Below are positions 1 to 64,000 of a stretch of 64,000 bases of DNA, in pieces. Numbering within the stretch: the first letter of the stretch is position 1; every line of letters starts with the position of its first letter. Both the position numbers and the translations under genes were made by a program. The stretch is from Lactifluus volemus (taxonomy: Eukaryota > Basidiomycota > Agaricomycetes > Russulales > Russulaceae): contig WTXI01000002.1 in assembly GCA_022376515.1 (NCBI GenBank), forward strand, positions 1,240,001 through 1,304,000. Reading direction: 5' to 3'. The notes beneath the pieces are model-generated. The model did no database searches. It was not told the origin of the DNA and saw only the letters and a program-made list of their open reading frames with translations.

Positions 1-540
1 ACGCCGCCTGAACTAAATATTGTGATTGGATGCACTGTATACGTTTATGGAACGTCCTCCGCCGCGTTGATGGCGACGATGCTTGCGCCCACGACCACAC
101 AGAACAATACCCATTCTTGTCGCTGCCGCCTTGTTCTCCTCTCGGACTGTTTTATTGTTGCAATTTGTCTGTTATCTATTGCCTCGCACCTCGCCACTTG
201 TACTCCTCTCCCCCTTTCTCGTAGCATTAGGTTCCTGGTGGACACGGTGTTTTCATAGCTGCTGATCCTTGTATGATGGAATAACAAATGTGTTTCCTTG
301 CTCAAATATGTTATTATTTCGTGGGTGACGAAATGACACGGTCATCGGTTCAAATAAATGTCACTCGCGAGGTGTGGTGAAAAAGGCTGAAGCGCTGCCG
401 CGACAAAAACAAACAGGTCAGTCACGCCATTAGCCGAGATTTCGACGCGGCCATATTCCCGGGAAAGTTGAACAATGAGGTTGAAACACCCCTATCTCTC
501 TTTTTAATTGATTCAACCTGACATGCTTCTCTACCACTGA
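1..540. other. No supported gene
   Basis: Short overlapping reading frames occur on both strands here, but none has recognisable domains or convincing splice sites. The stretch probably holds the 3' flank of kynurenine 3-monooxygenase and the edge of a gene outside the window. Confidence 0.5.
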
Positions 541-2432
<1,892 letters not shown>

Positions 2433-3245
2433 GGTGAGAGAGTTCGTGTTGGAGGATATGGCACCACGACCGACCTTGACATCGCGTTGCTCGATGCCGG
2501 TCGCATTTCTGGGGGCCCATCAAGATCTCCGCGGCAAACACGGATCAACCGGCCCGTACTGGTTCACTCTGTCCTGCGGCGGTACCACGGCAAAAAACAT
2601 GTGCTCCTCTCCTGTTCCGTTACAGTTACATTAGCTCCTAGTCCTATCTATCTCCAATTCCTCGGCTAACATTAATTTTTTTTTTACCAATGAACTGGCT
2701 GAATAATAACCGAATGTCATTGATCCCTGAATATTTCCTCAGTTCAGTTCCCAACCATGACTCGGAACGGCCTTGATCAGATAACCGAATATCCTTATTT
2801 TGTGATTGATGATGATGGACACGAAATCGGACAGGTGATGGGACAGGTGACGTCGCAGTGTAACTAACTGCGCGGAACCAGACAACTACGATCAGCATTC
2901 GTAGTCCTGATTCCGTGGACAATACTAATGATAGTAGCCCAATGGGTGGGTGTAACCTCCCTCGCAACAAGATTCCATTCATGATCTGCAATGACAGCGG
3001 GTCACTGACTGACTGACTGACAGGATGTTGTTACAAACTGTAATAGGTGGTGTCATGGGGGTTTGTGGAATGGACCGCACCAGATCGGAAAGGAACCAGA
3101 CCAGACTAGACCAGATCAGACCAGACCACCCGTTGCTTTAAAATTCATTATTTTCGCGATTTGCCGACCAAGGGCACATGCGCATACATCCCATAATTAT
3201 AAACTGGTCCACGCATACATTCACCCGACTTAATCGCGCACAATA
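2433..3245. promoter_or_regulatory. Shared upstream region of BNA4 and BNA5
   Basis: This 813-base gap separates two divergent kynurenine-pathway genes. It holds a TGACGT half-site of the ATF/CREB type (2848-2853), a run of GACT units at about 3004-3022, and a cluster of CCAGA-type repeats at about 3078-3128. A shared, co-regulated promoter is inferred from the arrangement; no TATA box stands out. Confidence 0.5.
3004..3128. repeat. GACT microsatellite and CCAGA/CCAGAT short repeats
   Basis: About five GACT units occur near 3004-3022. Roughly 55 bases later a block made of repeated ACCAGA, ACTAGA and ATCAGA pentamer or hexamer units runs from about 3078 to 3128, ending about 115 bases before the kynureninase start. 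These may be plain microsatellites or repeated binding sites. Confidence 0.7.
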
Positions 3246-5146
3246 ATGCAATCTCCTTTTGACGCTCCTTTTCGCCACCGTTTTGTTATCCCCACTAATC
3301 ACGACGTTGGCGCGTCGCGTGTCAAAGGTCCGTAATCCTCCACCTTTCAATCAATTTGCTTCCGCACTCCCGAAAATATCAAACGCGCCCATTAAATCTT
3401 CGCCCTGAACCCGCAGGCGAAGAACCTTGCACTTATCTATGTGGTAACTCTCTCGGCCTTCTTCCAAAAGCTTCAGAAGCGCTAGTTCAGGAGGAATTTC
3501 GCGTATGGGGTTCCAGGAAAGCGCCCTAACCCGCCCCAATTCATTTCTCCAAGCATGTAGTTGACCGCCCTGTTTTCATCTTCGCAGGGCTGTTCTCGGA
3601 CATCACGATCATCCCCATGGAAGGGAGTGGATGAATATCACTGATCATGTCAACCCTCTCCTCGCTGAGCTTTTAGGTAATTCCCAAGTTTTCCTCGCGG
3701 TGCTGCTCTTTGCTACCCCTTCTGCATTGACTTGAACAAAGGCGCCCGCGAGGCTGAAGTCGCCTGCATGGGAACTCTGACGGCCAACTTGCATCTTATG
3801 ATGAATACATTTTATAAGCCTACCCCCGACCGGTACAAATTACTCTGCGAGGGCAAGGCTTTCCCATCCGATCAGGTGGTTCATTCCTCTTGATATATTT
3901 TTTTACGTTGTTCTCCCATGTTTTCTAACGCCGCACTTGTCAAAGTACGCCTTTGCATCCCAGGTAAAACTACATGGGTTCGATCCTAAAGATGCCATCA
4001 TTGAGATGTTCCCCCGCCAAGGGGAATTCTTCCTTCGAGAAGAGGATATTTTGGAAGTAATAGAAAAACAGGGCTCTTCTATTACCCTTGCCATTTTCAG
4101 CGGAGTGCAGTATTACACGGGACAGTGGTTCCCAATGCCATCGATCACAAAGGCAGCTAAAGCTCAGGTGAGTTTTTTTTTTTTTTTCGTTCAGGCGCGG
4201 TCTTACCCGGGCCCGGGTGCTATCAATGTCCGGGAAAAGGACGTTCTATTTCCTTGTATTGCCTTTACGTACCAGTCTTGCTGATCGGTATCAAACGCAG
4301 GGATGTATTTGTGGATGGGACCTCGCCCACGCAATCGGAAATGTTCCTCTGTCCCTTCACGATTGGGACGTTGACTGGGCAGTATGGTGCAGCTACAAAT
4401 ATTTAAATTCAGGTCCTGGGGGCATCGCCGGCCTGTACGTCCACGAGAGATGGAACCAAGAAATACCAAGGTGCCGCAGCTTCACGCCCTTTCTGACTCA
4501 TGTCACCGATCCCCCTGTCATCCCACACATTGTTGTTCTGCTGGCCGTCTGACGCACCGTCCGGGTTCGTATACTGACGTGACTCGATTAAAGATACGCG
4601 GGTTGGTGGGGTCATGACCCCTCGACACGTTTTCTCATGCCACCAATTTTCTCCCCTATTCAAGGTGCACAAGGATTGCAGATGTCAAACCCGTCTGTCC
4701 TCGGTGTCGCCTCTCTTCTGGGCTCCCTCCGGCTGTTCAAAGAAGCTGGGATGGTGGAACGTTTACGGGTGCGCTCCGTCGAACTTACGGCACATCTTGA
4801 GAGACTCCTGGTTCGGTCGGCTTACTTTGTACCCCCGCACGATGCCGCCGTGAGAATGTACCTGTGCACCAGTTCGACGGACCCCGCTCAACACCGTCGT
4901 CCCGCTTTTACTATTATCACACCTCCGCTGCGAATTCTCGCGGCTCGCAGCTCTCCCTTTCATTCTTCTCGTCGGATACAGAGCTCATGCCGAAGGTTCA
5001 CGAGGGGCTTCACTCTTACGGCGTAATTGGGGATGCCAGGCGCCCCGATGTATCAGACTGGCTCCCATAGCCTTGTACAACACCATCCAGGATTGCGAGA
5101 ACGCAGCGACGTATTAGAGGAAGTTCTCACAGCGCTTGACAATTAA
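3246..5146 (+). CDS. BNA5: Kynureninase (3' part with apparent frameshifts)
   Basis: PLP enzyme that cleaves 3-hydroxykynurenine to 3-hydroxyanthranilate and alanine in de novo NAD synthesis. Exon 1 (3246-3327) ends within VGASRVKG and joins exon 2 at 3417, which carries the family motif [13 protein letters not shown]. Later exons contain [34 protein letters not shown] and the PLP-lysine region [13 protein letters not shown]. The last exon (from about 4600) carries [19 protein letters not shown] and, after frame changes, [23 protein letters not shown] and [15 protein letters not shown]. Three single-base losses are needed to follow the protein: near 4925-4929, 5051 and 5098. Without them the frame stops early, so it is either damaged or misread here. 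It is divergent from BNA4 and tail-to-tail with BNA7 (47 bases between stop codons). Confidence 0.92.
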
Positions 5147-5193
5147 AGTCATGACACGGCAGCATCACACAGCGCATGAAATATCGAAATGTA

Positions 5194-6112
5194 TCATTTT
5201 TTCCAGGTACTTGATATGAAGTCTCCTACAATCCGAATAAAAATTTCTGACAGAAAAATTCCATTGTGTTCGTCCTCCAGATCTTCCCAGTTTTTTAACA
5301 CATGACCCGCCTCCGGAAGGCCGTCTTCTTGAAGACACCGCAAGTGTTCGTACATGGTCTGGCTTTGACGCATGTCTACTAAGGTGTCCCCTTTTGAATG
5401 AATAATAATCCATGAAATGTGGTTTGCCCCCTCGCGGAGAGGCATCCTTGTGGCCAAATATTGGTCGTAAGTTGGCAAATTGCCGAAAGTATCGACGATG
5501 AACCAATCGCGATATGTTGGAAAGGATTTCAATAAGGTATCGATGTCATAGATACCTTCCGAAAGGACGACCCCACGAACTGCCTGTAAAAGTGACTCAG
5601 AAGGCATCAGGGACGGTTCCGACGAGTCGAGCAGTATGCAGGTTAGCATGTGTGCACTACAGCTGTGACCCATGAGGAATATTTGATTTGGATCATATGG
5701 CAGGAATTGGCATTCTTGGGGCCCGGACCAGGAAAGTACGAAATTGAGCAGCTGGAGGATGTCCTGCGCATGGGTGGGGTGCCGCAACTTGTTTTCCAGA
5801 TTGGTCAACCGATAGTTCGGGACGATAATCGAACATGACGTGTGCGCTGCAAGGCTGCGCGCGAGGGCCCTATGATCCATCTTGTCTTCACTGGATTTGT
5901 CATCATACACCGCATAAGTTATATACGGTGCGCAGTCGCAGACGCAGCCCTAATAAGACTTACGAACGCCAAGCACCGCCATGCACAAAGCAAATAAGTG
6001 GTGCCCCAACCGCTGCTTGGGGTATCACTTGACTTGGAACAAACAAGTCAAATCTGTGGAGTGGGTGCAGGTTGGGAGAAGACACGTAGGGTATATCCAA
6101 AAATTCGTTCAT
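5194..6112 (-). CDS. BNA7: Kynurenine formamidase (arylformamidase)
   Basis: Alpha/beta hydrolase that removes formate from N-formylkynurenine, the step before kynurenine 3-monooxygenase. Exon 1 (6112-5964) starts MNEFLDIPYVSSPNLHPLHR and ends with the oxyanion-hole motif FVHGGAWRS. A 73-base intron (5963-5891, gtaagt to ccag) joins it to EDKMDHRALARSLAAHTS. The nucleophile elbow is GHSCSAHM (usual GHSxGAH in this family, here Ser-Ala in place of Gly-Ala). VVLSEGIYDIDTLL and TYRDWFIVDTFG are typical of fungal BNA7. An Asp in HSKGDTLVD and His in DEHNG could complete the triad. The spliced protein is about 281 residues, normal for the family, with no frameshift seen. Its 3' end nearly meets that of kynureninase, and its 5' end faces PMP3 across 168 bases. 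Confidence 0.9.
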
Positions 6113-6280
6113 GAGTGGTGATGGTAAAGCTTTAATTTGGCATACACAGATCAGACGACATCAGACGACAGGTCTCCCTCGTGTCGTGACGTCATCCTTG
6201 GAATCCCGATGTGTTATATAAGATTGTGCAATGGTGAATGACCAACACGCACTTTGAACAATAACCTCACACTTGCAATA
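6113..6280. promoter_or_regulatory. Divergent promoter of BNA7 and PMP3
   Basis: The 168-base gap between two divergent start codons holds a perfect palindromic CRE/ATF site TGACGTCA (6187-6194) and a TATA box TATATAA (6215-6221), about 60 bases before the PMP3 start. A direct repeat ATCAGACGAC occurs twice at about 6151-6170. The TATA position suits PMP3; control of BNA7 by the same site is inference. Confidence 0.65.
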
Positions 6281-6845
6281 ATGCCTATGACCGGCTCCGA
6301 CATCCTTAAAGTGCGTTTTTTCCCCCTCCTACCATTCCGCTAGTCACCTCATATACGCCCCTCTCAATTGTTGTCTTCCAGATCATGTTCGTTCTCTCTC
6401 AAACCTTCCGCTTCGGCGTTGTCTCCTTTTCCTGAACGACTTTTTTTTTAGCTGCGCCTTTTTTATCCCACCCTTGGGGGTGTTTTTGGAACGCGGGTGC
6501 GGCGCTGATTTCGTACGTCCCTTCAACCTTTCGATTCCAGCTTCTCCAGTTTTTTAAAATGTTTTTGCCTCGCAACAGTTAATCAACATTCTCCTCGTAT
6601 GTGTTCATTCGTTGGAAGACACATTCCGTTTAAAATACTAACGTTTTTCCGCTTTCAATGTCTCATAGACAATTTTGGGTTGGATGTATGCATTTATCTC
6701 TGTCGTTTTCCTCACCGCTGACACGTTTCTCTCCTCTTAGCCCTGGTATCATCCATGGTATGCAACGACGCACACATGCGTTGATTCAATTAATACTCAC
6801 AATACCGTCTTATGTGCAGCGCTTTATATTATCCTCAAATATTGA
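6281..6845 (+). CDS. PMP3: Plasma membrane proteolipid 3 (PMP3 / UPF0057)
   Basis: Very small hydrophobic plasma-membrane protein that supports membrane potential and salt tolerance in yeast and plants. Splicing seven exons gives 57 residues, exactly the family form: MPMTGSDILK, then IICAFFIPPLGVFLERGCG, ADF, LINILL, TILGWIPGIIHALY and IILKY. Exons: 6281-6310, 6382-6386, 6452-6512, 6579-6596, 6669-6685, 6741-6757, 6820-6845. Exon 2 is only five bases (ATCAT); without it the frame and the second Ile of KII are lost. Donors are gtgcgt, gttcgt, gtacgt, gtatgt, gtatgc and gtatgc, and all acceptors end in AG. Two predicted membrane helices cover residues 8-28 and 33-54. The open frame never exceeds 21 codons, so a plain ORF search misses it. 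Confidence 0.9.
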
Positions 6846-6990
6846 GGTTGAACAGATGCCACGCGCTTCCATTCGAATTTTCTTGTAATTGTATAGATTT
6901 GGCTTGTAATCGCGTCATTTTGTATTCGCCATTTATTTGACCGGGCATCATTTAATTCTCCTGTGAGACCGTAAATCTGTCTGTATACAA
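6846..6990. other. Convergent 3' region of PMP3 and GCD6
   Basis: Short AT-rich spacer between convergent genes, which must hold both polyadenylation regions. No gene is visible. Confidence 0.5.
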
Positions 6991-9715
6991 TCAGTCTCCG
7001 CTGCTGTCTTCGCTCCCTGATGATCGCGCATCCTCGCTGTCGTCATCCTCGCTATCTTGTTCATTAAATTGGTGAATCATGCGTGCGCCAACAATCCGTG
7101 TCTTCTGAATGTTCTCTAACAGGGCGCTAATCTTAACGCCCTCGCCTTTGGCTTCTGGTTGGGCGTACCAACGACGAATGTGCTCTTCTTCCACAATATC
7201 ATTTTGATAAAGTGCCGCAAGTATTTGGCCAAACAAGTGAACCCGGGTGGAGGATGCGCATGGTACTGTCGAGGCACACGACAATCAGGGCGTCATTTTG
7301 GAGGCAAGGTGTGGATTTACCTGCAAGATTGAAACAGTTTCCACGCCGTCCACGCCGCCAATCAGGTTGATCAACTCCCCCCATCGATCCACCCATTTCT
7401 TGATCTCTACTCGCTGCGGCACGGCGCCTTCAACGAGAGGAATCATCTCCACGATGCCGGCAACGACAGCTTCACGTACGCGGCGCAGAGGCACATTGCT
7501 CACCATACGCAGCGTCTTGAGCTCAATGCTCGCATCCCCGAGTGAGTGGCCCTCCGAGAACGCCCGATCGAGCGATAGGCGGACTTCCGTCTTGAACTCT
7601 TGCTCACCAGCTGTGCTAGCTCCGACAGGAAGGGACGTGGCAGAGGACGCTACAGAGGCGCTTTGCGACGCATATTCGTCGTCGTCCGATTCGGGCGACA
7701 TTTCCGCGTCTGAGGTGACGGAACCAGGGTCGGATGGTACGAGATCGGCAAAGTCATCACCTAGACACCGTTATGTAGATGCCGTACGACCTTAGCACAC
7801 AGACGGGAACATACCTAATCGCATCAGTCGCATGTTATTGAAAGACTCCAGCTTGTCATCTCCATCTTCGTCTCCCTCCTGGGCGACTCTCCGGGGCCAC
7901 ACAAAAGCGTCAGAATCGGGACCCAAGCTCTGCGAGAGGAAAGACTGGTCTGCACATGCAGTGGGGCGCTCAGCATCGAGTGTGGTATCATGAAAGGCGC
8001 GGTGAGAAATGCGCACCTTGCTCTGCCTCCTCGAATTCCGAGTCGGCATCACTTTCGTCGCTCTCACCTTCAACGAGTTCCCCGGCCATCGGAACAGGCT
8101 TTTCTTTCGCCTCGATACCCTTTCAAACGGCCTGAGGACTGTGCCTTGTCCGAGCTTGACACCATCCGCCACGAGTGAGCCCCGTGCTATTCGGCTACCC
8201 TCGCCAATTCGCACCCCAGTGCCGACAATGCAGCTCTCGAGGGTGCAATTCGGACCTATCTCTACGTCGTCGAAGATGTATGCGTTGCGCAAGACGGACC
8301 CAGCTCCGATGGAGCATCGAACCCCGATAGTCGACGCGATGACCTGTGCCTCGTCGTGCACCTGAGTCGAGGGTCCTATGAGCGTATTGTTGCCGATCTT
8401 GCATGTTCTGCAAGCCTTATCAAGTTGTGTCATTTGTGGCGTATTCGGCCACTGACCGAGAGAGGATGACAGAATTGTCTTTGGGGATGTACTTGTTGCC
8501 GCGTAGATGGTCGTAAGCATGTTCACCTGGGTGGTTGTCATCGGGTACCAGTGGGTATGTCCAGCGGGATAGGATATCCTTGCTAAATGTGCGTGTGAAT
8601 GGCAACTCGGGTCCACCACAACTGGGGTGAATGCGCACCTGATGGCGTCATAACTACGAGTGTCCTGTACCCGTGCGGCGTAACCTTCCTTTACAACATA
8701 ACAATATATGTTCTTCATGAGTAGATCCGAGGTGAGAATGCCGTGCACAAAGTCCCGTCTGATGTCGCCATAATCAAAGTTGTCTTGGAACAGTGACGGT
8801 ACCTGCCCAACTGATTACTCAATCACGTAAACACCAGAACGACGTCAGCGTGCCTCGAGAGCGCAGACATCAATTGAACAATCGATAAGGTCATTGCGAA
8901 TCTCAATGTTCGGGTGGGTCTCGAGGACGTCTCGGGGAACTTTGACAACTCTTTTGAGAGGATAACCCATGACTGGTTCATAGTGCAGACATTCTGCGGT
9001 ATCGTGATCCAACACAAACACCGCAGAGTCACCTTTGGACCTCGATGCATTATTCGTCAGTTCTACAATCTTAGCTACATTTAAGGCAGTCACTCACCTC
9101 GTCCGATGAGCTGTCCCACTCTCCTTCACGACCATAGTCATAATGGCGTCTTTGTTAGTTTTTCTCCGCTCCTTGTGTTTGCGGACAACCTCATCTATGC
9201 TGATGTTGCTAACCAAGTCACCATAGACGAGGACGAAGTCGCTAGTAATGATGCCGTGTGTGTATATATCGCGCATCGCGTCCCCTGGGGAAAACGTCTC
9301 CTTGGCTATCAGAACGGGCACGATCTTTAAACCGGTCGATGGATGCGACCATTTAGAATTCCTGTTAATGAAGTATTGGTGCGCGAGAAGGAGAATGAAC
9401 TAATATTGACTTACTGAATCGCCGCTTTTACTTGTTCAGCATGCGAGCGGCATATTACGAAAACCTCCTGTATGCCAGCGAGTGCAAGGCCCTCTAGCGT
9501 CCAGTCCAAGAGAGGGGCATTACATATAGGAAGTAGACACTGTCCAAACCATTCAGATGATACAGTGCATGGTATGGGAAGGCAAGGACCTTAGGTCGGT
9601 CAGCAGTCAAAGGTTTAAAACGCTTGTTAAAACTATCGGCAAGGATGACGGCTTGAAGCACTTCAGCCTCTTCATCTTCTGGATGTCCCCTACTCGTTGA
9701 GGGCTTTGATGGCAT
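6991..9715 (-). CDS. GCD6: Translation initiation factor eIF2B subunit epsilon
   Basis: Catalytic subunit of the guanine nucleotide exchange factor for eIF2, central to translation start and stress control. The N-terminal nucleotidyltransferase-like domain carries LQAVILADSFNKRFKPLTAD and, after an intron, CLLPICNAPLLDWTLEGLAL. The middle has DILSRWTYPLVPDDNHPG and a left-handed beta-helix (NNTLIGPSTQVHDEAQVI and IRIGEGSRIA-type hexapeptides near 8180-8400). The C-terminal W2 (HEAT-like) domain includes LFGQILAALYQNDIVEEE and an acidic tail DSEDDDSEDARSSGSED. One single-base loss is needed near 8113 to pass from PFERVS to EAKEKPVPMAGELVEG. Many short introns occur. The start MPSKPSTSRGHPEDEEAEVL fits the family. 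Confidence 0.92.
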
Positions 9716-10151
9716 GAGTCAAGTAAAGTCCATCACGTGAACACACGCCACACTTTTTGTGAAAAAGAGCAAATGTAGTAAACATATTCCCCTGCAACCA
9801 GAAGAGCCTTTATCTGACTCTAAGAACATGCACCAAACGCAACGATGACCCTAAGGGTAAAACAAAGGGAGGGTATCAAAAATGGGGAACTAGGGATTCT
9901 GTTATTAGCCAAATGAATTGGGACAGATCAAGTTTCGTTATGTCATAACCTCGTACTCACGAGTTAAGACAGAACAAGATCCGAGCGTAAACTATGCAAT
10001 ATAGGAGCAGGGTGAATCAGAGGAAAGAGAATGGACGTGGATATCCAAAAAAAAAAAGAGGCATAAAGACGGTTAGAAGATGAGAGGACGTAGGCCACAT
10101 TCTGCCACAATCATGATAGTCATTCGATGTTAAATACCCCTACATTCAACC
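9716..10151. other. Upstream region of GCD6 and 3' flank of the next gene
   Basis: No coding signal. It holds the promoter of the eIF2B epsilon gene (leftward) and the 3' flank of the low-complexity gene, with an A run at about 10048-10059. Confidence 0.5.
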
Positions 10152-11263
10152 TCACGCCGCTGCGGCCACAACGGGAACAACGGGCAGCGCTTCAGTCTTG
10201 GGTTCGGGAGCAGGCGCGGAATCGGAGTTATCCGCAGAGGTCGCGGTAGCGGGGTCTTCCAGAGGAGCAACGGGCGGAGGACTAGCAATTGTCGGAGGAT
10301 TCTCATCTACCTTCGCCGGAGGGGCCGCGTCATAGTTCTTGGGCTGAACATAAGTCCCAATCGCGAAGATAGTCGACGCCCAACTTTCACAGCAGCCTGC
10401 CGAGGTCGTTCCTCTCAGCTTTCTTCCCCTTTGACGATTCCTTCTGTAGAACTGTAAGAGCCAATTTAGAATATCCACAAGTTAAACCTACAGTTTCCTC
10501 ATTCGATACATCTGTAGTAGCAGCCGGCTCAGTGGAACTTTCAGCGGGCGCCTCTGTAGCAGGTGTACTGACGCATCCATGAACACCCAAGGAATAAAAT
10601 GCTATAAGTCAAATAACTTACGAAGCTTCTTCAGTAATCGCTTTAGAAGGGAAAACCGCTTCAGTCTTAGGTTGCTCTTCAGTGGAAGAAGGCTCGGTCT
10701 ACAGAAAACGTCAGAAAGGAACAACACAATTACACCTCATCTACCTTCGTGTCCTCCTTCCTCTCCTTCTCCTTCTTTGGGGTCTTCACGGGCTTCACCT
10801 TCTCGAGAAGCCTGATGAGGAGAGACGGGCTCTTTGGTACCTTCTGGGTTTCCGTAACAGTCGCTTCGGACTAATTGTCCGAACCGGTGAGGAAATTTAA
10901 GGAAGTATACTCATATAAAGCTGACAAATACGTACAGGTTTGGTGTCCTCGGTGGCAACCTCAGAGGCAGCTGTCGCAGCCTCGGGAGTAGGTTCCTAAG
11001 AAAAGGAGCGAGAAAATACGTTAGTATCGACGAGAAAACGAACAAACACGATGACCTACCTGAGTTCCTTCCGCTTGCGGAGGGACCTTTTATATGGGTC
11101 AGAAAACCAAAGAAAAAAGTCAAACATATAGAAACTTTACGGTAGCGGGGGGAGCTTCCTCAGTCTTGGAGGCCTCTGCAGTGGGGACAGAAGACTCAGG
11201 AGCAGAGGTGGGCTCAATAGGCTTAGCCTCTGCAGGAGTCGTGGCAGCTTCGGTAGAAGACAT
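10152..11263 (-). CDS. Low-complexity Ala/Glu/Pro/Thr-rich protein with a KVGRR motif
   Basis: Function unknown. The start MSSTEAATTPAEAKPIEP is followed by a string of short exons, each a Pro-Thr-Glu-Ala-rich block separated by introns of about 50-60 bases: EPTPEAATAASEVATEDTK, TEPSSTEEQPKTEAVFPSK, STPATEAPAESSTEPAAT. The only ordered-looking parts are a basic segment LLIRLLEKVKPVKTPKKEKE (exon near 10760-10850) and the short motif KVGRRLSSRLGLMFSP just before PPAKVDENPP. The C-terminus is Pro-Val-Ala-rich and ends VVPVVAAAA. Two single-base losses seem needed, near 10343 and 10410. I recall similar basic motifs in low-complexity basidiomycete proteins but cannot name a family. It is probably disordered and could act in lipid or cytoskeletal binding through its basic motif; that is speculation. 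Confidence 0.6.
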
Positions 11264-12610
11264 TACAAAATTGAGATAAGTGGTAACTATAAGGGAAGAA
11301 CAGTGAGATACGCGAACGAGGAAATGAGGACATGAAAGCAATACGAACGGGGAAGGTATTATAGATGAGGGAGAGAAGGGGAAGCTGTAGCCCACTAAGA
11401 GAAGAGAGGAGAGAGAAAAGAGGAAGAGAGAGGTGGTCCATTTAGCGGGCTTCCGCTCCCCTCTTATTCGTGTTTGGCTCCGCGCGCCGACCAAACAAAA
11501 AAGTGGCCAAAACTCTATTCATCCATACAACCCATATTTGGTTAATTGCTACCCCTTTGGTGAATTTTTTTTTTTTCCTTTCACCTCCATTCACTTTGGC
11601 TCACTGCACCTTCGAACCCCTCAGTTAAACACTCGTCTTGTCCATAGTCCATCCAGGTGATACAGTATTGATGGTGGCGAGAGACTTGATTTAAAATAAA
11701 ATAAAAAATGATATCATAAATTAGGCACAACGATGGTAACAAACAATCTCGGGAGAAGTACGCCCGATCACGCGTCGTCACTGTCTCGACCAATCACGCT
11801 GCCTGTCACAGATAATGGTGTCATTGTTCCCCCTTACCACAGGTGTCCCCTCCTCCCCTCTCGTAGCACACACGGGCACGGCTACCGAGCCCCACCGACT
11901 CCAACAAAGGGGCCATATGAGTGGTCCAAGGAAAGCACTTTATCGGGTTGTCGGCGCTAGCTTGGTTTATCCCGTGCCAGTTACGCACTCTTTATCGGCT
12001 ATCACGCGACCTTCTCTTCTCACGCTAAACCCGCCGACTGACCGAGGAGATCCATCGACCAAATACGTCAGGAACCCTTCATGTCGCACGGCCCCTCAAA
12101 GCGTCTCCTCGGCTCTCAACTCGAGCCCTTATCGTACTCATACCTCCTTGGGCATACTGTTATCCCGATGCTAGCTTCCTAAACCCCTCTCGTTTCATTC
12201 AGAGGCTAAATGATACCCTCCTGACATCGAATGAATTGACACCTTGGTCCTTCCATTATATCACAATCCCAATTTCATTTAGAAAATGGTCGTCCTCTTT
12301 TTCCGTCGGTTATCGATATTTGCGCTCCAATGTGGCGCAGTTTGACTTATCGATGCCATTACTGGCTCATAGTATCTCCGTCGGGTCGCTATCATAACTG
12401 CTAACTAGGGCCAAGCCCTCGACAATATGTTGTTCCCAAGGAGCGTAATTCGTAGTGAACTGGACAGTAGTAGTCTCGACAAATGGCTCGACTGTTTGTG
12501 GCCTCTTCACTGGGTGACTCGGAGTGTGTGGGAAGGACAACCGAATCTGGGACATCACATGGTGTCCGAGTATCACTATTTTTATATATGGGGATGGTGA
12601 TGCATAAATC
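11264..12610. other. Long gene-poor gap
   Basis: Between the low-complexity gene (leftward) and the 3' end of NOP2. Open frames here (for example 11815-12174 plus) have no family features and poor codon character. The part next to 11263 is purine/pyrimidine-skewed (a GA-rich tract at about 11365-11430), as expected of a fungal promoter with a CT-rich tract on the coding strand. Confidence 0.5.
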
Positions 12611-14820
12611 CTATACAGGGTCCTCGGTGCCGGATGCTCTAGCAAACTGATGCCGAGCCGGGGCACGGAGTCCTCTCGCCTTTAATCGCCTCCGCTTGGC
12701 CTCTGAAAAACCTGTGAGCAACGAGCCAGAACTGCGGTGAACCAAGATTGCCATAACTTACCCTGAATATACTCTTTATCTTCCTTTTCATCAAACCGAA
12801 CGCCCTGGGATGGTACATCCTCGTCCATGACGGTCTCATGTTTCTCCTCGTCTTCTTCCTTTGCTTGTTTCGCACGCTTCGTGACCTTGAATTTTGCCAC
12901 AAAAAAGCCGTCCATGTTGTGCACGTGAGGATAGAATCGTCGCGTCAAATTGACGCTGGTATGGAACGACTTGCCCCGATAACTGGTAAAACCCGGACGC
13001 CCGAATTCAAGGCCAGTATCCACCAAACGTACGTTGGGGCGTTTTCGGAGTGCATAGTCGACAACAGCTTCGTTCTCGTCGACAGTAACAGCACAAGTTG
13101 AATAGACCAAGTATCCGCCCGCTTTCGATCCAGGACTGACACTATCAATGGCACATAGAATGAGTTGCTTCTGCAGATGCGACAGCAACGTGAAATCCCT
13201 TTCTGTCTGATTGCCATGACGCCATCATGGAAGAGATAAGATTAGACGCCATTAGAAATTGGCCCCTTCAATAAAACACGTCACTACCCGTGACGCACCT
13301 TGTTAATTTTGACGCTTGCATCCTTACTGATGACGCCCGTCCCGCTGCATGGCGCGTCGAGTAACACACGATCAAACCGCCCATGACCTTGGGAAACTCA
13401 CGGCCGTCGTAAGAACATACCACAACGTTCTTGCACCCTAACCGGTGTACATTGGCCGTCAGGCTCTTGGTGCGAGCTTTGTTGGCATCATTGGCAAAAA
13501 TAATCCCAGTATTTTGCATGAGCGCAGCCATATGTGTCGTCTTTCCCCCAGGCGATGACGCCATGTCGAGAACGCGTTCGTGGGGCTGTGGCGAGAGTGC
13601 AATAACGGGTAGAAATGATGACGCTGCTTGCAACATGTAGTGCCCAGAAAGGTATTCTGGAGTCGCACCTACGAAATGGATCATTAAGCAAAAAAAAAAA
13701 TGAACGCGTAGTTGTGGGTGGCTCACCAATTGGCACACTGCTCTCAAACACCTGAAGGCCGACATTGGTCCACTTGCCTATTGGCTCTAAATTGACTCCA
13801 CGATTGATCAGTGCTTGCGCCAGATCTCGACGTCTGGTGCGAAGTGTGTTCGTCCTGATAGTAACCGGGCGAGGAACCTCATTGGCATCGAAGAATTCAA
13901 TAGCCTACTCGGGTCGTCAGCAAGTATATATCATGTCCAGAAGGCTGAAATGCGTACCTCAGAGATGGGAAAAAGCTGGAATAACTTCACTGCGAGGAAG
14001 TCGTTATACCCATAGTAGCTAGCGATGTCCAACACAAGCTGCTCGACAAATTCAGATCGAGCCCTGTTATATATCAATCATATCATCACCACAACTGCGT
14101 CCGAAACAGACCAGAACACGAACCTGCCTGTGTTGACTTGAGATATTTTCCACCTTTTCAAAATCCTGACGCATTCGCGCATCCGCTTTTGAACGACATG
14201 CACCTCTGGGCCGCCAGCCTTTTTTTCTTCCTCGCGCTCCTCAGCCGTCGGCAACACAAATCCTCCGCCCCAGGCTCATCCACCTCCTCTTCGTCCTCAT
14301 CCATGTCCTCGATGTCCGCAAACTCATCTGCATTGGCCTGGGCCGCCATTTGAAGTTCTTCTTCATCTAGCTGAGCCTCGCGGGCTGCCTGAGCGTCGAG
14401 CGCACGAGACCGCGCCGCGAAATTCGAGGCAGTGACGGGTGCATCCTCGTCCGAGTCCTCATTTTCAACATCTATTTCAGAGTCTGAGGTAGCACCAGAG
14501 TCCGTGGAAAGGTCGCTATCCTGAAACAACGATCTGGAGCGCATACGGCTTGTGAGAGGGGAGGTCATTCTACTTGTGCGGGGGATCAACGCACCTCGTC
14601 TCAATCGGGAGGGTGTCGCCTTGGACGTCCTCCCATCCTCCACTGCTTTCGTCCTCTGAACTTGCTGGTTTGGGGACAGGTTTTGCCGAATCCTTGACCT
14701 TCTTTGCGGGCCGCTTCTGCTCGATACCCGCGCCTGCCTTGCGCTTTCTTGATAAGGTTGCACCGTAAGCTCTGAAAGAGGTTCGGGGTTGCTTTGTTTG
14801 TTCTTGGCGCGTCTTCCCAT
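12611..14820 (-). CDS. NOP2: 25S rRNA (cytosine-C5)-methyltransferase NOP2
   Basis: Essential nucleolar enzyme that methylates a cytosine of 25S rRNA and is needed for large-subunit assembly. The protein begins [18 protein letters not shown], then a long acidic and basic region ([17 protein letters not shown]). The SAM-binding region is [17 protein letters not shown] and [20 protein letters not shown]. The two catalytic cysteines are in DAPCSGTGV (motif IV) and [12 protein letters not shown] (motif VI), with GFFVAKFKV near the end and a basic C-terminus [18 protein letters not shown] in a last exon. One single-base loss near 13376 separates [11 protein letters not shown] from [12 protein letters not shown]; there is no room for an intron. 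NOP2 is essential in yeast, so an artefact is likelier than a pseudogene. It is divergent from ARG4. Confidence 0.93.
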
Positions 14821-15013
14821 ACTTTTTAAATGTCGATGTAAGTTACTCGGAGGATAAAACTTGACATATGACACGTGACCAGCCCGACTGGGACCGGGTC
14901 ACCAGGGACCCCGTACAGTGCATCATGTCTTTCTATTCGGTTCCACGGTCTTAATTATATTTCACGCCTAATGGTAGCAAGGTAGACTTTGTTCCATCCC
15001 TCCCACGATAGTC
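14821..15013. promoter_or_regulatory. Divergent promoter of NOP2 and ARG4
   Basis: Only 193 bases separate the two start codons. It contains a CACGTG E-box (14872-14877) followed by GACC, the type of site bound by CBF1-like bHLH factors. No clear TATA box is present. Confidence 0.5.
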
Positions 15014-16806
<1,793 letters not shown>

Positions 16807-17016
16807 ACCGAAATGTACCGAAGTGGTAGCGATGATGACGCTGTACGGATTTGGCCGGTTGTATTGGCGGGCTGTGCAATTCAACTACCATCCCGCCCGC
16901 CGCAGCATTCACGTTACTTTCTCACCTTTCCCCTATCCTTTTCACTCTCTCCAAGTTTTCATTGTTGTCGAAGCTACGAGCTCCTACTTTCGTCAACAGA
17001 ATCACATTTTCACGCT

Positions 17017-18476
17017 ATGGCCCGAGACAGACTTGCAGCGATGAGAGTCAGTACCGGCGATATTTGGTGTCACATGGATTGTATTGATAGGTTTCTTCCC
17101 CTTCAGGCCCAGCAGACTGCGGGAAACTATTCCAGCAAGTATGTCTCGATCATGTTTTTCTTGTCTGAGCGTCTAGTATAACTATCACGTAGCAGCTCAT
17201 ATCCTACACAACGCTCTGATGGGGGGTACCCCCGCCGACAAAACCCCTACGCCCAGCAAGATGAAGATGCTAGCTACGAAATGGCTGATGTGAATCCAAG
17301 CACAGCACATTTAACTTCCAACATGGCTGGGGATAATATGGCGTCATTCTATGACGAGGTGGGCACATCCCCAAACAGGATACACGCTTTCCTTTAGGTT
17401 CTATTGCGTCGCACAGATTTCGTCCATCCAAGAGAGCATTCGGCTCTTCAATGATAACATAACAAGAATAGCGGAGCTACACGCACGGGCGCTCAACAAC
17501 ACAAACGACGCGGCCGCGGCGCGCAATGCTCAGCAGTTAGAAGAACTGGTCAATGAGACAAGTGCCCTCAGCACGACTCTCAAGCGAAGGGTTCAGGCCC
17601 TGGAACGTCAGGGTGGTTCAGGGCGGGAGGCGCAGATCAGGAGGCAGCAGGTCAGTGTTGTGTTGTCTGACACCCGGGCCACACTATTTTGTGACCTACA
17701 TGCTGATCATGGTCATCAACAGACTGCATTGGTCAAGTCAAAATTCGTCGAGGCTATCCAGAATTACCAGCAAGTAGAGCAACAGTACAGGCAAAAGTAT
17801 AAGCAGAGGATGGAGCGCCAGTTCAAAATAGGTGAGTTTTCATTGACTAGGCTTGTAGTTGTACATCTAAGAGAACCATTACACTCTCAGTCAAGCCTGA
17901 CGCGACGCCGGAGGAGGTTCGTGCTGTCGTCGAGGATGATCAAGGCGGGCAAATCTTCTCTCAAGCTGTGGGTCATATTGCCGTTATTTGTTACGTGCCC
18001 TGAATATTTTATCAGCTTATGAACTCGAATAGGTATGGCGAGTCTCGCGCCGCTTACCGTGAGGTGCAAGAACGCCATGAAGATATCAAGCGCATTGAAA
18101 GGACTATTGCTGAGCTCGCGCAGCTGTTCAATGACGTTTGTCTTTTCACCTATCCCGTGTCATTACTTGGCTGACTAGAAAATCGAACGTCAGATGAGCA
18201 TCCTAGTTGAGCAACAAGATGAAACCATCAACGTTATCGAGGCTCAGGCTGCCGACGTTGAGAAGGATGTTGGAGCTGGGTGAGTAACGTTTACCTGAGT
18301 CGAAAACTTTGGATTCATCGCTCGTCCTCGGTAGTCTTGGCTACACGGAAAAGGCTGTTGACTCTGCACGATCTGCCCGAAAAAAGCGCTGGATCTGCTT
18401 CTTCATATTCCTTATCGTCCTCGCTATTATTGGCGTCGTGGTTGGTATTGAGATTGCGAACCACAAGAAGTCGTAA
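17017..18476 (+). CDS. SSO1: Plasma-membrane t-SNARE, syntaxin (SSO1/2-like)
   Basis: Qa-SNARE that docks secretory vesicles at the plasma membrane. After a short first exon (MARDRLAAMR) come AQQTAGNYSS and an N-terminal regulatory domain with helices such as SIQESIRLFNDNITRIAELH (Habc region) and LVKSKFVEAIQNYQQVEQQY. The SNARE helix is in MSILVEQQDETINVIEAQAA with the zero-layer Gln, followed by the linker ARKKRW and a C-terminal anchor ICFFIFLIVLAIIGVVVGIE and the tail ANHKKS. About eight exons; no frame problem seen. Symbol chosen by similarity to yeast SSO proteins; the copy number in this species is unknown. Confidence 0.92.
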
Positions 18477-19334
18477 TCAAATCAGCCTGTGCTGAACTGC
18501 CTTCCGGATCTCTATGGTGGACCCAACATCTGAGTTCTTGACGAATTTACGTCCGGTTATTTTGCGTTTTTTTTATTAACGCTCCTTCCACATCTGCGTG
18601 CTCTTCTAAGTTTTTTTTTTATGCCTTCTACGGACATGTTGCCTCGTTAGCATAGTATCTATCTACGCTCAGATATTTAGTTCTGGGCTGGATAATCCAC
18701 ATTCCTTTAATGATACCCGTTCTATATTAGGACTGATGAGAAAGGGCGTCTCTGATAGAAAGCCAAGAGCGTGAGAGAACACGCGTTGTCACACGGACCA
18801 AGAAAACTTGATCTTTTGATGGCACGGCGCAGCAAAAGGTGGCGGAAGGGCTCCACAAGACGGCTGTTCTCCAGCGATGATCATAGTGTAAATGGACCCC
18901 GAAGACTAGTGTCGCAGCTCAGGTATCCTGAAACAGGAACCTAGGCTGGCCTGACAGGCGGTAAAATTTTGCGTAAAATGTATACATGTACATGCGTTAG
19001 GAACAACGATGGAGAAAAAAAAAAAACGACCGGTGACCCGGAATTGGATGGGGTGCGGTTGCAGCGTGTCGCATCGCGAACATGAGCGAGACTTGCCCGT
19101 TGCCCGGAAAGGCCACGTGTAACCGACGATCTCAGATCTGACATGCTGACGCGTCCCCTCAACGGCTCATATAAATCAAGCCCACCTCTTTCCTTTTATC
19201 TCTCACAACACAAACTGACTCGTTCCCTCCCCATTAGTAGTGCGTCGTGACCGCCTCCTTCCTCGTTTTCACTCACTCACCCCATTGCTATATAGCCTCC
19301 TCCCAAAGCCCGTATAGTTTTAAATCCACTCGAA
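18477..19334. other. Intergenic gap before the AN1 gene
   Basis: No gene supported. The last 150 bases are CT-rich (TCTCACAACACAAACTGACT and following), as in core promoters of highly expressed fungal genes. The minus-strand frame at 18941-19162 has no features. Confidence 0.5.
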
Positions 19335-19633
19335 ATGCCAGCAAAGAAACGTTGCCAGTTCCAGAGCGAGCAGCAGTGCAATCAAGCTGCGCTGCGCATC
19401 ATTGGTAACTGTCCCCATTGCCGTTCTGACTTTTGTGGGACTGTGCGTATCCAATTGGTTTCGCTACCCGACCTGACTTCTAATTATGCCTGCTCTGCCT
19501 CGTTTTGCAGCACCGATTACCAGAGCACCATGCGTGCAATAACCTCGAGGATTGTCGGCAACAAGCCTTCAATCGAAACAAGATCAAGCTGGAGAGTGAG
19601 AGGACTGTAGCTCCCAAGCTAGCAACCGCGTGA
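19335..19633 (+). CDS. AN1-type zinc-finger protein
   Basis: Small protein of about 76 residues in two exons. Exon 1 starts MPAKKRCQFQSEQQCNQAAL and ends CPHCRSDFCGT; the intron (gtgcgt to tttgcag) leads to HRLPEHHACNNLEDCRQQAF and a basic tail NRNKIKLESERTVAPKLATA. The C-x4-5-C, C-x2-C, C, H-x5-H-x-C spacing is that of an AN1 zinc finger, filling nearly the whole protein. Proteins of this kind link to ubiquitin, Cdc48 and the proteasome under stress (for example Cuz1/Tmc1), but those have extra domains that are absent here, so the role is open. Confidence 0.85.
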
Positions 19634-20305
19634 TTGTGCGCTGCCATTCCTGCCATTCCCCCGATCGTCCCTCGCCCCTTCATACGTGACATATCGTTCT
19701 CGCTATTTTTGTTTGGGCATGCTGCACCAACAACGCCTCTCTACACGCCCCCTGCTCAGACACCCCCTTCTGTTGTCGACATACGCTTTCTCTTTGGCAC
19801 ATATCACTCACGGACATCTAGGATACTATCTATCCCTCTCCCTAATCTGCCCTGCATTTTTTCCCTTTTTTTTTTTTTACCATGGGCATCCTGTCTTGTA
19901 GATTACCATCCGTCGTTTTGTATCGAACTCTCAATCACGTTTACGACGAATTATCACAATTGGAAGGCCTTTACGGTCGACTGGTTGACGTAAGGCATCG
20001 TTCGCTGTAAGGAAGTTCGGACAGATTTAGCATGTTGGCCCCAGTACAAATGAACGAACGGAACAAGGCGGGAAAAACTGGGGGACGATAGGATTGTCGA
20101 GCCGCGAAAGCCGGGCGCTACTAATTTGATACAAAACCGAGTCATCCAGCTAGCTTCCAAATGCTGGCCGCCCTCAGCTGCTCTATCACACCTTGACCAG
20201 TCCCGTCCGGCTTGACGGGATACTCGCGATCACTCCGTTTATCACGTGTGACGGTACTTTCTTTACTCCGGACAGCTTTCAATCATCACCTACATCACCT
20301 CTGAC
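19634..20305. other. Intergenic gap before aspartate aminotransferase
   Basis: No gene supported. It is pyrimidine-rich and has a T run near 19867-19878. The plus-strand frames here are CT-rich composition effects. Confidence 0.5.
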
Positions 20306-21972
<1,667 letters not shown>

Positions 21973-23060
21973 GGTGATAGCTCGCTTGCTGTGGAAGGCT
22001 TGCCAAAAAAGACGTAGATCAAGAGTGGGCAAGGTATGGAATTTACTACACGGCAGCTATTGCGACAGTATGTTCTGCTGTACTTCATTTGATGGTGACA
22101 AAATAAAAATTGTATGTAGCCCGACTCTCGCGTGGGCGCCACTAATTGTAACCGCCGTAGCGGGAGGATATTTTTCAAGGGACCCGCGTGGCTTCGTAGG
22201 CCTCCGTCTCCATGACAACTTTTGCAAAAGGATGAAGCCTACGGCTAGATTTGATCACTTTGGACGTCAGCTCGGGTATGTCTTCTTTCGTGGTTTGTGC
22301 GTTCCCAATCCCAAGTGGGGACAATGCAGACCGGCGGACGCGGGCATGATGCGGTGCTTCCGTCACCAACGCCAGCGCTCTATCCTACGTTCCGCTTGAG
22401 CCGTACACTGCTCACGACAACATATGCACATGTTTCTAATTGAGCCCGATCGACAACTTAAACGTACCTGTGCTCTAAGCTTTACTTTCACTTTTCAAAG
22501 CTTTCACCAACCTTTCGGCAACACTTTAGGTTCTCATCAGTCGATGAACTACTAGTACCGCTCGTCAAGTGATTTTTTAGATCAAACCTGGTGCACTTGT
22601 GCGAGGCGGTGTGGAGCTCAATTGTGTCAGTGGATGCTCGGAGAACAGACCGAAAGGTCCCTGAGTTATCGTGACCTTATCTGGTAAGTGGCAGCCGCCT
22701 CCAGTCTCATTCCGTCGGGGTTTTTCTTATATTGCTTCCATGTTCCATAGGGTGTCTTCAAAAGAAAAAGAAAATATTTCTTTTGTCCCTACTATATTGA
22801 TGGACTTGTGTCGTGTTTCTGGCTCGTAAAGAAGCGTGTCTGCTTTGTGTCATTTCCCATTGTCTGCTAAGACCATCACACACGGTGACGGTGCCAGTGG
22901 CTTTTTTATTCCTTTCTCCAAGACGGCCACATCTTTTGCGATATCAACTGTCCCCCCATAAGGAATCACTCTCCTTCTGCTCTATGTTCGTTTCCTCCAC
23001 TGGTACCAATTCTTGCCCGCGGTCTACCCTGCCGCCAAGCCACCTCGTCTTGCAGTGAGA
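21973..23060. other. Gene-poor gap
   Basis: About 1.1 kb with short overlapping frames on both strands and no family features. The last part, rich in C and T, is probably the promoter of the membrane-protein gene that begins at 23061. Confidence 0.5.
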
Positions 23061-24376
23061 ATGCGGACACATCAACAGCAGAATCCCACCCCCCGCCCTC
23101 TAGTGATCAAAAGTCCTTTCCTCCTCGTCCGATTTGTCCTTTTTTGTCAGTAAGGCCAAACTTTGCTTGGAGTTTTATGACCCCTTATGTTTTATCGTGA
23201 TTGGGTTTCTATTCTAGCTGTACAACTTTATCTGAGTTTCACTGCGCTGGTATTCGCAGTATGGAATGTGGGTGCAAGCAGGGCAGCTGGAGCGCACGGT
23301 GAGTCTCGGGTTTAATTTGCTCCCCGCTGGTGTACCAAAGCTGCGGCGGGTTCTGCAGACGACGGTTCATCCGCCCTTTTGATTTTCAATGGCATCGCAA
23401 TATCCCTTTGTATCACCTCGTACGTGTGTCCATCGCCCAGTAATCACACTACCGCCGATTCAATGTCAAACCTATAGAGCTCTGATGGACATCAAAACCT
23501 CATCGTCTTTTTCCACTTCGACGATGGGGTTTGAGTGCGCTTGGACGGGCATCTTCACTTGTCTGCAGATAGGTAAGCCACCTTCAGTTCTAATCGGATG
23601 TCGCTGATGCCGGAAAGAACAGCCGCTTGCATCTCTACCACGTTGCGTGGTCCTCCGGAGTTCTGCGAGAAGAACGCCCCACTGTCCATCTGTGCCTCGA
23701 TCACCATTCTAGTTCCTATTTCTTGGCTGGCTGCGACCTCGTGTGAGTTTTGAGCCCTCTTCTACTTAAGTGGTCATATCCCTCTTAACCCTCTTCGCCG
23801 ATCGATACAGTGCTAGCTTACTTTGTAGCAATCTCGACGTTGTGCATCACGCACTTGCGTTTGTACCCAGCGCTATGGTTCACCTCTGTCTATGATATCA
23901 TCTGGTTCGCGGATGTGGGGGTGGAAGACAAGCGTAGCTCTGCACCACAACTTCCCCCACTCGACACCTCGAGTGCCACGCGTCTGTCCATCATCTCGCG
24001 TCGCCATTCAACCTCCTCGCTCCCTCGATATGTGGAGAATCAACCTCAAACTAACCCTAAGCCCCAGAAGCCACTACGATCATCCGCACGATTGAGTGTC
24101 TGGTGGGGACGTCTCCTGCCTGGCCGGCCTGGTAGGGACCATCCTTTCCGCTTTCGTCGTGCTAGAGGACCGGAGTACCAGTGGTGGGCAAACGATAATG
24201 TCCGGGTAGCTGGTCATGATACCACACGCCAGGACCCTGAATCACAAGCACAGTCGTCGGCTGAACCACAACGCCTGTCAGTGTCGTTGAACGAGGATGA
24301 ACCTATCCCGTTAGGCGATCGATCTCAATGGGTGCGTGCCGGGAGGACTGTCCATCCCAGTGTCTCATCACGATAA
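23061..24376 (+). CDS. Four-helix membrane protein with Ser/Arg-rich tail (MARVEL-like)
   Basis: Unknown function. Exon 1 starts MRTHQQQNPTPRPLVIKSPF and leads into FLLVRFVLF; after an intron (gtcagt to tctag) comes the first helix SVQLYLSFTALVFAVWNVGA. Helix 2 is SSALLIFNGIAISLCITS, a third lies around FECAWTGIFTCLQIAACIST, and a fourth spans SITILVPISWLAATSLLAYF and beyond. A long cytosolic tail (from about 23900) is rich in Ser, Pro and Arg. A Cys pair (CISTTLRGPPEFC) sits in a loop. The topology resembles MARVEL proteins of fungal plasma membranes, but I see no diagnostic motif. A similar gene lies at 26427, beyond the proton channel gene. Confidence 0.7.
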
Positions 24377-24572
24377 GGCAACGCGTGTGTTGTGCGTTCA
24401 CTCTGAGTTCACTTGGCGGACGGATGGGGGCTGGTATCCGCGCGGCGTATCTTGAGCTCATGATGATCGTGTTCTGTGAAGAATTTCCGTAGCAACATAT
24501 AGTACAGTACAGGGTTAATAAAGCCAAGTGTCAAGAAGATGGTCAAATGATAATTTGATAAATGAGCCCGTA

Positions 24573-25367
24573 TCAGGTCGAGGTCGCAGAAGTTTGAGAC
24601 TCCAGCAACTCAATCCTCTCGCGAAGTTCCCGACTCTCATCCTGGGCCTTTGTGAGCGCGAGGTGAGCAACTCCTAGCTCGGCCTTCACCCGAGCTAGCT
24701 CCTTGTACGTTTCCTCCTCGATCTCTCCAGCGCCGACGGCGACACCTACCGCGAAGGAAGGGCGTATGATGTCATCTGAATCGGAATCAAAAAAACCGGG
24801 CCGCTTACCTCCCACCAACTTCAAAAGCCGCCAGAGACGGAGGGTGATGAGCAGCCCGGCAAGCTCGCGTTCTTTGCCTCTCAGGATGACCTCGAGCACG
24901 AACGTCGTCAGGATGATGATGGCATCGAAGAGGTGGAGTACGGAATGCGGAATGCGACCGAAAGGGTTGTAGAATTCGTGTCCGAAAGCCCAGAGGGTGA
25001 GAGGGATTTCGACCAGGAAGAGAGTCGTGATCACGGTCGAGATGAGAGAGAGTACCTCGAGCCACTCTGGAGCGTCGGGAGCACCTTCGGGCTCGCACTC
25101 GGGAGATAGAACAGTATACGCGAGATCAACTAGGACGCATACGGCGTCTATAACGATCTAATCGGATGATAAACGGGGCCCAATCAAGATAGGCGATATG
25201 AAGAAACGAACAAGTGTGATGACGAGCTTGTGTACGGTAGGGGATTCGAGGGCTTCAGCGAAACGATTGCGCCAGGTTGAGGGTCCACTTGTCTGAGACT
25301 GATCTGTTTGATCTGTTTGATCTGCAGCGTACGACGAAGGAAGAAGCGGTTGCTGCTCGTATGACAT
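24573..25367 (-). CDS. Voltage-gated proton channel (Hv1-like)
   Basis: About 246 residues in two exons (25367-25212, 25157-24573; intron 54 bases, gttcgt to ttag). A voltage-sensor domain stands alone, without a pore. S1 is IVIDAVCVLVDLAYTVL, with the Asp (about residue 56) that matches the proton-selectivity Asp of animal Hv1. S2 contains TLFLVEIPLTLWAFG with a conserved Glu, and S3 LFDAIIILTTFVLEVIL with a conserved Asp. S4 is LLITLRLWRLLKLVGG: the Hv1 signature RxWR is present, but the third charge is Lys. The C-terminus (ELARVKAELGVAHLALTKAQ and following) is a heptad-like coiled coil, as used for dimer formation. Likely role: proton efflux at the plasma membrane or vacuole. Confidence 0.85.
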
Positions 25368-26426
25368 AGTTGTTCCTTAACGAGTGCGATTCATTCAATC
25401 ATGATCTCCTCCTTACACTGCCAGTGCTGACTAACGTGTTCAACCGAAGCTATGAAAGCTCTCAAGATCTCAAGGTTTACTAACTTACGACATAATACTT
25501 CTCTGACAGTGTATCTGTCGGCTTGTCGAAAAGCAATGCCGGCGTCATGTGGCTTTCAGGGTGCCCGCCCAGTATCTTTGCCCATGTAACCGTGACAACT
25601 TGCAGATGTCTCCCGCTTTTGCCCCGCTTCTCATAGTGGAGGTAGTGGCTTATCTGCAACCTGATCCGCCTATCTATTACCAGGGTCTTCATCATATTTA
25701 CGGAGAGAACGCGGTGCTAGTATGATCGGGTGGGTAGCCCGCTGTACGTCAGAATAGGCCTCATCAAGCGATGCTGGCTGTTACTAACATTCCTTCAAGT
25801 TGTTAAGGTCGATTCCATCAAGCCTGTATCAATCGTATTGACGATGTTTTTATGGCATTCTGAATTGGACATTGAAAGGCACCCGAAATTAATATTGCAT
25901 GTCGACCCATCTAGGCCGAACAGCCAGGGGAGACAGGGCAACCACCAACTGCGCAAAGCAATCTTGAACGACTTTTCACCCAGACTGTCTTTTCTCTGCC
26001 GCATGGCTGCGCACCAGCGCCCAAAGATTGTTCCTATCACTCGTTGTTATTGATCCCACCTCACTAGCGGCTGCTGCATGTCACATGACCGCAACAATTG
26101 ATAGGCCAAAGCAGGTGAAAGGCGCTGAATTTCACTTAAACTGAAACAGAGTTGGGTGACGAGCCAACGAGACGGCTCGGTAATCTGATTGGCACGTCCC
26201 TCATTGGTGCCCGTGCCAAGCTTCATAGCCGCAAACGCGGCAAAGGGTCCCCAAAAGGCTTGCCAAAAAGGACTCTCCCTTGGAGATTCCCCCGATTCCC
26301 CCATCATCATTTTTTTTCCCCTTCACTGGCTGGCTCAGTTTTACCCGTCAAACTCGATATCCGAATTTTGGTGTCGGCATTCGAGGCGGGCTGTGTCGCC
26401 CTACTTTCTTCTTCATTTTTCTCGTC
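25368..26426. other. Gene-poor gap
   Basis: About 1 kb between the divergent starts of the proton channel gene and the second membrane-protein gene. Reading frames on both strands lack family features and splice logic. It must hold both promoters. Confidence 0.5.
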
Positions 26427-27861
26427 ATGGACGGCTGGGTCATCTTCCGCCGTGCGAGGATTATTTTATTTTGTGAGTGTTCTCCTTCTGGGGACTTCTT
26501 TATCCTGATTGTATCTTCCCATAGCCTTTCTGGTCCTACTCTGCATCACCTGGACCACCCTCTTCTCCGTTTTCGCAGTGCGTGAATGGCAACATTTCTC
26601 TCATTTTCAGCGTACGCTTGTCTTGAACATGCATGTTTGACCCTCACTGACATATATGGTCAGGGATTATAATTGTTTTCTTGCTGTCGCTATATGGGGC
26701 CACTACGATATTGCTTTATCTAATGTGAGACCATCCAATCCTCGATGTGCCATCTCGGCTTCAACGTCACCCACAGGATTGTTGTACATTTTCAATTCTG
26801 GTGGGAATTTGGACGGGCGATCGCGCTTCTTCTAGTCCACGTTGGTAAGTAACCGACCATGAAAAGAGACTCCATCTCACGTGTCAAATAGCGAGCTCCC
26901 TGTTGTTCACGCATTTCAGCCCCGGCTTTCCTTGTCGCGGTTTCAGTGAGCTACCCTTTTTTTTCATTGGCCAATTACGTGTTGAACCTTGCCCAAGAAA
27001 CGCAAACGACCTGCAGAGAGTTTGTCTTCACAATATTCATCGGATGTTGGGTCTTCTCCGGGATCGGTAAGGGTCTTTGTATGCTTGCCCGATTCGTTGT
27101 GCTAAGGCTCCTTAACCTTCAGTTGGATGTTTTGCCGTCATTCTCGGGATCATGGCCTTCGTCCCTCGGCCAGTAGAGTCCTCGTCAGAGGAAAAAGGAG
27201 GCGAATCATCTCCCAACACCGCGCCGGGCAAGGGCAACGAAGAGCGACCCCTGACCTTCCACTCAATTGATTCACGCACCGGGCTGGTTGCATATGAGAA
27301 CCAGGGTGGGATTGCACAAGATTGGAACCCTCCGGACCACGTGAAGGGCCCAGCAAACGGAATTCGCCAAGTAACCTTTTCGACGGAATCTTCTCCGTTC
27401 CGTGATCCCACGACCCCACCAGGTAGAACCTATTCCCGAGATTCCACGATTATTACTGGCACGGAGATGGGAAACCCCGCTTTTGTTCAGAATATGCCAA
27501 AGCAGTGGCCGTTTCGTCTGAAATGATGCATGGTGTTCCCCTCTCATTCACTCCAACTCCATACGTTCCCCCAGCACCAGGCGCTGTGCGCCTTGTGAAC
27601 TCTGGTACGACACCGGGCCCGCAAGGTCCTTCCTCAGCCTACAAGGCATCATCCACGACCTGGGAATCCGACGTGACTCTGAAGCGTAGTGTCACTGTCA
27701 CCGAGCCCTCCAGAACGGTACAACCTCATCGCGTGGTTTCGGGACCTCCATACATTCCTCCCGCCGTACAGAGCTTCTGGAAACAAAGTGCTGGTGACGG
27801 CCCGGTCTTGGGTCAACCGCAATGGCAGCGGCTCGTGTTGACTGCGGCTGCAAAGTCTTAG
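26427..27861 (+). CDS. Four-helix membrane protein with Pro/Ser/Thr-rich tail (MARVEL-like)
   Basis: Unknown function. Starts MDGWVIFRRARIILF, then helices SFLVLLCITWTTLFSVFAV, RIIIVFLLSLYGATTILLYL, GRAIALLLVHVAPAFLVAVS and VFTIFIGCWVFSGIVGCFAV. A charged loop precedes helix 4 (ETQTTCREF). The tail is long and disordered (PRPVESSSEEKGGESSPNT and on). An intron from 27423 to 27505 (gtagaa to aagcag, 83 bases) joins TTPP to VAVSSEMMHGVPLSFTPTPY and the final ORF ending QRLVLTAAAKS. If that intron is kept, the frame instead stops at 27526. Architecture matches the gene at 23061, and the two flank the proton channel gene. Confidence 0.7.
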
Positions 27862-28542
27862 ATGTGTACGCGTATGTATTCAATGTTATTCGTTTACGAT
27901 CAGTGTTGTACGGCGGCACCGTTGTTTTATATTGTGATCATAATCGCTCTACTTACCTGTACGTCGGCTCCAAGCATGGGTGCTTCTCACAATCTTTTCA
28001 TGATGTGATGGATTTCCCCCCGGGGTTGAGTAGTCATGGCATCTTTGTACACGCCGCTCTGCAAGCATCCTTGTGCATCCTCGACCATCTATGTGAAGCG
28101 TAACCCACGGTGGCAACCCACCCTCAATCTATGATACACACGGCACTATGGACATTTCCAGAAATTAAGATACAAAAAGATTTATTCGCCGCAAATCGTG
28201 ATGACGACCAAGGGAAGAAGCCCAAACAACGACATCTCTGATATTGGAACGATGCGCTCAGGTTGCTCCTTTCCCTGGCTGGGGTTCGCGGGGATGAAGG
28301 AGCCGCCCAAGCCAGTCATCCACTTTGCCTATTTGTCCAAATCTACCAAAAGTGCAACTTTGTACCATAGCAACGTACAAGGTATGTCCCTGTGCACGCT
28401 GCTCATAAAACCTGATTGGCCCTGACTTGCGCGTCTGACTCCGGTTGAAAAACTTTTCCGACCCCGAGCCCGTCTTGCCCATCTTGCCCATGGCGGTGTC
28501 TGTCCTCCATAACCTATCCTGACAAACATATACTGTATATAG
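27862..28542. other. Gap with a possible upstream exon
   Basis: Mostly noncoding. A plus-strand frame from 28198 runs to a donor at 28382 (gtatgt), but its phase does not fit the exon at 28543, so I do not call it. Confidence 0.4.
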
Positions 28543-28701
28543 GCCTTGTTTATTGATGGAACATTCCTAAAAGCGGCAAAAGACTCCCACGAATACCGGC
28601 AGCGGATGCGAGATCGCGAGACATTCGAGGTCATGTGGGATCTACTGACGGACGACATGGCGATGCGTGCAGATAACATTCTCCTAGTTTACTGTAACTA
28701 G
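28543..28701 (+). CDS. Possible terminal exon of an unknown gene
   Basis: After an acceptor (tatatag) at 28536-28542 an open frame of 52 codons reads ALFIDGTFLKAAKDSHEYRQ, then a charged, helix-like stretch RMRDRETFEVMWDLLTDDM, and ends NILLVYCN before a stop. Residue use looks like protein rather than noise, and the opposite strand shows nothing better. I do not recognise a family. The upstream exon is not resolved; a frame just before 28381 would read LPKVQLCTIATYK in the fitting phase. Confidence 0.3.
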   Translation, partial: ALFIDGTFLKAAKDSHEYRQRMRDRETFEVMWDLLTDDMAMRADNILLVYCN

Positions 28702-29118
28702 TAGGCGATCTCGTTAGTTTGTTTTTCGTACGCGAGTTCTCTTATCAAATGGCTACTCATTTATCCCTTGCCAATGATAGCCGGGCGTCGTACACACTCG
28801 GATCCGACAAACAGGCAATGCAATCAATATCTTGATCTCGATAATTGGTTCCGATCAGGCCATATACTTTAGTTGATATATGAAGGCTACAGTACTACTG
28901 TACTGTAGTATTGGCAGGACGCTCAGGGAGCCGGGTCCGGCAAAGGTGCTGATGGACCCCCGTGACGGATGTCAGGTGTCCCCGCTATCCTGTGCAAGTC
29001 ACTACCGAGCCTTTTGACGACCTTGGCTCGACGATAGATGGGAAAGTGGTACAGAGGGCGTCAGTTTATTGATGGGCGACAAAGACCTGCCCCGGTGTGA
29101 AATGAACACCGTTGTCTG
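28702..29118. other. Intergenic gap
   Basis: No gene supported. It contains a short near-palindromic stretch, CAGTACTACTGTACTGTAG, at about 28889-28907. Confidence 0.45.
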
Positions 29119-30000
29119 ATGTCAGCAAGCGCGAAGCGCGACTTTGAGCCGGGCCACCTACTCGCACTGCATGGCATCGTTGTATATGCAAATTTCTCGT
29201 ACCGGGCAGCTTTTCACCATACTTCCTTTCGCCATAGCTTAATAGGAACAACACGCCCCTCGTGGAAGACCTTACTAGCGCCATCTAAACCTAGAGCCGC
29301 ATCTTGGTCAGCGCGTCCTCAAAGCAATCCCGTCGCAACTAGAGGGTGCCATCTGCCATAGTAAAATTGACAGGCACAGGTATCGCCGGCGCCGGTTTGG
29401 GACTGTCGCTCTATACGAACCTTCAAAAACTGAATTGCGAGTGTATGTCCCAATCATTCCACACCCTAACAACGAATACCTCTTTTTGTTGAGAGTACTG
29501 GCACAGCCCCTCCGCAGCCGTTCGTCCTCACCGCGTTCAAGATGGACATCGCCGGGACCACCTGACCTGACGGGTCTCCCACCCCCTCCAGAGTCCAGTG
29601 TCAATATCTACGAGCTCACATTTGGGTCCATCTGTGGCGTTTGCGCAGGGGTTTTTGTCAAGAAGGGAGCAAAGGCTCTCGCATTCTTTTCGGCGGGGTA
29701 TTTGTATTGTTGCAGGTGAGCCATTGCCGATGCACATGCCACGGAATGACGTTTTCTAAGGACCCTATGCTCACGCACATCGCCAAATAGTATCTTGGCT
29801 CCACGTCAATAATTCGAATAGACTGGTCAAGGGCTGCTGCTCGCTTCGAGGGGTTGTTCTATACTATGGAAGCGAATGGGACCAGACGCCCACCAACTGT
29901 CTACTCACTGTGCAGATGGCTGGTCGACTTTTTGACTGCTGATTTTCAACCGAGGGCCTCTTTCATAGCGGGATTTGCTCTAGGCCTGAGAATTGGTTAG
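29119..30000 (+). CDS. FUN14-domain protein (apparent frameshifts)
   Basis: Mitochondrial outer-membrane family related to the mitophagy receptor FUNDC1. The domain is clear: VKLTGTGIAGAGLGLSLYT, then VNIYELTFGSICGVCAGVFV, KKGAKALAFF and, after an intron ending at 29790, YLGSTSIIRIDWSRAAARFE, closing with SFIAGFALGLRIG. Two single-base losses are needed: near 29345 (between the Arg/Ser-rich leader VATRG and PSAIVKLTG) and near 29690 (AFF to GGVFVLLQ). The leader (FRHSLIGTTRPSWKTLLAPS) looks like a mitochondrial signal, but the true start is uncertain; 29119 is the first in-frame Met. Typical FUN14 proteins of fungi have two or three helices and this length. Confidence 0.8.
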
Positions 30001-30267
30001 CTCAGTTTGTAGATTGAAATGTATCACGATATTCCGCAAGCTCCTACATATCTTATATGTTTTGGAGGGCCGTATTCAGGTTATGCAAGCAAAGCAAAGC
30101 AAAATATAATAGTACATGTAAAAGAAACCAGAGTATATGAAACATGTGAATGAGTCTATAGCATGTAAAGAACACTATCGTGAATGTGATGCATCACATC
30201 AGAAATCTATTATATATGGCCACCATCACTAGGAATGGGCGCAGAGGCAGAGGCTCCGTGAACCTAC
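30001..30267. other. Convergent 3' region
   Basis: Spacer between the FUN14 gene and the MFS gene. It includes a small AAAGC repeat at about 30088-30102. No gene. Confidence 0.5.
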
Positions 30268-32050
30268 CTAAACCTTTCCTTTCCATTTACGCCATAGTAC
30301 AATGCTTGCACAATAAGATAGAAGGGATGCGAGCGCACACACTGTGAATGTGAGACTCCAGCATGTTGTACCAGTGCAAACTCCACCACCAACACTATTG
30401 TGCGCCGAGACAAATGCGTATAAGTATGAAAAGAGAGGCGTTCCAAAAAATGGGGCGTAGGTTAAAATACCAAAGTTGCGCCCACAATCCCTGTTACCCC
30501 AGATAGAGGATACAATGCTAGGTCTGAGTCAGAGAAAGACTGTGAGCCATATACGGAGAATATAAACAAAGACTATAACATACAGAATGGTGAATGTGAG
30601 ACCATAAGCAGCACCAGTGGCGACACTAAGTGTCCAAAGGTCATCTGGAGTTTGGACAGCTAGTTGTTGATAGACAAATGTGCCTGCAAGGAGAAGGGGC
30701 ACCCAAGACAGAAACGAAACTCTACTGATATGGTATCTTGACGGGCTGTTGCCAGGAATGTTGGAAGTGACAGGAGATATAAAGTCCACAAGAGGGCCAG
30801 AAAGGAGGCGTGAGAGTGTGTTGGAAATGGAAATAAGGCGTACTTGGGTTGCAGTTGCGAGTTCTGTAGAGGAAGAAAGGACTCTAGGAGAGGCAGACTT
30901 TGGCGACAGTGAAAGGACAATAGTCCCTATATTGGAGATAATCATTTCGCACTGCAGACAATTAGTTCGTGACCCGTATGAGACAAAATAGAAAACTCAC
31001 AGAACCAAGTGTGATTAGGGTAAAAAGAGCCAGGAGCCAGAAGTGAGGGTCTCTAAAAAGTTGCAGGATGGTGCCACCTTCATCAAGCGTGGCTTGTACA
31101 TTGGACCGAGAGACCTCATTTATTAGAAGGGGCTGGCTTTCGTCAACCGAACACTCTTCATCAAAACTAGTAGCCAGAGAATCGGGAGCACCCTCTAATA
31201 CTGACGCGACTTGGTGCTGAGATGTGGGGAAATACAAGTTGAAGGCACCGACGAGGTGGATAACGCCGGAAGCCAGGGCCAAGAACGACAAGAAACGGGC
31301 GACGTTTAACCCTGTGTATGGGCTGGTGAAGTACCGGGATGCCAGGAGAGAGAGGAATAAGGGAGACAAGCCAAAGAGCGCCATACTTGTCCCTGATGCG
31401 GCACCCAGATGCTTGGGGAAAGCCCGAGAGGCAGCAAAGAGAGATGAAAAGTAGCTTTTGCATACAGAGGATGAGGATGACATGGTGTATATATTGACAA
31501 TGTGAAGACATACGAGGAGGCGGCCCCCAATCCGGTCAGGAAGAAGCACGCCGCGAGCACTCTGAACGACGTCTTGGATGGTGCTACAATGTCATCCGGT
31601 GTCTTGCGATCTCGAAAGCGAAGATACCAAAACCGGTAGAAAAGAGGAAGGAGGCAATCAAGGAACATGCCCAAGGACCATAATGATCGATAACCTTGCC
31701 AATCAAAGCGGCGAACGGATACTGGCCCATCATGCCACTGTGACTATTCAGAAAGAAAGCGCGCAAGAGTAGCTTAAAATCTCACAGGAGTACGATTGTT
31801 GTTAATTGCGGTTGCGTGAGCTTAAGGTTAAGAGCAAGTGAGGGAGCGAGGAGGGGAAAAGTGAAGACTCCGCCAGCGAAGAGTCTGCAGTGAAAAATCA
31901 GCTACGATGTTCGGTGAGAAAGAGACCGCAAGTAGAGAGAGACATACGCATTTGCGGCGATTGATAAACAGGTGAAGAGTAATCTGATATTGTCAAGAGT
32001 GGCATCGGATGGGCCACAAGTCTGACGCCTCCGAGTCCCGGACTCTGGAG
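30268..32050 (-). CDS. MFS transporter, MCH1/nodulin-like type
   Basis: Twelve-helix carrier. Early helices read IRLLFTCLSIAANA, LFAGGVFTFPLLAPSLALNL (intron between) and GMMGQYPFAALIGKVIDHYG, then ACSLIASFLFSTGFGIFAFE. The middle contains RVLAACFFLTGLGAASSYVF, FPKHLGAASGTSMALFGLSP and a large acidic loop with SVDESQPLLINE. The second half has LFRDPHFWLLALFTLITLGS, TLSRLLSGPLVDFISPVTS and a C-terminal helix ending LWRKWKGKV. One single-base loss near 31605 separates FAFEIA from KTPDDIVAPSKTSF. Pattern and loop resemble fungal MCH1, a monocarboxylate-permease homologue that does not carry monocarboxylates in yeast; the substrate is unknown. The 5' end (near 32050) is approximate because no good ATG is visible in frame. 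Confidence 0.8.
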
Positions 32051-32144
32051 TCACGAATAGCGCGACTAACTAAGCACGTGAGGAACGCGTGTATTTCCGC
32101 GCGCACGCACGCACGCGTTCACACAATTCTCTATTGCTCTCATC

Positions 32145-33218
32145 ATGCGAACTTATTCTAGCTCTCGCTCTTCTCGCGTACCCACACGTTCATCATCTCC
32201 CCAACCCTCCAAAAAGCGTCCCCTCTCCGAACGTCTATCATTCCACAACACACCACAACCTCTCAAACGCGCTCGCACCGTCGCCTCTACTTCCACTTCT
32301 CTCTCTAAACACAACCACCAAAGCACAAATACAAGAGCAAGGAGGATCGCCACCACCAAGAGTCTCACTCACTCCATTTCACCATCGATACTTCCATCCT
32401 GCGCACATGTCCTCTCTGCGACCTCACGTACACCAAGGGTGCCCCCGAGGATGAGGCCTTGCATAATTCTCATTGTGCGAGAGTCCAGAAGGGTATGCAG
32501 TGGCGCCGCGATGAAGAAAGAGCAGCCGCAGAGGCCCAGGTCTGTGAGGTGCCACTGGTGTGAAGCTCAAGGATGGCAAGTCGGGCAGAATATTATCTAT
32601 CAACGCCGATGCTGGCGGAAAGATAGGCTCAAAGGTATGATTCAATGAACCGCGTTTAAAGATGGGCATCTGATAAATACCGGGCGATCGCCTCATAAAG
32701 TGGCCACGCTTCTACAGACTATAAGCTTGCATCTTTCCTCGCCTCCAATCACTCGTGATGTACTCCACGTATCCAAGGCTTATCTTTTCCTCCTTCCCTC
32801 TGAGAGATCACTTTCCTGCGAAACGATAGCGGGTTGTGTGGTTGCCAGCCACATCTCCACCGCTATGGCCATCGCCTCTCCGGCAGAGGTCCGAGGGTCC
32901 CTCGCAGACACAGTTTCAAAAGCCAAACCCATACCACCTCCCACAGCGCGCCTGGTCTCTGTTGACCCTAGTTCTAGCCTATTTTGTAAACCAGAGCCAC
33001 TGTCAACACCGATGGGCATCCCGCGTCTGTTTGTGCCCTCTGCGTACCAACGGCGTGGCATTGCTATCCGCCTGTTGGATGCTGCAGCCACAACTTTTGT
33101 ACATGGTTGTCCTTTGAATCCCCGTCGTGGTGAAGTCGCGTTTACTCAGCCTACTGCCTCGGGTAAGGCACTAATGGAGAAGTGGGGGGGTGGCGGTGTT
33201 CGAATATATCAAGAGTAG
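32145..33218 (+). CDS. ECO1: Sister-chromatid cohesion acetyltransferase ECO1
   Basis: N-acetyltransferase that acetylates the cohesin subunit SMC3 in S phase. The N-terminus is basic and Ser-rich with a PCNA-type motif not obvious. The zinc finger is CPLCDLTYTKGAPEDEALHN with a following SHCARVQKGMQWR. After a frame change comes ATGVKLKDGKSGRILSINAD; an intron (gtatga to aaag) leads to ATLLQTISLHLSSPPIT and KAYLFLLPS. The catalytic part is GIPRLFVPSAYQRRGIAIRL, LLDAAATTFVHGCPLNPRRG and EVAFTQPTASGKALMEKWG. Two single-base losses are required, near 32330 and at 32550. Essential in yeast, so an artefact is more likely than loss. Confidence 0.9.
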
Positions 33219-33507
33219 AAGTATATATCATCTATCATTGTATCTCTTCCACCATTCTGTTCTCTGGTAGTTGCGCTTGGCCGCTTGGCCACCAACCGGT
33301 AATTGTAAGGGGTGCACGTTTGCGTAATATTTTATTGATCACTGATAGATACCTAATACATTGGCCTAAATTGACAGTTGCAGACAACGATCCCATCCGC
33401 AATCGAAACTGATAGAGGAAAAGAATCTGCACGAGTCAGAAATTGGCGACCGACGACTATAGTGGTTCGATTTCTCTTAGTTCATGTTGATACATTCATG
33501 TTCCAAT
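33219..33507. other. Convergent 3' region of ECO1 and GLT1
   Basis: Short noncoding spacer; no gene. Confidence 0.5.
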
Positions 33508-36500
33508 TTATGCTGCGACGGTTATTTCAGCCGGGCCTCCGTTGAGAATAGGGCCTCCATTGGGAACCTTGCTTGGGGGTGGGACGAAGTGCTGCAAATA
33601 AAGAAAAGTTCAGGCCCTTGTTCACTCTGCGAGAAAGAGTGCATACCCTTGTCTTGATGCCTCCGGCGGCAGGAAGTCGGGTGTTGTTCATGAGCCACAT
33701 GTCAACCTCAGCTGCAGCAGCACGTCCCTCGCTGTGCGGGTATCAACACAATCAGACTAGGTTCTCGCAGAGTTGGTCACTCGGTGCTCACTTTATGCCC
33801 CAGACAATCAGTGACTGGCCACGGCGACAATCTCCCGCTGCAAAGACTCCCTCGACATTAGTCAAGTATTTCTTGTTGGGTGTCTTAATGTTCGAGCGTG
33901 CATCTTGGCTCACTCCAAGTGCCTTAATCGCCTCTGGATGCGGACCCAGGAAGCCAAGGGCAAGGAACACAAGCTGTGCAGGGAAATATTTCTCTGAGCC
34001 GGGTGCTTCTTCCATCTTCCAACGACCGCTACTGTCCTTTGTCCATTCAACGCGCACTACAAGAATGACTACGTAAACCCGAGGGTGAAGGGGACTCATA
34101 GCGAGTGCTCACCTGTTCTAAGACCTTTTAATTGACCTTCATCGTCAACATCAAACTCTTTGGTCGAAATACTATATTCGCGAGGGTCTGTGGGCAACGT
34201 GCATCAGTAATGATCGAGCGCGCGTGTAGATAAGCTAACCATTGCCGAAGTGTGCAGCAACTTCGGTGTGTCCGTAATCTGTGCGGAAAATGCTGTTTGG
34301 GGATCAGCTTTTACAGTGACTAAAGCAGAAAACATCCAGACACACCGAGGCCATTGGGGCCAGGGGTTGTCGCGGCCACGCGACGCGGGCGGTTGAGGAA
34401 GTAGCTCGAAGTTTGTCACCGACTTCGCGCCATGCCGCATTGCCGTGCCTATACAGTCATTTCCCGTATCACCACCCCCAATGACGATAACATCCTTGCC
34501 CTTCGCGTTAATATATCGTCCATCTTGGAGATCCGAGTCCAAAAATGATGTAGTGTTCAGCTAACAATTACGAGTGATCTCTGTCAATGCCGCAAGATGA
34601 GTAAAGGCGAGTCTAACTGACTTGTAAATATTCCATCGCAAAGTGGATGCCACCTGCATCACGGCCCGGTATTTTCAAATCCCGGGGCCAGGTCGCACCG
34701 GTACATAAAACCACCGCGTCGTTCTTGGCACGAATTTCATGAATGTCGGTATCGACGCCAACGTGTGCGTCCGGCACAAAGTCCTGGAAGAGGTAAGTTT
34801 TGATGTGCCCCAAAACACGGAGTGCACGAGTCTTACCACACCCTCCTCGGCCATCAGGTCTAGGCGGCGTTGCACGATGGACTTCTCAAGTTTCATGCTA
34901 GATGTGGGAGATTTTGAGTATTCAAACCCCTCTTTGACACAACAACACTTACTTGGGAATGCCGTACATCAGCAGCCCACCCATGCGATTGTTACGATCA
35001 TAGACTGTGACCTTGTGACCTGCCTTATTCAATTGATCCGCACACGCAAGACCTGCTGGACCAGAACCGATAATGGCAACCCTTTTCCCTGTGCTGAAAG
35101 TCGGCGGATTAGGAGTTATCCAGCCCATTTCGAAGCCCTACATAAATGAAATTAGGGAAGTAGGTCACGCAGAAGAGACACAATAGTGACCTTGTCGATG
35201 ATTGCACATTCAATAGACTTGATGCCGACAGGCTGCTCATTGATTCCTAGCACACAAGCACCCTCACAAGGTGCAGGACACACCCTACCCGTAAACTCGG
35301 GGAAGTTATTTGTCAACAACAGGCGATTCAAAGCATCCTGCCACTGGCCCTTGAAGACGAGGTCATTCCACTTTGGAATGACATTTGAAATGGGGCATCC
35401 CGTATCGGACTGACAGAACGGTACGCCGCAGTCCATGCAGCGCGCCGATTGATACTTCAGTTCGCTTTCCGTCAGCCGACTTGAGATCTCCTTCCAGTCC
35501 TTCGTACGTTTTCGAGGGGGCCTATATGTTTCTCCTAGACGTGTATATTTCATAAATCCACGCATCTTGTCCAACTTGTTCATGCGCTGTTTCGTTGAGG
35601 CTTCATCAGTCATCGAATCTTCAAGATCGATGACCGATGGTTCGTGGCGCTTGAAGGGCATGATCTGTGCAACTGGCTCTTTGGGAGTGAGGATACCTTC
35701 GAGGTCTTGTGATGCGAGATCAACCTGGCTGGCAGTCCTTGACGGAACGAGATCTATAGCGCTCTGACGTAACTTGTCCTCCTTGGCTTTCACTGCTTGC
35801 TCCTCCAACACGCGCTTATAGTCGTATGGCATTACGCGGACAAAGTGAGGCAGGAGGTGATGGAAGTCACGTAAAACTCGATCGGCAACTTCGGATCCTG
35901 TAAAATGACGATGATCCTCGATGAGGCTACGGAGTTGGGCAATTTCGCGTGGCTCTGTAACCTTCCCAAGCTCGACCATTTCCATGTTGACCTTTGAGGC
36001 GAATGTATGAGCGGTATCCAAGACGTACGCGATACCGCCACTCATTCCTGCAGCGAAGTTGCGTCCAGTGGTGCCAAGTACGACGACTCTACCACCTGTC
36101 ATGTACTCGCAGCCGTGATCACCAGTACCCTCGACGACGGCATTAGCGCCAGAATTCCGAACAGCGAACCGCTCTGCAGCGATACCACTGATGAACGCTT
36201 CACCTGAAGTGGCGCCGTAAAGACAGACATTGCCAATGATGACATTCTCTTCCGCCTTGAACTGGGCCGTACGGGGAGGATAAACGATAAGGCGGCCACC
36301 AGAAAGTCCCTTGCCGACGTAATCATTAGAATCGCCTTCAAGTTCGATTGTTATACCTGGGGCAAGGAACGCCCCACAAGATTGCCCTGCTGATCCTTTC
36401 ACGCAGATATGAATGGTATCCCTTGGCAGACCTTCTTCGCCGTAAAGCTTCGACACGCGGTAGGAAAGAGTGGTTCCAAGGGCGCGATCAGTGTTAACCA

Positions 36501-39500
36501 CGGGACATTCGATGCGAACGGGAAGTCCTTTCGTGAGCGCAGGTTCCGATTCATCTATGAACTTGTTGTCGAGGCGAATATAAAGTTTGTGATCTTGCTG
36601 CCGAACGCGAAAAGTCGCCACGCCGGGACGCATCTGCCATGCAGGTTTCAAGATAGCCGATAGATCGAGATACCTTGTCTTCGGAGTGCGAAGGCTTTCA
36701 TCAACCTTAAGAAAATCAGACCGCCCAACCATCTCATTGATGGTTCGGAAACCAAGCTTCGCCATGTATCCGCGAAGCTCTTCGGCAAGGTAGTAAAAGA
36801 AGTTGATGACATGCTCCGGCTGACCGTAAAACTTTGCGCGCAATTGTGGATCCTGGGTAGCAATGCCAACTGGGCAGGTGTTGACTAGATTCGCACGGTT
36901 GTCAGAGCAGTCTAGAACCAGTGAGATAGGGCGGATCGGACTTACGGTGACACTTCCTCATCATAATGCATCCCATAGCAATCAACGGCGCAGTCGCAAA
37001 TCCCCATTCTTCAGCTCCAAGAAGACAGCGATCGCAATATCGCGACCAGTTCGTATTTGCCCGTCAGTTTGCACGACCACACGGCCACGAAGGTCATTCA
37101 AAACGAGTGTCTGATGGGTTTCAGCTAGACCAAGTTCCCAAGGAAGCCCTGCGTTTTTAATGCCAGTCCAACGTGACGCGCCCGTTCCTCCATCGTGTCC
37201 TGAAATAAGGATGTGGTCTGCCTTTGCCTTTGCAACACCGCTGGCGACGATGCCCACGCCAACTTCGGACACCAGCTTCACAGAAACACGACCGCGTGGA
37301 TTGGAGCATTTCAGATCGTAGATGAGCTGTTTAAGGTCCTCGATGGAGTAGATGTCATGGTGAGGCGGAGGGGAGATGAGGCCAACGCCGGCGGTAGAAT
37401 GACGTGTGCGGGCGATAGAGCCAGATACTTTATGACCGGGAAGTTCGCCACCTTCTCCGGGTTTCGCGCCTTGGGCCATTTTTATCTGCAGTTCATCCGC
37501 ATCCGCGAGAAAGTTCGAGGTGACTCCAAAGCGTCCAGAAGCCACCTGTTTGATAGCAGAGCGCATGGTGTCGCCGTTATTCAATATGAGGGATCGCTCA
37601 GCATCCTCACCCCCTTCACCGGTATTCGACTTGCCACCAAGTCGATTCATGGCAATTGCGAGAGTCGAATGGGCTTCCATTGAGATTGAGCCGTAAGACA
37701 TGGCTCCTGTGACGAAACGACGAACGATCTCATTCCAAGGCTCCACTTGGTCAATAGGAATGGGCGTTGCGTTTTCATAGCAGAAGTCGAGCAAGCCTCG
37801 GAGGTGAATGCTCTTTGCTTGATTGTCCGCGTTACGTGCATAAGCGTCGTACGCCTTCTGATTTTTCTCGTGTACGGCATCTTGAAGATTGGCGATGCCC
37901 TCCGGGTCGTTGATGTGTGGCTCCCCGCCGTCGCGCCAGTGGTACTCGCCAGACTCTGGCATCCCGGGAGGGATAAAGGTCTCACGAGATGGCCAGCCAC
38001 GCTCGTGGAGTTCGAACGCATCCATAGCAAGGAGATCAAAGGTCGCTCCCTGGACACGACTAACCGTGCCGATGAAGCACCGATCAATAACTTCGCTGTG
38101 CAACCCCAGAGCTTCGAAGATTTGGGCCCCCTTGTACGACTGGAGGGTGCTGATACCCATCTTCGACATGACCTTGAGAATGCCGTTGTCCAGCGACGAT
38201 CGGTACTGCTCCATAAGCTCGTTCAGAGTCATGTCATTCTTCACCCTAATCATGTGAAAGGTCAGGAACCTGGTGAATTAAGCATTGATTCGGAAAACAA
38301 TCTCACAAATCTTCGCGAGAAACCTTGTGTATAACTTCCATCATAAGCCATGGACAAATAGCATCCGCACCGTATCCGACGAGGACACAGATGTGATGTA
38401 CCTCCCTGGCTTCTGCCGTGTCAACCATAAGGGCAACCTTTGCGCGCTTCTTTTGAAGAACGAGGTGATGATGTACCCCTCCACAAGCAATGAGAGCGGA
38501 GAGGGGAACACGTGTAGGGGAGGTCGCTCGATCAGAAAGGATGATGGCTTTCATTCCATCTTCGATAGCTTGTGTAGCCTCGTTGCACACCCGGTCGAGC
38601 GCCTTCTTATATCCGGGAAGACCTTCATCTTTTGGGAAAGTGATGTCGATAGTACGAGAAGGCCAGGCAGAATATGCGGATTTGAGGCTTTTCATGGCGT
38701 TCATCTCTTCAATCGAGAGTACTGGAGAGGGTAGAAAGATACGATGACACTGTTCTGGCTTCATTTCTAGGAGATTTCCCTCAGGCCCGACATAGGTTTC
38801 CAGGGACATCACGATACTCTCTCGGATTGGATCAATAGGAGGGTTTGTGACCTGTGCAAATAATTGACGGAAATAGTCATAAATGATGCGAGGTTGAGTG
38901 GCCATGGCTGCAAGAGGTGCATCGTTTCCCATGGAGCCGAGCGCTTCCTTTCCAGTGGCGATCATGGGAAGCATAAGAAGGTTCAGCTGTTCGACAGTAA
39001 AGCCGAAAGCTACAAGCCGGGGATCGGCGCTCAGCGGTGCATCGTCAACAATCGCATCAACCGACTGGGTGCGCATGACACGTTTGACGATCATTGGAAC
39101 GCGAAGCACATTAGTCTCAATCCAGGAGGCGAAGTTCTGTTTCCGCGCAGTAGTCATCTTCAGCTCTTTGTCATCGACAATGCGGCCTTCGACAGTGTCG
39201 ACCAAAAGCATCCTTCCCGGTTTCAGGCGACCCTTCGAGACTACCTTTTCTGGGGGTACGAACAAAACTCCAACTTCGGAGGCGCAGATCATGATATCTT
39301 CGTTCGTGACGACAAATCGACATGGGCGCAGACCATTACGGTCAAGGTTGGCCCCGCAATAACGACCGTCCGAGAAGGCGAACAGTGCTGGCCCATCCCA
39401 GGGCTCTTGAAGGCAAGCTGCCCATGTATAAAACGCTCGCTTCTCCGGCTCCATGCTGTCGTTGCCTTGCCATGCTTCGGGGACAAGCATCATTACGGCC

Positions 39501-40719
39501 TCGGGAAGGGTGACGACGCCATTGACAACAAGTAACTCCAGAACGTTATCAAAAGCCGCGGAGTCCGAACCTCCCGCCTCGACGATTGGATAAAGATGGT
39601 CAAGTTGATCTCCAAATAGAGTAGACTGTAAGACGCCTTCTCTGGCGCACATCCAATTCTTGTTGCCGCGGACGGTGTTTATCTCGCCTGGGAATAACCG
39701 GATCGGCCAACGCATTCCTTTCCTGGAATCCAAGACAAACTTCGCTTACCGTTGTGAGCTGCCCATCTCATGGGCTGAGCACGGTCCCAGCTAGGGAATG
39801 TGTTGGTCGAGAATCGCGAGTGTACCAACGCGAAATGGGAGCAGTACAAGAAGTGGTTGAGGTCATGATAATAATTGTACACTTGGACAGGGGCCAGCTG
39901 TCCCTTGTAGACAATGTTCTTGGATGACAAGGAACAGACGTAAAAAGACTTTGCGAGGGTACTTTATACGGGCAAGTCCGATATGTTGAGCTCGGGCGAT
40001 GCATAGAGATAGAAAATCACAAACATGCTATGCGTGGTGCGTTTGCGGAGGACATAGAGCTGCCTCTCGAAGTGCTTCTCGTCAAAACGGCCTCGTTGAT
40101 CGACAGTGCCGTCTCCATAGTGAGAATGGAGAACAACAAAGGGCTGATAAACGACAGGTTCGGTACTGCTGGCGGCAGGTCCGAGGATGGTGCCATCGGT
40201 AGGTACCTCACGCCAACCAAGGACCCTGAGGCCGAGGTCATCGGCGATTTTGGTAAAGATAGACTGGTACTTTTGCAGCAATACAGGATCTCCGGCTTTG
40301 AAAAAGACGTTGCCGACGGCATACTCGCCAGGCTCTGGCAGGATGGAACCAATGTCTCTCTCTGCCTCACGCTTAAAGAACGCATGGGGGATACCGGTCA
40401 TCACACCAGCGCCATCGCCATCGCGACTATCAGCGCCAGTGGCTCCCCGATGGGTCATGGCGCAGAGTAGCTGCCTGGCATCTGAGACAATCTTGTGATC
40501 CTGTTTACCTTTGATTTGGCAAATGAAGCCGACACCACAGGAATCTTTCTCGAGTTGATTCATATAAAGGCCCTGGTTGGCTGGCATCGCGCCAGCCCAT
40601 GAAGCGGGGTCGCGTGGTACGGCATGAAAGCTGTCGATCGAAGACTGGGATGGAAACTCCTCAATGAGGGGAATGGAAGGATCAGGAAGGATATCGAAAG
40701 GAGGGGGATAATGGGACAT
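33508..40719 (-). CDS. GLT1: Glutamate synthase (NADH-dependent GOGAT)
   Basis: Very large single-chain enzyme (about 2,100 residues) making two glutamates from glutamine and 2-oxoglutarate. The propeptide ends before the N-terminal nucleophile Cys in [14 protein letters not shown]. The glutaminase domain has [17 protein letters not shown]; the FMN domain has [20 protein letters not shown] and [18 protein letters not shown]. The 3Fe-4S cysteines are split by an intron (CIMMRKCH and [12 protein letters not shown]). The beta-like part carries [33 protein letters not shown], the FAD site [20 protein letters not shown] and [18 protein letters not shown]-terminus [10 protein letters not shown]. 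One single-base loss at 37020 separates VF from [14 protein letters not shown]8 lies just upstream on the same strand. Confidence 0.96.
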
Positions 40720-40982
40720 AGAAGAGTGGTGAGCACTCAGTACTGACTCTGGGAGCGAGCGAAAGGGGGCCGTTGCCGACGAAAAAAACTTTCACACCGA
40801 AAAGAATTGAGAGCGCGAGGTATTTGACGTGTTCCCGGAACGGAAGCAGCGCATGTCCAGTTCCTTCCGTTATCGTTATCTTTTCCATTCCCCCCGAATC
40901 TAGCCGCGAAAATCGGCCGAACCGCCCCTTTGTACCGGTCAAAATTTTTTCAAATATCTCCTTCATAAGACCTAGTCCCATT

Positions 40983-40989
40983 TGAGTCA
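40983..40989. promoter_or_regulatory. Gcn4/CPC1-type site upstream of GLT1
   Basis: TGAGTCA (TGACTCA on the coding strand) lies about 265 bases upstream of the GLT1 start, in the 361-base spacer shared with the 3' end of LST8. GLT1 is a Gcn4 target in yeast, so general amino-acid control is plausible. A single 7-base match may be chance. Confidence 0.4.
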
Positions 40990-41079
40990 TATATGCTAGG
41001 GACCCGCGTCCACACACTACAAACGCCACGGACAACACTGATAACGACCTGTTACGTTGCTCTCTCAACTTCCTTCTCC

Positions 41080-42610
41080 TCAACCAGCACCATCATGTAG
41101 AGCACAACATACAGCAGCTATCATGTATCAGAGCTACGAAATCACCTTTTTAGGACTAGTTGGGAAACGGACCTTTATGATGCCCATTGTATTGTCTGAC
41201 CGTCTCACCGGAGGCCATCTCCCAAAGACGTGCCGTATGGTCAGACGACGCTTGTGTGGCGTATCAAAAGAGGTACGGATTAATGAATTCCCAGGGCTAA
41301 TCTCACCAGTCACAAGATATGCCGAGTCAGCGCTGAATGCGCAATCCCACACCCAACGTTGGTGCCCTTGTAAGACCTTCTCGAGTTTAAACTCATAATT
41401 GGGAGAAATCGACCAAATTTTCACTGTAGTGTCTGCCGAACATGTGGCAAGGTACCTGCCCTATCTCAGATGAAAAGCCGCGAAGAAGGAAAGATAATTC
41501 CGCACTTCACATCAGGGCTGAGTAGACAGCGTGTCAGATATTTATTGTGCGCCTGAAATTTGGTAACAGCTTGAAAGCGGGGCAAACCCAAGCCCTCTTC
41601 ATTAATCTTCCACACGTAGCATTTTCCCTGGAAAAAAAATTCTATTAATTCATATGAATCTGGCTTGGCATCCATGCGGCCTGCCACCTTATTGTTACCG
41701 GCGACCAGACACGATCCATCTGAGGCTAGCGTAACGGACCGTATCGGGACATCCCCAGCAGGCGTCTTGGACCTTTCAAATTTAGACCGTGACACACATG
41801 CTAGGAATGATCGCACCAGCTCGTGTGTGCAGATGTTCTCAGATAAATCCCATTGCTTGATTCGTCCTGCTTGGTCACACGAAATGAGCTCGCCTTGGTT
41901 CGGATGAACACAAACATCGTTGACTGTGTAACCGAGTAATTTGAGTGTCATGATCGTGGCATCGAGTAAAGGACGTAAAAGCGACCTGGAGCCTCGTTGT
42001 TATAATTGCGATGCAAGTGTGTATTCCTGGGAACGAATTCATCCTAGCGAAGGGCAGTGAACGTCAATGGGCTCACCGGAGATCCCATATCTTGATAGTC
42101 CCATCTTCACTTCCCGTGACTAACCACTTTCCTTGACTATGAAAAGAGACCGAAGTGACATTAGAGGTATGGCCCTCGAAAGTGATGACCTATAATCCTT
42201 GTGAGAAAGAGAGGGAGGGTGAAGACAATCGAAGATCCGATTACAGGAGTAGATGAAGAACTGGCAATCTCGTATACGTTAACTTTCTTGTGAATCGCGG
42301 CAGCCAACAAACGCTTGCTATAGGGTATCAGATCAAACGACCGGATCAGGACCGGGGTACACGCGGACGCACTCTGGAGAGATTGCGAGTCGATTCACTT
42401 GCTACGTGAGTGCGGTGGGTGGGTGAGGAATTTAGCCTGGATATTAGGAGAGTACCGGCTCACTCCTGATTCTCCGGAACGAGCGATAGTCCGGGAGCAA
42501 ATACCACTCCAGGCTTCCCAGAAACGTATTTCATGATCGTAAGAGCCAGTGACGAGAATAACCGACATGTCATGCCGGGCAGCAGGAGGAGGCACGGGCA
42601 GGTTAGGCAT
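41080..42610 (-). CDS. LST8: TOR complex subunit LST8 (WD40 protein)
   Basis: Seven-bladed WD40 protein, shared core subunit of TORC1 and TORC2. Starts [20 protein letters not shown]; family members usually begin at the second Met (42568), so a 14-residue extension is possible. Then [116 protein letters not shown]. The last short exon (after an intron gtccgt to gatag) gives [12 protein letters not shown] and a stop at 41080-41082; reading straight on would stop early at 41156. No frame correction is needed. It is in line with GLT1, 361 bases upstream. Confidence 0.92.
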
Positions 42611-43593
42611 TGAGGGGTTTCTCGCTTAGAGGTAACTAGTGCGCAGCTCTTCCATTAGACTACCGGTCCGGGATGCCGTATTACCCCGAAGTTGGCTTAG
42701 CTTGTCCGCGGCTGGTTAGCTCAGGCTTAGGGCAACCTCCACACATGCAAGCTACCTATATTACCCTCGAGGTCCTCACATACTCCCTCTGTGGTACCCT
42801 TTCACCATTTATGATCGTTCCGCCCATCCTATATTTATTACCCTATGGGAGTTTTTTCCACGCTCCGGCCATGCATGCATCAGATCTCGACCCAACCCTA
42901 AATAATCCGTGAATGTAAGCTGTGCTTCCGCATCTTGCCTCTCTCGATCCAATGAGCACCGAAGCCTCGCCGGCCTCACCCCGTACACCCCCTGACTGCA
43001 TATGCACGTGGTCTTTCTTTCGCCTCGCGTTAAGATTACGTGTCTCTGGTAACCGTGCCTGCTTCTTTCTTTCTGAGAAATTTCTCGTATGCATCTCTCC
43101 GCCTCCGGTAACCCTTTTCGCTTTCGGCAATGACTTTCATTCTCGCCACACACGCGCCGTGCAGTAGTATTACATTGGCCCTGGTTCTCAGCCCACGCGT
43201 CGAGGGCCTCGACCTTTACTCTAACCGGATCCGAAATTCGCCCTGCCGCCGCGCCATGGAACTCGTAGCGCGTTCTAAATGATCACACTTTGCCAATATG
43301 CTGTTGGCTACTGTCTTCTTGACACAATTCCTCACCTAATTGTGATGAAACCATCACGGTCCCTCCCTTTTGATCAGACTCGAGGTGCTTTTTCATTCCC
43401 ACCTTCTTTGCCTTGACTCATCCCCCCTTGAATACAGAGGCGTGGTACCCAGTGTGGGAGTGATCGTGCATCGCACAGGTGCTTGTTCTGACGCATTGGA
43501 TTCCATTCTTTATAAAAAGAGGCTCGGAGCTGGACTAGTCTGTAGGCCTTTGAGCCAACTCCTCACCCAATCCCCACCGCTGTCTATTTTGGC
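42611..43593. other. Gene-poor gap
   Basis: About 1 kb, with no supported gene. A GGTTAGCTCAGG stretch at 42713 looks like part of a tRNA D-arm, but no acceptor or T arm can be paired around it. Confidence 0.5.
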
Positions 43594-43950
43594 TATGAAC
43601 CCCCCCCTCCAGGCGAGTTGTCAATTTTGTCTTCGGTCGCAAAAATACTGACAAGAGCGATACAGCGTGGTAGCAGAGTTAGATGGTGGGATGCCCGAGG
43701 CCAACTCAAGCATGGGGCTGTGACAGCCATCAACGTATTGAATGACGTGCGTTTATTTTTGGACAGACTTTGTTGGTGACAGATGTTCAAGCACTATTGT
43801 CATCAGAACTCACAAGTTGTTGTTATTCAAGTCGAGGACGGACAACCTTCAACGGTAACGCTCCCGTATGGAACCTTTGTTATCATATTTTTTTTGGATA
43901 TCAAATTAACTGTACAATTCAGAATCGACCACATCCAGCTGGCAGGATAA
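43594..43950 (+). CDS. Small conserved-looking protein of unknown function
   Basis: Possible short gene in about four exons. The core after an acceptor at about 43665 reads RGSRVRWWDARGQLKHGAV, then TAINVLND; an intron (gtgcgt to gacag) leads to MFKHYCHQNSQVVVIQVED and GQPSTVTLP; a last intron (gtatgg to ttcag) gives IDHIQLAG and a stop. The pattern of short beta-strands (VRWWD, VVVIQVED, TVTLP) suggests a small barrel. The first exon from 43594 (MNPPLQAS) does not join in phase by any donor I can see, so the start is doubtful. I cannot name a family. Confidence 0.4.
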
Positions 43951-45001
43951 CAGCCGTTCGACCGTTACCGAAGGACTCCTCCATGGACTGATGTATCTAT
44001 TAGTTGGATGAACCAGTTTTGTATTGTATTCGCATTGCGGACAAACTAGATATCCGAGCGCACATTCACTATAGAACATACATAACTTATCGCAAATTCA
44101 GTAGATTCGATTGTAACATGAAAGAATTTCTCTCATAATAATTCTAGTTCTGTTCGAATTCGAATGACGCGCAGTGGCGCCGAGAAGCAAAGCATGACGT
44201 CAAAAAGACTGGACTGTGGAGGTCGACGGGACAATTGCAAAGTGGATAATGGAGACCACAAAAAGCAAGCCGATTCCCCCAGGAAGCAAGTCTAGAATTT
44301 TGCTCAACCAAGACACGGAAGAATTGGGGTTGCGACGTCGGACTCGTCCACACGGTAGACACGGGGATGAAGCGCACCACAAACACTGTCCCAATACCGT
44401 ACAGCCACGATTCACCTCCTCAATTTTGGAAATTCGGAAAACCAAGAAATTCCACTCAGCAGTTGAGATCGGGAGCCACTTGATTTTATAACGCTTCGCT
44501 TTTTATGAACAGCCGTGCAAGCCATGGACGTTGCATTTTTTTTTACGACTCTAAAATTTTTATCGTGTGATGAAATTGAAAATGAGTGAATCCCCCCCCC
44601 CCCCCGTAAGTGGTGGAGTGGGATTTCTGACGATCTAGCCCATGCTTGGGATTGTAGGTCTTAACACGTAAAGGGTGACCCATTCAGGTGCGTGTTAATC
44701 TTGGGCTGCGGTGGATGTACGGCATGATCTGAGACTGGACTGCTGCGCTTCCAAGTGATCATGAGACCGAGGGCGGACATGCTTGCTGATTGTACTGTAA
44801 AATTTAATTGGGTTTTCCGATCTAGATTGGAGAGGGTAACAACTCGGACGAATCACTTAGAGGTCAGATATCCTTGTTCGTACAAGGCGTCTCTCAACAT
44901 CTTCTTCTTCCCCCAATGAATGGGTAGGGCGCGGCAGCACTAAGAGGTCCCCTCGCACGTGTTCCTCATCTCCACCCAGGTCGCTTTGCCTCGCCAAGGC
45001 C
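43951..45001. other. Gene-poor gap with a poly-C run
   Basis: Open frames on both strands around 44144-44491 overlap each other and have no features. A run of about 15 C occurs at 44592-44606. The region just before 45000 is CT-rich and is likely the promoter of the next gene. Confidence 0.5.
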
Positions 45002-46500
45002 ATGAAGATGAACTACTTCTCTTCGAGCGTCCTTCATATCACCTTCTCGGCAGTTCATTTAACAATCTCTGCTCTCTTGCCTCACATCTCCGTCCTCCTT
45101 TCTTTACTCGAGCACATTTCCTCCATTCTCTTCGAGAGGCTCTCCGATTTCTCTGCGGTACCCCCTCGCGCGTCCTTTCCAACAGAAAAATGCGCTATTC
45201 TCATCATAGGAGCTCAAGAAGGTGCATCTTTTTTACTCCACCGATTGAATTAAATTTCGACAGGTGCCCCTCGAGTTAGGTGTGGGAAGAAACGCGGCCC
45301 TTCGCTTCTCTGAGCTTGGCTATACCGTCTTTGCTCTATGTCCTAATCGGTATGAAGACTCTGGCCACTCTCCATCACCTGGCAGGTCCGCGGATGTGGC
45401 TTCGGTAAGATCGATGATAACCTTTTCTTGGCACCGACTTATCTCCCCCCTCCCCCCTCCCCTAAAAAAATTCAACCATATTTCAAAAGCTTCTATACAC
45501 TTGGCACAACAGGAAGGAGAGGTCACGATCGATCCCGTGGGGTCTCGTAGCGCCGATGCAACTGAATTTGTGGTCTCGGCCTCAACGCGAAGCCGTACAC
45601 GAGACAGTCCGCGCGCACTGTAGCGCTTATGGCCTTCACCTTGTAGCATTGGTCATTTCCCATTGCCCCAATCGGCAGCAAGACGTAAGCCGTCGTTTGT
45701 GGACACGATTGATGCGGCATACCGTGCAGATTCTCCTCATGAGAGCCACAGTGAGGAAACCGCGTGGAGAAATAGCGTGCTTGAGGAAGTTACAGAACCC
45801 GTGCTCATGGCATGCAACTACAAGAGTTTGCTCGCAGAGGCCTCAGGGCGAGTGATCATCCTATCCAACTTCACTGATGGTCAGTATTGTGGATTCATTC
45901 TACTAGCCAATGCTTTTTTATGCTCTATGCAGAAACAGGCTCTCCTCTGGCATCCATGTCCTTGGCGAGTCGGAATGCTGCTGCTGAAACCTTGGCGGAA
46001 CTCCTAGAGTCCCAAGGGATCCGTGTCTCTTCGATACACTTCGGGCCGTTGGCACAGTGCTCAGAAGGACTTTCGTCAGAAAGACAGAGCATCAATAGGT
46101 AAGTAATGTACTTGTCACCCCAGAATCGAGACGTATCCCCACGACAGGCGTTTCTGGCAACCCTTCGGTACATGTGTCGACCTCCAGCGCTCTGATATAC
46201 TCTGACGACCTGCCAAAAAAGATTGGCAGGAATCATTTGACACTTTCAGACAAACGGTATCAGGCAACTTCGGGTGCCGGACAACCTCTTGTTAACGTCC
46301 TGCAACGCGTTGTACAATCGCGGTATGTGTTCCACTCAGGCGATCTAAACACCGACCATTATTTTGTCTCGTAGGCACCCAAAGTTCGTCTACACGTCGG
46401 CGCGTATCCGGTTTTGCACCGTGCATTAAGGTCAACCCCCCTCGGCTCTAGAGTTATCGTGAAGAGTTTCATGCCTTGGGTAAAGTCGCGGAAAAGGTAG
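45002..46500 (+). CDS. DUF1776 family, short-chain-dehydrogenase-like protein
   Basis: Rossmann-fold protein of a fungal family. The N-terminus has hydrophobic segments (NYFSSSVLHITFSAVHLTIS, LLPHISVLLSLLEHISSIL), then the nucleotide-binding strand and loop AILIIGAQEG|VGRNAALRF across an intron, and SELGYTVFALCPNR. Further parts: LVAPMQLNLWSRPQREAVHE, VLEEVTEPVLMACNYKSLL, EASGRVIILSNFTD, MSLASRNAAAETLAELLESQ and a C-terminal SRVIVKSFMPWVKSRKR. The usual catalytic Tyr-x-x-x-Lys of dehydrogenases is not visible where SLASRNAAAE stands. Two single-base losses seem needed, near 45662 and 46407; without the second, the frame stops at 46429. Confidence 0.75.
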
Positions 46501-46614
46501 CATAAGAATGCGGATTACAACGATTTGATGTGTGTGTACTAGTCATGTCGGACGACGGCTTCACCTGTAACACAGTAGGGGAGAGACAATCCTTATCGAG
46601 TCGTGAGTTGTCCA

Positions 46615-47623
46615 TCATACAAATGAGTGCTGTAAACGCACCCTGATCATGATGCTCAGGCGCTGCCCGTGAGATGCACCCTTTCCCATTGATGATTTGT
46701 ATACAGTATCGAGTGCTTGTAATGGTAGCGAACGGTATCCCTAACAATACTTAGAAGACCGTTTCGCAAACAATATTATCTCACTTTTGAATGTACACAC
46801 TACCAGATGGCAGCATCAAGTCAAATGCACATTTTTGAACGCCATTGAGATCCTCCTCCACGGACTCCATTCGCAAAATCCTTTCGGAACCTAGGCTAAC
46901 GCCGAGTATCCAAGACCCGCTTGCACCAATATTGTCAACGTGCGGACGTATCTCTCCGCTGGAGGCCAAATGCAATAAGTGTGTCTGCGTGTTGCCCAGA
47001 TCTGGATAAAGTGTCTCCAGACGGCCGAGGGCTGACCGGACAACAGGATCCCTCTCGTCATCCCAGGTAGAAATTCGCATTTCCCGGAATTGCCGAATGA
47101 CACCATCGTAGTGGCCCTGCCGGCGGAGGTGACACGATCAATTCCTTATAATTCGGAGGTGACGAACCTCTTCGAAATGATAGATGTCGTCGGGAAGAAA
47201 GACATCTTTCGGATCTCGGACCTCTCGGGGTTGTTGTTGAACCCGTGTACGAGACGCGAGGTAATTTCGGCGGTGTCTACGCGGAGCCGTTGGCTCCACC
47301 GCGTCTAACTTGCGGAGGGCGCGGAAGTAGTGCGTGTTGTTCCGACAGATCAAAGAAGCGTGGAAACCACAAAAAGTCGGCGGGTAAGGCGGGCCTAGGA
47401 AGGGTGCTGTGACGTCGTCGTGTGGTAGGATGGCAAAGACAAAGGATGGGGCGGTAGCCGCGACACTGCATGATGGAAGGGGTAGAGCACGATCGACGGC
47501 GCCGAATGGTACACGGACCGACTCGGAGGTACGCGGAGATACAGCGCGGAGTGATGGTGATGACCACGGGCCGCGGGCAATAATCAACCATCCAACATCG
47601 TGGTCGTGTCGTAAACTGACCAC
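46615..47623 (-). CDS. ALKBH7-like 2-oxoglutarate/Fe(II) oxygenase
   Basis: AlkB-type oxygenase, probably mitochondrial as in animal ALKBH7. FHASLICRNNTHYF-type N-terminus follows a long unstructured leader from the only in-frame Met (47623). An intron (gttcgt to ggcag) joins YHFEE to GHYDGVIRQFREMR. The core has THLLHLASSGEIRPHVDNIG, with the iron-binding His-x-Asp (HVD), WILGVSLGSERILRM and LMLPSGSVYIQK. After a further intron come DTVRYHYKHSIL (second iron His) and, in a shifted frame, GQRLSIMIR with the 2-oxoglutarate Arg. One single-base loss near 46700 is needed. Exact 3' end uncertain. The start overlaps the upstream region of the carrier gene on the other strand. Confidence 0.75.
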
Positions 47624-47657
47624 GTCTCCATCTCAAGTTCCGTGGCTTTATCGTTCG

Positions 47658-48961
47658 ATGAGCCAACATGTCAGATGGTCAGAAGGCCAGGCTCAAGACG
47701 GCCCAGGAACGACCAACCCAGCGTATGCCGCTGTTGCACACACATTAACGCGTGGCGCCGCGTTGTATTTCTCGAGACCGTGCGGCTCTTCCGACCTTCC
47801 AAGAGTAAGCATTCCTACTAGGTAGCATGCGGGATCCCTCTCTGAGACACAATTTCTAAGCAAAGTCAGTGGTTGGCAATCTCTCAAGGGTGTTGCTGCC
47901 AATGACGGGACGTCCTTAAGCCCTGGTTTCATCACACGGCTTGTTAAGACCCAGGGGGTGTGTAAAGACAGTATACGTCAATCATATCCGTTCTTCTCAT
48001 CGTCCTCCTCAAGATACTAGTTATTTCAAAACACTTCGTTCCACCTCTCCTCGTGAATGCGGCACTAGGCACTGTTCTATGGACGACCTACTCGGAAAGC
48101 TCCTCAATTCTGACCAACAATTTGAAAGTGCATCCGATCACGATCGCCGCAATTTCCGGTGCAGTTGCCGGTGGTGCTCAAGCCATTGTGGCTGCCCCCG
48201 CAGAAAACGTCCGCTTGGTCGTCGAGGGTGGTACAGTCGGGGGAGGTTGGTCTCACGCGTGGAAGGAAGTCGTCCGAGAAACAGCAACAAATCAGTCATT
48301 AAATCAGTCCATGCGGAATGATGACCTTCGCGAAATAAGGCAGGTCCGAAGCTGGATGGCGGAGGTTCGTGAGATGGCAGGACGCGGATGGAACGGGTGG
48401 GGCTGGGGATTGGCAAAAGACGTTTGTGGTGAGCTTGGCACTATCTCGCGACGCGATAGATCGTAAGTTGATACCGGCCATCCCGTAGGCTTCTCGGTAT
48501 TTTTTGCGATCTTTGAGGTCACTCGCCATGTCGCTGTGGAACTGAAGGTCTTCTCGCTGGGTCTCGTACAACCATTCAACGCGGCGGGACGGCCGACTGC
48601 CGTAGAGCGACACTTACCGCGCGTAGTTCACGGCGTTACTTTGGTAGCAGGAGGGGTCACAGCGGGACTGGCGTACGAGTTCGTTTGTCGCCCCTGGGAT
48701 GTTGCTCGAAAGCTAGAGCGGCTCGAACGGGTCAAGTCTGCCACAACACATAGACCGAGGCGTTATTTTTTCAATATTTTAGCACGCAAGGTACATCAAG
48801 ATGGATTTGTCTCCCTTTTTCGGAATCCTGCCCATGAAGAGAGGACGGCCAGCAGTGTGGGGAGGCAACGTTTGCTCGCGGTTGCACGAACAGTCGGACG
48901 TGTAGGTCCTTGGGGGGTAGGATTCCTGGTTTGGGAGGCATTTGGACCCGGAATATCATAA
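47658..48961 (+). CDS. Mitochondrial-carrier-like membrane protein
   Basis: Divergent member of the mitochondrial carrier fold. The start is either 47658 (MSQHVRWSEGQAQDG) or 47668 in another frame. Then NPAYAAVAHTLTRGAALYFS, a frame loss near 47779, VRLFRPSK, LKGVAANDGTSLSPGFITRL, KHFVPPLLVNAALGTVLW, ITIAAISGAVAGGAQAIVAA with PAENVRLVVEG (carrier-type P-x-E/D motif region), FSVFFAIFEVTRHVAVELK, VHGVTLVAGGVTAGLAYEFV and RPWDVARKLER (second P-x-D motif). Only degenerate carrier repeats are visible, so the substrate is unknown. Intron gtgtgt to actag separates LVKTQG from the following ISKHF. Confidence 0.72.
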
Positions 48962-49041
48962 ATGATAATATATGGATAGGATAACCAGTTATTTTACTTC
49001 TTATCACAGAACATCATCACAACCACCAAGCAGACGAGGTC

Positions 49042-50488
49042 ATGCTGAAATGCGCTCATAAAGGTTGTGGCAAGGAGTTTGACCTTGCAAACGATGCCAC
49101 AGAGGCTTGCATCTACCACCCTGGCGCTCCGGTAAGTATCCCACATCAACTCATCTTCACTTGACCACCTTAGATGATAGATTTTTCATGAAGGCCTCAA
49201 ATCATGGTCCTGCTGCAACACGGTCAATAAGCCTGTTTTGGACTTTGACGAGTTTATGGCCATCGCCGTAAGATCCACACACTCCTGTTTGTATATCCAT
49301 AACCATCCGCGTAGGGATGTACGCGCGGTGTGCACTCGGCAGATGCGCCAAAAGTAGAGCCCTTGAGAACGTCCTCGACGCCAAACAAGTCTCTTACCGT
49401 GACCGAGTCGGCAGATGGGAAGGAGGTATACACAACGTCTACTGCGCGCAGCCAACCGACGCAGCGTCCCGCGGTCGCTCCCGTCGCATCGCCAGCACCG
49501 ACACAGCAAATCGAAGAAGAGGAAGACTTGCAGGCGTTCGTTCCTCAAGGTGCCCCCTGCAAGCGAGCGGGGTGTAAAGTAAATTTCGCGAGCAACGAGG
49601 AGAACCGGGTTGGCGATGGACCGGGAACGAAGTGTGTCTATCATCCTGGAGCAGTACGGGAGACGTTTTCTTTATACATGCATTATCGTATTAATGTGCA
49701 TCCCCACAGCCTATCTTTCACGAAGGAAGCAAGGTTACTTTCGTTTCTTCTTTTTATTTCCAACAAGCAAGGTCGCTGATGGCGAAATGCCTGACCCACA
49801 GGGTTACCTCTGTTGTAAACGTCGCGTACTCGAATTTGAAGAGTTTCTCAAAATAGAAGGGTGCACAGAGGGACTGCATCTTTTTGTCCCAAAGTCGAAG
49901 GGAGACGTACGTGAGACGTGAGACGACGCATACGGTATCGACTCTGAGCTGATATCGTGCCACCCACTTTGACAAACAGGCAGAGCAAGCTGTGAACTGC
50001 CGAATCGATCACTACCAGACGCCGAGCACCGTACATGTCACGGTATTTGCCAAGCAAACGGATAGGGAGAGAAGTACCATTAAAATCGAGGAAAACGAGG
50101 TAAAACGGAGTGCACACGACAACATGCTGGGCCAAAACATCTAACCCACTTGAGTGCAGATATATTTTGACCTTTATCTACCGGGACCAAAACGATTCAC
50201 ACGGTCCGTGCAGCTCTTCGGTCCTGTAGACTCTTCGGCGTCGTCCTTTACGATATTTGGTACCAAGGTAGAGTTCTTCAAATCACCTGGCCGTTGCCTT
50301 CCCTCAAAAGCTTATAGGTCGAGGTCAAATTGAAGAAGCTTGATGGAAGGAGCTGGACATTACTGGAAAAGACTGACCGGGACCTGGGACCTGTAAGTTT
50401 CACATTCGGAGTCACTGGACGTACGGGCACGGTCGGCGCAAAGGAGCTTGTTCTCGACGATCAAAACAGTCACAATCACGCACGTTAG
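49042..50488 (+). CDS. CHORD-CS domain co-chaperone (RAR1/CHORDC1-like)
   Basis: Hsp90 co-chaperone. CHORD 1: MLKCAHKGCGKEFDLANDAT, ACIYHPGAP, then IFHEGLKSWSCCNTVNKPVL and DEFMAIAGCTRGVHSADAPK. A Pro-Thr-rich linker follows. CHORD 2: CKRAGCKVNFASNEENRV, CVYHPGA, PIFHEGSKGYLCCKRRVLEF, FLKIEGCTEGLHLFVPK. The C-terminal CS domain (p23-like) includes STVHVTVFAKQTDRERSTIK, IYFDLYLPGPKRFTRSVQLF and KVEVKLKKLDGRSWTLLEK. Conserved Cys/His in both CHORDs are in place. Several introns of about 50-130 bases; a small exon (PIFHEGSK) lies at 49710-49733. No frameshift seen. Plant RAR1 lacks the CS domain, animal CHORDC1 and this protein have it. Confidence 0.9.
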
Positions 50489-50583
50489 AACTACCCCTAT
50501 AGACATTTGATGGGGGGGTCCCATCAGAGAAATGTGGAGCCAAGGAATAAAAGATGCACGTATGTATCGTCTAAAGTGGTTCT

Positions 50584-53500
50584 CTACAATATTCTAGGGA
50601 GCTCTATGTCACTATATACCTGAATGACATCGTCTTTCCTGAGGTCACCGAACGACTCTAGACCAACACCACATTCGATTCCTTTGGACGCTTCGGTGAT
50701 ATCATTTTTCAAATGCCTCAAGGTGTCTAATCGACCTAACGAAAGATTCTCAGCGGTCAGGCGAGTCTAGGCGTAGATGCCCCCTACCTTCATGGATAAC
50801 CTTTCCGTTTCGGAGAATTTGTACTTTTTTGCTTTTCTCAACAACACCTTTCGTGACGCGGCAACCAGCGATTCTCTTACTGCGTCCTCCGGAGAGCTTT
50901 ATGTCGAATATTTGAAGAACGGATGCCTCCCCAGAGATGCGTTTCTCGTAGACGGGTGGAAGCAAGTTGACAACGCGCTGCTTGACGTCCTCTATGACTT
51001 GATAAATGATTTGAGATGAGAATATGGGGATGTTGTGTGCGCCTGCAGCACGGTGGCGCTTCGAGGGACTGGGACCGAGAAGGCGACGATCATGCCTGGA
51101 AATTCAACTCGATCAGAAAGATGATTAAAACAGGGGTTGAACGAGCTTTACTCTCAGACGTCTTTGCGAGGAGAATATCCGACTCTGTGATTTCCCCGAC
51201 GCCGGTGTAAACGATCTTGACCCGCGCGTTCTCATATACAATGCATCCAATGCGCTGGTCAACGCTTCGACGCTCCCACTTACGTCTCCTTTAATGATGA
51301 TTCTGAGCTCCGGTGGCTTTTCGCTCGTGGGAACAATAACTTGGTCTCGGTTATCTTCCTCGCTCTCTCTCTGTTCTCGGTCGAGCCGGCGCTGGGTGTT
51401 GATTGCGTCAATGTCCGTCGTCATGACCTGCTCCTCGGCTTTGCGTTGTCGATTGGCTGCTGCTTTCTTGACATCCTGCTCTGAGCCTTCAAGGACCTCA
51501 TCACCAGCACCAGGGAGCTCCTTCCAGCCGGACACGGTCACTGCCATTCCAGGGGCCGCAATTTGACTGGCGAGCCCGTCGAGTTGGTCATGACGCGGAC
51601 CTTAGCATGGGTTGTTCCAGCGACTAAGTGGGCACCGGATTTGAGTGAGCCACGGAGTAAAAGGACAGTGGCAACGGGCCTGCGCTCAAGATCTGAGGGC
51701 AATTGGAGGTGCGAAAGACGAATACTCACCCAAGTCCTTTTTGAACCTTGGACTCGATGATTCGACCGCACGCCTGGCCGTCATGTTCTGCACGTAGGTC
51801 CTGCATCTCCGCTACAGCAGTTATAGTCTCCACAAGTTGGTCAAGGCCATGACCTGTTAAACCAGAAATTTCCACTGAAGGTACATCCCCACCCATTGCC
51901 TCAAGTTGGACTCCTTCGGCCATGAGGGAATTATGAACTTTGCTCTACACAGAGCGTCAAAGAAGGGACAGAGATAGGGACCAGGACGCACGATGTTGAT
52001 TCCAGGCTTATCTATCTTGTTGATGGCTACTATAAGCTGCACATCTGGATCCTTCTGGACGAGCTGAATGACCTCCTTGGTCTGGGGACGGACGCCATCG
52101 TCTGCAGCGACAACTAGAACGACGATGTCTGTCACATCGGCCCCACGAGCACGCATCGCAGAGAATGCCGCGTGTCCAGGGGTATCTAAGAACGTGATCT
52201 TTTGAAGGCCGCCCCCAACTGTGGTTGGTACAGGAACTGAAAAGGCGCCGATGTGCTGAGTGATGCCCCCTGCCTCTCCCTTAGCCACCGAAGCCGACCG
52301 CAGAGTGTCCAACAGCGTTGTTTTGCCATGATCAACGTGACCCATGATAGTTACAATCGGTGGCCTGAGGGACAATGTTGATGTGTCCACGAGGGGTGCC
52401 CTACATAAAGTGATATTAATCAGTGGACTGTGACCTTCACCGTCCGACGGGGGGCCTTACGGGGGATACAAATCAAATGCCGCTTCATCATTGACGACTG
52501 GGTTACAGTTGAATTCTTCGGCCAAGAGGGCAGCATACTCCGAGGTCAGGACTAGCAATGGACGTCAAAGCCACATCCAGAAAGATAAGGCAGACTAGAT
52601 ACCATGATCATAGGAAGCTTCTTCCGCCATCCCAGCCTCCCTCATCTTCCGCTGGAGTCTACCTGATTAACATGGCCATGAATATTAGGAACATTTCGTA
52701 TGAAACGGGGCCCACCAAGTGCAACACCGATAATCCTGGCAAGATTTCCCACAGAGACAAAACTAGGTATGAAAACTTGGCGTTTGGTCTCGTTCAGAGT
52801 TTTCAGTTTACCCTTGGACTTTGCTGTTTGCGTGTGGGACTTCACGGGTATGATATGATCGCGAATTCGAGGTAGTTCGTCGCCACTGTAGGCCCTCCTA
52901 AGAGACCCACGCTCCTTATGTGCAACCTTTGAGCGTCTCGATTTGTCTCTTGACTTGTCATGAGTGTGGTCAAAGTAGGGTACTTTAATTTCAAAGTTCT
53001 CCTCTTCAGCAAAAGTTTCTTCCGAAATTGTTCGGGCATCATCGGCGTGGCGAGCTGGTTCATAGGCGCTTCGTCTCGTGCGCTCTGCGGTTTTCGGAGA
53101 AGGAAAGGCTCGGGAAGTCGAGTTGGAAAGACGCGGAGTAGGGTCACGCAAGAAAGAACGAAGGGTTGCTTCGGATCCTGCACGGGCCGTAGGGAACGGG
53201 ATATGCTTCTTCCATTTTGTGTGACCTGATGAAGACGTGGGCAAAAACTCAGGACGAGGTCTGTGCTTGCCCTCCGAAACTCGAAACGAATCGCCAGTCG
53301 GATTCCGAGCACGTCTTTCTCTGAATGCCGTCCCCGGCATTCGTGAGGGCGATGAAGTGCGAGAGTCAGATAAGCTTGGGGTGAAACCCGCGGGGCGTTT
53401 CCATTTTTCGAGGTTGGGGGATGACCTATTGGTTGAAGGATTCTCGGGGTTGCGCGTGGGTGGCGGCTATGCACAACGTTAGCATTTGAATCATATGGGA

Positions 53501-53621
53501 GATTGAATGTATAGATGGGCGAGAAGCAGGAACGTACGGCGAGTTTGGTGGCCACAGATATTGTTCTGATATTTAGAGGTCTCCTAAGTTGCGGGATGAC
53601 ATGACGCGAACGATTATGCAT
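50584..53621 (-). CDS. IFM1: Mitochondrial translation initiation factor IF-2
   Basis: GTPase that brings fMet-tRNA to the mitochondrial ribosome. The start at 53621 gives a presequence [20 protein letters not shown] (Arg-rich, no acidic residues). The N-domain has [20 protein letters not shown] and [18 protein letters not shown]. The G domain shows [17 protein letters not shown] (G1), [15 protein letters not shown] (G3) and INKIDKPG (G4), then [18 protein letters not shown]. Later: [60 protein letters not shown] and, last exon, [20 protein letters not shown]. Two single-base losses are needed, near 51234 (LY to [11 protein letters not shown]) and 51563 (SPV to [10 protein letters not shown]). 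Confidence 0.92.
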
Positions 53622-53713
53622 AAATATGTTAGTGAAATGTATGCAGACAGCAGAAAGGTAGCATGTGTTGTTGCTGGCTAGAACACTTGACACACGGTAA
53701 ATCCGGGCCGCTT

Positions 53714-55187
53714 ATGCTCAGACTCAAGCCGCTGCACACGGTCCCCATCTCTCTCTTGAGAGGACCGTTAAATGTCAAGTTTCGAGACACTTTGCATTAT
53801 CCAGATTTCCTGAGAAAAGTGCACCTTCCGGTGGGAGAACAAGGCCACGTACTCCAGCACCACCCATCCGTCCAAGTCCCAGAGAACATGACCCTGACTC
53901 CCAGCTGCGTTCGGCTGAGGCCCAGGACGAAAGCTCCTTTGACACTAACAAATCACCTCTATTGGAAGAATCCAGCGGTCTCTTGCCTCAAATCCGGAGG
54001 ATGGCCTCAAGACGCTCCTCCAGAACGACCTCCTGATTGTGACCCGGTCAGTTCTTCCTGACCATTTGTACGGCGCAGAATCATAAACGATTCGCTCCTA
54101 TACAGACAGCTCGAGATGCTGAATATATTCATAGGCTTTGAGCAAACGAATAAATATGTGATCTGTTGGTATCACATTTCTCAATTCTTCTCTTTTTGCT
54201 TGGTGGCAACTGATAAGACTAGCAAACGAGGTTGGCGAAACACTAGGATTTATTGCTGAAGAACCTCGTGGTATATTGGCATCTTTCTCTCGTCAAATTC
54301 TTAGGACACATAGACCATTCCGAGCCGTGATCATGGATCGTGAAGGAACGCCAGTCCTTTGGGTATGGGGTGGATTATTCGGTTGTTGCAACAGAGCTCA
54401 CCTCGGGGCTTCAGATACGAAGGCCTTTCGCATGGATAAACTCGCGCATGTACGTTCAAAAACTCAAGGACTGGAACGAGTACTCTACCACGGGTGAACT
54501 TGTTCTGGATACCTTTGCTGAGGCCCAGCAACGCTGGCACTTGTGGCGACGGCGTTACGACCTCTTCCTCAGGTGGGGAGTTTATAAGGCTAGGTTCCGC
54601 ATCTCCCGTACTGAAGCCGTCGATAGAGCCACACCAAAACTCATACTCTCAAAGGCTGGTGAAGATCAACCAGAGCCAGAGCCGGATCATTTTGCTCAGT
54701 TTGCTAAAATCGACGAAGGCTTCTTCGCATGGCATTTCACCCTCCGCGGGTCCCGTGGCGAAGAGCTGGCGAGTATAAGTCGCGCCTTTCGTGGCTTTGG
54801 ACGCGAGATTTTCACTGATACGGGCGAGTCATGTTTCCGTGAGGTGAAAGGAAGAGGTCCACTATCTAACTCCAGAACATAGGACAATATTCGGTGAGTT
54901 ACACCCGTTCGCCACCAGCTACAGAAGACAACGCACCGAGGGAACCATACGTGATGCGGGAGTTGTCACTTGACGAACGAGCAGTGAGACTTTCTCTCAT
55001 TTCGTTCCGTATCTGTGGTTTACCCTACCTGCAGCTCGTGTTAGCGATGGCGGTGAACGTCGACTTCGATTATTTCTCCCGGCATTCTGAAGGCGGGTAC
55101 GTGTCTCCGTGATTTATCACAATTTTGGCGTCAGTCTTACCTGTGATCAGACCTGGAATGGGGTTCTGGCACTTCACATCTGATTGA
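53714..55187 (+). CDS. AIM25: Mitochondrial phospholipid scramblase family protein
   Basis: Fungal scramblase-like protein. The presequence MLRLKPLHTVPISLLRGP is followed, in a shifted frame, by VSRHFALSRFPEKSAPSGGR and a long disordered Pro-Arg region. The scramblase domain has EDGLKTLLQNDLLIVTR|QLE, MLNIFIGFEQTNKYV, ETLGFIAEEPRG, RTHRPFRAVIMDREGTPVL, IRRPFAWINSRMYVQKLKD, WRRRYDLFLR and the C-terminal FDYFSRHSEGG|PGMGFWHFTSD across an intron. Two single-base losses are likely, one near 53770 and one near 53990. The usual Cys-rich and calcium-binding parts of animal scramblases are not obvious. Named by similarity to yeast AIM25. Confidence 0.85.
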
Positions 55188-55269
55188 ACAGTTACGCTCA
55201 TTGTGGGGTTTCCGGATGACAAGTGGCTACAACTACACTTATAAAACACGTGTGGCATGTGGTATATCA

Positions 55270-57741
55270 TTAGTACTTGTCCCTTGCTCTATACACCTCT
55301 GCAATGAATTTTTCAAAATCTGCCTCATCGACCTCCAAAATATTGGTGTCGAATGAACTATGCCGCGTCCGTGCACCAGAATCCTCTTTCGCGTCCAGAA
55401 AAGTCAGACCAAATTCGCTAAACGACGATTTAGCCGCTTCACAATCCGCGCTCGAGACAACTTACTTTTTCCTAACGTCGCCAAAATCGAGGCTTTCATT
55501 CAGGCCAATCACAAGGTAAGTCCGATTTTGCTCGTCCAAGCATGCGAGAATCAAAGGCAAGCTCTTCTTTTTGGTTCGTCTGCTGATATTAACCCCAGTG
55601 ACCCGGTCGCGTAGCACTTCTGTGAGCCAAAGGCCGAGACGAAAGAGGACGCCAGGGTGCGTAAACAAGGGGAGATCGGGACCTTGTTTGAGTTGCACGA
55701 CGCGATGACCCTTGATCATGCGCAGGTCATTCTTATCGATAATGGAGGAACCTGTCCGGATGATCGCTTGGTGGACGGATTTCGCCAGACCGATGGCATC
55801 GCGCAGGCGGGTGACGCTGCAAACAAAGAAAATAGGTCCAGATATCAGCTTTGTTACGGCTACGGCAAAGCCCATCGAAAACACTAGGGCTCACTCACTC
55901 CTCGAGCGCGTCAAACGCGTTCCAAAAGTTCCGCACGAGCCAAGACTCGCGCTCGTCTTGCTCCCCCTCCACATCCGTCACCATCTCTTCTTCCTGACTG
56001 CGGCGGCCGAACCCGCTCGCTTTCTCCTTGGTTTCTTGTACGCCCCAGCGTCCGGCGGCGCGCCACACTCGCCCGCCTCCAAACCATTCACCCCCGTTCC
56101 GCGCGCCGTCTGCTTCGACTTCGATCCGAACGCCCGTGGCCACATCCAGGAGCGCGTTAAGCGCATCTACGGCATCAGCGGCCGATAGTGGTTGCATATG
56201 GTAGCCGTAACAGCGCACGAAGGAAGGGTACGTCAGCTCGACCATGCCATACTCGGGAGCGATGGCGTCGAGCTTGTCGCGGAGTTGGCGCTTCAAGTCC
56301 ATGTCCATGTGTGCGTATAGTTGTTGGGTCTGAGGAATCGAAAATCTGCGACGGCCATTTAGCGGGAGGGTGTGGTAAGAGGTCTGCGAGCGAGTGTGCA
56401 CCCTTACCCCATTTTTGCAAGAAGACCGGTCAGGCGTTTTCGACCTTGCTCTTTCCAGATCCCCAGCTTTCCAGCGACGTAGCTGGAATGAAACATGGAA
56501 TCGTACAGCGTCCAGTGCCGGAAAAGCTCAAAGCGGAGCTCATCTGTTGTACGCAGCGACATGTCGTCCGCGCTCAACGCGGCCAGGCCGTACGCATCGT
56601 TTGCGGGTGGAGGAGGGTTAAGACGAGAAACCTCATCGTAATAGATGGATTGATATTTATCGTACTCCGTGCGTGATATTCGACATTGAATATAATGATT
56701 CGTAAGGCCGATAATTGCGAGCCTTTGGTTGGTGAGTATCGCAAAGGGCTGGACGGGTAGTTATGGGACATACCAGAGGAGATCATTATCAACGCGTTCC
56801 AACACAGTAGCAAGGATGTAGACGATGCCGGCAGCGCTCTGTCCATACCATGTTCCAGACATATAGTACTTGTCCAGCAGGACATAGAACTGGTCGCGCT
56901 GCTCTTTTGACACGCGTGGAGGTCGCTGCAGGCGGAGTAAGGATCCGAGTATGCCAGAAAGTATATATCCTCACGTCGTCATCCAGACGTCTGCGTTTAC
57001 TTCCACTCCTGCTACCATCACCGAGGGATCTCCGCTTACGCGAAGGGCTCTGCGTGCCTTCGTCTGCTGAATCTTCTGGCAAGTCATCACCAGCCAAATC
57101 ATCATCCGAGCTCTCGTCTGAATCCGCTTCTGGCTCATTCTTCCGGGAGAACCTCCGTCAGCGCGCGCAACAACAGCCCACCGGCACTCACATTGAGCGT
57201 CTCCCACGCATTCCGCTCTTCAGTAAGGTGTTCCGCTCCTCCGTCGTCCCATACGATAATCCGCTCTCCACCGTCGCCTTCGCCAAACAGACTGGACAAG
57301 TTCTGGGGCCGGGCTGAGTCGATAACGTGCACATTAACTTTGGTAGGGAAGTCACCGAACCACTCCGATGAAGGCAAGTCGAGGATAGAGCCGATGTTCA
57401 AGAGAATGAGAGTATGGAGCTGGGAACGCGTCTTTCAGCCCGAGGCGAATGATGGCACCAATGCGAAGTACTTCGGAATAGGTTATAAGCTCATCACGCA
57501 TACGCTCCAGATCTGCAATTCCAGACAAGGGCGTGATACGATGCATGACGTCGTCCTGTTTAAATAGTTCCGCAAACATCTTAGCTGCACAGAGAGCATC
57601 GACATTGGGCGCGACGAGAATGATGACGGAGGAAGCTGCGGAAAGGGGTGATCTCCTATGAGACGCGAGTATATTATTATATGTTTCTGCATAGGAAGGA
57701 CGAGAAGCGGATGCGAGGTGAGGTGGTGGTATGAAAACCAT
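55270..57741 (-). CDS. CDC45: DNA replication factor CDC45
   Basis: Part of the CMG helicase (CDC45-MCM-GINS) that unwinds DNA at replication forks. N-terminus MVFIPPPHLASASRPSYAET, then SVIILVAPNVDALCAAKMFA (inactive RecJ/DHH-like fold). A 52-base intron (gtactt to cccag) joins DELITYSE to LHTLILLNIGSILDLPSSEW. HVIDSARPQNLSSLF and IIVWDDGG follow. A long acidic and basic linker (AGDDLPEDSADEGTQSPSRK, GSKRRRLDDD) is the usual disordered insert. Later parts: DKYYMSGTWYGQSAAG, LYAHMDMDLKRQLRDKLDAI, SFVRCYGYHMQPLSAADAVD, GGEWFGGGRVW, VRNFWNAFDALEE, SVHQAIIRTGSSIIDKNDLR, KSLPLILACLDEQNRTYLVI, and SSFDTNILEVDEADFEKFIA. No frameshift is required. Confidence 0.94.
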
Positions 57742-57821
57742 TGAAGAAGAGAGAGGAGGGCAGGGTCACCACGGTGTGGATGGACTAAACGCGACGCGTA
57801 TCTCACGTAATCGACAGTAAA

Positions 57822-59496
57822 TTACGCGCCGAATGTATTCCTTCGCTCTCGTACGTCTCTTCGCTTGCCACGAATACCCCATATCCCCCAGTTCGTCTTG
57901 ACCATAACCCTCGGATCAAAATCTGCAACCTCCCATTTTTCACTCCCAAATGCGTTCTCTCCTGGAGTGATCACCCAATCGAATTCACCTGCCACTCCCG
58001 GCGCCTGTGACATTGACTTGACATCGCGTTCGACATCTGCAGGGGAGAACCCTGTGACGAAAACAGGACATTTGGTGGCCAACAGAAGCGGAAGGACAGG
58101 CCCCCATTCAGTTGGTGACTCGATTTGTAGGAGAGGTGTCCCAGTGGCATCGGAGACCGAAGTTGGTGATGGGAAACCAAATCCGGGCGAGAACATGAAG
58201 AAGAGATCGGTATATGGATCAAACGTGTCTTGGAATTGCGCATGTACCTCATGATAATTGCATTGCATGCCAGTGATTGTCAACTGTGGGGTGTAGGGCA
58301 CCGTATACGAGGGTACTCCATAACGCTCGATCGACGATCGAGTACGCTTATGTCGCACAATTGGAGCAGGGGTTGGGGGCTCGTACACATTAGGCAGATA
58401 AACTGGCTCTTCCTCCTCAGATTTCGTAGATGGTGACGGGGCAGAAGTTTCCCTCTGAGGGGTCGAGGAAGGGCTAGCTGACCGAGGTGCGGGTTTGGAC
58501 GAAGTTGGGGGTTTTGGCAGCGAAACTTGCGGCCCGATGAAGTAGAGATGGAAAAGGGCCGCCGGGAACAAAAGCGTGAGTTGTTCCCAGACATGGGGTG
58601 GTAAGGAAGATTCCGCTCGTGCGCCAAGGACGAATATTCGCATCTGAGGTTTGTCGATGGAAGCCTCTTCGGTCTCGGGCGTACCCGTGACACCGTGCAA
58701 CGTCAATCGCAAAGCTGGGGTGGCAAACCTGCTAAGAATGACTGACAGTAGTATGTCTAGAAACACGCACCAGCCAATGACCGACTGCCTTCTGGGGTAA
58801 GCCTTTGGTTCGAAAGAGTCAACGCGCTATATTGGTGGAGGACAGATCCGATGGTTATAGGATATGTGAGTAACTTGCTAGCGTGCCTCCGTGACCGTTC
58901 CATGTCCATAGACGGGAAGTTGCGCGTATACCAGAAGACATCCCAGTTAGAAAAGGAGATGGCAGCTTCCGTGTCCTGCGGACCTACACTCGCGGACAGT
59001 TATGCGACTGAGCTCTGAGATGAAAGGATAACGCACCCGGTAGCTCAAACTCCCGTAGTCTCCGACCACTCCGGAGGTCGTGCTCATCTTCGTTTACCTC
59101 ACGGAGACGCGAGCAGTATTTTGCGTGATCCCGATCGGCACGCCAGTGCTCCTCGGAACAATGAGTTGGCCATCCGCAATCAGGACACTCGAAAGCAACT
59201 TGTCGAGGTTGGGCCTTCATATGTTCATGGTCTTTGCCATTACGAGAGGTACAGATAGGACACGGCGATAACGACCTGACGGCCTCTCCTCGAGCTACAA
59301 TAGCAGGAAAAGGAGACCTGGAGAAAGGATGGAAGAGGTTGTCTTGAAAGAGGGTGGGCTGAGATTCAGGTTTAGAAGGGGCTTTTTTGAAGAGACTAAA
59401 CAACGATCTGGTTCGAAGCGAAGGTATAAATTGACAAGAACGGCTGATGCGATGGACGACACGGAGACGAGGATTGAGGGCGAGTATCATGCTCAC
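57822..59496 (-). CDS. MSS51: MSS51-like COX1 translational regulator with MYND zinc finger
   Basis: In yeast MSS51 activates translation of mitochondrial COX1 mRNA and binds new Cox1. Here an Arg-rich leader (MSMILALNPRLRVVHRISRS) precedes a zinc-finger region CPICTSRNGKDHEHM, FECPDCGWPTHCSEEHWRAD, RDHAKYCSRLREVNEDEHDL. The next exon has SNWDVFWYTRNFPSMDMER and LTYPITIGSVLHQYSALTLS. The last exon has TPALRLTLHGVTGTPETEEA, MRIFVLGARAESSLPPHVWE, FHLYFIGPQVSLP, a Pro-Ser insert, DTFDPYTDLFFMFSPGFGFP, VLPLLLATKCPVFVTGFSPA and FDWVITPGENAFGSEKWEVA. The fungal form is longer than the zinc finger alone and matches MSS51 in domain order. It is divergent from the M13 peptidase gene (186 bases between starts). 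Confidence 0.9.
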
Positions 59497-59682
59497 ACCT
59501 TGACTGGTTCACTCGTCGCTGTGCAGTCCAGACGCGTGCACGTGATTTACCCGATCCGATTTAGTGGCTCGGCTCGTTCGGGGGACATGCCACGGTCGCG
59601 CGTAGTCGGGACGGCCAGAACGCACCGCATACATCCACGCTATTTCGCTTCTTGGCTCTTTCCCTGAACAAAGCCTTTTGCC
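59497..59682. promoter_or_regulatory. Divergent promoter of MSS51 and the M13 peptidase gene
   Basis: 186 bases between two start codons, GC-rich with repeated CG dinucleotides; no clear TATA box. Shared use is inferred from the arrangement only. Confidence 0.4.
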
Positions 59683-62600
59683 ATGCCTGAGAGGCAGGCG
59701 AGGTCATCTACTGATCAAGGTACCTATCCTAGTCCTAATAACTTACGACCTTCTTGCTCATAGCTCGCTCGCACCCAGAGTCTGCTCCTCTTCTTCAGGA
59801 TAGTGATCCTGGTCGCCCTCCTACGTCCTCTATAGCCGACATACTCGGTTCAATTCTTCAAAACCCACTCACACTCCTCAACAAGATATTGCTCATTCTC
59901 CTTCTTGTCTTCCTCCTCCTTACCTCAATCTTCATTGGCTTGTTCGTTGGTTCCCAGCAAAAGTCTCATAATGAACCGGATACTCCAGGGGGAAAACACC
60001 CTCCAATTACATTAACGACTACCGTCACCGTCCCTTTGACTGCTACGACTATCGTCACCACTACTGCAGTTACCACCGTGACGCATGTGCCTCCACCTTA
60101 CCCGTCAAATCCTCCAGGAGAGGCAGGTCTCCCGTCCTTTTTGATAGTCTCCCATGTCGTCTGACAAGCCCGCAGAAGGAGTGCTTTACCCCGCAATGCG
60201 TTGTTCTCTCTGCAGCCATCCTCTCTTCCTTAGACACTACTCAGGACCCTTGTGAGAACTTTTACGAATATGCCAGTGAGTTTTGATCCGGCTTTCCAGT
60301 CTCTGGCTCAAAGCTCATGCATACCATCTAGCTGGGGGTTGGCGTAGAGCTCATCCTCTCCCCTCGGACAAGGGTGACTTCGGCAGTTTTAACCTTCTTT
60401 TCCAGGAAAACCAGCAGATTGTGAAGGACATCCTCGAAAGCAACGGTTCCATATCCATTACTTCTCTCGAGGAACCCACTGATCGTCAACTCCTCACCAA
60501 GTTACGCAACCTATACTCCTCTTGTATGGATGAGGACACGTTGGATCAGCTAGGCGAAGGCCCTCTCAAGGACTTTGTCGGCCGCGTTCAAAGACTCTAT
60601 CGTGGAGAGTCTACTGGGATCACTGACCACGAGGATAACACAAGAGGCGAAAGGGTTGACCTCAGCTCTGGGGTTCTTACATTCAAGAGGTTTAGTAAAC
60701 ACATATGAGAATTGATGTTGTCCATCCGCTTACATTCCATACAGGTATACCCGCTCTCTTTGAGTTCAGTGTCGAAGGTGATGCCGCCGTCGATCCCAAT
60801 GCCATGGTCCTCTGGTTCCAGCAGCCTAAATTTGGTCTTCCGTCAAAGGTGTGTGTACATGCGCTAGTCCATTCACTCATCTTTCCACAACGAGGTTTAG
60901 GAATACTTTGAGGACAAGAAGATGCGGAAAGTCTATGGAAGCGTTTTAGAGCGTCTTCTTGTGATCCATTACGAAACAAAGGATAGGAGGCACCCTCTTC
61001 AAGCCTTGGTCAACAACGAGGATTCGGAGACTGTTTGGCCTCCCTGGCCTTGGCCTCCATGGGACGACGATGACAATGAAGACGACCCAGGGCACCGCCC
61101 AAAGAATGCCACAGAACTTGCCGAAGAAGTGGTCGAATTCGAATGGAAGCTTGCACGGGCAAGTCTAGACCTGTCAGCGTGTTTTCGAGAAATAATTTCA
61201 TTTTACTGATGGTTGCGTAGGGACATCTTATACCAGGATCCTCTATACACCTACAACAAGGTTCCTATTTCCAACATCACAGAGACAATTGCACAAGTCA
61301 ATTTTCCGGATTACTTTGCAACCTTCACCCCAAGAAATTGTCCCACAGAAGTTATCGTGACTTATCCGGCATATACCCGCTCGCTTGCCTCTATACTCAA
61401 CGATACCAACGTAGATGTGCTCGAGGCCTACCTCGTAACTCGCGCCGCTTTAGTATTAGCGCCTCGGCTTGGAACTTCCACAGAATCGTGGAAGGCCGTA
61501 AGAAATCTACAGGAGACTTTACAGGGTATTAAGCCTGGTGCCATGGTGAATCGAGCAGAGTACTGTATAAATAGTGTCGACAAGGCTCTCGGATTCGCAA
61601 CCGGGAGATACTTTGTGAATGAGACCTTCGCTGGAGACTCCAAGGAGAAAAGTACCAAGGTCATTACTGGTGCGTGCTCAACTGCCATTTGAAGGTTCTG
61701 AATTCATCTTGCGTAGATATTGTGAAAGCTTTCAAAGGGTCATTATCATCTATATCTTGGATGGACGAGGAGTCCGCTGTCGCTGCTGCCCAAAAGGTCC
61801 CTTCCTCCCTATATCGAACGCGCACTTAGGCTTAGGTGACCTTTTCCCTCAGGCTGATGCTATCCGCGTGAAGGTTGGCTACCCTATTTCCCCTGACACA
61901 AACAACCCAGAATCGCTTCTGCGATACTATGATCTCGTCAAGATAAGCAAATTTGACTATTTCAACAATATGCTTGGCGCGAGGTAGGGTGTCTACGCTC
62001 TGATATCCATCTTTACTAAGGAACCTGCCCCAGCTCAAGTGACGTTTATAAAGAGTGGCAGCAGCTAGGAAAGCGTCGTGACTTGGACGAGTGGCAAATG
62101 ACTCCAGCAACTGTGAATGCCTACTTCAACCCACCGCAACGAGGTTGGTTTCCAGTGCATGCGCCCTTCCTTTTACGAAAGTCTTTCAGATCGTGTTCCC
62201 CGCGGGCATTTTGCGGCCACCATTCTTCAACAAGGATTGGCCTGCCTACCTCAACTATGGGGCGTTCGGTCAGGTTGCCTCTCACGAGCTGACTGTAAGT
62301 CCCGACCGGCGCTCTCAGACGGGCCATGCGTTGATTGCTTTGAATTGTTCTAAAGCATGCTTTTGATTCTGCCGGACGTTTATACAATCAGGATGGCAAG
62401 CTTGAGGAGTGGTGGACTAATGCAACAAGCGAGGGTTTTAAGGAGAAACAGAACTGTCTTGAAAAGCAATATTCCTGTGAGTTTCATTTACTCTGGATAC
62501 TTCGTTCGCTCACTTTCATCGCCAAATATTAGCTTATACCATTGATGACGGGCACGGTGGAAGGATCCACGTAAATGTAGGCTTTGAAATTCCCAACTTG

Positions 62601-63129
62601 TCATAATTTCACTGAAGCTGGTCAATTCACAGGGTAACCTGTACGCAAATTTTGAATTGTAGCGAGTGTCCCTTAGCTGACAGGAGCTCAGGACATCTGG
62701 GGAGAATATCGGCGACTCGGGCTTGATTCAATCCTATCGTGCATGGAAAGCACAGTTCGACTATTCGTCAAAGACAGGGAATGAGTATCTTCTACCTGGT
62801 CTTAATTTTACTAGGTGTGACATAATCAGTTCTTCGATCCGAATTGTTTCTCACAATCACCACAGGGATCAGCTGTTCTTCATTGCCTTTGGTCGCATCT
62901 GGGCCGAGAACATTAAACCCGAAGCTTTGATTCAACGGGTTCGCTCGGATCCCCACTCTCCCTCTCAGTTCCGCGTAGACGGGACTTTGCGCAACATCCC
63001 GGAATTCGCGAAGGCTTTCAATTGTTCTCGGAAGGCGAAGGTGCGTTACCCAGTTATATTGTGGAGCTACCTTTCACACAAGGTCCCCAGCTTAATCCTC
63101 CTCCGGAGAAACGGTGCCTTCTCTGGTAG
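59683..63129 (+). CDS. M13 family metallopeptidase (neprilysin / endothelin-converting-enzyme-like)
   Basis: Type II membrane zinc endopeptidase. A cytosolic N-terminus ([28 protein letters not shown]) precedes one helix [20 protein letters not shown] and a Thr-rich stalk. The ectodomain starts [20 protein letters not shown] with NFYEYA and [11 protein letters not shown], both M13 marks. Further: [52 protein letters not shown]. The zinc motif HELTH sits in [20 protein letters not shown] (an intron follows HELT), the third zinc ligand Glu and Asp in [11 protein letters not shown], and the C-terminus is C-x-x-W (CLLW), as in the family. A Trp-Pro-Asp-rich insert ([17 protein letters not shown]) lies near 61040-61090. 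About eleven exons, no frameshift seen. Such proteins are secreted-side peptidases; the substrate is unknown. Confidence 0.92.
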
Positions 63130-63250
63130 TCATTAGAAGGATACGAGCATGACGCACTTTTGTAACGCTTTAATTATCTCCAATGAGGCGTTTGGATTGC
63201 CAACTGCTGAGCAGATTCGATCTGTTTGACCCCGTCGCTGAATAGCGACA
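63130..63250. other. Convergent 3' region
   Basis: Spacer between the convergent M13 peptidase and HIS3 genes, short and noncoding. Confidence 0.5.
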
Positions 63251-64000
63251 CTATAATACACCCTTTGTACTTGGAACATCATTCCCTCCCGTACGCTCAA
63301 TAGCCTGACGAATGGCTAGCGCGAGGGCCTTGAAAGCTGATTCCGCTCTATGAACACGAACGTAAGATGGTTATTTCATGTATCCGACTGAGGACCCCAA
63401 CTTGGCATACCTATGGTGGTCGTTCTGGCCGCGCAGGACGTCTACATGTAGCGTACAGCCCGAAGCTATGGCGAACGAGTAAAATATGTGAGGAAGCATC
63501 TCAGTCGAGAGATCGCCGATCTTTTCACGTTTGATGCCTAGGTCGGTTACGCAGTAGGGTCGCGAACAAATGTCAATGACTGCACGCGAAAGGGCCTGTC
63601 ATCAATGTTAAAAAAAAGGATTACTCGCGGGGGAGAAAAAAGGGTGGCGTGCTTGCCTCGTCGAGTGGTGCGAAACCGGTTCCGTACCGACGGATACCCC
63701 TGACTTCACCAAGGGCCTGTTTAAACGCGGTGCCGAGCGCAATCGCCGTGTCCTGTGCATGAGTGCGCCAAAAAAAAAAAATAGGGATGATTCAGAAGGG
63801 AAAAAATAGGGTGGTTTTGACTTATCAGCTGTGTGGTGGTCATCTATCCACAGATCGCCACTTTTGACTTTTAGCGTGAGAGACATGCCGCTGTGCTTCG
63901 CGAGAGCATTGTACATCTGTGAAAAAATGGATGGATGTTTTCAGGGTGGAAATCAGCTCTTCGGTAGCTGTGAGGAGAGGAGACGTACATGGTCGAGGAA
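63251..64000 (-). CDS. HIS3: Imidazoleglycerol-phosphate dehydratase, 5' end outside the window
   Basis: Manganese enzyme of histidine synthesis that dehydrates imidazoleglycerol phosphate. Visible exons, from the right edge: [20 protein letters not shown] with [16 protein letters not shown] (metal-binding His pair), [98 protein letters not shown], and the C-terminus [10 protein letters not shown]. Introns are short (about 50-60 bases), one with A/T runs near 63770. No frameshift is visible in this part. The N-terminal third is beyond position 64000. Confidence 0.93.

Follow-up and report, generated by a model that had tools for sequence, protein, structure and literature searches.

Frame breaks at which conserved coding regions are one base short are present in the Lactifluus volemus assembly sequence as given. 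They are almost certainly single bases lost in assembly and not features of the living genome, and an assembly artefact rather than decay or recoding is well supported as their origin. The breaks are best described as consensus errors, probably bases dropped at heterozygous positions when a single consensus was made from two collapsed haplotypes.

Frame breaks in the 64-kb window

The window, i.e. the whole 64-kb stretch of DNA that was analysed (C112:1240001-1304000), belongs to an assembly of 62.4 Mb in 628 contigs. A preliminary description of this stretch had proposed about 21 frame breaks in 13 genes, each with one base missing. Among the 21 listed positions, seven were tested by alignment (three in BNA5, one in NOP2, one in GLT1 and two in IFM1), and the downstream frame started one base early in 7/7. 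Eight further sites were concordant by eye only (GCD6, FUN14 at 29690, the MFS transporter, both ECO1 sites, DUF1776 at 45662 and both AIM25 sites). The proposal therefore stands for the sites assessed in these two ways, the remaining six positions (10343, 10410, 29345, 46407, 46700 and 47779) being outside the assessment. The assessed sites, in window coordinates, are:

4915..4935, plus strand: BNA5 (kynureninase), break 1; one base short, with residues 1-96 and then 91-144 of protein P0123 matched in successive frames
5040..5060, plus strand: BNA5, break 2; one base short, with P0123 residues 91-144 and then 137-160 in successive frames
5090..5118, plus strand: BNA5, break 3; one base short, with the C-termini of P0124 and P0138 aligning back in frame 3
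8103..8123, minus strand: GCD6 (eIF2B epsilon) break; by eye, the LbH_EIF2B profile being limited to the upstream side
13370..13385, minus strand: NOP2 break; one base short, RsmB/F profile positions 2-77 followed by 78-105 in another frame
29680..29700, plus strand: FUN14, second break; by eye, PF04930 matching the upstream piece only and the downstream piece having no match
31595..31615, minus strand: MFS transporter break; by eye, neither piece matching Pfam
32320..32340, plus strand: ECO1, first break; ESCO zinc finger in a new frame downstream (Pfam), upstream frame by eye
32540..32560, plus strand: ECO1, second break; by eye
37008..37028, minus strand: GLT1 (glutamate synthase) break; one base short, relatives continuous across the site
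45650..45675, plus strand: DUF1776 gene break; by eye, neither piece matching Pfam
51224..51244, minus strand: IFM1, second break; one base short, IF-2 profile 4-49 then 53-79, with 8 bases between them where 9 were expected
51553..51573, minus strand: IFM1, first break; one base short, EF-G_D2 profile 12-58 then 60-83 (second match weak, E 0.12), with 2 bases where 3 were expected
53760..53780, plus strand: AIM25 (scramblase), first break; by eye
53980..54000, plus strand: AIM25, second break; by eye

Across the BNA5 positions 4927, 5051 and 5098, the kynureninase of a relative (P0123) matched frames 3, 2 and 1 in order, and two more such proteins (P0124, P0138) placed the last residues back in frame 3. 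PDB Nop2 chains aligned across the NOP2 break via a joined peptide, and the 431-residue GLT1 open reading frame (ORF) of the window aligned with PDB chains as far as the break site. Relatives of BNA5 and GLT1 were intact at the break sites, apart from five of the best 120 GLT1 database hits, which diverged nearby; among the rest of these 120 hits, 76 possessed the strict motif at the site and 17 a variant of it, six ended inside, and 16 were without the motif. The relatives reached an identity of at most 94% for BNA5 and 93% for GLT1 in a protein database clustered at 90%, so that conspecific sequence for these two genes may be hidden inside a cluster.

Other genes in the window were also inspected. 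CDC45, which was absent from the first list, had three tested profile pieces separated by intron-sized gaps (introns were about 50-60 bases long where the sequence was read). The MSS51 ORF (57822-58826, minus strand) was unbroken. A JGI metagenome protein (P0001) was 100% identical to it over 93% of the length, and the best named relatives belonged to Lactifluus, Lactarius and Russula, which places the window in a mushroom of the Russulaceae; this metagenome protein was considered as a conspecific check across a break and set aside, as the MSS51 exon is itself unbroken.

Breaks of the same type elsewhere in the assembly

At the level of exon coordinates across the whole assembly, one-base-short junctions were found in HSP70 and chaperonin exons on C1, C445 and C596 and on other parts of C112. 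Reading of the sequence on those contigs and on C113 confirmed breaks in CCT3, CCT4, CCT6, CCT7, two HSP70 genes and one SSE-type HSP70. The RNA polymerase I subunit RPA2, on C556, was also broken. For CCT, HSP70, NOP2 and RPA2, PDB relatives aligned through the breaks. The broken chaperonins and the polymerase subunit are essential in yeast. As chaperonins, HSP70 proteins and a subunit of RNA polymerase I are all affected by this type of break, it is independent of gene function.

Short-gap junctions in four families were one base short in seven of nine cases and carried one extra base in the other two. Among these nine candidates, two were weak (C1:1699332 and C618:144727) and one was the single verified case of opposite sign, an extra base within a G run in a chaperonin fragment on C212; the breaks in CCT3 on C113 and RPA2 on C556 lie outside this count. 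The earlier assertion that no site has an extra base to remove holds within the window as far as checked, but the C212 fragment, outside the window, has one. For an HSP70 gene on C133, a break suggested by coordinates was rejected, since the difference from its C618 counterpart was one base in an intron.

Loci present once and loci present twice

In the four families, loci present twice had no short-gap break in 4,984 residues (16 paired gene copies), compared to nine candidates at the 35 single loci (10,432 residues), a contrast with P between 0.026 and 0.065 (0.030 with nine junctions, 0.065 with seven). The division into paired and single loci was a matter of judgement, based on hit scores and coordinates, and the pairs could in principle be duplications instead of haplotypes. 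SNF2, which is included in the count, had no short-gap junction breaks even at single loci, indicating that the break rate is uneven. The AAA family was kept out of the count as it offered no junctions to judge, with scores for just 19 of its 573 candidates.

When three pairs of doubled loci were aligned (9,405 bases in all), 129 substitutions were counted, together with 13 gap runs, just four of them single-base. RPB2 was found with equal score on C1 and on C95; the two copies, aligned over 4,092 bases, are free of gaps and differ by 34 substitutions, and the last long exon was open in the reading frame. In the adjoining 4.9 kb, 73 substitutions and 12 gap runs were counted, three of the latter single-base. 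When one RPB2 exon was compared copy versus copy, all differences (7/7) were synonymous third positions.

A haplotig copy of the window genes was sought as a direct control. For the four broken segments searched (1.9 to 4.6 kb; the NOP2 and 10-kb sites were left out of this search), no second copy was found in the assembly except one 78-base match at 90%.

Sequence context, clumping and codon phase

No homopolymer excess was detected at the break sites: 19/19 sites (10343 and 10410 being left out) had no run longer than four within 20 bases, as was the case for 88-92% of regional positions. The earlier observation that most sites lie outside homopolymers was thus borne out. The -1 slippery heptamer X XXY YYZ was found within 20 bases at 0/19 sites tested. 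A tendency of dropouts to fall where the two flanking bases form a transition pair was also considered, and no excess was apparent by eye. Break positions were clumped, with 8 of 20 gaps of at most 350 bases (P = 0.00015 if uniform over 64 kb, P = 0.023 over 32 kb), all 21 first-listed positions being used unaltered in this test.

A 690-bp repeat in 12 copies (8.2 kb) contained 80 private substitutions and 11 private one-base insertions, together with a single private one-base deletion that was itself part of a longer gap. A few gaps were common to two to five copies, and the repeat comparison is blind to systematic errors common to all copies.

Loss of a third codon position was compatible with 11 of 13 breaks (10/12, plus RPA2), compared to an expectation of 51-62% when deletions are placed at random in comparable genes (P between 0.013 and 0.072), these nulls being built on relatives of 77-94% identity and the chaperonin and HSP70 references being distant PDB chains. 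Phases 1 and 2 were each compatible with 12/13 breaks, near their own chance level (P between 0.12 and 0.29). As most breaks fit phases 1 and 2 too, the test only leans to phase 3, and the third-position preference is suggestive only. With the reference used, the CCT4 break was compatible with phase 1 only, while that in the SSE-type HSP70, where similarity was poor, fitted phases 1 and 2. The C1 site near 1699332, where the sequence was read and the protein was unplaced, was kept out of the phase test.

Origin of the frame breaks

For most of its life a mushroom is dikaryotic. Loss at collapsed heterozygous sites would start from a sequenced mushroom that was heterozygous (a dikaryon), whose two haplotypes would have been merged into one contig here and across much of the assembly, with a consensus step that would omit the base at some of the sites where the haplotypes differed. 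Since haplotypes differ in coding DNA mainly at synonymous third positions, the expected outcome would be single missing bases that are scattered and clumped, almost always have the same sign, do not favour homopolymers and fall in essential and dispensable genes alike. On the assembly sequence, we infer that the loci present twice may represent the two haplotypes, and that the broken sites were probably heterozygous positions dropped by the consensus step.

The serious remaining rival is plain consensus error from deletion-biased long reads, unrelated to heterozygosity and left by incomplete polishing, an origin that we regard as possible and rather doubtful. Single-base deletions are a usual residue of long-read assemblies, and excerpts of PMC12007338 describe the indel errors of Pss508, a bacterial assembly from long reads, as mostly false deletions; the spread of the breaks over several contigs and the one opposite-sign error, in a G run, would also suit this origin. 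Against it, breaks were absent from loci present twice, each presumably built from fewer reads, and the 12 repeat copies (8.2 kb) held one private one-base deletion, inside a longer gap, against 11 private one-base insertions. Moreover, the sites show no homopolymer excess, whereas deletion errors are linked to runs of 2 to 8 in the same excerpts (PMC12007338). Deletion-biased, unpolished single-molecule reads had been named as the cause in the preliminary description: its attribution to artefact and not to decay or recoding is retained, but the cause that it named fits less well with unbroken double loci, a repeat without an excess of private deletions, the lack of a homopolymer link and the third-position lean. 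Loss at collapsed heterozygous sites has a modest advantage in fit over plain read error, and the separation of the two causes is statistical.

Real decay, whether as pseudogenes or as truly frameshifted alleles in the specimen, is very unlikely. The breaks do stand in the given sequence, where a true one-base-deletion allele would look identical to an error, but decay would have to affect NOP2 and RNA polymerase I as well as the CCT chaperonins and HSP70, no second copy turned up for the four segments of the window that were searched, and the changes are almost only of one sign and one size (with one verified exception) while relatives are intact. Programmed -1 ribosomal frameshifting, or base-inserting RNA editing, in many nuclear genes would agree with the uniform sign at the checked window sites; it is nevertheless extremely unlikely, given the lack of the slippery heptamer near all 19 sites, the RPB2 long exon and other doubled loci that need no recoding, and the arbitrary location of the sites within housekeeping genes, for whose relatives no recoding is needed either. 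It is equally far-fetched that the bases are truly absent from nuclear DNA and that the frames are restored at the RNA or ribosome level without a known slippery signal.

Automatic gene prediction on this assembly will leave conserved genes split or truncated, and pseudogenes or gene losses may be reported falsely. The difference between single and double loci suggests a simple check for assemblies of heterozygous or dikaryotic fungi, in which breaks are compared between collapsed and haplotig-covered loci before decay or recoding is called.

Comparison with known systems

Frame errors from haplotype collapse are a problem already known from Trypanosoma brucei, and the Lactifluus breaks appear to be an ordinary artefact of this kind. 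In excerpts of the study concerned (PMC8445201), a PacBio assembly with collapsed haplotypes contained apparent frameshifts, which were corrected by accurate reads and allele phasing. Reading frames there were truncated by indel errors in a diploid assembly that had been collapsed, as is probable for Lactifluus; unlike in Lactifluus, where the cause is deduced from the assembly, reads proved the cause in T. brucei. The excerpted sections of the Kastor paper (PMC12007338) report false deletions that fragment genes in long-read bacterial assemblies and tie them to homopolymers of 2 to 8. In both cases false deletions that disrupt genes make up most of the indel errors; the bacterial errors differ in being tied to homopolymers, whereas the Lactifluus sites are without homopolymer excess.

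Copy number and sign of the frame breaks

Each of the four broken window segments searched was present as a single copy, in contrast to loci elsewhere in the assembly that were doubled across contig pairs (C1/C95, C193/C556 and C133/C618, with C318/C596 probably a further pair). These paired loci probably represent separate haplotypes. The only opposite-sign break with sequence confirmation, one extra base rather than one missing, lay in a chaperonin fragment on contig C212.

Stretches outside the window
C212:30170-30310 (L054): chaperonin fragment whose G run holds one base too many
L035/L036, L044/L045 (C1 near 1.95 Mb and C95); L055/L056: doubled loci
L004:3000-3688; L024-L034 near 1501-2188: interspersed repeat of about 690 bases
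L020:1609-3383; also L011, L017 and L021: tandem array with a 129-base unit

Repeated sequences

The interspersed repeat of about 690 bases occurred in at least 40 copies with 94-97% identity, and private one-base expansions, many of them in short A or T runs, distinguished its copies. Judged by eye, the translated 129-base tandem unit looks like WD40 repeats. Similar arrays (roughly 72-79% identity) were found on three other contigs, within the first 10 kb.

Comparison with database proteins

The MSS51 C-terminal exon (window 57822-58826) carried no break. Over 93% of its length it matched a JGI metagenome protein at 100% identity, which means that there is a metagenome contig from this species or one very close to it. 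Among the 120 best glutamate synthase hits compared at GLT1, two (P0291 and P0297) departed from the conserved motif directly after its GRD part, roughly where the window's GLT1 break falls (37008-37028, minus strand), and look as though they too were frame-shifted. Three more (P0254, P0262 and P0284) diverged nearby or slightly later.
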